From contig OY735212.1 in NCBI GenBank assembly GCA_963457665.1, forward strand, positions 3,315,897-3,379,896: DNA of 64,000 nucleotides, given 5' to 3'. Made by a program: the position numbers and the translations under genes. This DNA comes from Thysanoteuthis rhombus (lineage: Eukaryota; Mollusca; Cephalopoda; Oegopsida; Thysanoteuthidae). The notes beneath the pieces were generated by a model. The model was not told where the DNA came from. It made no database searches and saw nothing but the letters and a program-made list of their open reading frames with translations. Position 1 is the first letter of the stretch. The number at the start of each line of letters is the position of its first letter. Positions 1-64,000 of the stretch are shown piece after piece.

Positions 1-310
1 CTCCTACCCTGACACATTCTGTCCTCTCCAAGACCAACTGCTGCTGCTTAACCATAGACTTCATCACTGGCTGGACTTTCTCTTACACAGCAGGATGCCT
101 CCAGCAGCCTGGATACAATTTTTTACTCACAAAGCAAAGCTCATGATGGTGGACTCAGGTTCCAAATCCAACCTTTAACCCCTAAAAGCACATACTTACA
201 CAGCACACACTACTGAAGATGGGAATACATTCCGAAACATGTCCGGACCATTAACAACAAAAAAACATCTACGGATAAATAAACCTTACTTCAAAACACT
301 TTACTCCCGA
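1..310 (+). mobile_element. Possible 3' tail of a Penelope-like or related element
   Basis: No coding frame is recognised. At 213-243 the bases CTGAAGA, a short GGAA/TTCC stem, GAAAC and GTC occur in the order of a hammerhead ribozyme core. An AATAAA lies near 277. Hammerhead motifs are established in Penelope-like retroelements, and similar GAAACATGTC-containing tails are common in invertebrate repeats. A pairing stem I is not evident, so an active ribozyme is not claimed. Confidence 0.35.
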
Positions 311-329
311 GTCTATCTCACTTTTACAG

Positions 330-332
<3 letters not shown>

Positions 333-410
<78 letters not shown>
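333..410. repeat. (AT)n microsatellite
   Basis: Uninterrupted AT dinucleotide run of about 78 bp, seen directly. The 411-524 stretch after it shows nothing recognisable. Confidence 0.97.
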
Positions 411-412
<2 letters not shown>

Positions 413-524
413 CAGAATGTAGATTTGCTGCACAAACTAGCTCATGTTTCTTCTCTCTTTGGGCCTCATCAGGCGAATCTTTATTTCTAGCTCTACTCTA
501 AAACAACTTAACTTCAAGAGTAAA

Positions 525-641
525 AAGTTGCATGTATCGAGCACTCTATGAAATAAATCCATTACATTTCAGAAGTGGCTTTATATCATTAATATATAAT
601 TATGTTATACAGCTAGCCTGATTTGTACCACATATACTGTG

Positions 642-723
<82 letters not shown>

Positions 724-1020
724 TGCGTGTGTGTGTGTGTGTGTGCATAGTCTAGAAAGCTTTACGGCTTTAAACAATGAACATTAAAAAACTTTCTCAG
801 TTGCTTTTTCTCCGTCACTTCAGTCACTCATTTCCCAATATCTGTCGATGCAATTCATGTAATCTTCAATTTTTTCCCCCTTATTTCCCTTGTACTTTTG
901 CTATCCTTGTACAATGTATAAATTGTCTCTTGTTGGGATCATCAGTTGTTTACCATGTAACCGTTTGGAGGATTAAAAGAACAACAAAACAGCTACATTA
1001 ACGTGGAACCCCAGCATATA
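525..1020 (+). repeat. Dispersed repeat family B, copy 1, with internal AT/GT microsatellite
   Basis: The left flank (GAGCACT..TATG.AATAAA, 525-600) and the right flank (ATCATCAG.TGTTTACCATGT at about 937) both match the copy at 18,967-19,360, and in both copies a microsatellite sits between the flanks. Here it is (AT)n followed by (GT)n at 640-746. This suggests one dispersed element that carries the microsatellite inside it. The class is unknown, and no protein-coding frame of note is present. Confidence 0.6.
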
Positions 1021-1673
1021 TAGTTTACATACAAAATGTCAGAGAGATATATTCCAAGCCAATTCTAAAGAGTGATGAAAAGTCGTTTTACATTATGGTA
1101 ATGAGTTTAATAATTTGAATTCAAACATAATATTTGGATGAGAACACTCTAATGATTCAAATAATAGAAGATCGAAATCGCCTAAAAATTGTCCGAAAAA
1201 CCGAACGTGATAATACGTCATGAGTTGTTTCCCTTTGATCGTATTCAAAAAGTGTACATTCCATTTTTCTATTGATGTTTTTTTCCTTTCTAACTGTAAG
1301 AATATAAGTTTTAATGGAGAAAATCAAACTGGGGAAATCATGTGTATGCATTGGTTGAATGTTGGCTTGATAGAAGACAAAATCATAAATAACCATCCTT
1401 AAAAGCTCTACAACTAATTAAAAGGTAATTGATTGATAGGAATGAAAGTATTTTTCAAAATTTAATATTTAGCAAATATTGATAAAATCAATATTGATTA
1501 AAGTTAAAGCAATTACAACACAAAAGGTAATTATCTTTTAAATTAGCTATTGTGGTTAATGCATGGGATCTAATGAAATCTTAAAATGTCTGAATGTATA
1601 TAAAGCATGAAACACGTGTAGAGTATATCTGTAATTGTAATATCGCTCTGTTTAGGTTAAAATAAAAAATTAT
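1021..1673. other. No gene seen
   Basis: AT-rich sequence with only short chance open frames on both strands. No domain, RNA gene or repeat is recognised. Confidence 0.6.
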
Positions 1674-2158
<485 letters not shown>

Positions 2159-2374
2159 GAATGTATAGCGTATTTTACACTTGTTCCATAACATCTCGCA
2201 ATAAATATTAGCCTCCTAACTATGGCTCCATGGTGGGCGTTCAAATGGGTTTTCTTATGAATCACGATGAATTTAACACAGAAGGAGCAGGATGATCACT
2301 AATTGAACAATATCATCGAATATGGTACCTAGCAATCGAGACAAATGAAGAGTAAGATCTTAGGGCTGGGTTTG

Positions 2375-2560
2375 ATCCTCTGCCAACCGTGAAACTCTTC
2401 TAACTCAAGTAGCAGTTATGGGACCAGCGGCTGTCTAATGCAAAAAGGATGTGAGTCTGTGAATCACCGGATGTTTATTCCTTATTCCCGATCTGCTCTG
2501 TTAACTGATGTCTTTAGACTGGAAATCTGGTTCGTTGTGATGAAAAGCAATCAAGATTAA
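2375..2560 (+). repeat. SINE-like repeat family D, copy 1
   Basis: Aligns with 51,344-51,510. Both share TAACTCAAG..GC.GTTA, AAAGGAT.TGAG, TGATCTGC.CTGTT and CG.GATGAAAAG. In copy 2 a GAGCTCGAGTCTT segment resembles a pol III B box, so a tRNA-derived SINE is possible but not shown. Confidence 0.45.
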
Positions 2561-3173
2561 GATGAATGAAATACTATGCTAAAATCAAGAGTGGTTTTAT
2601 TTCGCCTACTTATGTTTTTTTCTTATGTAAATCATTTCTTTTGGCCCGTTTCTTTAAAAAATTGAAAACGGTGTTGGCTTCTTGGGATTTTCCTTTATTC
2701 CTTCATATCAACGCACAAATCAATATTTTTGAATGGAGGCCTCTCAGCAGTTCAACGTTTAATGAACTGCTTTTTGAAGTGAGTTCGATTCAAAGTGAAC
2801 AATGCAGAAATATAGTCTCTTGCCAAATTTAGCTTTCTTACATAAACACTTTCAAATGATCCACACAAGTGATTTCATTGTCACCATAAATACATCTGTG
2901 GCAATTCTTGGCACCCATAAAATCCCTCCCCTTTCACAAATTTCATTAATCCGTATTAACAGTAGATTATCTACTTATCGAATCTCGGAACTTGATCCGC
3001 TGTTTGTGCCGGATTAACAGTCGCGATTCTTAGCATTGATGAAGTTCCTTGCAATCTTTATCTCCCGTCAATTTACAAAAGACCATCACGTCATCTGACC
3101 AGACAATGGATGAAGTTAGGCATTTGCATATAAGTACAAGACTGAGAATTGACTCAACAAAAAATTTCATCTG
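2561..3173. other. No gene recognised
   Basis: Two overlapping open frames of 70-90 codons lie between 2566 and 3017. Neither has recognisable motifs, conserved composition or clear splice borders. I see nothing else here. Confidence 0.5.
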
Positions 3174-3470
3174 CAGCAGCAGTCTTTTAGCGTCCGTCTT
3201 TGGACATAGACCCTCCTCAGGATACGTCAGACCTCTCTATCATGGGCGTCGTAGAGCTAATATTTGGCTTGTCTATTCCCTTACGTCATCTTATATTTTA
3301 CCGGTCACAGTTTCACATATGATCTCTGGAAATCCATGTTATGGGTCTATTGGTTGTCTTTCATTCTTACAGCATGACCAGCCCATTGCCATTTGAATTC
3401 TCGAATGGATTCCATGATATCCTTGACTCCTATTTTTTGCATTCAATAACGTATGTTTCTGCCTTAAACT
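3174..3470 (-). mobile_element. LINE 3'-end fragment (family L), antisense
   Basis: The reverse complement encodes the C-terminal end seen in the plus-strand LINE copies: a WQW.GH-like segment followed by a YVQRR.LKD-type end, then a trinucleotide tail that here reads GCA on the plus strand. It is broken by stops and is a dead 5'-truncated copy. Sister copies lie at 11.2, 12.9, 16.1, 24.6, 25.9 and 30.2 kb. Confidence 0.75.
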
Positions 3471-3494
3471 ACTTGTTTCCAATTGATTATAAAA

Positions 3495-3965
3495 AAAGAA
3501 CAGGATTGGTTGTTCACTCAATAAAAACTGTCTCGTAATCAACATCTTTTGGTAGTACTGTGCTGGAGGTGGTAAATCAAGATAAAAATGGAAAAAGGGG
3601 TGATCAATGAATGACTTACTCCTCTCAGCTTTTGATAGACCTGATCATTAAAAAGGGTCCCCGAACGGAACAAAATAAACGTGAATCCTATTGGTAAAAA
3701 ACTAAGCGATCAATGTCTGCACGTACTTACATTCCAAGTTGAAACCCTCGCTAAAAACACTATTCAGAGGTGGGAGATTTAAAAAAAAAAGAAACGTAGA
3801 AAAGTTATCTGTAGACATAATAATGAGTAATGTTCAGCCCTCTAGCTCCATTAGTGCAACCTGTACATGTGGTACATACATAACCAGTGAGCAAGTGTGG
3901 CCAATTTGAAAACTGAAGAAACCTGTGTTGACGTTTTTTGGAACTGTTCTGGTTAGTAGTTCCAA
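3495..3965 (+). repeat. Dispersed repeat family A, copy in forward orientation
   Basis: Shares ordered blocks with 28,678-29,130 and 36,893-37,295: TTGGT..TCACTCAATA, GGGTGATCAATGAAT, ACTTACATT.CAA.TTGA, CTAGCTCCATT and AACTGAAGAAAC.TGTGTTGAC. It is non-coding, and the class is unassigned. Confidence 0.65.
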
Positions 3966-4269
3966 ATAATGTCAAGTTGTTTTGGAGATTTAGAAGAAGG
4001 CTTTTTGCAAAATGGACTCTGACTGTTTTTGTCAAGTCCGGATAGATTATCCTTTGTATCCAATAAGTATTCATATATTAGTGTTCCGTGTGAGATACAG
4101 ATGATACCTCTACGCTTGCAATGTGAGTTGATGAAAATGTTTAAGCTTCTAACGTAAGCTTTTTCTTGCGTCACATTTTTTTCATTTCGAGAATTGGTTT
4201 GAAAAGGAATTGCATGACAACAATGTGACGCCTACTTTCTCTATCCTTCCATTTTTATTGACTCTATTA

Positions 4270-4450
4270 CCCTGTTCAAATTTGGTTTGAACGAAAGTTG
4301 AATGCCATAAGTCTACTGCTGGACAAAAGCCTTTCCCATCTCCCTCCATGACTGCCGCGATTGTACGAATCCCCATCATGTCTAACCGGCAAACCTTCCT
4401 ATTTCGTCCATAAACTTTGTGTCTGGTCTTTTCCTGTCGCATTTACTGTC
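4270..4450 (-). mobile_element. Fragment of another LINE 3' end
   Basis: The minus-strand frame reads GFCPAVDLWH after a degenerate R.VCRLDMMGI segment. The plus-strand text TCTACTGCTGGACAAAAGCC is typical of widespread invertebrate non-LTR element tails. Only the end survives. Confidence 0.45.
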
Positions 4451-5087
4451 CTGTGGGAGTGTAGTACTGTTTTTTGGTTGAATGAAAACTGTCGGTAACT
4501 CTTGGAAGATACACTATGCTAAGGTACGTAACTCTGAGAAAGGGACATTGAAACCTGAGAGTTACCTCCCTTGTAATCATTACGCTAATTCATCTAGTAC
4601 ATAATAGGGGTCTAATAGTAAATGTACTATCGACACGAGTGGCTAAAAATTACGGTGTCATTCTAAAATATCGTTTTCTCTAAATTTCAGCAATAATATT
4701 CAAATAAATAAACGTATAATTGTTGTTAATTTCACGAATCTCAAGTAAATGTTAAGTATTTCTGTTGTTTGAAACTCACAGATTTTGAAACGAGGAGCCA
4801 ACTCATTCAGCTGGTCGTTAAAATAGGCTTTAAAAAATGATCAACAATACAAACAAGAAAAAGTTATTGTTTTTCTTTATTTCTCCTCTGTTCTTCAGTA
4901 CTACTGTAATATAAGAATAAAGGTTCCAGGCCAAGGCACAAGTCAAGTAGTGTGGTCCCGAACTACCTTCCTCTACCTCCAACCCTAACGTGATACTACA
5001 GAATCGTTAGCAATGCTCTATTATATTGTACGTTGATTCACATTTGTCAGTAGGTGTCTAAAGAGATACTCCCATGAAAGGAGTCCA
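4451..5087. other. No gene seen
   Basis: AT-rich sequence without open frames of interest. A GC-richer stretch at 4921-4990 may be a repeat fragment but has no partner in the window that I could find. Confidence 0.5.
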
Positions 5088-5965
5088 GATAAAAATTCCT
5101 CACGAAAAAAGTGCGAATGGAAAAAAAAAACAGCTAGGAAAAAAGCCCCCGCAGAAAACACGGGAAAGGCCCCCCATGGGAAAAGCCAACACAGCAGGAT
5201 CCCTCATTTTAACATACAAAAATAGACGGTGAGAGATTTTAACATTTAATTCAAACCAATTTTATATATGAAAATAATGAGGAGATCCGGGTGCCAGAAA
5301 ATGCTGAAGGTTTACACTTGACCGCATGTGTTAAATTTCAAAATTTGACCACGAAAATATGTTTTATTAAATCTATTTTTATTTGACGAATATTTTATCT
5401 TAAATACAAGCTGCGTCAATTTGAAAAAAGTTCAATCAAAATATTCTTATTTCTATTTCCAAAGTTTGTCTGAAATTAATATCAAAACTTATCATCTTTC
5501 AATGCTGGACGGCTAAATTAGCTTCTAAATGCCACTTATTTTGAGATTGAATTAATTTAGTCTTCCTGATCCGAGCGCCGACAGCTTTTAATGTTGGAAT
5601 AAAACAAATTCTCCTGGTCGAATGTCGAAATTTGAAACAATGTAAATTCGAATAAAGTCTATATGAAATAAATAAAAAAATTAATTTAAACTTTCATGTT
5701 AAACAATTGAAACAACTCATAATGACTTAACGCAGGAACTCTGCTTTTATTTCTTTTTCTTTTTTTCCTTCAAACAAGATGGACAGTGGTGACTTCAACA
5801 GAAAATTTGCAACAGAAACTTTGCATTTGATATATTTTGGTATACGCTAATAATTTGATTGCTTTCATAGTTTCGCTTCCTTATATCTAAATTAAATATA
5901 ATTCTCTGAATGGGCTTTTTCCGTGTAGGCTTTTTCCATGTGGGCTTTTTGCCTGTGGGCACTTA
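5088..5965. mobile_element. Candidate non-autonomous element with inverted repetitive ends
   Basis: The left edge (5130-5200) carries GGAAAAAGCCC-like units and the right edge (5910-5960) carries three GGGCTTTTTCC.TGT units in inverse orientation, about 800 bp apart. The interior is AT-rich and non-coding. Inverted subterminal minisatellites fit a MITE-like or foldback element. No target duplication was established. Confidence 0.35.
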
Positions 5966-6243
5966 TGGCTGGGGAATTTGAATTATCAAATAGGCTTCTC
6001 GTGACAGCATGTTTTATTCACAATGGTATGGTACGTCTAGAATTGTTTAAAAATAGACTAATAATTACCGTTCCGGGTAATTATTTGGATGATGTCAGAT
6101 TTTTTTTATCTAAAAATATTTAGCAAGGGAGATAATCGGAAGGGATACTACGACTGCTAATAAATCTTTGAATGGCCAAAATTAGCAAGATTTTTTTTTT
6201 TTTACCAATGTTCAAATAACGTTAATTTTTATTATATTTTCGA

Positions 6244-6590
6244 TGGGGTTGGTAGGTAAGCTTAGAATTTGGTTCAGTGGACAAGCTTGGAGTAAGGGTT
6301 TGTGGACAGGCTTGGAATAAGGGTTAGTAGGTAAGCTTGGAATTGAGGTTAGTAGGCAGGTTTAGAATTAGGGTTTGTAGGTAGGGTTGGGACAAGGGAT
6401 AGTAGGTAAGTTAGGGTTAGTAGGTAGGCTTTGAAATAGGGTTAGTGGGTAGGTTAGGGTTAGTTGGTAGGTTTGGAATAAGGGTTAGTCGGTAGGCTTG
6501 GAGTTTAGACGTAGGTACGTTTTTGCCACATTATGGGAGGGAAGTAACTAACCCTTCCTAGTACTACCCCTAAATACTAACCCTAAACCG
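6244..6590. repeat. Degenerate minisatellite with telomere-like units
   Basis: Roughly ten irregular units of about 25-32 bp built on GGGTTAGTAGGTAGG.TTGG span 6244-6505. At 6550-6590 the motif appears in the opposite sense (ACTAACCC, CCCTAAA). The exact TTAGGG hexamer is only occasional, so this is not a true telomeric array. Confidence 0.75.
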
Positions 6591-6943
6591 TATCTTTTCC
6601 ACAGTTTGAAGATTTGGCCTGTAAATAGTGGCTGCCATAGCGTCTCCCGTGCTGAATATCAGCCTTTTGTTGAGCAATTTTCTACTCCATTTTGATTTCA
6701 TTGTCATATTTCAACACTTTCAATCATTCTAAAATAAATGAATGATCACTGCTTGTGAGAGTCATCAATGGATGCGAAATTATAGAAATGATAATAGCTC
6801 TATGGGAGGAACCAGAACAACACTTCTTCTTAGGGACCACAATACTTAACAGATTTAGCACTACACCTTATTTATAACCCTCAGTTTTTATTCTGCCCCC
6901 CCCAGCACCACCCAATTTAAATATTACTTGTAAGTACTATCAC

Positions 6944-7068
6944 TACCACGATCAAATCACACTGGAAGCATCGGTTCTCCGATCATCGAAGTTTAAGGTA
7001 TTCGATCTTGATCAGCACTTAGATGGGTGACTACTTCCTTTTCGACCGGGGCGTGTGGTTTTGTAGGC
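6944..7068 (+). pseudogene. 5S rRNA pseudogene or 5S-derived SINE head
   Basis: The segment follows metazoan 5S rRNA in order: AGCATCGGTTCTC, CGATCA.CGAAGTT, TCAGCACTTAGATGGGTGAC, then ACCGGGG.GTG and TTGTAGGC at the end. At about 125 bp it is close to the normal 120-bp length. The internal box A and the TCGGGC.GG region are diverged, so it is probably dead. It is isolated rather than in an array. Either a retroposed 5S copy or the head of a 5S-derived SINE would fit. Confidence 0.7.
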
Positions 7069-8742
7069 CCTTCATTAAAACCGACCTCTAGGTCACATTC
7101 TGTCCTTATGTTGGGTCAGTTGAAGACCTATTTGTAATATTAAATACTACAAGTGGTTCTTTAACTGTCCCCTTGCTCCACAACCCCGCAAAAGGACCAC
7201 TCTAGCCCACGATGAAATTTTCTTATCCACGGGCTTTTTTTCATGAGAGACACTTCGAAGTTCTAGTCCGCTTATTCATGTTTTTTTCCCAGTAAATCAA
7301 AGTTTCACTTTCGTTTGTTTCTTAATTATGAATGAAGTTCCTGTCTTTACTATTGGACAAATGAAATAAATACTACTCGGGTCAATTTGTTTTCATGGAC
7401 CGGCTACAAAGCAACAGGCGAAACAAGAGTTACCAAGTGGAATAATGTAGAAAAAAAAAACGCGATTTATTTGTTCAAAACTTATTTTTTAAATAAGTTG
7501 GTTTTGGAAGATATGGACGAAAAACTTTCATAATAGTTCTTCCACATAATTGAATGAAGGAAAAAAGAAATTAAAGCGGTATGTATATCTATTTCATCTT
7601 TTCCACTAACTTAAAAGTAAGTCCCTTTAGTATTTAGTTTAAAATACTATCACTTTATTGACTATATTGAATTAGTATTGAAAAACTTCCTCTCTTTTCC
7701 CTGATTTACGTAGAAATCTATTTCCTTTCAATTAATGGATTCACTTCGAAATTATCTCTTTTCTTCCTTTACGAAGGTAATATTGAGTCGGTTCGCGAAA
7801 GAAAAAAAAATTATACTGTCGAGTGTTATACACCCTTTGATTACTATGTAAGATATAAAAGCCTAAATTTAAATGAAAAGACAGTCAAATCTCTGAGAAT
7901 TAAAAAATGATTTTGAACTTTCATGATCCTCTTTTTTTCTTTCAATAAGCTGCCATTATTTTTCATAATGGACATCGGCCGTGGATACCAGTGAGGTTAT
8001 TGGTCCTTTAATCGAACTATTCCCAACGGGGGCCATATGACCCCTAGCAAGCACATTTAAAGGGCACTATTGACTGAAATAGTAATGAAATCTCTGTCTA
8101 TCTATTTTGTATCCCTATTTGATAGGTGGCCCCGTAAACCTTAAGGGGAGCTTTAGGAGGCGTCACCCCACCCTAAAAGTTGAGAAAAGTTTATGACCGC
8201 TTTTTTTGTGTGGTTTGGGAAATAAATGAATATCTAAAATAAAGTTATAACATGTACAATTATGTTCTAAATGCTTACAGAACCCTAAATGATGTAAAAC
8301 TCACTAATTTTGAAGTAGGTTAAACTATGCCGCTTGACGAGAGGGTTTTGCCAAAAATAAAAACAGGACAACTGCTTCAATTTTAAATTCAAATGAGTTT
8401 TGAATTCGATATTTATGTGTAAATTGAGAAGATAAAATTACATTATTGTATTGGACAAACTTATGTACTGAGAAATATTTATTAAAAATTTGAACGGAGT
8501 GCCTCATATCTCATCTGGCAATCCAGCACGTGACTTGTAGGATTTTAATCTTTTTTTTTTTTTCCTTCAAGTTATTTTACTGCTGTTTAAAAGTTATGGG
8601 ATTTTAAACTGTCTATAATTGTTCAATATTTAAAAAAAAAATATCGCTGTTAAGAAAAGAAGGAAGAGATAGAGTGAGAAATTGTTCAATTGCATTTTAT
8701 TAACCACCTATACGATAACGAACTTCCTGGAACAAGAACAGA
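7069..8742. other. No gene seen
   Basis: AT-rich sequence with homopolymer runs. A GC-richer stretch at about 7975-8180 looks like a repeat fragment. The short frame at 8325-8507 (-) has no recognisable motif. Confidence 0.55.
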
Positions 8743-8748
8743 AATATA

Positions 8749-8846
<98 letters not shown>

Positions 8847-8917
8847 TATGTGTATGTCTCTATTGACGTGTACATGTGTGTTAGTCTGTAGGGATTAACA
8901 TATAATGAAGTTTTCAT

Positions 8918-8951
<34 letters not shown>
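8743..8951. repeat. (AT)n then (CA)n microsatellites
   Basis: (AT)n runs from 8743 to 8842 and (CA)n from 8921 to 8951, separated by unique sequence. Confidence 0.95.
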
Positions 8952-8952
<1 letters not shown>

Positions 8953-10380
8953 GAAGTGCGTACGGGTATATCTTGAGAGGGCGGGGTTAAGTCGTTCCAT
9001 AATGTTCTGTATTAATTAAAACCGCCCTGTTCAAGGTTTCATTATAATTTTATATATTTTTGCCAGCTTTTGTCACGTTAATTTTTTACCATAATCGTTA
9101 AGGCGTTATAACATCAAAGCCTCTATTTATCAGAACTGCATTATTCAAGATATTGCCGGTGCGCGTGTGTGTGTGTGTGTGTGTTTATTTAATTGAAAGG
9201 ATATTTTGTGGAAATAGTATCATCAAATTAGAATGAAACTCTTTTTTGCTTGTATCTTTCAAGGCATCTCAATTCCTTTAAATATGATTAATATAGTGAG
9301 ATCTGCTGATTTAATGAAACATTGTTTTTGTTTTTGTTGTTTTAGGTTTTTTTGACAATTCCGATAGAGCTCTATTGTTTGCAGTCGCTTTGCTGACGTG
9401 GCAGGTGACGTCATCCGATGTAAACTCGGAGCGTCAACTTTTCCATTGAATCAAATTTAGGAAGTGGGGGGGTCACAAAAATCCGATAAAATGTTTATTA
9501 CTGCGCACCTTTCAGTACGACAACGATTGTAATAATTTTACTCCTAGATTTCGAAATTTAACGAAAAATCAAATAATTATTGGATTTTAATTAAATTTCC
9601 AGTACTTATTCAATATATAGTGAATTTTCTAAAAAAAAAAAAAAGAAAAGTCCCTATTCAAAATTTCAGAAAAACCTTTTTTTTGTGTTTTATTACCGTC
9701 AATTCATTAGCTGATCAATTATAATTATAATTGTGGACCATTCATAATTTTTATATGTATTTAAGATAAGTCCATGGAGTAGTAAATTCTGTTTAATGTT
9801 GTTTTATTGAATATGATAATATGAAAAAAATACTGCTCTAGAAGTATTTTTTATTCATACTTTTGTTTGGGGGTCTAATTTTTATAGAAGAAAGGTGGCG
9901 TACGTGTGACCATAAGTCGTTGAAACTTCGTCACGTTCGTCTTCCCATAATTCTGTGAAACCAGAAAAGTAAGCAGACATGTCAATTGTTTCCTCACATG
10001 GTCTCTCTCCACGGTACACAACATTATCAGTTTTTTAGTCCATTTATTCTCTTTCTTTTCTAAATACTAATTTAGAGAAGATAGTGAATAAAAAATATAC
10101 ATTGAAAGAATATGGTTTTGAAAAAAAAGGAAATATACTCAGGAGCATAGCTTTTGGGTAGGTGGAGATAGGTGATTTAAAATTGCCCCCACCAAACCTC
10201 AAAAGGTTTTATGAAGAGTAGTTCACCTACTACAATTCCTACAAACCATACAATAATACAGGGGTCTGTGGACCACCAATTGGGAACCTGTGCCCTAAAT
10301 GCACATGAATTGAATCTGGTTAACTTTCTCCTTGCTTGATGTTTCATAAACCTCAGCTATAACCCTGATGAAAGGTACAT
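8952..10380. other. No gene seen; short GT tract and a CRE-like site
   Basis: (GT)n lies at 9165-9184. A perfect TGACGTCA palindrome lies at 9406-9413 with a TGACGTG 13 bases earlier, but no gene start is visible beside it. The remainder is AT-rich. Confidence 0.5.
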
Positions 10381-10530
10381 ATACTTGAGTATATATGTGT
10401 ATATGTTTGCAAAAGTATGTATGTGTATGTGTATATATGTATATGTTTGTATGTATCTGAGCATGTATGCCTATATTTGTATTTCTATATGTCTCTGTAT
10501 AATCTATGCATGTTTGTGTATATGTGTACA
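10381..10530. repeat. Degenerate TATG/TGTA simple repeat
   Basis: Imperfect GTATATG, GTATGTA and TGTATATG units. Frames here are Tyr/Ile/Cys/Met-rich artefacts. Confidence 0.8.
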
Positions 10531-10692
10531 TAGATGTTTTACATACACTCCTATTTGTCTTAACGCGACTGCTCTACTAAGCTGAGAGCATATTCAATAA
10601 GGAGGAGTTTAAATAAGTGCACTTGAACCAGCCATCTCTCCGTTCTTCTTCAAATAGTTGACCTGAAAGATGGGTGATTCAAGTGTGCACAG

Positions 10693-10727
<35 letters not shown>
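10693..10727. repeat. (GT)n microsatellite
   Basis: About 17 GT units in an uninterrupted run. Confidence 0.95.
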
Positions 10728-10728
<1 letters not shown>

Positions 10729-10789
10729 ATATCTGTTCTAATATTTACAGCATCTATTTGTTGGCTTGCTTTCGTCCTATCATGCTAAA

Positions 10790-11170
10790 ACTATTGACCT
10801 GATTTTCAGCAAAACTCCTAAGATACAGAGTCGTGAGATTGATTTAGGACGTTATTCAAGGTCATCAGAGGTTATTTCATGCTAACTTTTTATGCGCAAT
10901 TCCAGCGTTGGTATACGTCTTTTGTTGGTGAAGCTTCATCAGCTATGTCAGGTGACCTTAGGAATCAGTCAAGGTCACCAGAGGTCATTTGTGGTCATTT
11001 CTAATCAATTGAAGCAATTTTAGACAACAATGTTGCACCTTGGAAGCTGAAATCTGGCCTAAGGTTATATCTTTTCATCGTCAGAGGCTATTTGAGTTTG
11101 ATTTTAGAAATCAGTGTAGGTAACCAGTGGTCATTTGTTGTCATTTCTAGCCAATTGAAGCTATCTGAAG
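10790..11170 (+). repeat. Degenerate ~150-bp tandem repeat (family S), array 1
   Basis: Blocks recur at a spacing near 157 bp. Compare AATCAGTCAAGGTCACCAGA near 10,954 with AATCAGTGTAGGTAACCAGT near 11,110, each followed by GGTCATTTGT.GTCATTTCTA and CAATTGAAGC. The reverse complement of 31,330-31,945 carries the same blocks, so the two arrays are inverted relative to each other. Confidence 0.65.
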
Positions 11171-11177
11171 CATAATA

Positions 11178-12175
11178 TTGAGTTTACAAGAGAGTACTGC
11201 AACATATATAATCACAGCAACTCCTTTGTCAGGCTACATGAAGACTCTGAACCCTTCCAGCTCCAAAAAGGAGTAAAACAAGGTGATACCAGCTCAGCTC
11301 ACCCAAACTCTTCAAAGCCTGCTTTGAGATGATCTTCTGAAACTTGGAATGGGAGAATAGAGGAATCAAAAAAGATAGCGAATATCTGAGCAACCTCAGA
11401 TTTGCAGACGACATTGTCCTTATTTGCAGAGAACCTACACGACCTCCAACTAATGATAGATGAACTAAATGAAGAGAGCAAGAAAGTCGGCCTACACATG
11501 AACTTCAACAAGACAAAGATCATGTGCAACAACCACATCGGAGATAAAAACACTAAGATCAAAATCATGTACATAGAACTGGAGAAAATAGATCATTACA
11601 GCTACCTAGCACAACAAATCTTTAGGAAACCCTCAAAAGAAGGAGAAATCAAGCGAAGAATCACCCCTGGATGGCAAGCTTTCAGCAAAGCAAGCTCAAC
11701 CTCCAATAACAAGTCAATCCCAATAATCCTAAAAAGAAGATATACAACCAATGGATTCTCCCGATAGTCACTTATGGAGCTGAAACATGGAACCTAACCA
11801 AGAGACAAATCCACAAACTGAGAGGCATGTAACGCGTGAAGAAAACAAAGTCAGAGACATCATAGAATCTATTAGAAAACTTAAATGGCAATGGGCAGGC
11901 CACATTGTAAGAATGTCAGACAACCGATATACATCACAACTCAAAACATGGATCCCCAGAGATCATGTGTGAAACAGAGGCCGACAGAATACAAGATGTA
12001 GAGATGAACTTGACAAATTCAGAAAATACTAGCTCCGTGACGCCCATAATGGAGAAATTTGTCGGATCCTGGGGAAGGTGTATGTCCAATGACGTACGTT
12101 ATAAGACTGATGATCATCATGATGATCATGATGGTGGTGGTGGTGGTGGTGATGATGATGATGATGATGATGACA
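11178..12175 (+). mobile_element. LINE reverse transcriptase fragment, family L copy 1
   Basis: A 5'-truncated non-LTR retrotransposon. In broken frames it encodes a QKGV.QGD-like segment, LRFADDIVL (the reverse transcriptase FADD box), HMNFNKTKIM (thumb side) and, after about 80 residues, VTYGAETW, QWAGHIVRM and TWIPRDH typical of the C-terminal end of jockey/RTE-like elements. It ends near 12,123-12,172 in (GGT)n(GAT)n. Several frameshifts and stops make it inactive. The open frames at 11,402-11,767 and 11,787-11,972 are pieces of it. Confidence 0.9.
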
Positions 12176-12877
12176 GAATTCTCTATGTTCAGAAAAAAAA
12201 AGATAAATACTTGATTATACTCTTCATAATTTGAGTTCATGGTTTCTTTGTAAAAAAATATGATTTGTTAGAAAACCTTAAATTTATTTATTGATGATAA
12301 TTGTGGATGAGAAACTTTTTTTAAAAATACCGTTTTTTTAGAGCATGTGCAATGGAAGAAAAAACTACAATCATTTTGCATTAATCATATACAAAACAAA
12401 TTTGGATAACTCTTTAAAAAATGGTTTCAGCATTTGCACTAAACGCACTGTCTATTCAAGTGATCGCTGGATGACACCCGAGTGCCACTTATTTACGGAA
12501 GTCATTTTCTAAGGTTTTACTTCTGGAGAGATAAAGTTGTATGGTCGGTCAACTCTTGAAACTTGGGCATGACTCATATAAGTGTCATTGGCTAAAATTT
12601 TTTCTCTCTTTTTTCCTTAAAGATTGATAAACTATTTCGAGACTATTGAACATTCCTGTTTAAAGGAGTAACATAACCAGTGATAGGCACAGCTAGCGGA
12701 AATACAGAACAGGTAAACAACTTGAAATCTAACAAAAGTAAAGATAACCTCTAACTATTATTTTATGGTTTTAGCTTCGGTTTATTTTATTTTCCTTTAA
12801 AGCCCTTGAAAGCAAACCTAGAGTGCGGAAATTATGTTGTAGTTTAGACATAGAGCTTCCCTCAAAGGTATAGCATG
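12176..12877. other. No gene seen
   Basis: AT-rich sequence without notable open frames, RNA gene or repeat. Confidence 0.6.
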
Positions 12878-12984
12878 GCATGACGAGCTAGATAAATTTA
12901 GAAAGTACTGGCTCCGCAATGTCCATGATGGAGAGCTCTGGTGAATCTTGGGGAAGGTCTCTGTCCAATGATGGATGTTAACAG

Positions 12985-13042
<58 letters not shown>

Positions 13043-13045
13043 ATG
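12878..13045 (+). mobile_element. LINE 3' end, family L copy 2, with (CTG)n(GAT)n tail
   Basis: GACGAGCTAGATAAATTTAG, AGTACTGGCTCCGC and TCTTGGGGAAGGTCT match the last ~120 bp of copies 1, 3 and 5. The tail is (CTG)n followed by (GAT)n, unlike the (GAT)n of sister copies. Confidence 0.85.
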
Positions 13046-14519
13046 TTTTTATTTACTGTGTTGTGTAAGAAGAAATATATCAAAGAACATATTTCTCCTC
13101 TTTGATTATACTTCGCATTATTTTCTCTCCTGAGAATTAAATATAAACATCTTATTCATGTTTTCAGACAGGCCTTGTACGCTTCTAAGGCCATGGGCTG
13201 ACTGTCGTTTCATTTTATATTCAAGAAGCTATAAAATAGAATTAGAAACATTTTACATCGTCACTTCATTACGGTAACATTTATGTGATTCCCTCAAAAT
13301 TGATTTCTGATTATTCACTTCATTGTTATATCACTCCTTCATTACTAAAACCTCTTTGAACATGTATATCATGAGGTTTCTATGACTGCTAGGATATACA
13401 TGTCCTGTAGATCTCTTTCATAAGTCTACTGAAACATTTTAATTCAGACATAGGGCACCTTTTTAACTGATGTGTAATTTGATTCAATAGTGACCGTCAC
13501 ATCTTCTACTCAGATTCAAGATTCTCTCAATTCCATTTGCAACTTAAAAATTGGCGATCTATTCAAGTTAATTCAGGTGCATTGAAACAACTGTAATGCA
13601 GTTGTCATCAGAGAGAGCTATGGCAACAATGTTGAAATTAATTATTTTGAAAAATATGCTTGTTATTATGTACTTCCTAAAAATAATTTAGATTTTTAAC
13701 GAGATGATGAATTTATATAGAGTGGAAGGGTCAATAGTAAATTCTGGAGGGTCTTTTTTATAGCTTTTAGACTTAAAGTGAACTTACCAAAAGATGGTTT
13801 TAACATTTTATTCCATTTTGACTTTGCGTTATTATTGGAAATTTGTTTTATTGTTCCCCCCACCCATCACGCACATCACATGACATATCTAATGACTTCT
13901 ATTTTAGAGTTGTTTCACAAGTTCATGAAAAACCAACCTAATAAAATGATTATGACGCTTGAGTTATTTAAGAAATCATTTGGAAATTAAAATTTTTAAT
14001 CTTATTTTGGTTGTAAGAGTCATTCAAGCCTCAAATATGAATTATATGATATGAGATTTCTGTTGAAGAAAATCTGATTTTTCTGAAATAGAGGAATTAA
14101 AATGTGGATATTTACTTGGGCTTCAACTTATTTGTCACACTTGTTTACATTTGACCTGATCTAAGAACTTATTCGGTAGAAAAAACCATTATCATTCATA
14201 CACAGATTATTGCCCATTTTGAATCATATAGAGTCTTGAACTTTGTGAAACCAATAATAAAAAGTAAATTGATCAAATAAAAGCTGTTCTCTGGAGAATG
14301 GCTGAGGGATACTTTTTAAACTAACAAATAAAAAGATTATTTTCTGACATTTTTTTTTTTGAAACTCTTTGGTTTAACTTTTATGAGAATGGCTGATTTA
14401 ATCTTTAATGAAATTTTTTTTATTTGACTTTAATTTTGACACTACAATAGATCAATTATTGATTGTGATGGCGGGGTTGTCTTTTTTTCATTATGAATAT
14501 ATACTTATGAATTAATAAC
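13046..14519. other. No gene seen; fragment of family C
   Basis: AT-rich sequence. 14,395-14,505 matches part of repeat family C (TTTTGACACTA, ATTATTGA.TGTGAT). The 13,778-13,990 frame has no recognisable motif. Confidence 0.5.
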
Positions 14520-14745
14520 ATGCATATGAATCACACATATAAAAGCATATGGATTGCTGTATTAAAGCAAATGAATTACTATATTATAAAAACGTATGAA
14601 TTACTATATCATAAAACATACAAAATACTTTATTATAAAAGCATATGAATCACTTATAAAAGCATATGTATTTCTGTATAATCGAAGCATATAAATTCCT
14701 GTATTATTAAAGTATATGAATAACTAATATAAAACCATATGCATT
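14520..14745. repeat. Degenerate ~30-bp AT-rich minisatellite
   Basis: About seven imperfect units of the form AAAAGCATATGAATTACTAT with variable spacers. Confidence 0.7.
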
Positions 14746-15150
14746 CCATCAGCTATGACTAAATAGCAGAGTAATCAAAGCTTTTGTGCGTTGGGCGAGC
14801 ATCCCACAAAAAATCCCCCATCGTTACAAAGAAAAGACAACAATATCAATACATCATGTTCTGCATGACATGGTTGCCAGTGAGATTAAAACAAAAATGA
14901 TGCAATGAGAATTGAATATCTGTTACGCATCACTGAATTTGAAAGCTGTAACTTTCTGCCAGTCATTATACACGTTATTTAGGGGCATGGCTGGAGATTC
15001 AATGGCCTGGATAGCATGGCTCCTTGAGCGGCTTCTTCCTCTAACATTTTAGTGCATTGGTACCTAACTTGGCAACTGTAGATACCTAAGAGTCCACAAA
15101 AGTATTACTTGGGGTCTTTAGGCAGACCTTTCAAAAGCTTGGAGGCCATA

Positions 15151-15487
15151 AGCTTGCTGATTAGATCATCTTTTGAAAAGCAGTGATGTAGATAGAAATT
15201 TGAGGGCCCTACCTTAGCTCCTTTAGGGGCCCCATTCTGCATTTAATGAGATTTGTAATAGTACGATGTCAATAGAAATGCAGTTGGTGAACTACCATTC
15301 CTAAAGCTTATTTGAATTCCCTGCTTTGGGGTCAGGGGTGATTTGAAACCTGCACTCCAACTGAATTAGTTTAACAGTAATTTTTTTGACGCAATAAGAT
15401 TCATAGATGTATTTTATTCAGGTTCATTAATGTCATTAAGGCTTAAAACTAATACGCATAATTGAACTTTCTGACCATTTTTGCATT
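15151..15487 (+). repeat. 337-bp direct duplication, copy 1
   Basis: Nearly identical to 16,578-16,914, with the same length and about five substitutions. It opens with AGCTTGCTGA and ends ..TTGCATT. A weaker relative lies near 51,085-51,185 (TGTAGCTAGAGATT, TTGATGAGATTTG), so the unit probably derives from a dispersed repeat. Confidence 0.92.
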
Positions 15488-16103
15488 CTAGCCAAGAGTG
15501 AAATCATCAGCCATTTTAGGATACTTTGTGGAATGTCTGTGATGAGACCCATCCAGCTAGCATCGATGTGTCTCATAGATTTTGTTTTTTGGGACTCTCT
15601 GCAATAAGAAATTAGGTTCCGAAGGGTCAGTTTTTAAAATGCTTTTTTTGTTACAGCTTGATTTTATTGGTGGCTTCTTGATTCTCTAATAGTACATCAC
15701 TTGGAGTTTAGTCAGCATAGATAGTTAGTCAGTACAGATCATTCTGATGCATGTTTCTCTTGCATAACACCTTGCTGTACCAACCATTGGTCCATGTTTA
15801 CTAAACTCTTTGCAGTATACTGTAATACCATGAAGATGCCACCAGTGAACTTGACCTGTAATGAAAGAAAAAATGCTTCTTATTTCTACTCCACCCTATA
15901 TTCAATAATGGCAAGACCTGTATGGTAGGTTAGACAAGAGTTTCTTAAACAGGTGAATCATTCACCTTGGATGAATAAAGTTATTTTGGGGATGAATAAA
16001 GTTAGACGGGTGAATAACACAGGAATAAAACCTGTATAGGATTTGATTTGCTTTGGTATTCATATTTTTCTATTCTTAAAGAAGCATGACTTTCAAAAAG
16101 ATT

Positions 16104-16293
16104 CATCATCATCATCATCAGTCTTTTAGCGTCCGTCGTTGGACATAGACCTTCCCCAGGATTTGCCACACTTCTCTATCATGGGCGTCACGGAGCCAGT
16201 ACTTCCTGAACTTGTCTAGTTCATCTCTCCATCTAATATTTTGCCGGCCTCGGTTGCGCATATGGTCTCGGGGAATCCATGTTGTGAGTCGTG
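16104..16293 (-). mobile_element. LINE 3' end, family L, antisense
   Basis: Starts with the tail complement (ATC)n at 16,104-16,120, then AGTCTTTTAGCGTCCGTCGT and GGACATAGACCTTCCCCAGG, matching the complement of the plus-strand copies. It is a 5'-truncated dead copy lying between the two 337-bp duplicates. Confidence 0.88.
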
Positions 16294-16577
16294 AAAAAAT
16301 TCAAAAAGATTAATAGACTCTTATTGTTTTTTAATTGCAGTGGAACAAGAAATTAGGTGTGTTTTTGTCTACTTATGGTAGTTTCAAAGATGCAGGATAT
16401 TTTCCAAATGTACTGTTATATAACCTTTTATGGGAGATGTAATATAACATTTTTGGAGGAACCTTGTGATATAAAACAGAGTATGTATGAAATTATACAC
16501 AAGGGATAATAAGATGAAGATGAGCAAACAGAAATTATTCTGAGAAGGTTGCTGATCATGTATTTCTCAGCTGTACC

Positions 16578-16914
16578 AGCTTGCTGACTAGATCATCTTT
16601 TGAAAAGCAGTGATGTAGATAGAGATTTGAGGGCCCTACCTTAGCTTCTTTAGGGGCCCCATTCTGCATTTAATGAGATTTGTAATAGTACGATGTCAAT
16701 AGAAATGCAGTTGGTGAACTACCATTCCTAAAGCTTATTTGAATTCCCTGCTTTGGGGTCAGGGGTGATTTGAAACCTGCACTCCAACTGAATTAGTTTA
16801 ACAGTAATTTTTTTGACGCAATAAGATTCATAGATGTATTTTGTTCAGGTTCATTAATGTCATTAAGGCTTAAAACTAATACGCATAATTGAACTTTCTG
16901 ACCATTGTTGCATT
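16578..16914 (+). repeat. 337-bp direct duplication, copy 2
   Basis: Partner of 15,151-15,487. The high identity points to a recent event. It lies ~1.4 kb downstream in the same orientation. Confidence 0.92.
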
Positions 16915-18922
16915 AACAACAATTGATAACAAAAATTAAAGACTATGTTAATGAGAGTAAAAAAATAGAGTAAATGAATAATGTATATTGAAATAAATCA
17001 ATATATATTAATTTTAGGGGAATTAGGTAATCAAAAGAGATGGATCCAATCTTTGTCAGTGTGAAAGATCATTGTATTGACTGGAACCAGGGAAAGGGGA
17101 AAACATTTGACTCTGGTCCTTTCATCTGACTGATAGGTAGTTGGGTGGGCTGGGAGATTGAACTTGGAATGCCATGTAACAAATTGTTTGAGTACATCAA
17201 TGTAATCAGCCATTGAGATGTTACTACCAACTATAAAGTGGTTTCGTTTCAGCCATTATATAATGATTCTTTACTTAATAATTAAAAGTGAAAAAAACGT
17301 TTGATTGGAGTTTGATATTATACGACATTGGAAAATTAACTTTAAGGTTAATGGAAAATATGTGTCAAATTCTTCGGTTGAATATGTTGGTTGAGAATTA
17401 ACTCGAAGAAGTTTTTTTCTATGTAATTAGTATTCTCAAAGATGATATTATAAGTTGGTTTGCACAGAGTCTGAGATTGAAACTGACACAACAGATTTAA
17501 TATTCACATGAGTAAACATTCAATATAAATGACACGGTGAGCATGTCTGTTGTCATACTTACTGATCTCTTATCATTAAAAACGCTTTTGGGGTAACATA
17601 CCTAAGTAAACCCTGTATCAAGAAATAAATATGTATTATAAATATCAATTTACAATACATGAAAAAACTTATATCAAATGACCAATTACATGTATAGTAT
17701 GAACTATATAATAAGAAAGGGAGGTGGTGTTTGATCAACATTGCTGGGATGCCATGTTGATGTTACAGTTTTGTTTTTAAAATCCCCGAAACAGATACAT
17801 GGTAGACAACTGATGATCCCAACTAGAGACAACGTATATATTGTACCATTATAACAAAGTATATGTAAAACAGGGGAAAAAACACTGAAAAAAATTTCAT
17901 AAATTGCATTAATAGATATTGGGTAATAAGTGACTGAAGACACACAAAGAAATCTTTTGAAAGTTTTTAATGTTTAGTGTTTAAAGCTTTAAGGATTTCT
18001 AGACTTTCTCTCTCTATATATGAATATATATATATGAAAATAGGTGGATAAATAACATGATTGGTTTTCCTTTTTCACTTTTTTCTGAAATATGTACATA
18101 TATATGAAGAAAGGTGGATAAATAATGCAATAAGTGTTGAATAAATTTGTGAAAAAAGCCAAGTCAAACTTTTTAGTTATGGTTTTCTGGTAAAGTACTT
18201 TTGGAAAAGTGTTAACCATTTTCATACATGCCTTCAGAGGGTGAATTTAAATCTGCTTGTGGACTTAAAAGCTGTTACTGTCCACTATCCAGTAAGAAGG
18301 GGTAATATCAGTATCATATCCTTTTGGGGCTTCTTCTGGCAAATGATATGATTCATACGGATTCTTATGTAGGATTTTATTGAGAGGTGTCTCTTTTCTG
18401 GATGGAAAACTCAGCCTGATATTATTGATTCTTCTTTTTCCTTTTTTTTTGCTTATTCATCACGTTACATTGTTTTTAATTGATATTTTATCTTAGTTTT
18501 TGCAATATCCTCGTTATGTTGGTTTGTGGGTTTTGAAACTTTTTTGGATATTAAAGCAGTTGATTTATCTGTAGGTAATTTTTTGTGTTCTTTTACAATG
18601 AACTTTGTATTTGTTTATTTCATTTATCTCTCGTATAAGAGAGCTTGTGACTGGTTGCTATGAAATATGTTGGTTGTAGTCGGAGTGTTCCAGGCATTTC
18701 TTATCAGTTGTATTAATGATCCATCAGTTAAGTGGGAGGGGTTTAGTTACAGGAGATATATCATATAATTGCTATCTGTCAACTAGTTTTAGGATTCAAC
18801 TTTACATGGCATTAGTTGTTCATGCTTCATTCTCTAAATGTTCTTAGTGGGTTAACTTGTATATATCTATGATAATTATGAAAAATGATTAGATAATTAA
18901 ATTGTGCTTATAGTTGTTTGGA
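16915..18922. other. No gene seen
   Basis: AT-rich sequence. Short minus-strand frames at 17,031-18,225 lack recognisable motifs. A short TATA run lies near 18,020. Confidence 0.55.
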
Positions 18923-18924
18923 TG

Positions 18925-18965
<41 letters not shown>

Positions 18966-18966
18966 G
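18923..18966. repeat. (GAT)n microsatellite
   Basis: About 14 GAT units. The same trinucleotide ends the LINE family L copies, but no LINE sequence precedes this one. Confidence 0.9.
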
Positions 18967-19026
18967 TGTATAGAGCACTTTATGGAATAAACCACTCAGA
19001 TATTGGATCACTGATGTGTATTTTGG

Positions 19027-19095
<69 letters not shown>

Positions 19096-19360
19096 TCTTC
19101 AGCTTCAAACACTAAATATGTCAAAAAAATTTTTTTCCAAAAATCCATGTCATTTAAGCCAATTATTTCCCAATATCTGTTAATGTAATTTTCTGATTTT
19201 TTCAATGTTTTTTTTTGTTTTGTTTTGTTTTGTGCAGAATTATATATTACAGTACTTTATGTGAATTTTTCCTGTTTGGATCATCAGCTGTTTACCATGT
19301 AACCATTTCGGGAATTAAAAAACAAAACAGTCGTATTAACATGGCTCTCCAGCAGTGTTG
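18967..19360 (+). repeat. Dispersed repeat family B, copy 2, with internal (AT)n
   Basis: Flanks match 525-1020: GAGCACTTTATGGAATAAA before, and CCCAATATCTGT plus GATCATCAGCTGTTTACCAT after, an (AT)n run at 19,031-19,092. Confidence 0.65.
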
Positions 19361-19618
19361 ATCAAGCCTCCCCTTAAAAATTAAGTATAATGAAATACAT
19401 GGAGATATATGTGTTAGCAAAAAAAATTTTAAAACAAATAGATTTAGAAAGAACAGTTTTGCTTTCCAAATGTTTTATAAATGAGATAAGTAGACAGTAA
19501 AATACGTTTGATTTTTTAAAATTGTGTAGCATTAAAATTTAAGATGTAAGCAATAAAATTCAGTACTGGTCTGAAAGAATGTTTAACACTGAACAGATTT
19601 AAATGCAATGTGTGTCCG

Positions 19619-21329
<1,711 letters not shown>

Positions 21330-21560
21330 CAATTTGATGCAGAGTTGTTGAAATGTCTTAAACGATAAGTCCGATTAGTTTTTAACAGTCTGGCTGGTTC
21401 TTGATGTGTATTGGCCTTCGCAACATTTATCGTTTCGTCACCTTCTCCACTTTCACAAAATCTCTGGTACCACTCAAAACACTTGTGCATGGGACACATA
21501 TTCTCCCCGATGAACTTCAGTTAGCATACGAAAAGATTTGGTAGCTGGTTTCAGATTCTC
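21330..21560 (-). mobile_element. Mariner-type transposase N-terminal remnant
   Basis: The reverse complement reads KPATKSFRMLTEVHRGE, then in a shifted frame CFEWYQRFCESGEGDET. This resembles the N-terminal helix-turn-helix region of mariner/SETMAR-type transposases (..ML.E.YG.E..S...VFEW..RF..G.ED). Only the N-terminal part survives, with frameshifts. A related fragment lies at 54,296-54,495. Confidence 0.55.
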
Positions 21561-21577
21561 CAAAATTTGAAATTGAT

Positions 21578-23130
21578 GTGTTGCTTGATTTTGATCTAAT
21601 GATTTTTACAATATGTCAGAAAAATATATTTCAAGTTTATTTCTGGGGTCGATCAGCCAATCTCACTCTTGACTTGCCTAGTATAAGAGTAAAAGTATCT
21701 CTTCTCAGTGGTTGGCTCTTCAAGCAGGGACATGATGATGATAGCGGTAACTGCAGAAGAGAAATTCAGATGATAGCAGCAGTTGAAGAAAGTCATGAGA
21801 GGGGACACATCTATAATCAGCCTGTCTGGAAATGTCCAACTACTAGAATTAATGAACAAACATTTGAGGACATAAAGTCATGTATAAGTTTTCATATTAT
21901 TAGAATTTTTGGATTCCAGAGTGATTGAACTGACAGCCTAGTTTTTTATGATCCAAACAATACCCAAAATGGAGATGGAATATGAATACAGCAAGGAAAG
22001 CTGTATCTACCAGATAACTCATCAGAATGCTCAATTTGAAGGAAATACGTACTTTCCCTTGTGCCAACTCGACTGAAAGTTATAAAAATGCTGACTCTCA
22101 AGTTATGACTCCAAAATGGAGAGAGAAAGATTGACAAAAGCTGTACAAAAGATAGATCTATGCCTTCCTTTGGGAAATCTTCTTCTGATGTACCTTGTTA
22201 AACAAAATTTGGATCCAGAACGTGTAGTGCATTGTTCAATTGAATCTGATAACCCTGATAACACATCTTTTTCTCTTCAGCTGCTACAAGATTTATTGAT
22301 TGGACTGAACATCATTGAAGTTAATAATGACAATTAGGATCTCATTCTTGGGGAATTAACACATGCTAGTTTGGATATAAATGGAACTGAAGATGCTTTG
22401 CCTGATGCAGTTAGAAAATATCCTCTCAGTGGGATGAATTGGCAGAAGTAACTGCTACAAAAGTTGTAATCGAATGTTTCCCAAGATCTAAATGAAAATC
22501 AAGGTACACTTATTGCTACAAATCATCAAGTTTATCTTTTCAGTTTACACCCAACAAGTATGCTGACTCTCCTCTTTCTTCATGTGGAAATGCTGACCTC
22601 TCCTCTCATTTGAAACCACCTGTGAAGACACTTCTGCGGCTGCCAATCATGGTGAAAAGGCACTAGAAATAGAATCAAGCACATCTGCCATCACTAATAC
22701 ACACTCGAATATCCCTCTTGATTGCACTCAGAATCAAAAACCTCCACCTCCCAGAAGACAAATTCCAAAAGAATATAGACTATGTATGCCATTATTTGAG
22801 CCTCCAGTCAGAGATGGAAATTCCATATCTGAAAGAGATGTAAAATTTTGAGCTGTGCATTTCTGACTCTATTTCAATCTGGTGAAGGAGATTTATGTGC
22901 CTCAAGGCTTTGAATATTTAGGAGAAGGTGGAATTGAGTTAGAATTATTCACAAGACATTGTCTCTTCTTGCATGAAAGACGATTTGCTTAACATCAAAG
23001 ATTCATGTTTCATTTCTACTACAGATACTCAAAAAAATGAAAATCAGAGAGCCCACTGCTGCAGATTTTGTGGCCAGAAAACAAAAAGGAAACAATACCT
23101 GGATTGAGAGGTTACTCATCAAATCTTGTG
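21578..23130 (+). pseudogene. Unidentified decayed intronless coding sequence
   Basis: Protein-like stretches continue through several frames and stops: a 116-codon frame at 21,578-21,928, then 22,116-22,337 continuing past a stop into ILGELTHASLDINGTEDA, and finally HCCRFCGQKTKRKQYLD with a C-x2-C pair. Composition is less AT-biased than the surroundings and no intron borders are evident. This fits a processed pseudogene or the decayed open frame of a transposon. The family is not recognised. The neighbouring mariner fragment lies on the opposite strand, so it need not be the source. Confidence 0.45.
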
Positions 23131-24254
23131 ACAACACGTAGATAAATGGAAGAGATTAGGAATAAAAAATAGTAGGTATAAAAGAATTGTTGAATTATAA
23201 TTTAACTCTATCATCTTCAAAATTTAATCCAATAGAAAAATATTCTTCCTACTAATGCTGCCAACTATGGCTTATTATTTATAGCTAAAACTGTCTTTAA
23301 AATGGCTAAATTAAGCTAAATTTCTTCATTTCTAGCTTATCAAATAAAATAACTCCATACCAAGACTCCAGAACAAATTATTAATACAAACTGGACATTT
23401 ACTTTTATTAAACTTATCAGATTTAATTTGCTGTTGTAGACTTTTATTGGCTGAATTGGAAAAAAATCAGTTGGATCTAGCCTGAAAATGGCTAATTTAA
23501 CCACTCTGATCCAACTCTTTCCTTCCTTCTTCTTTTCATTTTTGCTTTGCAAGCAGCTGGCAGCTTTCTTTTTTCCGCTTCTTCATTAATTCTCCAGCTA
23601 ACCTGCCGAGTTTATCAGAGCACCTTGTACACTTGACATCATCTTATTAGAGGGTAGTCGTTACTCACTTTAATCATTGTGGTCCTATCTTTTCATTGAA
23701 ATTACACAACATAAAAGGCATTTCATCACTGCCAACATGATTCATCTGGTTACTTTTTAGAACCCTAACTTGTTCAAGTTAGTATGCTCTGGTAGGTTTT
23801 TTTTCAATCAAATGAAAAAAACATGTTTCAAAAAACAAAAATGCACCGTGAAATGAAAATAATGACAGTCAGAGATTTTCCTTGAATAATTACCTCAGAA
23901 AAGTCACCCTCACTGAGTTGATATTCCTGGGTGAAATAATGTTGGAATGATTTAACGCAGTTTGTGACCAAATAATACACTGGGATAATGAGGAACAATC
24001 TAAAAAGGCTTGGCTTGTCAGCAAGGACAAAGTATAAATACAATTGTTATGTTTGAATAGAAGGAGTGGCACAAATCCTGTATATTGGCCCAAGAACTGC
24101 AGAGTGCAATCTACAGTAATATTTCTGCTACAGCATATAATCAGTTTACGGTTGAACTTGTTGATCATATGAGTCATATCATGTTTGAAATGGACAATTC
24201 GTGTGTCCCTTGCTTGTGGTGCATACTTGGAATCTGTTTCAATTTATAACTGAA
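23131..24254. other. No gene recognised
   Basis: AT-rich sequence. The minus-strand frame at 23,890-24,177 (95 codons) has no motif I can name. Confidence 0.5.
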
Positions 24255-24630
24255 AAGAAAGTTAATAGAACAACTGCAGCCATCAAAGATGATGAAAAGT
24301 TCTATCTTTCTTTATAAGTGTGTGTGTGTGTTTGTTAATGTGTTTCAATGCTCCAGGCCATGCCATTTTGTCTACAGACTAGAAAAACGGCATCAGCACT
24401 CCATTAGACCTCTTCTAAAAATTGTTTTTTTCATTTCTCTGAATATAGCTTTTTTGACATTTTTTTTGCCTATTTCTGAAAGTTTTAATTTTAGATCTAG
24501 ATTCTCCAGAATCTATACGTTTCTTCACTTGTTTTTGGATGCTTTCTGGTGAAAAACACCACTGATGTTATATGCAGAATTTATTCTGACCATATTTGTT
24601 CTTTGATGGGATTTTTTTGTATGACTTCAA
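24255..24630 (+). repeat. Dispersed repeat family C, copy 1
   Basis: Matches the reverse complement of 57,655-58,010 and part of 43,310-43,545. Shared blocks include AAGTTCTATC.TTTTTATA, (GT)n, TTTCAATGCTCC.GGCCA, TAGATTCTCCAGAATCTA and TTCTGACCATATTTGTTC. Class unknown. Confidence 0.65.
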
Positions 24631-24642
24631 AATATGACACTG

Positions 24643-25565
24643 CCAGTTCCAAAAAGGAGTAAGACAAGGTGATACCAGCTCACCCAAACTCTTCAAAGCC
24701 TGCTTCAAGATGATCTTCTAAAACCTGGACTGGAAAAATAGAGGAATCAAAATAGACGGCGAATATCTAAGTAACCTCAGATTTGCAGACAACATCGTCC
24801 TTTCCGCACAGAACCTACTCAACCTTCATCTAATGATAGATGAACTAAATGAAGAGAGCAAGAAAGTCGGCCTACACATGAACTTCAGCGAGACAAAAAT
24901 CATGTGCCACAACCACATCGGAGATAAAAACACTAAGATCAAAATCGAGGACATAGAACTGGAGAAAGTAGATCACTACATCTACCCAGGACAACGAATC
25001 TTCATGAAACCTAAAAAAGAAGAAATCAAGTGGAGAATCACTCTAGGATGGCCAGCCATCAGCAAAGCAAGCTCAACCTTCAAAAATAGGTTGTTCCCAA
25101 TAATCCTGAAAAAAGGGTATACAACCAATGCATCCTCCCGATAGTCACTTATGGAGCTGAAACATGGAATCTAACCAAGAGACTGACCTGCAAACTCGGA
25201 AGCATGTAACGCGCGTATGAAAGAATCATGCTAAACCTCACATGGTGAGATTACAAGACAGCACAGTATATAAGGAAGAGAACGGGAGTCCGAGACATCA
25301 CAGAATCTATTAGAAAACTCAAATGGCAAATGGCAATGGGTAGGCCATATTGCAAGAATGAAAGACAACCGATGGACATCACGACTCACAACATGGATCC
25401 CCAGAGATCACATGCAAAAACGAGGCCGACTTAATACAAGATAGATAGATGAACTAGACAAATTCAGAAAGTACTGGCTCCACGACATCCATGATAGAGA
25501 AATGTGTCGAATCTTGGGGAAGGTGTATGTCCAACGACGGATGTTAAAAGACATGATGATGATGA
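24643..25565 (+). mobile_element. LINE reverse transcriptase fragment, family L copy 3
   Basis: Begins at QKGVRQGDTSS, continues through LRFADNIVL (the catalytic FADD box is altered to FADN), HMNFSETKIMCHNH, ILPIVTYGAETW, MAMGRPYCKNER-type WQW region and TWIPRDH, and ends in ATGATGATGATG. It contains stops and a small insertion (AAATGGC repeated). It is inactive. The 24,833-25,144 open frame is part of it. Confidence 0.9.
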
Positions 25566-25855
25566 TTGCAAGTTGTTATCATGATGGTTGGACTATACAA
25601 GTCATGTTCGTTGGTAGTGGATCAGGTCAGTAAGATCAGGTGGGATCTTGGTAGGCAGCTCATTAAACTGTTGTAAACTACTAATACTTGATACTCTGTT
25701 AGAACACTCACGCTAGTTGCACAGAACTTTGTTTGTGAACCAGCATTAATTTTTGGCGAGTAATGAATTACCGTAACCCCAGGTGGATTAACCAGCTGAG
25801 TTTGCTATGGATTCTTCTCTCTTTAAGTGTTTATGTGTCTGTAAATGTCTTTGTT

Positions 25856-26060
25856 CAGCCGATGGACATCACGTCTCACAACATGGATCCCCCGAGATCG
25901 CATAAGAAACCGAGGCCGACAGAACACGAAATGGAGAGATGAACTTGACAAATTCAGGAAATACTGGCTCCTCGATGCCCATGATAGGGAATAGTGGCGA
26001 ATCCTGGGGAAGGTCTATGTCCAACAATGGACGTTAAAAGACTGATGATGATGATGATGA
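25856..26060 (+). mobile_element. LINE 3' end, family L copy 4
   Basis: Only the last ~205 bp: GGACATCACGTCTCACAACA to GGACGTTAAAAGACTG plus (ATG)n. It lies 290 bp after copy 3 in the same orientation, showing independent truncation or tandem insertion. Confidence 0.88.
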
Positions 26061-26429
26061 AATGTCTTTGGGCACCCCTGTTCACATTTTTAGGGTCATA
26101 TCCTTGAAAATCTGCATGAGTACACCACTAGGCACCATCTAAAGATTTTTTTTTTTCTTTTCTTTCTTCCAAAAAAGTGCTTTTGGGGGTCATTGTGGAT
26201 ATTTTCTTGTAGATAATTTTAGATAAAAGACCTTTTTGTCATAGATAATTCTATTAAATAATTAATTCTGTTAAATTTGTGGGATTGGTACGGATATTTT
26301 CTTTTCTCTTCAATTTTTTAGTTGCTTTTTATCGCAACTGACTCAGGCTGCTTGTTTACTGCAGTGAGTTAACAGTGCAAATCAAAAATTATTCATATTT
26401 TCACCAAAGCTGTCAATATAGATTTTTTC

Positions 26430-26830
26430 AGTTTTTCATGTGGGTCTGGCTGGTTATCTGTATATTACACTTACAGGCCAAACCAATGACACCAGAGGGT
26501 CCAAAAATTTGAACATTTTATTCCTTATTATATCTGGGGTTTTGTTTTTTAACCTGTCCTCCCATATATGTTTTCAGGTGTCAATTTGCAGGGTAATTTT
26601 ATGCTAAATTAGTCCCTTAGTTTGTGTCTGTTGGATATCATGGTTGTTTTTTTCTTGAATTTGATTTATTTGGTGATCACTGCCCAACAAAAGGTGGGAG
26701 GAGTAACTTATTCATTGATCATCCTTTTTACCAGTTTTCAATTGATCACTACCTCCTACATGCCATGCTGCCAAAAGATGTTCGTATGACAGTTTCTATT
26801 GAGTAACTAAGCAGACCTGTTCGAGTATCA
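26430..26830 (-). repeat. Dispersed repeat family A, reverse orientation
   Basis: Carries GTCTGGCTGG, TTATGCTAAATT.GTCCCTT, GTTTGTGTC, GATCACTGCCCAACAAAA, TGCCAAAAGATG and ends GAGTAACTAAGCAGACCTGT. The order and orientation match the intron copies at 45-61 kb. Confidence 0.7.
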
Positions 26831-28677
26831 GCCATCCATTGCTGCTAGAGTTTGTAGTGTCACTATATATGCGATAGTTAAAGTGAATAAAAGTTTTGAT
26901 GTATTTCTTTAGTAGATCCTACCTTTGATATCACGATTTACGTAAACAGTTTATTGATATTTACTCTACTCTGCCTTCCGCCACATAATTTTACTATTTT
27001 CAATAAGCTTTACCCACAATAATTTGGTTTGATCACTGTTGCTAAGTTCAGGGTATTCCTGTTTTATGCCTTATGTATCTATGTATATCTATCTATCCAG
27101 ACTTTATCCAGCCTTAACCTTTCATGGTAGAAGCTTGAAATTCTGCACACACTCCCCTTTCAACGGGTAGGGAAAATTTTCATTTTTTTTATTTTGACCC
27201 CCTCTCCTCTAGATTTTTATATGGGGATTCAATTTCCAGTGAAAGTTCATCCCGAATTGGTTCCTTTGTTTATGCCCATTTAAAAATTTTTTTTACTTTT
27301 TTTTCCAAATCATAGATTTATGATTCAAACCATTCTGTTGGTATTTTCAATCAAGGTAACTTAATTTTACCACCAATACTGCTTAATTTACTTGGAAAAA
27401 AGCTGCATGTGGGGATGGTGGTGATTCATAATTTCCCAGGGAATGTATGCATTTGCTCAAGTTATAAAAGCCTGTTTAATTCCCTTTTCTTTCACACCCA
27501 TTCATTTAGGGGTTTCATTTCCTCTTTTCCCTCTCTGAGCAATTTGTATGTGTGGTTTACATAAGTATTCATTGAGAAAGAAAAGATAAAGAAGGAATGC
27601 CTTGTTAGTTAACCTGTCTATGTCACAAACAACCAGAATTGGAGTTGTAGCTTATATTCTTACCTATTAGTAACTTCTAAATTCATAAACCACATGAAAC
27701 CACTCCTAACAGATAGTGGAATTCTTCAGCGAATAGCATAAAAAATAACGGAACTCCAAATGAATTTAAAATTTGCCAAATGGCCAAAGGGAGATGATTC
27801 CAATCAGAGTTATTTCATTTGAAATTGACATTCTATTTTCTTTGTATGAATTTAAGAGTTTTCAAACAGATCATGATTAAGACTAATACAGATTAACCCA
27901 TGAATGCTATATTATTTGCTGCTCATTCCTGTAGACTGACTCCTTGTGGAGTATAGGGCCACAACTTTGTTGCACTAACAGACTTTGTTCTGGATAACAC
28001 CCCTTGTTTGAGCCTATGTCACTCTGGTCGCATTTTTCTCTCTCTTTATCTCGAGTGATTTTCTCCGGATCTGAGTTGGCCTCTTTGCTCTTCTGTAGTG
28101 GATTTTCCAGCTTTCAAGCAAAGTTTTGTAGATCCTGGTTGCTAACCTTGTTTTTACCTTTGTTGCTCGTAGACTACTTGACAATTTTGGTTTTGTAGGT
28201 TTTCACCAGCATGTGTTGTGGGCCCTTTTAAGTAGGATTCTGACCAGGCTCTCACCAGGCTGATTGCCAGAGGTGATTCTGCTGTGGTTCCAGTTGCAAA
28301 TAGGTTTTAGGAGGTGGAGTTTTCAGCCACCCACCTGACCCTCTGCCTTTACTCAGACTTGAAACAGGCTGGATGGCCCAAAAGAAACATCTTAGCAGAA
28401 TTGTATACATCAAATATGTACCAGAGATTTTTTTAAAATTCTTAAGTATTTTGACAGATCAGTCTTTGCTTGGTAAGAAGAGCAAGATTTTCAATGATTT
28501 TTTTTTTTGATGTGCTAGCATCTCAAGCATTGATCTCTGTCAATGACTGACATACCAAAATGTTAGTTATGTCCCCTACTCAGTGACAGTCTAGATGTTT
28601 TTGGTTGTATCTAGTTGTCAGAGATTGTTATTTGAATGTTTTCTTATGAAATGAGAATTATTTTCAATAAACCATAT
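26831..28677. other. No gene recognised
   Basis: Mostly AT-rich. A pyrimidine-rich, less AT-biased stretch at 27,960-28,400 contains the frame 28,004-28,198 and looks like part of an unidentified repeat rather than a gene. Confidence 0.45.
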
Positions 28678-29130
28678 AATAGGTCTGCTTAGTCACTCTG
28701 TAGAAACCATCATGTAACCAATGTCTTTTGGCAGAATGCCCTGTCAGGGGTAATCAATTGAAAAATTGAAAAAAGCGGTAATCAATGAATAAGTTACTCT
28801 TCTTATCTTTTGCTGGGCAGTGATCACTAAAAAAAGTCAGAATTTTCTTTAAAACAAGCATGAATACTGCTAGATACCAACTGAAGGACCAATTCAGCAT
28901 AAACTTACATTGCAAATTGAACCCTCAACTAAAAAACTATATAGCGGGAGAATTTTCAAAAAATATAAAAAAAATTTTTTGTAGTCATAATAAGGAATAA
29001 ATATTTAAGTGTCCAGCCTTCTAGCTCCATTGGTGTGGTCTTTATGCATGATCCATATACAGCCAGCCAGACTTACTTGAAAACTGAAAGAAACTGTGTT
29101 GACAGTTTCTAATATCTTAATTTGATCGAC
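28678..29130 (+). repeat. Dispersed repeat family A, forward orientation (good reference copy)
   Basis: The most complete forward copy: AGGTCTGCTTAGTCACTCTG at the start, then ATCAATTGAAAAATTG, GGGCAGTGATCACTAAA, CATAAACTTACATTGCAAAT, CTTCTAGCTCCATTGGTGTG and CTTGAAAACTGAAAG, ending GTGTTGACAGTTTCTAAT. It is non-coding. Confidence 0.75.
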
Positions 29131-30235
29131 ATTCAAGACTAAAGTCATATTCAATTCATTGATAATATGTAATATATTTCCTAGATTTTAGAAATATATC
29201 TGGAGAATGTTGCTGTTTCAAGATGTTTCTTGATTCAGTTTTTGATGTAAACTTGGAAATGAAGTTGGCCACATTGTCATTGCTAGATCTTCACACAAGA
29301 AGTGATCTATCTATGAACTAACTTTCAGGCCTGTTCCTCTCAATTACTACATCCTGTTTCAATTCCTGGAAAGATTCCTACTTTTGAAAATACTTGAAAC
29401 CAAACTTTCTGGGTTTTTTTCCATTTTTGTAGCAACCAGGTCTGGGTTGTTGAACTCTATTTTACTACCCTTTTAATTTGCTGATTCATACTTGGTTCTC
29501 AGATTTGGGAAAATTTTTGTCAAGACTAATTTTCAAATCGCTTAACAGTGTTTGTAAGGGGGTGAAAGAAGAGAGTGATGGAAGGAAGAGAGAGTAGCTA
29601 AAGAGAGACTGACTGCATTCTTTTTCTTTTAATCTGCTCATGGTGTTTGTGAAGATAGAGAGATATGATAAAAAAGAATGGATAAAGAAAGATGAATATA
29701 TTTTTTTAGTGTAACACTACATCATATTCCTTTGTTTTTAGATCAATTCCAGAGATAATGAAATAGAAAGTAAAAGAAAGAAAGCAGATAATACAGTGTT
29801 TATATACACTCCATATGTACCTTATAACTATTGTATTTTCGGACAATTTTTCTTGTTTTATGCTTGATGTGATTAATATTTTTGTTTGCAAACACAATTT
29901 TTTTTTCCCATGATCATGAATGAATTTCTAATTTTTTTGAGTATTGAACAAGAGCATCAGTTATAAGAAGCTTTTAATTGCTTTATTTTCATGAAACAGA
30001 AAAATAAATTCCTTTTTTTTTCCCTAAACATTGGCACTAACAAAAATCAGCTCTTCCTTTGATTTTCAACTTAACCTTAATGCAAACATGTCGATATGTT
30101 ACCAAATACATGATTTGATCTGCACATATTATCATCCCTGCAACTGATGTAGTATTTCATTCCTGCTACTGACGCAATGAAATAGAATTTTATTCATATT
30201 TATAATTAAGTAATATAACTGTTTCAGCACTTTCG
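29131..30235. other. No gene seen
   Basis: AT-rich sequence with a purine-rich patch at about 29,560-29,700. No recognised feature. Confidence 0.55.
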
Positions 30236-30860
30236 AAATAGAGGACACAGAACTGGAGAAAGTAGATCACTACATCTACCTAAGACAACGAATCTCCATG
30301 AGACCTTCAAAAAAAAAAGAAATCAAGCCAAGAATTACACTAGGATGGCAAGCCTTTGGCAGAGCAAGCTCAACCTTCAAAAATAAGAAGATCCCATTAA
30401 CCCTGAAAAGAAGGGTGTATAACCAATGCATCCTCCCAATAGTCACTTATGGAGCTGAAACATGGAACCCAACCAAGACAGATTTGCAAATTGAGAACCA
30501 TGCAACGTGCACATGAAAGAATTATGCTGGGCCTCACATGGAGAGACAACAAGACAGCACAGTACATCTGGGAAAAGAAAAGAGTCAGGGACATCATAAA
30601 ATCCATTAAAAATCTCAAATGGCAGTGGGCTGGCCATGTTGCAAGAATGGCGGACAACCAATTGACATCACAACTCACGACATGGATCCCCCGAGATCAC
30701 ATGCACAACCAAGACCAGCAGAGTATTAGATGGAGAGATGAGCTAGACAAATTCGGAAAGCACTGGCCCCGCGATGCCCATTGTAGAGAAGTGTGGCGAA
30801 TCCTGGGAATGGTCTATGTCCAACGACGGACGTTAAAAGACTGGTGATGATGATGATAAT
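30236..30860 (+). mobile_element. LINE C-terminal fragment, family L copy 5
   Basis: Best preserved C-terminal copy: EKVDHYIYL-like start, GWQAFGRASSTFKNK, ILPIVTYGAETWNPTK, then in the next frame MQRAHERIMLGLTWRDN, LKWQWAGHVARM, TTWIPRDH and VQRRTLKDW, ending in (ATG)n. One frameshift separates the two halves. The 132-codon open frame at 30,449-30,847 is this element, not a host gene. Confidence 0.92.
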
Positions 30861-31025
30861 TGCCAAATTTAAATGATAATAATATTATAAAAACTAATAA
30901 AAGTAAAAAAATTAGAAAAACGTCATTCAGAGTTCAACAGAATGTTGTTTCCCAAGTTCATTGTATTGCAAATGTCTATCATCAGCATATATAAGATGCA
31001 ATGTGTATATCCATGTATTTCTTAC

Positions 31026-31328
31026 TAGCAGGAATACCCAGCATTGCCTAGGAGAGAAATACCTTGAAATTAATACCAAACATTGGGTATCAGGATCCAC
31101 TCCTCAAACAACCAATATAGAGCTGTCCATGGGAGAAGCAAGAAGAAGTCTGGTAGGGGCCAGCAAGCTGGAGAGATTGTTCTTGTGCCTTGTTTTCAAA
31201 TGGCTTCAGGTGACCTGCAGCATCAACCTCACATCTCCTATAAATTTTGCCGTGTAAGGATCTATGATACAGAGATTTTATAATGTTATAAAGGGATACC
31301 CTTCATAAAATCTCTGTATCATAGATCC
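31026..31328 (+). repeat. Repeat fragment ending in a perfect 24-bp-arm hairpin
   Basis: Starts TACTAGCAGGAATACCCAGC, a sequence type common in invertebrate dispersed repeats. It ends with two exact inverted 24-bp arms, 31,258-31,281 (GGATCTATGATACAGAG..) and 31,305-31,328, around a 23-nt loop that can itself form an AAGG/CCTT stem. Open frames at 30,961-31,283 overlap it and are not recognised. Confidence 0.75.
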
Positions 31329-31329
31329 A

Positions 31330-31945
31330 ATATTTTGGCCAGCAACTTGGAAAATTTGCTGGAAATAGCAGAAGTTGACCTTGAATGATCCCAAAGTTAC
31401 AATCACATTTCTAGATATTTTAGCTGTAAAAAAGTTTATTTCTGGAACAAATTTCAATTATATAGATGCAAAATTATGGTTCAAAACATGGAAAATTGTG
31501 TACAAATAACCAGAATTGATCTCTAGTGATTTTGAATGACCTCCAACGTTAACCTTCCTTCACCTGTTACCTTTGATGTGAAAAGATCTACCCATGTGTT
31601 CAATTTCAGCATCTTTGGTGCAAAATTATAGTCCACAACTCAAGAATTGACTAGAAATAACCATTGTTGACATCGAATGAACTCAGGGGGTCAACTCTGA
31701 ATTGTATATGACCCTTGCCATGGAAAGATATACCTTTATGCCCAATTTTAGTTTCAGAGGTGCCAAATTATGGCCCAGAACTTTGAAAATTGTTTTTAAA
31801 TGATCACAGATAACCTCTGCTGACCTTGAATTATCTCAGAAGTCAGTGTCACAATTTTTGCTGTAGGGTATATGTGATATTGATGTGAAATTGTACCCCA
31901 CAACTCTGAAAATTGGCTCGATATGATCTCTGTTAACAGCTGTGA
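31330..31945 (-). repeat. Degenerate ~150-bp tandem repeat (family S), array 2
   Basis: Four to five diverged units with recurring GAAAATTG.., TGACCTTGAATGA.C.CA and AAAGATATACCTTTATG.CCAATTT blocks. The reverse complement aligns with array 1 at 10,790-11,170. Confidence 0.65.
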
Positions 31946-32107
31946 TATCATATCCCCTTTCTTACTCCTTCCCAGTCTTTATCTTGTTCATACCTTTATG
32001 AATTCTAATCATTATTATTATTATCGCAGTGACATTTTTGTATATATACTCTCAATTATATTTGTTCTTGTATTCACTTGAAGACTGCCATGTGTTCTGT
32101 TGAGACC

Positions 32108-33494
32108 ATTTTGAAAACATACACATTTCCCTTTTGACACTGCACAATGACTTTGGAACATCAGCTATCTTATCAATGTGAACAAATCTCATGTTTCCAA
32201 AAGTTACTTACCCTCGGAAAATTTTTAGATTGAAAAAAAATCAATTTTTCTGCTTTCAATCCGAGAAAACTGAGGTCATATAAAAAGAAAATTACATAAA
32301 AGAAGTTTTTTCTTTTTTAAGTTTTGAAAGTTACTTACTACCAAAAGAACAAATAGGTTTTTTGTTTTTTTAATGTATTTTTGGTGTCTTCGATCCAACT
32401 GTTTGACCTTTGGAAAGTTTTCTCAGAACTGAAAATTCCACTGAGAAACAAAGGTTTTGTGAATCAAAAAGTATTTTTCTATCTTCTATCAAATATTTGA
32501 CTTAATCAAATCTTAATTCTAATCTTAATTGAGTGATGGCAAACATTTTAGCACGCTATGTCGAAATTTCAATTTTTTCTTTAATTATCCTGCAACCGGG
32601 TGTTACTTACATTTATCTTACTTCTAGGTAGGTTTTCAGATTGGGGCCTGATTTCATAATATATTTGCAAAACTAATGTTTAAAATATAACTTGTAACTC
32701 CAAATCATACTCATAAAACTACGTTGATAAAATGAAGCCTAAAAGTTTTCTCTTCAAATCCTATTGTGTGTAATCTAAAAACCTGCACGTCATAGGTTTC
32801 CTATCTCTGTCTTGACTAAAAATTTCAAGTTTCAATTTGATCAAAAGTCAATTTAATCAAAACAGGGATAACTATTTTTCTTCACAGAATTAAGAGAAAA
32901 GTAAGATTTTCATTCAATTCAAACAATCCTATGGAGAGATTGTCTCACAAAATTTGAAAAAAACTGTTGTGTTTGTTTTCTATGCTTCATAAATTCCTTT
33001 AAATTGGATTCCAAATGAGATCTCCAACACATCATCATTGTTTTATGGAACATTTTCATGATTCCTATCACTTTCTATTGTTTGTGTGGGAACTTTGCTT
33101 TTTTTTTCCATTCACGAAGCAAAGTGAATGATTCCCAATTATCAAGAAAAACCAATTCAACTTTTTTGAATTGAAAGCACAAAAAATCACTTGTTTTTTC
33201 TTTTTACAGTAATCAACTTTCAAGAATATTCTAGTTTAAAAAAAGCTACCTTTCGATAGAAAATATACATTTTTCAAGACTTTCAGGTAACTTTCGAAAC
33301 TTTTTGGAAAACTGATGTTTTTTTTATTTGACGTCTTTTCAATTGAAAGCACAAAACATTTTTTTTTATGGAAAACACATGTTTTTCTGAAGGTAAGTTA
33401 CTATCAAAAATTTTTGATTTGTTTATATTGGTGAGACTACTGACATTTCAATGACATTATGAGGCATTGAGGGAAAATGTATATGTTTTCAAAT
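32108..33494. mobile_element. ~1.4-kb foldback-like element with long imperfect terminal inverted repeats
   Basis: The left arm (TTTTGAAAACATACACATTT, AACAAATC, AGTTACTTACC.TC.GAAAA, TTTTCTGCTTTCAAT, TTTTGAAAGTTACTTAC) recurs inverted at 33,270-33,494 (AAAATGTATATGTTTTCAAA at the outer edge). Arms run at least 170 bp and perhaps ~230 bp with many substitutions. The interior has no transposase frame, so the element is non-autonomous. Confidence 0.6.
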
Positions 33495-33511
33495 CTGTCA
33501 ATCTAGGTGTA

Positions 33512-34175
33512 TGAAAAGTATATTCTATTCAAAGCTTTTTTATAGTCTACATAAGCCAAACCAAGTGGTTTGTTGTATTCTGATGTCTTTTCAGTTAGCT
33601 AGCTTATTGTCTATAGCTGGTCTATTGTCAAGTAACCACTTCTTAAGCTTGCTCAGTCACATGATTGGTTTGTTAATTTATTCGTAAGTATTTTCAAAAA
33701 TGATTAATAAGTGGTTGGTAAGTGAAATAATCGGGCCGTAATAGCCACATTTATCTCCTGTCTAGTGTAGTTGGATGACTATTCCTTGATAGAAGTTTTG
33801 GTGCATTTTCTTTTCTTGAAAGCATTCTGTGAATAATCCTGTTAGTCCTATGTGATGAACCTCTTCTACAACTTTTAAAAGATCAATCAATATGCTACCT
33901 TCATCTGTGCCTTTTCCACTTCTCATGTTTTGCTGTGGAGAACTGCTTCGTCTGTTCTTAATTCTGGGACATCACTTATTTTTTGGTGTTTCGGTCAGTC
34001 ATACTTTTATTTTCGGGGCAAAAGGGTTGTCATTGTATTCTTCAGTTATTCTTAATATCTTGCCCCTACTTTTGGTAATTTCGCCTTTTCTATCTTTTAA
34101 TGCAAGCATCTGTTGCTTACCAGAGTGGGCTGCAGCTTGAGTGCGTTTCAAGGTCTTCCCTTATAGCTTCACCAT
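33512..34175 (-). mobile_element. LINE reverse transcriptase N-terminal/palm fragment, antisense
   Basis: The reverse complement reads, with stops and shifts, RSGKGTDEGSILIDLLK (the APG.DGI..ELLK block), GYYGPIISLTNHLLIIF (the YRPISLL.. block) and LAYVDYKKALN (motif A). It is the part of a LINE upstream of the FADD box, consistent with the missing 5' half of the family L copies, though identity to family L cannot be shown because no overlap exists. The 33,892-34,140 plus-strand frame is its shadow. Confidence 0.7.
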
Positions 34176-34319
34176 CTTTTCTTCTTTTTCTCTAATCTCA
34201 TTTTTTTTTGCTTATCAAGTTCTATTGATTTGGTCTTGTCCTTAATCTTTATTACCATATTTCTCTTCTTTTCAATTAGACCTAAAGTTGTTTGTAAGTA
34301 CTTCCCCATGATATTGTTC

Positions 34320-34450
34320 TCATTTGTTTTACCTACCATTTTCAGGCATCTAACTCCATCGGTAGAGTCTGCTTGTATGACACATATATATATAGACACC
34401 CAGACAATCAGATCCACTTGAAAACTGATGAAACCTATGTTTTGGTTGAT
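34320..34450 (+). repeat. Dispersed repeat family A, partial
   Basis: Carries the CTAACTCCAT, TATGACACATATA, CCAGACAATCAGATCCACTT and GAAAACTGATGAAACC blocks of the distal half only. Confidence 0.55.
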
Positions 34451-34574
34451 GTTACTAATGATTTTAACTGATTTTGATAACAATAACCAATTGAAAAAAT
34501 CATCCATGATTATAATGAACTGCACCTGCCATTAGACTTAATCTCATTCTCTCTCTCTCTGCATTTTGCTAATT

Positions 34575-34680
34575 AGGGCTGGGCAGTAATAGAAATTTAT
34601 ACAATGTACCGGTATATTTTCAAACACCGCATAAGATTGAGCAAAACTGTTCATACCGATATAGCCACCTTAATTATTTT
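34575..34680 (+). mobile_element. Possible hAT-like element end
   Basis: TTAGGGCTGGGCAGTAATAG resembles termini of hAT-type elements (TAGGGCTGGGC..). No partner terminus was found, so this is a weak call. Confidence 0.25.
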
Positions 34681-35137
34681 GGACCTAGATCTTGCTCCTC
34701 TTTTCCCCAGGCTTGTCTGTCTTCCTTCCAAATTATGTGTGCCAAACCCACTATTCTCTCCTTCACAGTCATTTCAACTCTCTACCTCTCGACAAAACTA
34801 TTTTCTGTTTACATTTTAATATTTTTATTTTGTTATTGTCAGAGTATTCGGTGTTTTAAAATTCAATCTTGAAATTCTACATTTTTGAAATTTCATAAAT
34901 CCTGGAAAGTTTGAAATTCTGCCAAATTTGGGTCAATCTCATGTATTGGATTGATGGAGACTTTTGATGTACAAGTTATGGCTGTTTAGGCCATTTTCCT
35001 TCCTTGTTAAGGATCATTTTGTTCCTTTCTATTTTTAAGTCAAATTTTATTCTGCTTGCTACCATTCTAGGGTCACTTCCTATTCCACTGAAATGAAAGA
35101 CAAATGTAATAAATCTCTTTCTTTCTCTCTCTTTCAG

Positions 35138-35588
35138 ATTAGAGACAAAACACCAGCAATCACTGGCATCCACTTTCAATATTTCAGAATGAGTCAAATC
35201 GTTCCTGATCAGGAGCTCCCTTCCATTTCATTGAGTGATGATGAATTTTACTCTTCGATTGATGATGCACCGCAGCCCATTCCCTCTGATGACAAATACC
35301 TGTCACACCTATTGGAACAACGTAATCACCAATGCCTACAACAGTCCATGAAATTCCATTTTGGAACAACAGTGACCAATACACCAGAAACAGCCTCCCT
35401 TCTACCAGATATTATTCCAACACACTCCTCACCGGAACATTTGAAAGAATCGTGCCAAATCAGTTCTCAAGAAGAGCCAGATCAACTGGTCGCTGGCATT
35501 TCTAAGAGTAAAAGCTTTTTCTTTACTGGTCCTATGAAACCTTTTCCACTCAATAATCATCAAGGGTTCTACTTCCGAAATAGCTTAA
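35138..35588 (+). CDS. Pseudokinase exon 1 (first visible): start codon and acidic N-terminus
   Basis: The acceptor follows CTTTCTCTCTCTTTCAG and a consensus GTAAGT donor starts at 35,589. The chosen ATG is 35,189 (A at -3), giving [20 protein letters not shown] and 133 codons plus one base. The frame is open back to the acceptor, so an upstream coding exon cannot be excluded. If 35,189 is the start, 35,138-35,188 is 5' UTR and a non-coding exon lies upstream. The segment is rich in Ser, Asp, Glu and Pro and looks disordered. No domain recognised. Confidence 0.72.
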
Positions 35589-38377
35589 GTAAGTGATGAA
35601 TAATTTTTTTCTCACAAATCCTTGTTTGAATTTTGTTAAACAAGTTGCATTAATCACTGTGTGTATTTTAGTTGGACGATATTCCTTGTCTTCACGGGGC
35701 AACTATTGAATTGAGTTGAGTGGTGACAACTGAGTGGAGACAACTAAGCATGGGTACAATTCAATATGTGTTAATTAAGTGGAGGACAATTGACAGATCT
35801 ATATAATACCTTCTGTTGATTGTCTTTTCAATCACGCAATGATAATGTAGAAAATAAAAATAAGATAGGAATAGTTTTTTATTCAATTAATGTCCATTAC
35901 ATACTTTTCAATTTTGGTTGGAACTGGTGTTGTTAAGTAGGGCTAGCCTGGAGTGCTAATTCTGGAAACTGGTTTATGATGAAATACTGATAAACTTTGT
36001 TGTCCTTTGAAGTATGTTATTGTGAGTATTGCTAATGATTTTCACAACCACCCCTTACTACTTCGTAATACCGGTAATTCATACTGGAAAAATGACATAG
36101 TGTATATTATATATCTCTGTATAATTGATTGAGTAAAGCACTAATATCGTTGTGTGATTGAAAATGTCCTTCACTTAGTTGTCTCATGCTTGATCGTATG
36201 CAGACTCAATTGTCACACACTCACTTGTTTCATGCTCATTTGTCTCACGCTTATTGTGTGATTAAAAATGTCCTTCACTTAGTTGTCTCACGCTCAATCG
36301 TATGCAGACTAAATTATCACACACTCACTTGTCTCATGCTCATTTGTCTCACGCTTACTTCTCCCCTCCCAGTTGTAATTTCTATCACAATGTTTCGGTC
36401 ACTCACCTTTGGCCTCCTCGGGAAGAAGACAAAAAAAAACCAAAAAAACATCTGGAGAAGGATGGAGGCTACAAAGACAAGATTCTATGAAATAAATAGC
36501 AGTGTACACATGGAAAATAGTCCAACTGTAACATACAATATGATCTTGTGAAATCATTTCTGATTTTTGACTCTTATTTACACTCATCATAGATTTTCTT
36601 GGTGTTTTTTTCAAATCAAAACTCTACCTAGGGTGCTACTCTGAGGCAGTGAACAAACTTACTTGATTGGAAATGTAGATTTTGGTGAGATTCAGACTCA
36701 CATGCCCAAAACTCACTGATAACATTGTTTATTTTCAAACCGCATTGTTTACTTGCTACCATAGATTAGTGGCCTTGGTAGAATTGCGATAGAAAGATAC
36801 AAGAGAAAACTTCAGATGAAGTTAGATAACTGTCAAAAATTAATAATAATCACGATTCGTAATACTTTATCTAATAGAAACTGATCCATTATGAACAGGG
36901 TTGGTCAGTCACTCAATAGAAACCATCACATGATGTGTTAGGGGTGATCAATTATAAAATTAGAAAGTGTGATCATCGAATAAGTTACTTTTCTCGCCTT
37001 TTGTTGATTAGTTATTGAACAAGCTTGATTTTTTAAGAATGAGTCTGAATACCATTGGAGACAAATAATAGAATCAATTTAGAATAAACTTACATTGCAA
37101 ATTATAAACAGCTTCTGTTTTTCTTTTTGAAAATTCTCTCCCACCCAATAGGATTTTTTTGCCAAATCTGATGAGAAGTAAATGTTCAGCCATTCAGTTC
37201 CATTTGGACAGAATGTATGTGTGATATATAGATAGCCAGCCAGCCAGACCAACTTGAAACCTGAAGAAACCAACGTTTACAGTTTCTAATAATATAAATT
37301 GAATTTTCCTAAATGCCGTGATACTTTAGCATTGAAATATGTATGTTTTTATGTGTTTGTACTCTGGAATGTTGAAAACACAGAACAGAAACAGAGGCAT
37401 CTCCGAAATCAGCATTTCTATTTCATAAACGCTCTGTGAAAACAAATCTGTTAAAAATATTTTTTTCCTTGTGTTTTTTTTTTTTGTTTAGGATTTTCTC
37501 AAAAACTATTTGGGATAAATACGTAAAATCAAACTAAACATATCTTTTGAATCAGCATCATCTGGGAATGTTTTATTCATCATTTATTTGAACCTAATCA
37601 CATGTGAAGGATGTTTAATGCTTTTTTTTGAATTTCTTTTTTGACAGTAATTCTTAGTTCCAAAGTTTTGAAGGTTCTGTAGCCAAGTGGTTAAAACCAA
37701 AGAAAATAGTAGTGGCAGATCAAGTTCAAACTCTGACAGAGGAATTTTTTTTTTCCCTTTCAATTTTATATGCTTTCAAACTATTTATCTTTCATGGAAA
37801 AATGTCAATTTTAATGAAAAATCATGTTTTTTCCAGTTTTAGAGGTGTGTTCTATTTACAACATTTTTGTAATTCTTATTTGGACCCTCACTTTCCATCC
37901 ATCATTGAGAATAATGTGGATATGGATTTCTTTTTCTCCTAGGGCTGATTCCATTATTGCTGTTGCCATCTCCTTTATGAAATATTAAATTATCTGTTTC
38001 TATGTATATACATATATGTGTTTGTACTCCAAGAATTATTGCTCCGTCTGTATTATATATAGTGCTAAATCTTAATCTTTATTTTTTGAATCTTGTGCTT
38101 TCAATTTATTAGTCTTTCAAACCTTTTAGAAATTTGTCAAGTTTGAGAAAGGAAATATTCAAAAGTTTTATATGAGGTGGTTCTATTTACAATGAAGTAA
38201 TAATTCTAAACTGGATCCTTACTTTCCATCTGTCATTGAAAAAACTGCGGGTGTGATTTTCTTTTTTATTTGGTTGTTATACTAGTGGTTATCACAACAA
38301 ATTTGTTTCACAATTTCGATTTTGAAGTGGCATTGTGATAAAATCATATATATGTGTATGTATATATATATAATGTG

Positions 38378-38409
<32 letters not shown>

Positions 38410-38482
38410 ACCTCACTGAAGCATTGTGATACAACGAAACAGCTATCTATGGATGACACAATCATCAATTATATATATATAA

Positions 38483-38575
<93 letters not shown>

Positions 38576-41500
38576 CCAAAGTATAAATCTGTAATTCAAT
38601 ATACGATGTGTGGGAAACATTTAGTTCATGATAAAAGTTATTTATGAAAAATGATTTTTTACTGCAGTGTTGTTGAATCCAAGCAAATTACAAAGGAGCA
38701 GGACATCCCAGATAACAGTAACCAGCTGGTAACATCAAGTGAAGTATTTATAAAGGAAGCCACTTGGAGTTATCACTTAAAAAAAAATGTGTTTGGGACC
38801 AAGTAATTTTGACTACGATAAGCCATGTGATACTAATAAATGGTTTTCTCTAAATCTCACTGTTTGTTCCAAGAATGCAGCAAATTCAAGGTCATTTCTG
38901 ATTAGTTCAGGACTTGTCTATTATCGCTCGTAGATTGAAATTTAAGGTAACCAATTAGACCAACTTTTGGCTAGATCTGGCTGATTCTTTCCCAATTTGT
39001 ACAATAAAAATCTGTCCATTAATCAAGCCGTCAAAAATTAAGTTTAATGAAACTAAATGCACAATTTTTATTGATAATTTATCATGGGGTCTTCATGTAT
39101 AGTCATTTTATTTGATGGGTGGGCTCCAATTAATACAAATGTTATATTGAATCAGCAAACTCACTTAATTGGAGAAGTTTTAACTTTTTTTACAAAAAAA
39201 TAAATGAATACATGGCTTCAATTTGATCAAAAGTTTATTCAATCAAAACATGGATATAAAACAAAATTTTTTTTTTACAATCAAAAATTTACGTAATCAA
39301 AGTGAAACCAAAATTTTGTTCCAAAAAATCTTTTTTACAAAAAATAAATACTCTATCCCAAATTGAACAAAAGTTTATATATCTAAACATGGATCAAAAC
39401 CAACTTTACATGTAGTCAAAGTGAAATTGAACTTTGAAAAAAAATGAGTAAATTTTGCTAATTTGGCCCAACATGTATAAGAATATTTAGCCAAGTTCAC
39501 TGGAAATAGAAAATTTAGCCTATGTTTGTGGTTGTGTGTTTGCATATAGATAGTATATATACAGTAGATTTTTGTACAGCTGGGACACAACTGGAGTAGA
39601 GAAATTTTGGCCAATCATGTGGCTACCCCAGTTATGCAACATAGAGAATGAATAACAGAAATATATGTACGTTTACTTATGGTACAAAATATTTAGAGAC
39701 AAAAATGTTTTCCACATTTAATTGTTCCAAAAACAAAATTAAATTAAAATGATTCAGTAAACTTTTATACAGAACATCCTTGTTTATCACAAAATGTTTG
39801 CTTGTTATAACTCAAGTGTTGGGGTCCAAGAAAGTTAACTGCATTATAACCTTACTGGGGTTAAAATTAAGCCAATCTGGTGCTAGATCTTGTATTTCAG
39901 CTAGATTAATATTTTGGTGTCCTCCCTCGGTCTGCATTATAGTACTGACTACACTATAACAAACCATGTTTTGGGGCGGGGGGTACTGTATTGAAGTGGA
40001 CATATGTTGATAACTCAAAGAATATCTCCTCACTAGTTTGACTGCTAAACATTTTTAAATCAAGAAAAATAGCCTAAAATGGCTAAAACACACCAAAAAG
40101 CTGCTAAGAAGAGTCCCACAATAGCCAAAATGATTGTGCTAAAACTGTGTTTTTCTTTGCACTGCCAAGAAACACTCTAAATTAAGCGTGTAAAGCGCTA
40201 AATCGGCCACTCTATTTATCATAGATAATCAACTAAACAGTGTGTACTTATATGTAATATACATCCAGTAGATTCTTGGTTATCTAGGACACAACTGGAG
40301 TAAAAGAATTTAGCCCAATTAGATGGATGCCCCTGTTCAAACATACAGCAAATAAATGATTCAACTTCATGTCCTTTTAGTTTTAATGCATAGAATGATG
40401 TTTGTGCAAAACTGGTTTTCAATTCTGTATTTGAATCCTAGTTTTGAAAGAAAAAAAAAAGAAAAGAAAGAAAGAGTGCTGGGAACTTTTGCACACAACT
40501 TGATTCTCGACTGTTTGATTCTTTAGAATAGTTAATCTCTTGGATATTTTTAATCTCTTGGATATTTTTAATCTCTTGGATATTTTTAATCTCTTGGATA
40601 TTTTTAACTCTTAAAGATTGAATTCAATGAATCAAATTTGATTTCATAGAATTGGATTTTTGATAGAATTGCATTTATAAATGTAACTCAATCTTCAATA
40701 GAATTACATTTTTTAATTTAATGAATCAAATATTTTGAATCTTAATTAGTAGAGAACATGAACATTTTCCGTGTTGAATTCCTCCAAAAACAAAACTTTT
40801 ACTCTTAAATGAAAAGAAAAAAATTCCATGGATTTTGACTCTCACATGGTAATTGGAATTTAATTTTGTCATTGGAGACAGTTCAGAGGAAATTTAGCCA
40901 CGTGATACGTGGCAAGATAAATTTAATTCATTCATGCTGTACGTGCACTTTAAATTGGGCTGCTATTTGGAAGTGTAAAGAAGACAAATGTAACCCTTGA
41001 AAAAAAACAGGCTTAAATGAGTGAAATTATAAGGATAGATCAGAAAAGTTTGGTATGATTGCTCTTTTTGATGAGAGGACGAGAAGTGAATTTACAGAAA
41101 CTTCCAAATTTTTAAATGGTTTTACTTATTATGGAAATCTAATGTTTAACTAGTCAGAAAAGACAGGAAACTCATTGGCTTAGTCTATTGCAAGAACAAA
41201 TTGATTTTTTCTCCTAAAGAATTTTGAAATACTGGAATAGTTTACCAACTCATGGTAAATAGTGTAGATATGAATAATGTAAAGAATAATTCAGACCATC
41301 TGTGATGAAAAATCAATTAACAATTTGGGAAAAGCGGAAATATATAGAAGAATTAAGAAAAGAAAAAAAAGAAAATGTGCCTAATAAGTGTTTGTTCGTA
41401 CTGATAAGCTTGTGATTTTTATCGAGTATCATACATTTTTTACCACTCAATTTATTGTGTATTTTAATGATAAATTCGTATTTCTAATGTATTTTTTTGT

Positions 41501-44500
41501 ATTGAGATGCTCATAGTGGCATTTTTATTAAATAGATAGATAGTTTATAACATATTTCATTGTTTCCTAGTTAGTGCCATCGTATTTCGAAGGGTTTGGG
41601 ATTTTGCGTACACCAAGTGGCACGTATATGTACCTTGACTCAAAATAAACCCACAAGAAATTCTGCCTGACTGAAGTTGATTAAGCATTGAGTAAATCAA
41701 CGAGAACCAACCAAGAAGTTTCTTTGATTTGAAATTCTGGCTAAATTGAAAGGATTTAATTACCATAATTATTTGTGCGTAATATGCACTTTTTCCCATA
41801 TTTTTAAACCTTTAACTTACATTGCATATTATTCCATTTCATACTTTTTTTCCCCAGCCAAGTGTGTAGCCATATTCGGGATAGCATGACCGAAAGTTAG
41901 TTATATCTGTTAGCTAACAAATGTATAACAAAGGGTTTAAAACTAAATGCTGGAGTTGTTTTGGATCTTTTATTCTTATTGATATTAAGCACAAGATTCA
42001 AGACTGTCCATGTCAAAGATAGATGCCTTGAATTCATCATTTATGTTAACAGCATAGTACAGTTGAACGTCTCAAATTTGAACATCTGAAACCTGATAAT
42101 GCCTTATTATTTATCATTATTCATAATTGATTTTTATACTTATATTATTTATAAAAGTGGTCATATACCATTCAAAATTCCATTTCAAATGTAGATGTAT
42201 TCAAATATAAAGTTTTTTCAAGATCTGAAAACAATATATAACTTCTAAATACAACCAAAAAAATCTAAATCTTGATGTAGAATGAAGATGTTTCACTTCT
42301 AAATTGAAGGACTGCAAAGACAAGCCATAAACAAGTGTAATTTCCAATTTTTCATGTTCTGTCTAAATCCAGCCAATCTACTAATTGTTGAAAAATGAAA
42401 TTCACTATGTTTACTACTATTTCCCAATATCAATGATTTATTTGCTTACTAATCAAATAACTACCAATCATCAACTACAACATATTGATATCTTGCCGAT
42501 AATTGAAGTAAACAAAAAACCTTAAATTTGAAATAGTTCCATTCCACTTAATAATCAATGTGAAATTTTTTTTCGTTTCTTCAGACAAAAATTTGGATGA
42601 TTGTCTTTCTTGCAAATTTGAAAAATATTGATTAAACATATTTTAAAAATAAGATGGCAATGCCTGTATTTTAAAACATTTTTTCATGTCGATACGAACC
42701 AGTATTATACATTTTTTCCCGGATTTCACTTTTGACTGCTGCTTTACATTGACCTGACCCTAGCTTTCGACACAGTGAGCAGCAAGAGTTTATGAGAAAT
42801 TCTAGCAAGCCTCTGCTGCTTACCCAAGATCTCCACCACCTCCAGCCAGCTCAATGAGGGTCAGTTCAGGCAGGTTTCTATCAGACAGAGTCCACATCTT
42901 CCATAGTAAAAAGCAGTGATATGTACTCTCCTCATATTGTTCTTCATCTTCTTCAGTATGATGTTCAGGGAAGCTGTGGACACCATTGTAGATGACATTA
43001 CATCCACTTTCTTGACAAACAGCAGCATCTTCAATATGAGGCGTCTGCTTGCTAAAACAGAGAACCTGGTGCAGCTGTGAGGAAAAAGTATCTAAAATGT
43101 CTGGAAAGGTTTATTCTAATGTACTTATAAAACTTCAAAATTTACTGAATTTAGATCAAAGATTAAATAATACAAAAATAAAAAAGATATTGAAACAAGA
43201 TAGTACATATAAAAGTTATGCAAAAAAGTCTGAAACCTCCTACCCGAATTCTGTCAATTATTTTGAAATAAACTTAAGATTTAGATTCTCCAGATATAGA
43301 GAATAGATGTTTCACTTGGATGTTTCCCAGTTGAAAAAACATCTAGATTTTCCAGAATCTAAATGTTTCTTCATTCTATTTTAGATGTTTTCCAGTTAAA
43401 AATGCCAGTGATGTCATAAATAGAATTAATTCTGACCATATTTATTCTTCAATAGAATTTTTTACGTGACTTCAAATTTTGACACTATGGTTGTTTAATT
43501 ATTGACTGTGATAGCAAGTTGTTTTCTATTCATCATGATTTGTTTTGTTATTGCTATTAATGATTATCAGAAAGTAAAGAAAATATTGCTTTTGACATGT
43601 TCAATAATACACTTCCTTTTCAAGAGGAAATATCTGCAAAAAGAGCTTCTAAATATGCAATGACCTAATAATGGATTTTTTTCTTTTTGTTTCATAGGTG
43701 ATGATTTATTCCGTAAACCTAAAGTTAATATTGTAAGTATTTTAACCACCTGATCTTTCTTCAATTTATCAGCCTATAATATGTTCTGGATCAAGAACAC
43801 TTATTGAGTGAACAAAAGATGAATATCAAAATTATTAAGTTTGGATAGAGTGCAGCAGAAGTAAATAAAACAACTATGGTTTAGGGTTGGTCATGTCGGT
43901 GCATGTTTGGTGCCAAATGTAAGCTTTGGAGGGCAGACAAAATTGATGATAAAAATATTAGGTTTTCAGAATTTCTGATAAGAGATTGCATACTTATAAA
44001 AGCTCTTTCCTTATTGATGATTTTGTTTTTCTTACTTGGTCATTTCAATTAGAACAAATCATGGATTTGATTAACGCATTTTCTATGTTGTACTTGTGGA
44101 AAATAGAAATTAAAAAAGCTTCTTGAGAATTGGTGAAGGGCATACCAGCATCTTGAAGATTGGTGGAGGGCACACTAGCTGCTTGAAGACAAGTGTAGGG
44201 CACACCAGCAACTTGAAGATTGGTGGAGGGTACACTAGCTTCTTGAAGACAGGTGTAGGGCACACCAGCATCTGGAAGATTGGTGGAGGGCAAACCAGCA
44301 TCTTGAAGATTGGTGGAGGGCACACAAGCTTCTTGAAGATTGGTGGAGGGTACACAAGCTTCTTGAAGATTGGTGGAGGGCACACAAGCTTCTTGAAGAT
44401 TGGTGGAGGGTACACTAGCTTCTTGAAGATTGGTGGAGGGACACACCAGCTTCTTGATGATGTTGGAGGGCACACCAGCTGCAGTATTCTAAAAACAACA

Positions 44501-46445
44501 AAGATGAAGATAGTCGTAGAATTATAACAATGCTTCATCCCACAGTTTTGTATTTTTCCTTTTGTACTTATTCCCTGTTTGTTTGTTTTTTGGTAGCCCA
44601 TTGAATGGCGATCAACTAAGTTGCCATCAGACAAGTTGGAAGCCTTGAAAAGAGCTTTTCTGTGTTTTTCCCAACGTTGCGATGATGAAGTTTGTGGAAA
44701 GGTAATTTCATTTTGTGACTTGAATCAACTTTTGTTGTAACTTGACAGACGGAGGTGGGGTATATGAGGGAGCTATATTTCTCGCTTGTTATACATTAAC
44801 AATGATATATTTATAGATACAAAAATTGCATGAATTTAATGATTTAACCACTGGGCTTGTTTATTTATTGCAAAGTTTCCTTGTTCATCAAATCTCACTA
44901 AATCTTAGAGGTGGGGCCCCTCAGAGAGCCCAGCCCCCACTCCTTCTAGCATCAGTGTGACTCATATTGATTGCTTTTTTCTATTTCTCCTTATCATTAT
45001 CTTTGCACAGGTAATATAAGGATTACCAATTAAGATAGTAATCTATTTCTGTGAACTGTTAACTACAATTTATAAATAAAATTCTATACCCAAAAAGTAT
45101 TTTCAGTTGGCAGTTCAATCTACAATGTAAGTTTATGCTAAAATGATCCCTCAGTTTGTTACGGCTACATTCAAGTCTGTTTTTAAAAAATTCAGACTTT
45201 TCTTAGTGATCGTATAGAGGAAAACAGTTGTTTTTTTTTTGTTTTTTTGAAAATTCCCCACCAAAATTATTGGGGGGGGGAGTGATTTACTATGTAAGTT
45301 CATGCTAAATTGATCCCTCAGTTTGTGTCCAGTAGCATTAACATTTTTTGACTCTTTAGTGATCCAACAAAAGGCAAGAGAAGTAACTTATTTATCGATC
45401 ACCCTTTTCTTTCAACTTTTTCAATGGATCATCCCCAACACAATATATTACCAAAATGATGTTGGTCACGTGACGATTTCTCTCGACTAACCAGACGTTT
45501 TTTTTTTTGGTGGGGGGATTTCATCATTTTTTCACAAAAAATTAACCAATTGTTGTCTTCTCTTCTTGAAGGGCAAACGTCTTTTAGATGAAATGAAGAA
45601 AAGGATTCAACAATTCAAAGTGGTTGACAGTGATGACAGACAAATTCTGGAATATATTCTCGAACATACCAATGACTGCACGGAATATTTTTGTATTTCA
45701 CCTGGATGTAACCTGATGGAAAAGTGAGTCTTGTAAACGATTTCTTTTTAGAAACGCTCAGCCAAAACTATATACGTAGGATTTCCTCATTTTTTCAAGC
45801 GAGTCTGGCCATATGCATGAGTCACATGTACAGGCCGTACAAAAGGAGCTAGAGGGCTGAAAATTTCAACATTTACTCCTCATTAGAAAAAACGATTTTT
45901 TGTGTGTTTTTTTTAGAATCAAGCCTTCCCCCCCCCATACCCACACACACACTAAAAAAAATGAGTTTTTAGGGAGAGGTTCAATCAACATTGTGAGTTT
46001 ATACTTAATTGGTCCTGTAGTTTGTGTCCAGGTGTGTTCCAGCTTATTTATTTGGTTCCATCTAAATTTGGAAAGAAGTAACTCATTCACTGATCACCGC
46101 TTTTTTCAAAAAATTTTTTATTGATCTCCTCCAACACGGCTTGCTACCAAAAGTCATTGGTCACGTGACCTGTTTACTGATTCAGTTTAAAATGGATTCT
46201 GAATTCATCATTTACTAATTCACTGATTTTATCTTATTTGATCGGACCAACCCATTCTCAGCAAACCATGTAGAACTGGCCATACCTTATTCAATACACA
46301 GGGTTGCCCTTGATTCATTTATTGCTAAATCAAAGCTGATATGTAGGATTCTTTATCACAAAAAAAAGCTATACAAGCACCAGTGACTGGATTGAATCCC
46401 AACTTTATATCCTGTTTTCCTTCCATTCAATTCAAAAGCTCCTGG

Positions 46446-46519
<74 letters not shown>

Positions 46520-48324
46520 TCATATATTGGATAAGATAAAGAAGTAAGAAATTCATTAGTCAAAATTAACAGAGAAATAGTAAGACTTACAGAGTTGAGC
46601 ATTTGAGGTGAGAAAAAAACTAATATTTTTCAATACATAATTCAGAACTCTTAAAACTCTTAAAGAATAATACATATTAGCTTTAAATAGATGCCAGTTT
46701 TAGGTTACATCTTATTATAGATACAAGATGTGGAGTGCCATAAGAGACCTATCCTGTTTTTTGAATACTCCCTAAACAGGGCTATGGTAAAACAGCTGAC
46801 AAACTCTATAATAAAGAATGAAATAAGAATTACAAATGAAACTATATTACATGCACCAAGAACCAAAAATTATATACTAAAATAGTTATAATACAACACA
46901 TTAAAATAACATTTGTGTAACATTTGGATACTTTGTGACTATATCTAAAATTGAACAAAAAATTGTTCTCTTTCAGCATTAAAAGATGAAAAGTTTACAT
47001 GACTATATATGTAGAGTGAGTCTATGAAGTTCTGAATCAATTTCAAAATTTAATGACTCAAATTATACAAATGATAGAACTATTCAGTATACATTATTTG
47101 AAAGTTCAACTTATGAAGTTTTATTCTTGATGCAATGTGTTGGGATCATCTAAGGTTTTAATTAAATATACATTTATGAAATTATTGTTGAAATGAACTT
47201 CAAGAATTGAACCTTCAAATAATATGTACTGAATAATTCTGTATTGTCCATAGAGGAATCATTAAAATACCAACTTTTGTTTGAACAGATTTCAATCTTC
47301 TTTCCATCTTTGATGTAGTGACAACATTTTGACCAATTCATTTCTCCAGCTCTCTTCTGGTGGAAATTGTAATATCTGCAAGAAAAGAAAGTCTCTCCAA
47401 ATGGTCTTTTCTTCAGAATCTTGCAGAAAATCCAAACGTAAAAAGCAATGCTTGTTAATATTCTCAATATTTCTATTCAAATGTTTTCTTTAATACAGCT
47501 TTTATTTTACTGTAAACCACTGGGAAGAACAGATTGGTTGGAAATACTCTCTTCCTTATGGATATTACTTTTCACTCTTGAAATGAATTGTCTGAAATGT
47601 CATCATCATTGATGAAGAGAAAAGTTCAAATTATCCAGAAAAGTGTTAGAAAAGTTCTATGTTTCATACAAATTGAGTCATCAAAATTTAAAACTATTGC
47701 ACTTTTCTATAGACACTGATTATTGTCAACCAAAACTGTCAGCACAAGTTTCTTTAGTTTTTGGTGGTTTTGGCTGGCAGACTGACAGGCTATCAATCTC
47801 TCCTACAGGTTAAAGCAATGGAGCTTGTGGCCTGAAAATTTATACATCAACTCTTTATTATGTCTATATTTTTATTTATTCTTTTTTCCTAATTCACTTC
47901 TATAAGTTTTTGGTGGGCAGGATTGAATTCACAATGTGAGTTTATGCTGAATTGGTCCCTTTGCTTGTATCTGGGAGAGTTCACATTTAATTTTTTTTGA
48001 ATTTTAGACTCTTTTGTGATCCAACAATAGGAAAGAGAATTAACTTATTCATTGATCACCCTTTTTTTAAATTGTTTAACCCCCCCCCCCCCAACACAAT
48101 ATGCTTCCAAAAGATGTTGGTCATGTGACAGTTTCTATTGAGAGACCAACCTGCATTTATAATGTTTCTTCAATTCCCTAATGATTCATTTGGTTTCTTT
48201 CAGGTCTGCTAATACACTGGCGGAACTAATTGACTGTATTAATAAAGATGACAAGAAACTCGAATATTCTACAAGTGCTAAATTTTTCAGGGTGAGTGCC
48301 TTAAGAAAGTATTCTGAAAAGAAA

Positions 48325-48366
<42 letters not shown>

Positions 48367-51300
48367 ACCACATCAATGCTTTTATTGATTTTCACAGTGA
48401 CATCGCTAGATGGGTTAGAGAATGCAGACTGAACCTGGTGATATCATCAGATGGGGTGACATCATAATTAAAGTTTATAGAAATCGGATCAAATGTAGGA
48501 TCGGGACCCAACAATTGATTTGAGTCAGAGTCACAAACAATGGCTGGCCAGCTTCCATCTAGAATTGCCCGATTGGCTTCTTTTTTTTTTGTTGCCAAAT
48601 TCTGTAAATTTGGCTTTTTTCAACCATGTTTGCTTACTTGCCTTTTCCTGGCTTTCTATTTTTCACCGGGTTGGCTTCAAAATATCATTTCCAGCTATAA
48701 AGTTAACTGGGATTGGGAATACTTAGTCACCTTTTCACCATTTTTAGCTATAAATAACAAATATTTGGCAACATTCAAAGCGTTTCCATTTACGCTGCAT
48801 TGTAAGTAATCTTTTGTATGTTTGTTGCCTTTCCTCCCCCAATGCTCTACTTGTCGGCAAATTTCTTCCCTTTCAACATGGATTAGATTTTTGTATACAT
48901 TCATATGTCTGATTTCTTTACCTTTTGTTGATGGATACACTTACTTTGTCAACCTGCAATCTCCAATTAAAAGTCATTATTTGTACTGAATAATGATATT
49001 ATTATCACTATCATTATTATCATGATCTTGATTATCATCTCCCTTTCCTTTCTTTTCTCCTTTTTTCCCTCTTTCCTTTCTTTCATTCTTTCTTTTTTTT
49101 TCTCTCTCTTTCCTTTCTTTCATTCTTTGTTCATTTTTTTTCCTTCTTTTTTTCTCTCCTCCCTTATTGGCTTGCATAGCATAGTTATATTTCAATTTCC
49201 TCTGATGGCTAATTTTCAGATGACAACATACATGATTACAGGTGTCAGGTGTTGTGTCGGGATGTTAATTCGGATTACTCAAAGAATTGATTTGATTTAA
49301 TCAAAATAAGGATCTTCCTCATCCAAGGATTGATTTAATAAAACTTTTAGGGCTATTCCAAATAGCTTTCAATTGTTTTCTTGTATACTTCAGTGTGTGT
49401 ACTTATGGGTACTCAAGTGTGTGTACTTTTGGGTACTTCAGTGTGTGCATGTGGGTACTTCAGTTTGTGTACTTGTTGGTACTTCAATGTGCGTGTTTAT
49501 GGGTACTCCAGTGTGTGTACTTATGGGTACTCGTGGTTACTTCAGTGTGTGTGCTTGTGTGCTTATGGTTACTTCAGTATGTGTACTTGTGGGTACTCCA
49601 GTGTGTGTACTTGTGGGTACTCCAGTGTGTGGGCTTATGGTTACTTCAGTGTGTGCTCATAGGTACTTCAGTGTGTGTACTTGTGGGTACTTCAGTGTGT
49701 GTATTTGTGGGTACTCCAGTGTTTCTGGCAATAAAACAAAGTAAACGCTTCATAGTGTTATGAGTAATATACAAATTTTCATATTGGACACCCACGCACA
49801 TTCAACTTTAAAAATGGTGCATGAATAGAAAAAAATGTGAGAATAAATAAGAGAAATTCTGGTGAAGAATCAAGTAAAAACATTATACGTTGGTGAAAAC
49901 CAACAAGAACCATAAGTTCAATGGTGTGCCCACCATTCACAGTAGTTATTGCAGAAGAGATGGAGGCAGAAGAATAAGTAGTCTTTCTTTGAGTCAATTG
50001 ATTCTCATACTTGTAAAATATTACAATATGGAAATATTCTGTTTTTTTGGGTTTTTTTCAATCAAAATTGTAAATGGCCATTTCTGATGTTTTGGGGGCA
50101 TTTTTGGCGGCTTTCTTTGATACAAAAATGTGGACCTCTGATATTCTATTTGGACATTATTAACAGCTGATTGAAGAAAAATTGATCAGAATGGATTCAT
50201 TATTTAATGACATCAAACCTTTTGATGATATTACACTTCGTAATAGCATCAAACATCATCTTTCCTTCCTGTTTCTGTTGTCTAACATAACTAGAACCTG
50301 CTGAAAAATGCAGAAAAAGAAAATCCAATTGATGCCTTGACGTGATACATAACTACATACGTGGTGTCATCTTGAAACTTGCAACTCTCATTTGAATCTC
50401 TTCTGCAGTCCAAGTTCTATGTTTTATCCTGAAATTTTTCTTGCTGCTTGTGTCTTTATAGTCAACACTGATTTTGTTAAATAATCTGCTACTTTAGAAA
50501 CAAATTAATCAAAATAGGTTTCTTGAATTTTCCAGTTGGTTTGGCTGGCTGCTTATGTATCACTTGTATAGGTTGAACAAATGACTTCTCTGAGCTGAAA
50601 GTTTAAATATTCATTCTTTATTATAACCTGAATTTGTAGTGTTTTTTTTAAATCAATAAGTTTTATAGTCTTTAGTATGGATTGGTCGTGTATCAATCAA
50701 TGACGCAGTAAAACTAGAGACAAGCACTGTATCACTTGTCCTTCTGATGGATGCCTTTGAATTGTACTGCCTCCAATATTTCACGATGTACTTGTTTGGT
50801 CTTTAACTTTGTATTTTCAGTTCCTCTGTTACTTCCATTGTTTGTACATTGTTATTGCACAATTTATGGTGGGAATTTCTTCTATCAACAAAGTACTTGA
50901 GAGAGAGAGAGAAAAAAACAATGACTTTTCTTGAAAGATCAGTTCCTGTTCATTTCAACTACTCTGGTCTCTTAACGATTGTAGTCTGTGCGGGACAAAG
51001 CTTCGCTTGTTAAAATCATAAATTATTATTATTACTTAGCAATCAAACCAAGTACAGTGACTAACCTATCAGAGCATTTGAACCGGAGGTGTAGCTAGAG
51101 ATTGCAGGGGGGGGTGCATGGTGGCTTGGTTCCTTGAGGAATCCCCTCCAACATTTGATGAGATTTGCTAGTAAAAATGTTATGACTTTGAGTGCCTAGA
51201 GATACACACACATACAGACAGATGAACAAAGAGAGGAGAATCAGTAGCTCGATTGGGTGGTTGATTGGGCCATTTATGGGCTTATGAAGACTCAATAGTC

Positions 51301-54300
51301 GTACATCTGTGTTTCAGGATTCCTTTCCGTTTTGTTAGTAAGGTTCTCGTAACTCAAGCTGCTGTTACGGATAACCAGGCTTCCTGAAGCAAAAGGGATA
51401 TGAGCTCGAGTCTTACCGAGAGCTCAAACTTCTTCTCTGATCTGCCCTGTTTACTAACCGGAAGGGATTGATGATCCAGGTTGTTTCGATGAAAAGTTGG
51501 GACAAACTCAACTCCAACTTCTGTTCTGGTTGAAGAGGATTACTGCAACTTTTATGTTGTAGATATAATGAATGAATTATAAAAATGTATATTTTTCTTA
51601 AAAAAATGGTTTTATTCGTTTGAGTGAAATAAGTCTCCTGGCGATCAGTTGGTTGTGAGTTCCAGTCATTGGGGAATGTGGGTTTTACTACCCTCATTTT
51701 GGTGAGGATTGTTCTTGTGGTTGTTACTGTAGGGAAAAAATGTAAGCACCAGACTTCGCACTGGGGTTTGATGAAAATTTGAATGGAGGACCTATCAGTC
51801 CAATATAAATAATAATTGTATGTTGTGTTTTTAACAGATTAGCCATAACCAGCTGAGAAAATATCCCATGTAAATCAGACACAATTTTCTTTGCTTGATT
51901 TTTTTTAGGCAGAATTACCAATTTAACACTCTTTGCTCAAAATTTGGACCATTTTTTGTTTGGCAGTGTAAAATTCACTAAAGTAGCATAACATTTTGGC
52001 TATTTAAAACTTTTTCAGCAACTTTTGGGTGAGTTTTAGCCATTTTTGGTTATTTTTTTTATGTAGCACTTTTTAGCCCTTTTTGGGCAGTCTAATGCTA
52101 AAATATATTTTGAGTTGACTGTTTCTATGAAGCAAAACAATTTAATTTCTCTTCTCTTTTTTTTCTATTTCTATTTTCAGTTTTCCAGCGATTGTTACAT
52201 GAAGTGCCCTAAGGATGTAATTGAAACCACAATTCACTCAATTAGCACACAAAATTCTATCATTATCTTTCAGAGCAACTCTAAATGGGCCAAAGTGACT
52301 GTGGTACAGATATATTTTCTTTTACTTTTATAGCTTTGTTTAGCTCTGCCAACCAAGTTAAAGAGATACAGAGAATCCTCTTTAAAACAAATTAATCAGC
52401 AGGGAGTGTCCATTTTAGCTAATTGTACAAATTAACCAATGGTAGTGTTTGATACTGTATACATATCCAATAGGAGAAAGTATTTACAATTCACACTGAA
52501 TATGATACATCATATAACTGTAAAAAATATGAGTAATTTATGAAATTAATCAACACATACTAATTAGTTCAGGTCTAATTAATTAAGATCTGACTCTGAG
52601 GTTGATTTGTTCTAGTCTAATTAATCAACATCTGACTCTTTTTAAAATCTATTGAGGGTTATAAGATAGTTTACTTCTAAATGTAGAGATGTAATTCTAC
52701 TAGTAATTTTGAATTGGTCCAGTTACGATATCATGAATGATGGTGATATTTCCTTCAGTCAGAAGGAAATTTAAGAATACAAAGAAATTATAAGCTCTAT
52801 GGAGTGGAGAAGATTTCTCTGACTTCTGATTCTCTTGTAGTAAAAGGAATAATCGATTATGTGATAATTCGTATGCAAAGAGGAAAAGAGTAAGAAATGC
52901 AATTCATAACACGAGAAAATTTATTTGCATAAAGAAGATATGGTAACAATTTATTTTTGGCTGCCTACAATTATGAAATGTTCCGATTCGTCACCCACTT
53001 GATTCAGATTTTGTCTGTTATATCTAGCTTCACAGGGTCCGTTTTAATGAGGGTCCACTGTATATGTAATACCCAGTGTCTGAGTGATTTCCCTGAAAGT
53101 TCTCTATAAATTTAGATGGAATTTTACGGAAGCTGAGGCCGAGAAGTGAGATAGTAGTGTATAGATTTGGGGGCTAATCCAATTTGTTTTCAATTGAGAA
53201 ATATTTTCTTCCTTTTTTTAATACATTTACTCTACGGCCTTCAGTTATCATCTGGTAGGTGTGGGGGAAGTAACGAACCGAACCCTTTATTTAACCAACG
53301 GGGATATATAGACCACACTCCCCTCTTAGCAGTAGTAGTATTTTCGAATTATTATTGTCTCACACTGGGATTGAACCTAGAACCATTAGATTAATTGCAG
53401 TAATTCTGTCTGATTCTCTAACCACTACGCTATGTGTCCATATGGAGTACAACGGCCAAAACGTTGTATGAAAAACAACCAAGATGAGGATAGTCCAAAT
53501 AATAATAGAAATAATGATAATACCTCATCTCAAAAATTCAGAGAAACATGTTCACTCGTGTCTGTCTACTCAATATCACTGAAAGTTCTCAATGAATTTC
53601 TATGGATTACTGTGCAGGGGAGGACAATATGCTGTGGGAGAACCGATTGAATTCTGGAGCTGTTGCATGCACAATTAGCTCCCTTGAGTCGTTATGCATA
53701 TAAATCAAATAATATTGCCAGATTTTCTGGTCAGTCTACAAGATACCTCCATGAGTTTTTTATGAATTTTTAATCAGAACTCGTGAAAGGTTGAACGATA
53801 GAATATAAAGAAATTGAATAAATTTTGGAGTGGATCGATGCACAATTACCTACTCTACATCACAGTTGTATGTCCAAATCATGTGGTATTGGCAAAATTT
53901 TGTGACTGTCCAAGCAATATCTTCAAAAGTTCTCAATAGATTTCAATTAGATTTTGTGTGAGGGTGGATAATAGACTATAGAAGAACTGAATAAATCTTG
54001 GGGTGGATCCATCCACAATCATGGCGTTCACAGAGATATCCATTCTCTGAATGCTTTCTGGTTAATTAATTTTCTATTCATTCCACTGATATGTCAATGA
54101 GTAAAGATGAATACCTTTTCCGCCAGACGAGATAGTTTTTGTTTGTCAAATGGAAAACACAAATGTAGTTTTACAAAAACACTATGAGACTTTTCAAAAA
54201 TCAAATTCATAAACTAGATGAAAAAATACTTTGAGCCTGAGTTTATCTGCACGTGTGAGCCACATTGTATTCACTGACCAATGGTCAAGCCATAAATGAC

Positions 54301-55058
54301 CCCTGAAAGTTTCAGTGAGCTCATGTCTACAGTTTGTTGTTGGGCATCGCTCGGAGCAGACATGTTTTCTTACCATGTTTTCAAAATGGTCACATCAATT
54401 AGAAATTTATTTGTGAAATTGAATGATATGGCTACCAAATCTTTTCATACGCTAACCAAAGTTTATCGGGGAGAATGCATTTCGCATACATGAGTGGCAC
54501 AATACTTATCAAGGGTCAAGAGGATGTTTTCTAATTTCTTTAGTTGATTACCCCAACATGGCACGCTGCCAAAAGACCTTGGTCACTTGATGATTTCTCT
54601 CGAATGACTGACCAAACCTGTTTTTTTTCTTTATACTATATGTCTACCTTACACACCAATATGTATATATTTGATAGAATGCCTGTAATTCACATAAAGT
54701 AGTTTTGATTTTTTTACCTTTTTAGGTATTATTGAAATATCAGAAACTGTCAATCCATATTGTCACCGTAGGTTTCTTCAGTTTTAAGCTGGTCTGGCTG
54801 ACTATGTATCCATCATTTGTACAAGCCGCAACAGTGGAGCTAGAGGGCTGAAAAAAAAATTTGGGTAATTAGATTCTTAGTGGAAGTGTGGGGTAGGTTT
54901 CAATTTACAATACAAGTTTACACTAAATTGATCCCTTCGTTTGTGTCTGGTGATGTACAGCCCAACAAAAAAGGGGAGAAGTAACTCGTTCTTAAATCAC
55001 CCCTTTTTTCCAATTGTCCAATTGATCACCCCCCTCCACACACACACACTCACACACA

Positions 55059-55099
<41 letters not shown>

Positions 55100-58000
55100 C
55101 ACTGGCTGTCAGAAAATATTTGTGACATTTTTCTATAGAGTGACTAACCAGACCGTTTTTTTTCTGAATTTTGTTCACGCAGCTTGGCAACTTGATGCAA
55201 GACATTTTACCGTTGTTAATCGAAATTGGAAACTTGAGTAATCACACCAACATTCTTCCAATTGACTGGTTGATTGATGATCAACAAACCATATTTTACA
55301 GTTCAGAATACTATGCAGGTAAGGGACACTGGGAAACCTTTAAACAGGCTTTCCATAAAGTTCTGCGTCAGGTTTTAAAGTTGAAACACCCAAATTATGC
55401 AAATGATAAAATTTCTTCTTAAGAATTGATTTTTGATTCTCATGACTCAATCGCTTAGTTGTTCTTCTCATGAGCAGAAGCCAAGAGCACATTTTGACCA
55501 ATTTTTCATAATCGCAATTCATGAATATTTTACTCTCAATTTTTGCTAATTGTATTTCAAATGCTTCTCCATCTCTTCCTTGTTTTTAAGGGAAGCACTT
55601 CGAATACAATCGGCAAAAATTTAAAATAAAACTCTCATGAATCGAGGTGAAGGAAATTTGATACCGCACTTGGACTTAGTTACACAGAGTATAGGCTGAA
55701 AAAAAAATTCTCATTATAATTAAAGCTACGGACATTTTCGGAACGTATCAACTACATTGTAGAAGACTTTTTATGATTTTTTAAAAGTTATGTAGTCCAA
55801 GGGGAATAACTCAAATTTTTGCTCGTGTTAAGGGAGTTAACTCTAGCTGACTGGTACTTTCTAAGTATCGATTTCAATGGTTCTCAACTTTTTTTTTTCG
55901 ATATGTGTCGATGAACGGTAAAAAACCGTGTAAAGACCATATTCGAGTAGGTTAACTGCGTTTGTAAGAAATTAAGTGACCCTGAGACGGAACGGTCAAA
56001 AATAGTCATCCTTGAAAAAAAAAAGAAAACTGTTATCGTATTAGTTGGGTTGGGTATAATAAGAGAGAAAAAGAAATTATTATTTGTTTACATCACACCA
56101 TATCAAATTCCTCTTTTAAAAATCCATTTTCAAGGAAGAAGAAATAGAAGAGACAATACAAGAAAGAGAGAAGAGCAAAAAAGCAGTTTAAATTGTGTTT
56201 AAAACGATTGTATAATCTATTTCTTAATACATGTATATATTTATTACAAAATGGACATATTTGGTCTGACAGAATGAATTGTGAATTGCGTTATATTACA
56301 TAGAAACTCATGTAAATAGAATGCTCTCACCATTGAGTTACTTTGGTGTTATTTGGGCTTTTGCATTACCAGCGACTGTTCAGCTCAATGGTAGGAACAT
56401 CGCTATGTTGAAGCAGTTACCCTATCGCTGACTGGCTCGATTCCTGCAGTAGATCCATTTTCTTTAATTATATATTCTATTAACGTTGTCTAAAATTGAG
56501 TGATATATTAACCATGTAACAACAGGAGATCATTTCAAATAAGTTTCCGTTTCTTGACTGGAATCGATGGACTGTGTGAAGAAAACCATCTGTTGGTTTG
56601 ATGTTCAGAAAGACATCAATCGATAATACATGTGAAGTAACCTGGTCATCCAGTGCATTCAAACCAGGGAAGTCCAACCTGTTATCAAAGATTATGAGAG
56701 GTTGGCAACGGACGGGGTTGGGAATGTATTCCTGAGATGTATACTTAACTGGGCTGTAGGAAGTGGGTTATGATAAATCACTCAAATGGAATAAAGAAGG
56801 AGAAAAAGTTGACAAAATAACACAACCACATCTACACCTCCGTGCAACACTTCAAGTGTAAGAGGAAGATTTTCTTTTAAATCGTTCTGCCTCTTTTCAC
56901 TTTCAATAAGTTTACTCAGTGAGAAGGCAAGTTGAGTGGAGTTGCCAGATCGGGTGACGGTAGGAAATAATCCACTCTTTATCTCCAAGACTTACCCAAC
57001 ACAGGCATTCAAATAATTATGAATTTGCAAATCGAGCACGTCTGGAGGCAGAGATTCAGTACCAGCCTCAAGTCTTGCATCTTTATTTTGAGGCTGGTAT
57101 TGAACCTCTTTCTCCAGATATGCTCAATTTTCAAATTTGGTACTATTCCAATGTCTGTGTGGGGTAAGTCTTGGAGAGATGAAGTTTGGATTATTTCCCT
57201 GTTTAACCTGATCTGGCAGTCCTGGAGTTGTTTTGCGTTTCCTCTTCTTATTCTGTCATTTCTTCTTATTGTTAACTTTGTTTTGTCTTCTGTCTCTTTC
57301 CAGAACCTCTCAAGTGCAAGTTTGATATCATCAACATGAACAGAAAACAAATTATTTTACAGTTGATTGAAGCTGCCCTCTACCTTAATGCAAATGGGGT
57401 GGCTTTCTTAGCATGGACAAGTGAGTTCTGTCTTCTTTCTTTTCCTCTACCTAATTCATGGCAAAATCAATCAGTCCCAAACAAATTTTGTATTAGTTTT
57501 TTATAATGTAATGTTGTGATGAATCAATTTTTATTATATAATGTTGTGATGAATTAAATTTCATTATATAATGTTGAGATGAATTAATTTTTTATTATAT
57601 AATATTGTAATGATTTCAAATCGCTGTCATAGTTATTAATTGAACAACTGTAGCATAAAAATTTAGAGTGATGTAAAAAAAAATTCCATCAAAAATGAAT
57701 ATGGTCATATATTCTGTTTATGACATCACTTGCATTTTCCACTGGAAAATAACTAAAATAGAGTTAAAGAAAAAATCCAGGAATATCCAGATGATAAAAC
57801 CCATCAAAGTAAGGCCTTGGAAAATTCAAAAAAGCTTTTTTTCCAAACATTTCTTGAAGGCGTGTAGTGGAGTAGTGATGCCAATTTTCAAGTTTGTAAA
57901 CAAAACGGTGTGGCCAGGAGCACTGGAATACACACACACAAGCATATATAAAAAAGATAGAACCCTTCACCTCTTTGGTTGCGACAGCTGTTCAACAAAA

Positions 58001-61000
58001 AAACAATTATTGTAAATTTATAACAATAAATGTAAATTGCGATTTAAAAGTCTCTTCTGATGAACTTGATAAACACCTTCCTCTGGATATCAATTGATTT
58101 CACATCTCTTATCATAATCTCTCCTTCTTCTTATACCAGGTGATAACATCTACTGGAAGAATGGTATAGTAAGGTTGACTAACTTCCACATGGGATCAGC
58201 ATTATATCATGATTTTGACCCGGGAGTCATCAAATCCCTTTTGTTTCCAACGATTGTTCCACCTGAGGTCAGTGATTCTATCAATTCATTTCCATCTACG
58301 GGCATCCCTCGATAAAGTATGATTTGTTACAGACTGGTTCAATATACCAGGAAGGTGGGTCGTGGACCCCAACATTTCTGACTCCATCATCGACCGTTCT
58401 TCCCGGATATGGCGAATAAAGATGAATTTCATCAAAAGACTTGATAAGACTGAAATATCAAATTTCCAACAAGTATCTATGTGGAGTTTTACAAGTAATT
58501 TCTTTGATTTTTTTTGATGAAAACAGTGGGGAATTTGTATCTGACTTTTGATTATTGACGTCCATTGTGTCATGGTTGTCTCTCTTTGACCCCAACACCC
58601 ATGAATTTGCTTAGACTCAGCTGAGAAGCTGTGCTAAAAAATCCACACCAGGACAAATCCATGCAAAAATCAACAAAATTTTAATTTTTGTAATCTATTC
58701 TTTCAACTTAATGGTTTGTTTCTCCGAACTGAGTTACCAAATTGAAGCATAGACGTTAATTAATTCATCCAAAAAATTTGACTCAAAAAATAATTTCAAT
58801 TTTTGTATCTTAATAAATTGTTTTGACACCATAAAATATTCTTGCTGATCTCTGTGTAGATTCATCGTATGCAGATTGGTCCAGGTGAATTAGTTACTGC
58901 AGGTTGGTTTTGCGCAGAAATATTGGTGAAACCTAGATAAACATCCTTAGAATAACGTTTTATTGTCTTGGATAGAAAATGAATTCATTCGGCAGTTTTA
59001 AGACTTATCAGCTGGAATATAGAGAAGAATTCTGGAAAAATATATTAATAAAATGTGCCTGGTAAATGTTTCTCTGTACTGATAATCATATGATTTTTGA
59101 TCAAGTTTCATACATTTTTATAACTTGAATTACTGTGTATTTTAATGTTAATTATGTACAGGGATGCCCATGAAGTTAATTTTATTTGATAAATAATAAT
59201 GAATAAATAAAATCCTTTTACCAGTTCTCATCTGGGCTTAATCTTTGTATTTTTCAGCTCCACTCGCAAGACACCAATCTAGAGAAGGCTGATGTATGGG
59301 GTGTTTGCTGCTTATTTTATGAACTTCTCACTCGCGAAGTTGTCCACTCTCATCTGTTACATATGGAAAGAAATGTTGTGTGGAGAAAGGTAAGAGGATT
59401 GTATTGCTTAAAACAATGGTTCCCAACCTTTCTGTCCTGTTTACCCCTGGCAACTTTTCAAATTTATTTCCACCCTGTTTTGTACAGTAATTTCAGTTTA
59501 CACTGCTGACGTATTAATATTATGGGGATAAGATACTTGACAAATATATGAATTAAATAAGAATGGGAAAATATTTTTCAAATAATTCATTCTACTGACT
59601 TATTTCGACTAAGATCGTTAGCTAAGTTTACAATTCTAATGAAATGTCTTCTTCTAAATGTTATCATGCATCTGTATGAATAGGAAGAAAACTTTTCATT
59701 AAAATTCACGACCTTGACAACGACATTAATTAAACTAGTCAGTAGAACGGATCATTTGAAAAATATTTTCCCATTCTTATTTGATTTAAATACTTCTAAT
59801 GTAATCAATTATCCAACAATGGAGGAATTTTAAAACACTGTCCTTGAAATTATTATTCTGATTTGTGCAAATGGATAATACATTTCATACTTTGCTTTTT
59901 CCAGAGTTATTCACCCCTGAATTAGATTACTTTATTGGCCACACAGTGATTAAGTATAAAATACAGATTGTTAAATCCTAAATTTTTCAAAAAACAGGCT
60001 TACTTCAATTCTTCTTCTCAACTTCAGTTTGTTTTTTCCGAAATTATCATTCAACCAAAAAATATATTCGAATGCAGAATCAGTAAATTTACCTCTGATT
60101 GGGCAAAATTTATCCACTAGGGATGAATTTACTCCACTTTGACAACCCCTGGCTTAAAATAAAAGTTATATGGGGGTATTGGTAGCTTTATAGTTAGCAA
60201 GATAAGGGATGGAATAGGTGAATTCGTTCCATCTTCTCAGGCAGGGTTGTAAGACTATTTAGTGTCAGTACTTTGAGCAGAGAAGTGCTCGACAATACTC
60301 TGACAGGGGTCCATACATCCTGAGAAATGATATGTGCAATCTTTAATCTCTGTCTCATCCCAAGACCCTTCAAGAGACAGAACCCTACCCCATTGATATG
60401 GATGGAGATAAAGTTAATAATCTTTAATAATTAATCACTAGTGCTTGCTATAAAGGTTCTTGCATCCTGGATTAAAAGAAGGAAACTCCAAACAGTAATT
60501 CATAATTCTTTGGATAAGCACTTCTTTGGCTACTATCTTTGGATTGTAATACAACTGCTTTGAGAACCTGCGTATTTGGAACTGTGATTAATCATGACCG
60601 ACATTCATGTGAATAATTACCAATACTATTGCATACCAATGTGGCGATGCTCATTAGTTTTTTGGTCTTAGCAACTGTGTGATACTAGACCCAAGTACAA
60701 ACCTTATTCTCAGATCTGGCAAAAGGTAACCCTGACACAATTGCTGCTGTAATGTAACATCGGTTTGTTTGCACTATCAGAAACTGGTCTCAAGAATCTC
60801 TGTTTAGTCATATGGATTGAATTCGAGTCACCCAATACCAATATAACACCATTTACTCTAAATACCTCATCTAAACTGGATGATCAAATTATAGAACTAG
60901 CTGACAAAAGCCAAAGCAAAGACAGGGGTTCTCAGCCAAGCAGCAGAGTCAGCCCTTGTTGAGTGAAACCTCATCAGCAGCAGGCTTTGTACCATCTGAC

Positions 61001-61791
61001 TTAGAAACACCTATGTGCATCAAGTATGTTCAACAGATACAGAATTGATTCTACAAGAAATCTTTCTATTATGATTGTGTACACTCCTACTGATGTGGAT
61101 ACAGCTGATAGTAAGCATAGATTCTATGCTGAACTGGAGTCAGCCTCCTCAAGGGTACCAACATTGATATACTTATTGTGGCTGGTGATTTTAATGCTCA
61201 AATTGGCAGTAGTTCAATCTTCTCACTGATATTGGCACGTTGTTCAATGAGTAGCAAAAACACAGTGTTTGTCACAAGAATTTGATATTCTCTTTAAACC
61301 TGCCAGGAAAAAAATATCAGCGAGTACCATCAACATAGGTTTCTTCAGTTTTTAAGATATTCTACCAAACTGGCTGTGTTTCAGCCCTTCAGCTCTATTA
61401 ATGTATGTTGAGTTTTACCGAAAATTCCTCACCAAAATAAGTTTTTAGTGCATGTGTCTGTGGGGGATCTAATTTACAATGTAAGTCTATGATAAATTGA
61501 TCCCTTAGTTTGTGTCTGGTAGCATTTATGCTTGTTTCTTTTTTCTTTTTTTTTTTAAATTTGTGCTCTTTAGTGATCACTGCCCAAGAAAAATCGGGGG
61601 AAGAAACTATTCATTGATCACCTCTTTTTTCCAATTTTTCATTTGATCTCCCCTAGTATGGCAAATGCAAAAACGTTGGTCATGTGACTAATCAGATCTG
61701 TCTTCTTTTGTAGTTGGATGAAAATGGCTGGAGACCCAAATGCACGTTCTCTGATCCTGATCTTCAGAGTATTTTTGATGAAGGCTGGCAG
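35138..61791 (+). CDS. Divergent pseudokinase gene, 11 exons visible, 3' incomplete
   Basis: Eleven exons with AG..GT borders join without a stop into 498 codons: 35,189-35,588; 43,698-43,732; 44,597-44,701; 45,572-45,723; 48,204-48,291; 52,181-52,303; 55,183-55,318; 57,304-57,420; 58,140-58,267; 59,258-59,389; 61,714-61,791. Phases match at all ten junctions. Residues ~1-260 are unrecognised and rich in Ser/Asp at the start. Residues ~290-498 follow a kinase fold: WAKVTVL for beta-3 (Thr300 where Lys is expected), HTNILPI after helix [15 protein letters not shown] for the catalytic loop (HRD becomes F381-L-A383; Asn388 kept), VRLTNFHMG (DFG becomes NFH), PPE428, and [13 protein letters not shown] (Asp440 kept). 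This pattern predicts loss of phosphotransfer, with a scaffold or allosteric role inferred. Subdomain XI is absent, so more exons lie beyond the window. The family assignment is open (TKL/TK-like by feel). Confidence 0.78.
36151..36358. repeat. Two tandem 104-bp units
   Basis: TGTGTGATTGAAAATGTCCT at 36,151 recurs at 36,255, followed by TTCACTTAGTTGTCTCA.GCT in both. Inside, TGTCTCACGCT-like 11-mers repeat further. Confidence 0.92.
36893..37295 (+). repeat. Dispersed repeat family A, forward copy inside intron 1
   Basis: Starts AACAGGGTTGGTCAGTCACT, contains AATAAACTTACATTGCAAAT and CCAGCCAGCCAGACCAACTT, and ends AACCTGAAGAAACC..GTTTACAGTTTCTAAT. Confidence 0.72.
37664..37745 (+). repeat. 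tRNA-like pol III unit (SINE head or tRNA pseudogene)
   Basis: GTAGCCAAGTGGTTAA fits an A box and GATCAAGTTCAAACTCTGAC a B box, about 35 bases apart as in tRNA. The stems do not pair well, so this is not an active tRNA. Confidence 0.6.
38346..38568. repeat. (AT)n microsatellite cluster
   Basis: AT-rich simple tracts at 38,346-38,409 and 38,471-38,568, with AAATATAT interruptions. Confidence 0.95.
39215..39440. repeat. Two diverged tandem units of ~115 bp
   Basis: CAATTTGATCAAAAGTTTAT..TCAAAACATGGAT and the AATTGAACAAAAGTTTATAT..CTAAACATGGATCAAA copy both continue into TA.TCAAAGTGAAA. One more relative lies at 32,830-32,870. Confidence 0.55.
39560..40370. mobile_element. Pogo/Tigger-like terminal fragments
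   Basis: ACAGTAGATTTTTGTACAGC..GGGACACAACTGGAGTA at 39,561 and CCAGTAGATTCTTGGTTATC..AGGACACAACTGGAGTA at 40,265 are copies of one terminus in the same orientation. The CAGTAGA..GGTTATC start resembles pogo-type ends. No transposase seen. Confidence 0.4.
40534..40605. repeat. Four 18-bp tandem units
   Basis: AATCTCTTGGATATTTTT repeated four times without a mismatch. Confidence 0.97.
40865..41540 (+). mobile_element. CR1/L2/jockey-type LINE 3' end
   Basis: Broken frames read [18 protein letters not shown], then [12 protein letters not shown] (the WN.LP block typical of LINE C-termini), ending in AAATAGATAGATAG. The last 200 bp match 58,955-59,205. It is dead. Confidence 0.65.
42735..43075 (+). 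mobile_element. LINE reverse transcriptase palm fragment
   Basis: [14 protein letters not shown] is motif A of a LINE reverse transcriptase. It is followed in shifted frames by [24 protein letters not shown] and [16 protein letters not shown]. Stops and indels mark it as inactive. It lies outside the coverage of family L and may be a second family. Confidence 0.75.
43310..43545 (+). repeat. Dispersed repeat family C, partial
   Basis: TAGATTTTCCAGAATCTAAA, TTCTGACCATATTTATTCTT and TTTTGACACTATGGTTG align with 24,500-24,640. It ends ~150 bp before exon 2. Confidence 0.6.
43698..43732 (+). CDS. Pseudokinase exon 2, 35-nt microexon
   Basis: Bordered by TTTGTTTCATAG and a GTAAGT donor. Two bases complete the split Ser codon from exon 1, then [11 protein letters not shown] follows, ending in phase 0. 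It is separated from exon 1 by an 8.1-kb intron. Phase agreement on both sides and consensus borders support it despite its small size. Confidence 0.65.
44119..44482. repeat. 30-bp minisatellite, ~12 units, in intron 2
   Basis: Unit TTCTTGAAGATTGGTGGAGG plus GCACACCAGC, with GTGTAGGG and TACACTAGC variants. The length is a multiple of three, so both strands stay open (frames 44,045-44,634). These are artefacts of periodicity. Confidence 0.93.
44597..44701 (+). CDS. Pseudokinase exon 3
   Basis: 105 nt, phase 0 at both ends: [17 protein letters not shown] to DDEVCGK. The acceptor is TTTTTTGGTAG and the donor GTAATT. Charged and helical-looking, with four cysteines shared with exon 4. No domain recognised. 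A 30-bp minisatellite ends ~115 bp upstream. Confidence 0.78.
45100..45505 (-). repeat. Family A repeat(s) ending upstream of exon 4
   Basis: A truncated piece (45,100-45,235, CTACAATGTAAGTTTATGCT) is followed by a second piece (45,270-45,505, TGTAAGTTCATGCTAAATTG to CTCGACTAACCAGACG) that terminates in poly-T, 70 bp before exon 4. Confidence 0.7.
45572..45723 (+). CDS. Pseudokinase exon 4
   Basis: 152 nt from phase 0 to phase 2: [20 protein letters not shown] through [11 protein letters not shown]. The acceptor follows TCTTCTCTTCTTGAAG and the donor is GTGAGT. Helical charged segment, then a Cys-containing stretch (DCTEYFC, PGC). A family A repeat ends about 70 bp upstream. Confidence 0.82.
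45785..46190 (-). repeat. Family A repeat in intron 4
   Basis: Runs from GAGTCTGGCCATATGC through GCTAGAGGGCTGAAAATTTC, GTGAGTTTATACTTAATTGG and TTGCTACCAAAAG to CACGTGACCTGTT. Confidence 0.7.
46451..46519. repeat. (AT)n microsatellite in intron 4
   Basis: About 34 AT units. The 46,520-47,700 stretch after it shows no feature; minus-strand frames at 47,174-47,480 are unrecognised. Confidence 0.95.
47700..48158 (-). repeat. Family A repeat ending upstream of exon 5
   Basis: Begins ACCAAAACTGTCAGCACAAG, includes TTGGCTGGCAGACTGAC and GTGAGTTTATGCTGAATTGG, and ends CTATTGAGAGACCAACCTGC about 45 bp before exon 5. Confidence 0.7.
48204..48291 (+). CDS. Pseudokinase exon 5
   Basis: 88 nt: one base completes Lys231, then [18 protein letters not shown] to AKFFR, phase 0 at the end. 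The acceptor is TTTCTTTCAG and the donor GTGAGT. A family A copy ends ~45 bp upstream and an (AT)n run starts 37 bp downstream. Confidence 0.82.
48328..48363. repeat. (AT)n microsatellite just inside intron 5
   Basis: About 18 AT units. The adjoining frames 48,181-48,432 and 48,186-48,395 owe their Tyr-Ile runs to it. Confidence 0.95.
48364..49388. other. Intron 5, first part: nothing recognised
   Basis: Includes overlapping short frames at 48,392-48,940 without motifs and a pyrimidine-rich (CTTT)n-like stretch at 49,035-49,160. Confidence 0.5.
49389..49724. repeat. 24-bp minisatellite in intron 5
   Basis: About 14 units of GTGTGTACTTGTGGGTACTT plus CAGT with small length variants. Three overlapping open frames here (93-123 codons) are repeat artefacts. 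Confidence 0.93.
49725..50484. other. Intron 5, middle part: nothing recognised
   Basis: AT-rich unique-looking sequence with no domain, RNA gene or repeat match in the window. Confidence 0.5.
50485..50690 (-). repeat. Family A repeat, partial
   Basis: Carries TTGGTTTGGCTGGCTGCTTA, CTGAGCTGAAAGTTTAAATA and TTCTTTATTATAACCTG, only the first half in this orientation. Confidence 0.55.
50935..51045 (+). mobile_element. Possible LINE 3' tail with (ATT)n end
   Basis: GTCTGTGCGGGACAAAGCTT followed by AAATCATAAATTATTATTAT resembles the untranslated end and short A/T tail of a LINE. No coding part is left. Confidence 0.3.
51344..51510 (+). repeat. SINE-like repeat family D, copy 2
   Basis: Partner of 2375-2560. 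GAGCTCGAGTCTTACC could be a B box. An upstream segment (51,085-51,185) is a diverged relative of the 337-bp duplication. Confidence 0.45.
52181..52303 (+). CDS. Pseudokinase exon 6: kinase N-lobe strands
   Basis: 123 nt, phase 0 to 0: [20 protein letters not shown] through [15 protein letters not shown]. The acceptor TTCTATTTTCAG is strong. The donor GTACAG is weak, and GTGGTA three bases earlier is an in-frame alternative. The last residues, joined to exon 7 as WAKVTVL, occupy the beta-3 position where kinases have VAVKVL, with Thr instead of Lys. No glycine-rich loop is visible. Confidence 0.75.
52367..53062. mobile_element. ~0.7-kb pogo/Tigger-like non-autonomous element
   Basis: Ends are TACAGAGAATCCTCTTTAAA on the left and, inverted, TACAGTGGACCCTCATTAAA on the right (19 of 25 terminal bases agree), both with TA at the border. 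There is no open frame, so it is a MITE-like derivative inside intron 6. Confidence 0.6.
53362..53441 (-). repeat. tRNA-derived SINE head, antisense
   Basis: The reverse complement reads GGACACATAGCGTAGTGGTT with AGAG (A box) and, about 40 bases on, GGTTCTAGGTTCAATCCCAG (B box). The sequence between 53,241 and 53,361 probably forms its body. Confidence 0.7.
54296..54495 (+). mobile_element. Mariner-type transposase N-terminal remnant
   Basis: The frame ends [20 protein letters not shown] then [11 protein letters not shown] and a stop, resembling the N-terminal block I.FC.KL...A.E....L.E.YG.E..S.T of mariner/SETMAR-type transposases. Related to 21,330-21,560 (-). Truncated right after. Confidence 0.6.
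54525..55158 (-). repeat. Two family A pieces ending upstream of exon 7
   Basis: 54,525-54,625 is a terminal fragment (CACGCTGCCAAAAGACCTTG to GACCAAACCTG). 54,735-55,158 is fuller: AGAAACTGTCAA, GGTTTCTTCAGTTTTAAGCT, GGAGCTAGAGGGCTGAAAA, GTTTACACTAAATTGATCCC, and the end AGTGACTAACCAGACCG plus poly-T. The (CA)n at 55,037-55,099 lies inside it. Confidence 0.7.
55037..55099. repeat. (CA)n microsatellite
   Basis: About 30 CA units with two interruptions. Confidence 0.95.
55183..55318 (+). CDS. Pseudokinase exon 7: helix C to hinge
   Basis: 136 nt, phase 0 to 1: [16 protein letters not shown], then [14 protein letters not shown] and [17 protein letters not shown] matches the H.NI segment after helix C, and IFYSSEYY fits beta-5/hinge. 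Glu315 could be the helix C glutamate, but spacing is two short. The donor is GTAAGG. The acceptor TTGTTCACGCAG lies just after the end of a family A repeat. Confidence 0.82.
55319..56371. other. Intron 7, first part: nothing recognised
   Basis: AT-rich. The frame 55,171-55,422 is exon 7 read through its donor. Confidence 0.55.
56372..56456 (+). repeat. tRNA-like pol III unit
   Basis: TTCAGCTCAATGGTAGGAAC fits an A box and ACTGGCTCGATTCCTGCAGT a B box, at tRNA-like spacing. Acceptor stem pairing is poor, so SINE or pseudogene is more likely than a working tRNA. Confidence 0.55.
57022..57137. repeat. Imperfect inverted repeat, 50-bp arms, 16-bp loop
   Basis: Arms 57,022-57,071 and 57,088-57,137 pair at roughly 42 of 50 positions (ATACCAGCCTCAA and its complement next to the loop). 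Similar frames therefore occur on both strands. It lies ~165 bp before exon 8. Confidence 0.85.
57304..57420 (+). CDS. Pseudokinase exon 8: helix E and degenerate HRD loop
   Basis: 117 nt, phase 2 in and 1 out: [16 protein letters not shown], then [24 protein letters not shown]....V matches helix E, and FLA occupies the HRD position, so the catalytic base is lost. The acceptor is GTCTCTTTCCAG and the donor GTGAGT. An imperfect 50-bp inverted repeat lies ~165 bp upstream. Confidence 0.82.
57498..57615. repeat. ~35-bp tandem repeat, 3-4 units
   Basis: TTATATAATGTTGTGATGAA with ATTAATTTTT recurs with small changes in intron 8. Confidence 0.85.
57655..58010 (-). repeat. Dispersed repeat family C, antisense
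   Basis: Reverse complement of the 24,255-24,630 copy, including the (AC)n and TGGCCAGGAGCACTGGAA blocks. The 57,695-58,015 frame falls inside it and is not a gene. It ends 130 bp before exon 9. Confidence 0.65.
58140..58267 (+). CDS. Pseudokinase exon 9: degenerate DFG and APE
   Basis: 128 nt, ending in phase 0: [20 protein letters not shown], then [16 protein letters not shown] and PTIVPPE. DNI..K.G.VRLTNF aligns with ..NIL.....KLTDFG, with the metal-binding Asp replaced by Asn400. The acceptor is TTCTTATACCAG and the donor GTCAGT. Confidence 0.83.
58268..58954. other. Intron 9, first part: nothing recognised
   Basis: AT-rich. The minus-strand frame 58,286-58,573 lacks motifs. Confidence 0.5.
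58955..59205 (+). mobile_element. CR1/L2-type LINE 3' tail
   Basis: AAAATGTGCCTGGTAAATGT, TGTACTGATAA and TTACTGTGTATTTTAATG match the end of the 40,865-41,540 copy. Ends in AAATAATAATGAATAA 50 bp before exon 10. Confidence 0.6.
59258..59389 (+). CDS. Pseudokinase exon 10: subdomain IX
   Basis: 132 nt, phase 0 to 0: [18 protein letters not shown], then [14 protein letters not shown] to [21 protein letters not shown] matches DVWS.G..LYELLT, the most convincing kinase block, with Cys in place of the conserved Gly. The acceptor is GTATTTTTCAG and the donor GTAAGA. Confidence 0.87.
59390..60754. other. Intron 10, first part: nothing recognised
   Basis: AT-rich without clear open frames or repeat partners in the window. 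Confidence 0.5.
60755..61240 (+). mobile_element. LINE AP-endonuclease domain fragment
   Basis: Broken frames read LSETGLKNL (the ..Q.ET.L block), then [20 protein letters not shown] with [19 protein letters not shown] and, shifted, [23 protein letters not shown] is the catalytic block of LINE apurinic endonucleases. Inactive. Confidence 0.8.
61305..61697 (-). repeat. Family A repeat abutting exon 11
   Basis: Contains ACATAGGTTTCTTCAGTTTT, AATGTAAGTCTATGATAAAT, TTAGTTTGTGTCTGGTAGCA and GTGATCACTGCCCAAGAAAA, and ends TGTGACTAATCAGATCTGTC, 17 bases before the exon. Confidence 0.72.
61714..61791 (+). CDS. Pseudokinase exon 11 (last visible)
   Basis: 78 nt, phase 0 to 0: [16 protein letters not shown] and [13 protein letters not shown]....P.L..I...W resembles the segment before the final RP motif of TK/TKL kinases, so a further exon is expected. 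The acceptor TCTTCTTTTGTAG sits ~22 bases after a branch-point-like CTAAT within a family A terminus. The donor GTTTGT is moderate. If it were unused, the frame would run to a stop at 61,965. Confidence 0.75.
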
Positions 61792-61849
61792 GTTTGTAAT
61801 GTTTTTGCTTTTCAAGGTTTCATTTCAAGTGCTACCCAAAAGTTCCAGG

Positions 61850-62070
61850 AATTTGAACTTTGCAGTGAAATAACTTTCCAGTCCTCACTGTCGCCCTCAA
61901 AGCAGTCTGCTTGGGCATGTATACTGCAGTCCCAGGGATTTTCCCATGATTCTCTGCACCCCTGAAAGGTTTCAAATATGATTGGGACTGAGAAGCTCCT
62001 GCGATTCTGTGATATCCTTAATTGAGTCAAACCTTCAGCTTCGGAAACTGGGAAGGTTACAGGGGAAAGG
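61850..62070 (-). mobile_element. Mariner-type transposase C-terminal remnant
   Basis: The reverse complement reads FPKLK, then TFQGCRESWENPWDCSIHAQ and ADCFEGDSED in a nearby frame. This resembles the C-terminal W...W..C....G.YFEGD block of mariner-type transposases. The 62,057-62,314 (-) frame beyond it is not recognised. Confidence 0.55.
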
Positions 62071-62325
62071 TCAAGTGGATAGGGCGGATGGCTACCCTGT
62101 TATTGGGTGCCATGAAATGACGGGAGACAAGCGATAGGTCTCGGCACAAATTTTGTTGCAATGTGTCCCATGTGTGACAAAATGCATCAAATATACCGGA
62201 TGATATGTAAAACATCATAGATAGTTCATCTACGGTCTGCAGGGATAGACTGGCATATTTTTTCTGCATTTCCTGGTGTTGTACACATTGACGGTCAAAC
62301 AGACTGGTCATCATCCACTGCTGTG

Positions 62326-63771
62326 CTCATAGACGGTTACTCAGAACGGTCATTGTCTTCTGTTGTGCTCATTGATGGTCACTCAGAACGGTCATTGTTT
62401 TCTGTTGTGCTCATTGATGGTCACTCAGAGCGGTCATTGTTTTCTGTTGCGCTCATTGATGGTCACTCAGAACGGTCATTGTCTTCTGTTGTGCTCATTG
62501 ATGGTCATTCAGAGCGGTCATTGTTTTCTGTTGTGCTCATTGATGGTCACTCAACGGTCATTGTTTTCTGTTGTGCTCATTGATGGTCACTCAGAACGGT
62601 CATTGTCTTCTGTTGTGCTCATTGATGGTCACTCAGAACGGTCATTGTCTTCTGTTGTGCTCATTGATGGTCATTCAGAGCGGTCATTGTTTTCTGTTGT
62701 GCTCATTGATGGTCACTCAGAACGGTCATTGTTTTCTGTTGTGCTCATTGATGGTCACTCAGAACGGTCATTGTCTTCTGTTGTGCTCATTGATGGTCAT
62801 TCAGAGCGGTCATTGTTTTCTGTTGTGCTCATTGATGGTCACTCAGAACGGTCATTGTTTTCTGTTGTGCTCATTGATGGTCACTCAGAACGGTCATTGT
62901 CTTCTGTTGTGCTCATTGATGGTCACTCAGAACGGTCATTGTCTTCTGTTGTGCTCATTGATGGTCATTCAGAGCGGTCATTGTTTTCTGTTGTGCTCAT
63001 TAATGGTCACTCAGAACGGTCATTGTTTTCTGTTGTGCTCATTGATGGTCACTCAGAACGGTCATTGTTTTCTGTTGTGCTCATTGATGGTCATTCAGAG
63101 CGGTCATTGTTTTCTGTTGTGCTCATTGATGGTCATTCAGAGCGGTCATTGTTTTCTGTTGTGCTCATTGATGGTCACTCAGAGCGGTCATTGTTTTCTG
63201 TTGTGCTCATTGATGGTCACTCAGAACGGTCATTGTCTTCTGTTGTGCTCATTGATGGTCACTCAGAACGGTCATTGTCTTCTGTTGTGCTCATTGATGG
63301 TCATTCAGAGCGGTCATTGTTTTCTGTTGTGCTCATTGATGGTCACTCAGAACGGTCATTGTTTCCTGTTGTGCTCATTGATGGTCACTCAGAACGGTCA
63401 TTGTTTCCTGTTGTGCTCATTGATGGTCATTCAGAGCGGTCATTGTTTTCTGTTGTGCTCATTGATGGTCACTCAGAACGGTCATTGTTTTCTGTTGTGC
63501 TCATTGATGGTCACTCAGAACGGTCATTGTCTTCTGTTGTGCTCATTGATGGTCACTCAGAACGGTCATTGTCTTCTGTTGTGCTCATTGATGGTCATTC
63601 AGAGCGGTCATTGTTTTCTGTTGTGCTCATTGATGGTCACTCAGAACGGTCATTGTCTTCTGTTGTGCTCATTGATGGTCACTCAGAACGGTCATTGTCT
63701 TCTGTTGTGCTCATTGATGGTCATTCAGAGCGGTCATTGTTTTCTGTTGCGCTCATTGATAGTCACTCAGA
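62326..63771. repeat. 42-bp minisatellite, ~34 units, with higher-order structure
   Basis: Unit CTCATTGATGGTCACTCAGA plus ACGGTCATTGTCTTCTGTTG and TG. Variant sites are CAC/CAT, GAACGG/GAGCGG and TGTCTT/TGTTTT. CAT, GAGCGG and TGTTTT usually travel together, giving a repeated order of two GAAC units then one GAGC unit. One unit (near 62,550) lacks 4 bp. The array lies after exon 11. The 474- and 415-codon frames arise because 42 is a multiple of three. Confidence 0.96.
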
Positions 63772-63942
63772 ACTTTTTGCTTTCTAAGCTTCCATACATT
63801 AAAAAATATGGACTTTAGGTCAGTAGATTTAAATGCTGCAGAAGATTCGTCTTTCCAAATAATGTAATGATTAAGAAAATTATTGTTAAAAGATGATTGT
63901 CAAAAAACCCGTTCCAACCGAGGATGATTACAACAACTTTTT

Positions 63943-63990
<48 letters not shown>

Positions 63991-64000
63991 TTTTATATCA
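63772..64000. other. Window end: AT-rich with (AT)n
   Basis: (AT)n at 63,947-63,988. No further kinase exon is visible before the window ends. Confidence 0.8.

What the first reader, a model, noticed from the sequence alone, without database searches (positions are those of the whole stretch)
35138..61791. Divergent pseudokinase reconstructed from eleven phase-consistent exons
All ten junctions agree in phase and give 498 stop-free codons. The C-terminal half follows the kinase fold (H.NI, helix E, ..DNI..K, DVW..C..YELL) yet Lys, HRD-Asp and DFG-Asp are all replaced (Thr300, Ala383, Asn400). The first ~260 residues match nothing I recognise. It may be a lineage-specific or very fast evolving pseudokinase.
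Basis: partly seen in the sequence, partly recalled or inferred. Interest (0 to 1): 0.85.

Follow-up and report, generated by a model that had tools for sequence, protein, structure and literature searches.

The report
Divergent dead protein kinase gene
This stretch of what is probably a squid-like genome holds a real but very unusual gene whose protein looks like a signalling enzyme (a protein kinase) that has lost its working parts, and which may carry a zinc-binding module in front, so it probably works as a docking platform rather than as an enzyme.

Summary
Confirmed and extended. A 12th exon just beyond the window ends it with a stop, giving 521 aa. Two unnamed public proteins (P0001, P0002; 61% and 56% identical) follow it through the kinase region. 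They include exon 6, which my first query lacked, and lack a spurious exon I had added. Pfam Pkinase and PK_Tyr_Ser-Thr pass their cut-offs, Pkinase by 0.3 bits.

All three proteins share the losses (FLAWT..N for HRDLKxxN, NFH for DFG) and keep PPE, DVWG and the subdomain XI Arg: a conserved dead pseudokinase. No second copy was found in the genome. Kinase group unresolved.

New: residues 158-226 resemble a CBP/p300 TAZ2 zinc finger. Seven Cys/His sit at TAZ2 spacing, but Pfam zf-TAZ is below cut-off.

Weak points: exons 1-3 have no homologue; P0001's ORF seems to start in another frame at the exon 3/4 join; AlphaFold models are low confidence; 'Lys replaced by Thr300' depends on the alignment, because invariant K298 is two residues away.

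The parts
35138..35588 (+). exon 1 (acceptor 35138; ATG 35189; codes residues 1-134, probably disordered)
   Evidence: strong acceptor and GTAAGT donor, highest coding score of the + strand candidates scored; no homologue found for residues 1-180
43698..43732 (+). exon 2, 35 nt, residues 134-145
   Evidence: needed for phase; one of 2 single-exon candidates that passed the splice thresholds; no homologue, least certain exon
44597..44701 (+). exon 3, residues 146-180; holds the Cys-x4-Cys-x4-Cys (C168, C173, C178) that aligns with TAZ2 zinc site 1
   Evidence: splice sites; TAZ2 spacing; not covered by a relative
45572..45723 (+). exon 4, residues 181-231; holds H212-x3-C216-x4-C221-x4-C226, aligning with TAZ2 zinc site 3
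   Evidence: P0001 covers it and keeps all four ligands
48204..48291 (+). exon 5, residues 231-260, linker between the TAZ-like region and the N-lobe
   Evidence: P0001 and P0002 colinear
52181..52303 (+). exon 6, residues 261-301, N-lobe beta strands; W296, K298, T300 invariant
   Evidence: absent from the first query yet present in both relatives
55183..55318 (+). exon 7, residues 302-347, alphaC and H322-x-N-I motif
57304..57420 (+). exon 8, residues 347-386, alphaE and degenerate catalytic loop FLAWT (A383 in place of HRD Asp)
   Evidence: invariant in three proteins
58140..58267 (+). exon 9, residues 386-428, N388 kept, NFHMG (N400) in place of DFG, PPE motif
59258..59389 (+). exon 10, residues 429-472, DVWG alphaF
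   Evidence: Pfam Pkinase match spans residues 316-513
61714..61791 (+). exon 11, residues 473-498, alphaG/alphaH region; the stop-bearing exon 12 lies outside the window (would be 64772-64843)

Best explanation
A real 12-exon gene of what is probably a coleoid cephalopod, with no second copy found, codes for a 521-aa protein. It has a probably disordered N-terminus, a TAZ2-like zinc-binding helical module (about residues 158-226) and a catalytically dead protein-kinase domain (about 280-521). It most likely works without catalysis: the zinc-stabilised module binds a short amphipathic peptide of a partner, and the pseudokinase domain, unable to transfer phosphate, serves as a scaffold or allosteric platform. 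Shown here: the gene structure from exon 4 on, kinase-family membership, conserved loss of catalytic residues, and conserved structural residues. Suggested by sub-threshold sequence evidence: the TAZ-like module. Inferred: exons 1-3, zinc and peptide binding, and the scaffold role.
For: Gene model in phase with GT-AG introns and a stop. Colinear relatives at 61% and 56% identity. Pfam PF00069 and PF07714 above cut-off. Invariant FLAWT..N and NFHMGSAL against kept P426-P427-E428, D440, W442, G443 and the R of subdomain XI. TAZ: zf-TAZ is the best Pfam family for the 119-residue segment, E 0.0085; alignment score 56 to the own genome's CBP-type TAZ2, reached by 1 of 2000 shuffles; 7 Cys/His at TAZ2 ligand positions at one offset, 0 of 40000 shuffles; hhalign P 1.6e-4, probability 50. 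TAZ domains mainly recognise proteins (PMC12547938, passages).
Against: zf-TAZ scores 16.9 bits against a cut-off of 25, and its E-value depends on how much I gave: 0.95 for 521 aa, 0.055 for 260 aa, 0.0085 for 119 aa. TAZ1 matches less well (67, 27 and 97 of 2000 shuffles reach the scores of its two exon pieces and their join). The own-genome search with zf-TAZ listed three places, none of them this gene. Zinc site 2 is missing and the site 1 His is Arg. P0001's segment gave no TAZ match, and its ORF seems to start at the exon 3/4 join in a different frame, so site 1 is not shown to be conserved. A DED profile also matches weakly (E 0.35). No homologue for residues 1-180. AlphaFold models are low confidence. 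No expression, binding or localisation data.
Confidence: 0.55

Rival explanations
1. Dead pseudokinase scaffold as above, but the Cys/His pattern in the N-terminal half is coincidence; the region is another small helical domain (for example death-fold-like) or merely a helical linker.
For: zf-TAZ below its cut-off, DED weakly matched, P0001 segment without a TAZ match; site 2 ligands absent; zf-TAZ search of the own genome does not list this gene.
Against: Seven ligands at TAZ2 spacing over 59 residues, 0 of 40000 shuffles; the HCCC of site 3 is conserved in P0001.
Confidence: 0.35
2. The kinase part is right but exons 1-3 are wrongly joined: the true N-terminus differs, or translation starts further down as in the called ORFs of P0001 and P0002.
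For: No homologue for residues 1-180; exon 2 is one of 2 single-exon candidates; P0001 starts MKFVKR, close to MKFVER, which our exon 3 end gives in the +1 frame.
Against: Exon 1 has the best coding score of the + strand candidates and good splice sites; the exon 3/4 join gives TAZ2 spacing; the +1 frame of our exon 3 holds a stop.
Confidence: 0.25
3. An enzyme after all: the kinase fold catalyses phosphotransfer by substitute residues, or another reaction, as some pseudokinases do.
For: K298 and N388 are invariant; the bacterial pseudokinase SidJ catalyses protein polyglutamylation (title of PMC6858067, search listing).
Against: HRD Asp, the Lys after it and both DFG Asp and Gly are replaced in all three proteins; no Gly loop or alphaC Glu seen by eye.
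Confidence: 0.07
4. A decaying pseudogene of an ordinary kinase.
For: Catalytic motifs lost; no second copy found; no named homologue.
Against: Intact 521-codon frame, 11 GT-AG introns, relatives with the same losses at 56-61% identity.
Confidence: 0.03

Closest known systems
Protein kinase superfamily, PF00069 / PF07714
   Same: HxNI, PPE, DVWG, subdomain XI Arg; profile scores above cut-off
   Different: no Gly loop seen, HRD Asp to Ala, DFG to NFH; group unresolved, best PDB profile hits mixed: NEK1 9.2e-6, IGF1R 2.4e-4, MAP3K2 3.4e-4
STK40 / Tribbles pseudokinases
   Same: STK40's degenerate DFG reads TNFCL (Table 1 of PMC7586955, passages), close to TNFHM here
   Different: they keep the catalytic-loop Asp (same table) that is Ala here; no STK40 or TRIB chain among the 60 rows shown of 304 and 218; similarity probably convergent; no direct comparison was made
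EphA10 / EphB6 type pseudokinases
   Same: lack canonical VAIK, HRD and DFG motifs (PMC7586955, passages)
   Different: those are receptors; no receptor part seen here
TAZ2 zinc finger of CBP/p300
   Same: 7 Cys/His at TAZ2 spacing, site 3 HCCC intact
   Different: site 2 lost, site 1 His replaced by Arg, Pfam cut-off not met, joined to a pseudokinase
MLKL and IRAK2/IRAK3
   Same: N-terminal helical module plus pseudokinase (recalled)
   Different: no MLKL N-terminal or Death-domain match in Pfam up to E 1 for the 521-aa protein; a death effector domain matched the 119-aa segment at E 0.35 only

Membership tests
Protein kinase superfamily | profile score above curated cut-off | tested here: met
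   PF00069 32.0/31.7 and PF07714 27.5/23.1 bits; P0001 36.0 and 36.0 bits, P0002 31.4 (just below) and 38.3 bits
Protein kinase superfamily | C-lobe structural residues (APE Glu, alphaF Asp, subdomain XI Arg) | tested here: met
   E428, D440, W442, G443 invariant; R of the last motif in all three
Protein kinase superfamily | bilobal fold in a confident model | tested here: inconclusive
   mean pLDDT 43.4 and 44.6; Foldseek best E 1.1e-3 and 1.8e-4, the 50 rows shown of 1812 and 829 name kinases, TM below 0.25
Pseudokinase | HRD Asp replaced | tested here: met
   A383, invariant in three
Pseudokinase | DFG Asp replaced | tested here: met
   N400-F401-H402 invariant
Pseudokinase | beta3 Lys replaced | tested here: inconclusive
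   T300 or K298 depending on register; both invariant
TAZ zinc finger (PF02135) | profile score above curated cut-off | tested here: not met
   16.9 against 25 bits, E 0.0085 on 119 aa; E 0.055 on 260 aa and 0.95 on 521 aa
TAZ zinc finger (PF02135) | three zinc sites | tested here: not met
   site 3 complete, site 1 three of four, site 2 none (the twelve ligand positions were set by me from the recalled HCCC motif)
STK40 / Tribbles | catalytic-loop Asp kept | tested here: not met
   A383 against Table 1 of PMC7586955 (passages)
MLKL / IRAK | N-terminal four-helix bundle or Death domain | tested here: not met
   no such Pfam match up to E 1 for the 521-aa protein

The most novel reading that the evidence does not exclude
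A lineage-restricted, probably cephalopod signalling protein that joins a TAZ2-like, coactivator-type zinc module to a dead kinase: a domain pairing that I found described nowhere in the searches named, which could compete with or mimic CBP/p300 for transactivation-domain peptides, with the pseudokinase as its regulatory or docking partner.
Probability: 0.25. Interest if true: 0.7.

Novelty: new variant of a known kind. Interest (0 to 1): 0.45.

Why it matters
The pseudokinases in the paper listings I saw come from vertebrates, plants, fungi, bacteria and a poxvirus. A conserved, apparently lineage-restricted one in a probable cephalopod, with its HRD and DFG motifs degraded and a possible TAZ-type zinc module, would be a new natural example of a kinase fold re-used for docking. 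It also shows that a gene with no named relative can be recovered from splice logic alone.

Tried and rejected
Exon 60672-60725 (in phase, moderate sites) was in my first query; both relatives lack it, so I dropped it. Exon 42957-43076 was rejected: wrong phase with exon 1, and the stronger coding signal there lies on the other strand. Upstream exons 5' of 35138 were sought and none convincing found. A second genomic copy: besides ten places of the gene's own exons the search listed three places, E 0.35, 2.7 and 5.2; the first was read and is a short stretch with stops, taken as chance, the other two were not read. N-terminal homologues: none. Kinase group: PDB hits mixed, left unresolved (60 rows shown of 133, 304 and 218). 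PDB search with the N-terminal segment: two hits at E 1.1 and 1.8, neither TAZ. NCBIfam gave nothing useful. Rfam none, tRNA none. A first regular-expression search for exon 12 missed it. Two TAZ scripts failed or read the wrong strand. AlphaFold on P0001 and P0002 with shallow alignments: too low in confidence to use. Papers: searches for pseudokinase with cephalopod (3 papers), kinome/octopus/pseudokinase (459, 20 listed), TAZ zinc finger with pseudokinase (0), TAZ domain with kinase domain architecture and mollusc (13), pseudokinase with mollusc and kinome (2), zf-TAZ with Pkinase (59, 20 listed): none of the titles and abstract starts listed describes this protein or this pairing. Only open-licence PMC papers are held, so this is not proof of absence. 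PMC6341066 was looked at in passages only and is unrelated.

Full report
What was checked. The window is 64 kb of contig C15 of a 2.73 Gb animal genome. The frame is still open at 61791. In the 20 kb fetched downstream the C-terminal tails of the relatives pointed to one place far above the rest (score 43; next best other place 20): an exon after TTTGCAG at what would be window position 64772, coding EHPQYRSTLIKLKSHILDYKNDL and a stop. The joined 12-exon frame reads 521 aa and its eleven introns are GT-AG.

Independent support. The first protein search used a 330-aa draft that lacked exon 52181-52303 and wrongly contained 60672-60725. Of 700 candidates two scored E up to 10: P0001 (E 2.4e-96) and P0002 (E 2.4e-72), both unnamed. 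Their sequences hold the counterpart of exon 52181-52303 at the right place and go straight from exon 10 to exon 11. In the alignment with the 498-aa model they are 61% and 56% identical. P0001 covers 7 of the 10 junctions, P0002 6. A profile of the three found no further member at E up to 1 among 6761 candidates. How well that database covers spliced animal genes is unknown to me, so rarity is weakly tested.

Kinase identity. Pfam on the 521-aa protein: PF00069 32.0 bits (cut-off 31.7) over 316-513, PF07714 27.5 bits (cut-off 23.1) over 360-513. P0001 passes both, P0002 passes PF07714 and is 0.3 bits short for PF00069. Motif reading (canonical motifs recalled): H322-x-N-I kept; the catalytic loop HRDLKxxN reads F-L-A-W-T-x-x-N, so the catalytic Asp and the Lys are gone while N388 stays; DFG reads N-F-H; P-P-E and D-V-W-G are kept, as is the subdomain XI Arg. 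These replacements are identical in all three proteins: fixed, not decay. By counting back from H322 the alphaC Glu position is hydrophobic (inference).

Structure. Two AlphaFold jobs on P0001 and P0002 with 10 and 9 rows gave mean pLDDT 43.4 and 44.6, too low to trust. The order of elements (strands, alphaC, two strands, alphaE, two strands, alphaF to alphaI) reads to me as that of a kinase. The 50 Foldseek rows listed for each model (of 1812 and 829 with E up to 10) carry kinase titles, best E 1.1e-3 and 1.8e-4, but TM-scores are below 0.25. This is supportive only.

The N-terminal half. Residues 1-180 have no homologue at E up to 1 (24 candidates). On a 119-residue segment Pfam's best family is zf-TAZ, E 0.0085, 16.9 bits against a cut-off of 25; on 260 aa it gives E 0.055 and on 521 aa 0.95. 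The own-genome search with zf-TAZ lists three places at E up to 1, none of them this gene. The strongest of them, L018, matches p300 and CBP TAZ2 chains in the PDB and aligns to our segment at score 56, reached by 1 of 2000 shuffles; the two TAZ1 exon pieces and their join score 33, 31 and 33, reached by 67, 27 and 97 of 2000. Without any gap, C168, C173, C178, H212, C216, C221 and C226 fall on seven of twelve TAZ2 ligand positions, which I set from the recalled HCCC motif; 0 of 40000 shuffles reach seven, 6 reach six. hhalign gives P 1.6e-4, probability 50. Site 3 is complete and conserved in P0001; site 1 has Arg for His; site 2 is gone. TAZ domains are four-helix bundles with three zinc atoms that recognise proteins (PMC12547938, passages). 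I therefore call it TAZ-like, not a TAZ member. The spacing spans the exon 3/4 junction and so also supports that junction in this genome. Against it: P0001's called ORF begins MKFVKR, close to MKFVER, which our exon 3 end gives in the +1 frame.

Copy number and lineage. The 498-aa model hits ten places of its own locus (exon 2 was not detected) and three others at E 0.35, 2.7 and 5.2; the first was read and holds stops. The search scores only its best candidates. A reflectin-like repeat query typed from recall hit 110 places, about 31 of them within C45:37.25-37.58 Mb, best E 6.6e-5. With the simple repeats and contigs numbered to at least 48 with matches tens of Mb along, this suggests a coleoid cephalopod, probably a decapod. 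The label is an inference. The species of P0001 and P0002 are unknown.

How it most likely works. With catalytic Asp, the Lys after it and the DFG Asp and Gly gone in all three proteins, phosphotransfer is unlikely; retained C-lobe residues argue for a stable fold. Pseudokinases such as Tribbles serve as regulated scaffolds (PMC7586955, passages). A zinc-stabilised helical module in front would offer a second binding surface. The scaffold role and any link to transactivation-domain peptides are inference.

Verdict. Novelty lies in a conserved, apparently lineage-restricted pseudokinase and, if real, in its pairing with a TAZ-like zinc module.

Noticed in passing
L017 2668..7734 (-), and 12 of 148 matches with open frames of 1671-1720 aa: The own genome holds a set of long open frames of about 1700 aa with a kinase-homology match. 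The one read looks like a receptor guanylate cyclase without introns (signal peptide, long ectodomain, Cys-rich repeats, kinase-homology, cyclase; judged by eye), which suggests an intronless receptor-cyclase expansion.
   Followed up: partly
62318-63773: A 42-bp minisatellite, 34.7 copies at 95% match, lies in intron 11 and is open in two frames for 424 and 484 codons; the Pfam matches of the 484-codon frame (DUF7138, MULE) look like repeat artefacts.
   Followed up: partly
11390-11764 and 24722-25141 (+): Weak reverse-transcriptase (RVT_1) matches below cut-off, probably decayed retroelements.
   Followed up: no
42824-43074 (-): An open, coding-looking stretch on the minus strand inside intron 1, perhaps a transposon fragment; its sense-strand shadow mimics an exon.
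   Followed up: no
P0001 start versus window 44680-44701: The first residues of P0001 (MKFV) equal our exon 3 end read in the +1 frame, so the relative's transcript may hold exon 3 in a different frame from the kinase: frame shift, other acceptor or assembly error.
   Followed up: partly
G000:C45:37.25-37.58 Mb: A cluster of reflectin-like repeat matches, many in open frames of about 300 aa or more.
   Followed up: no
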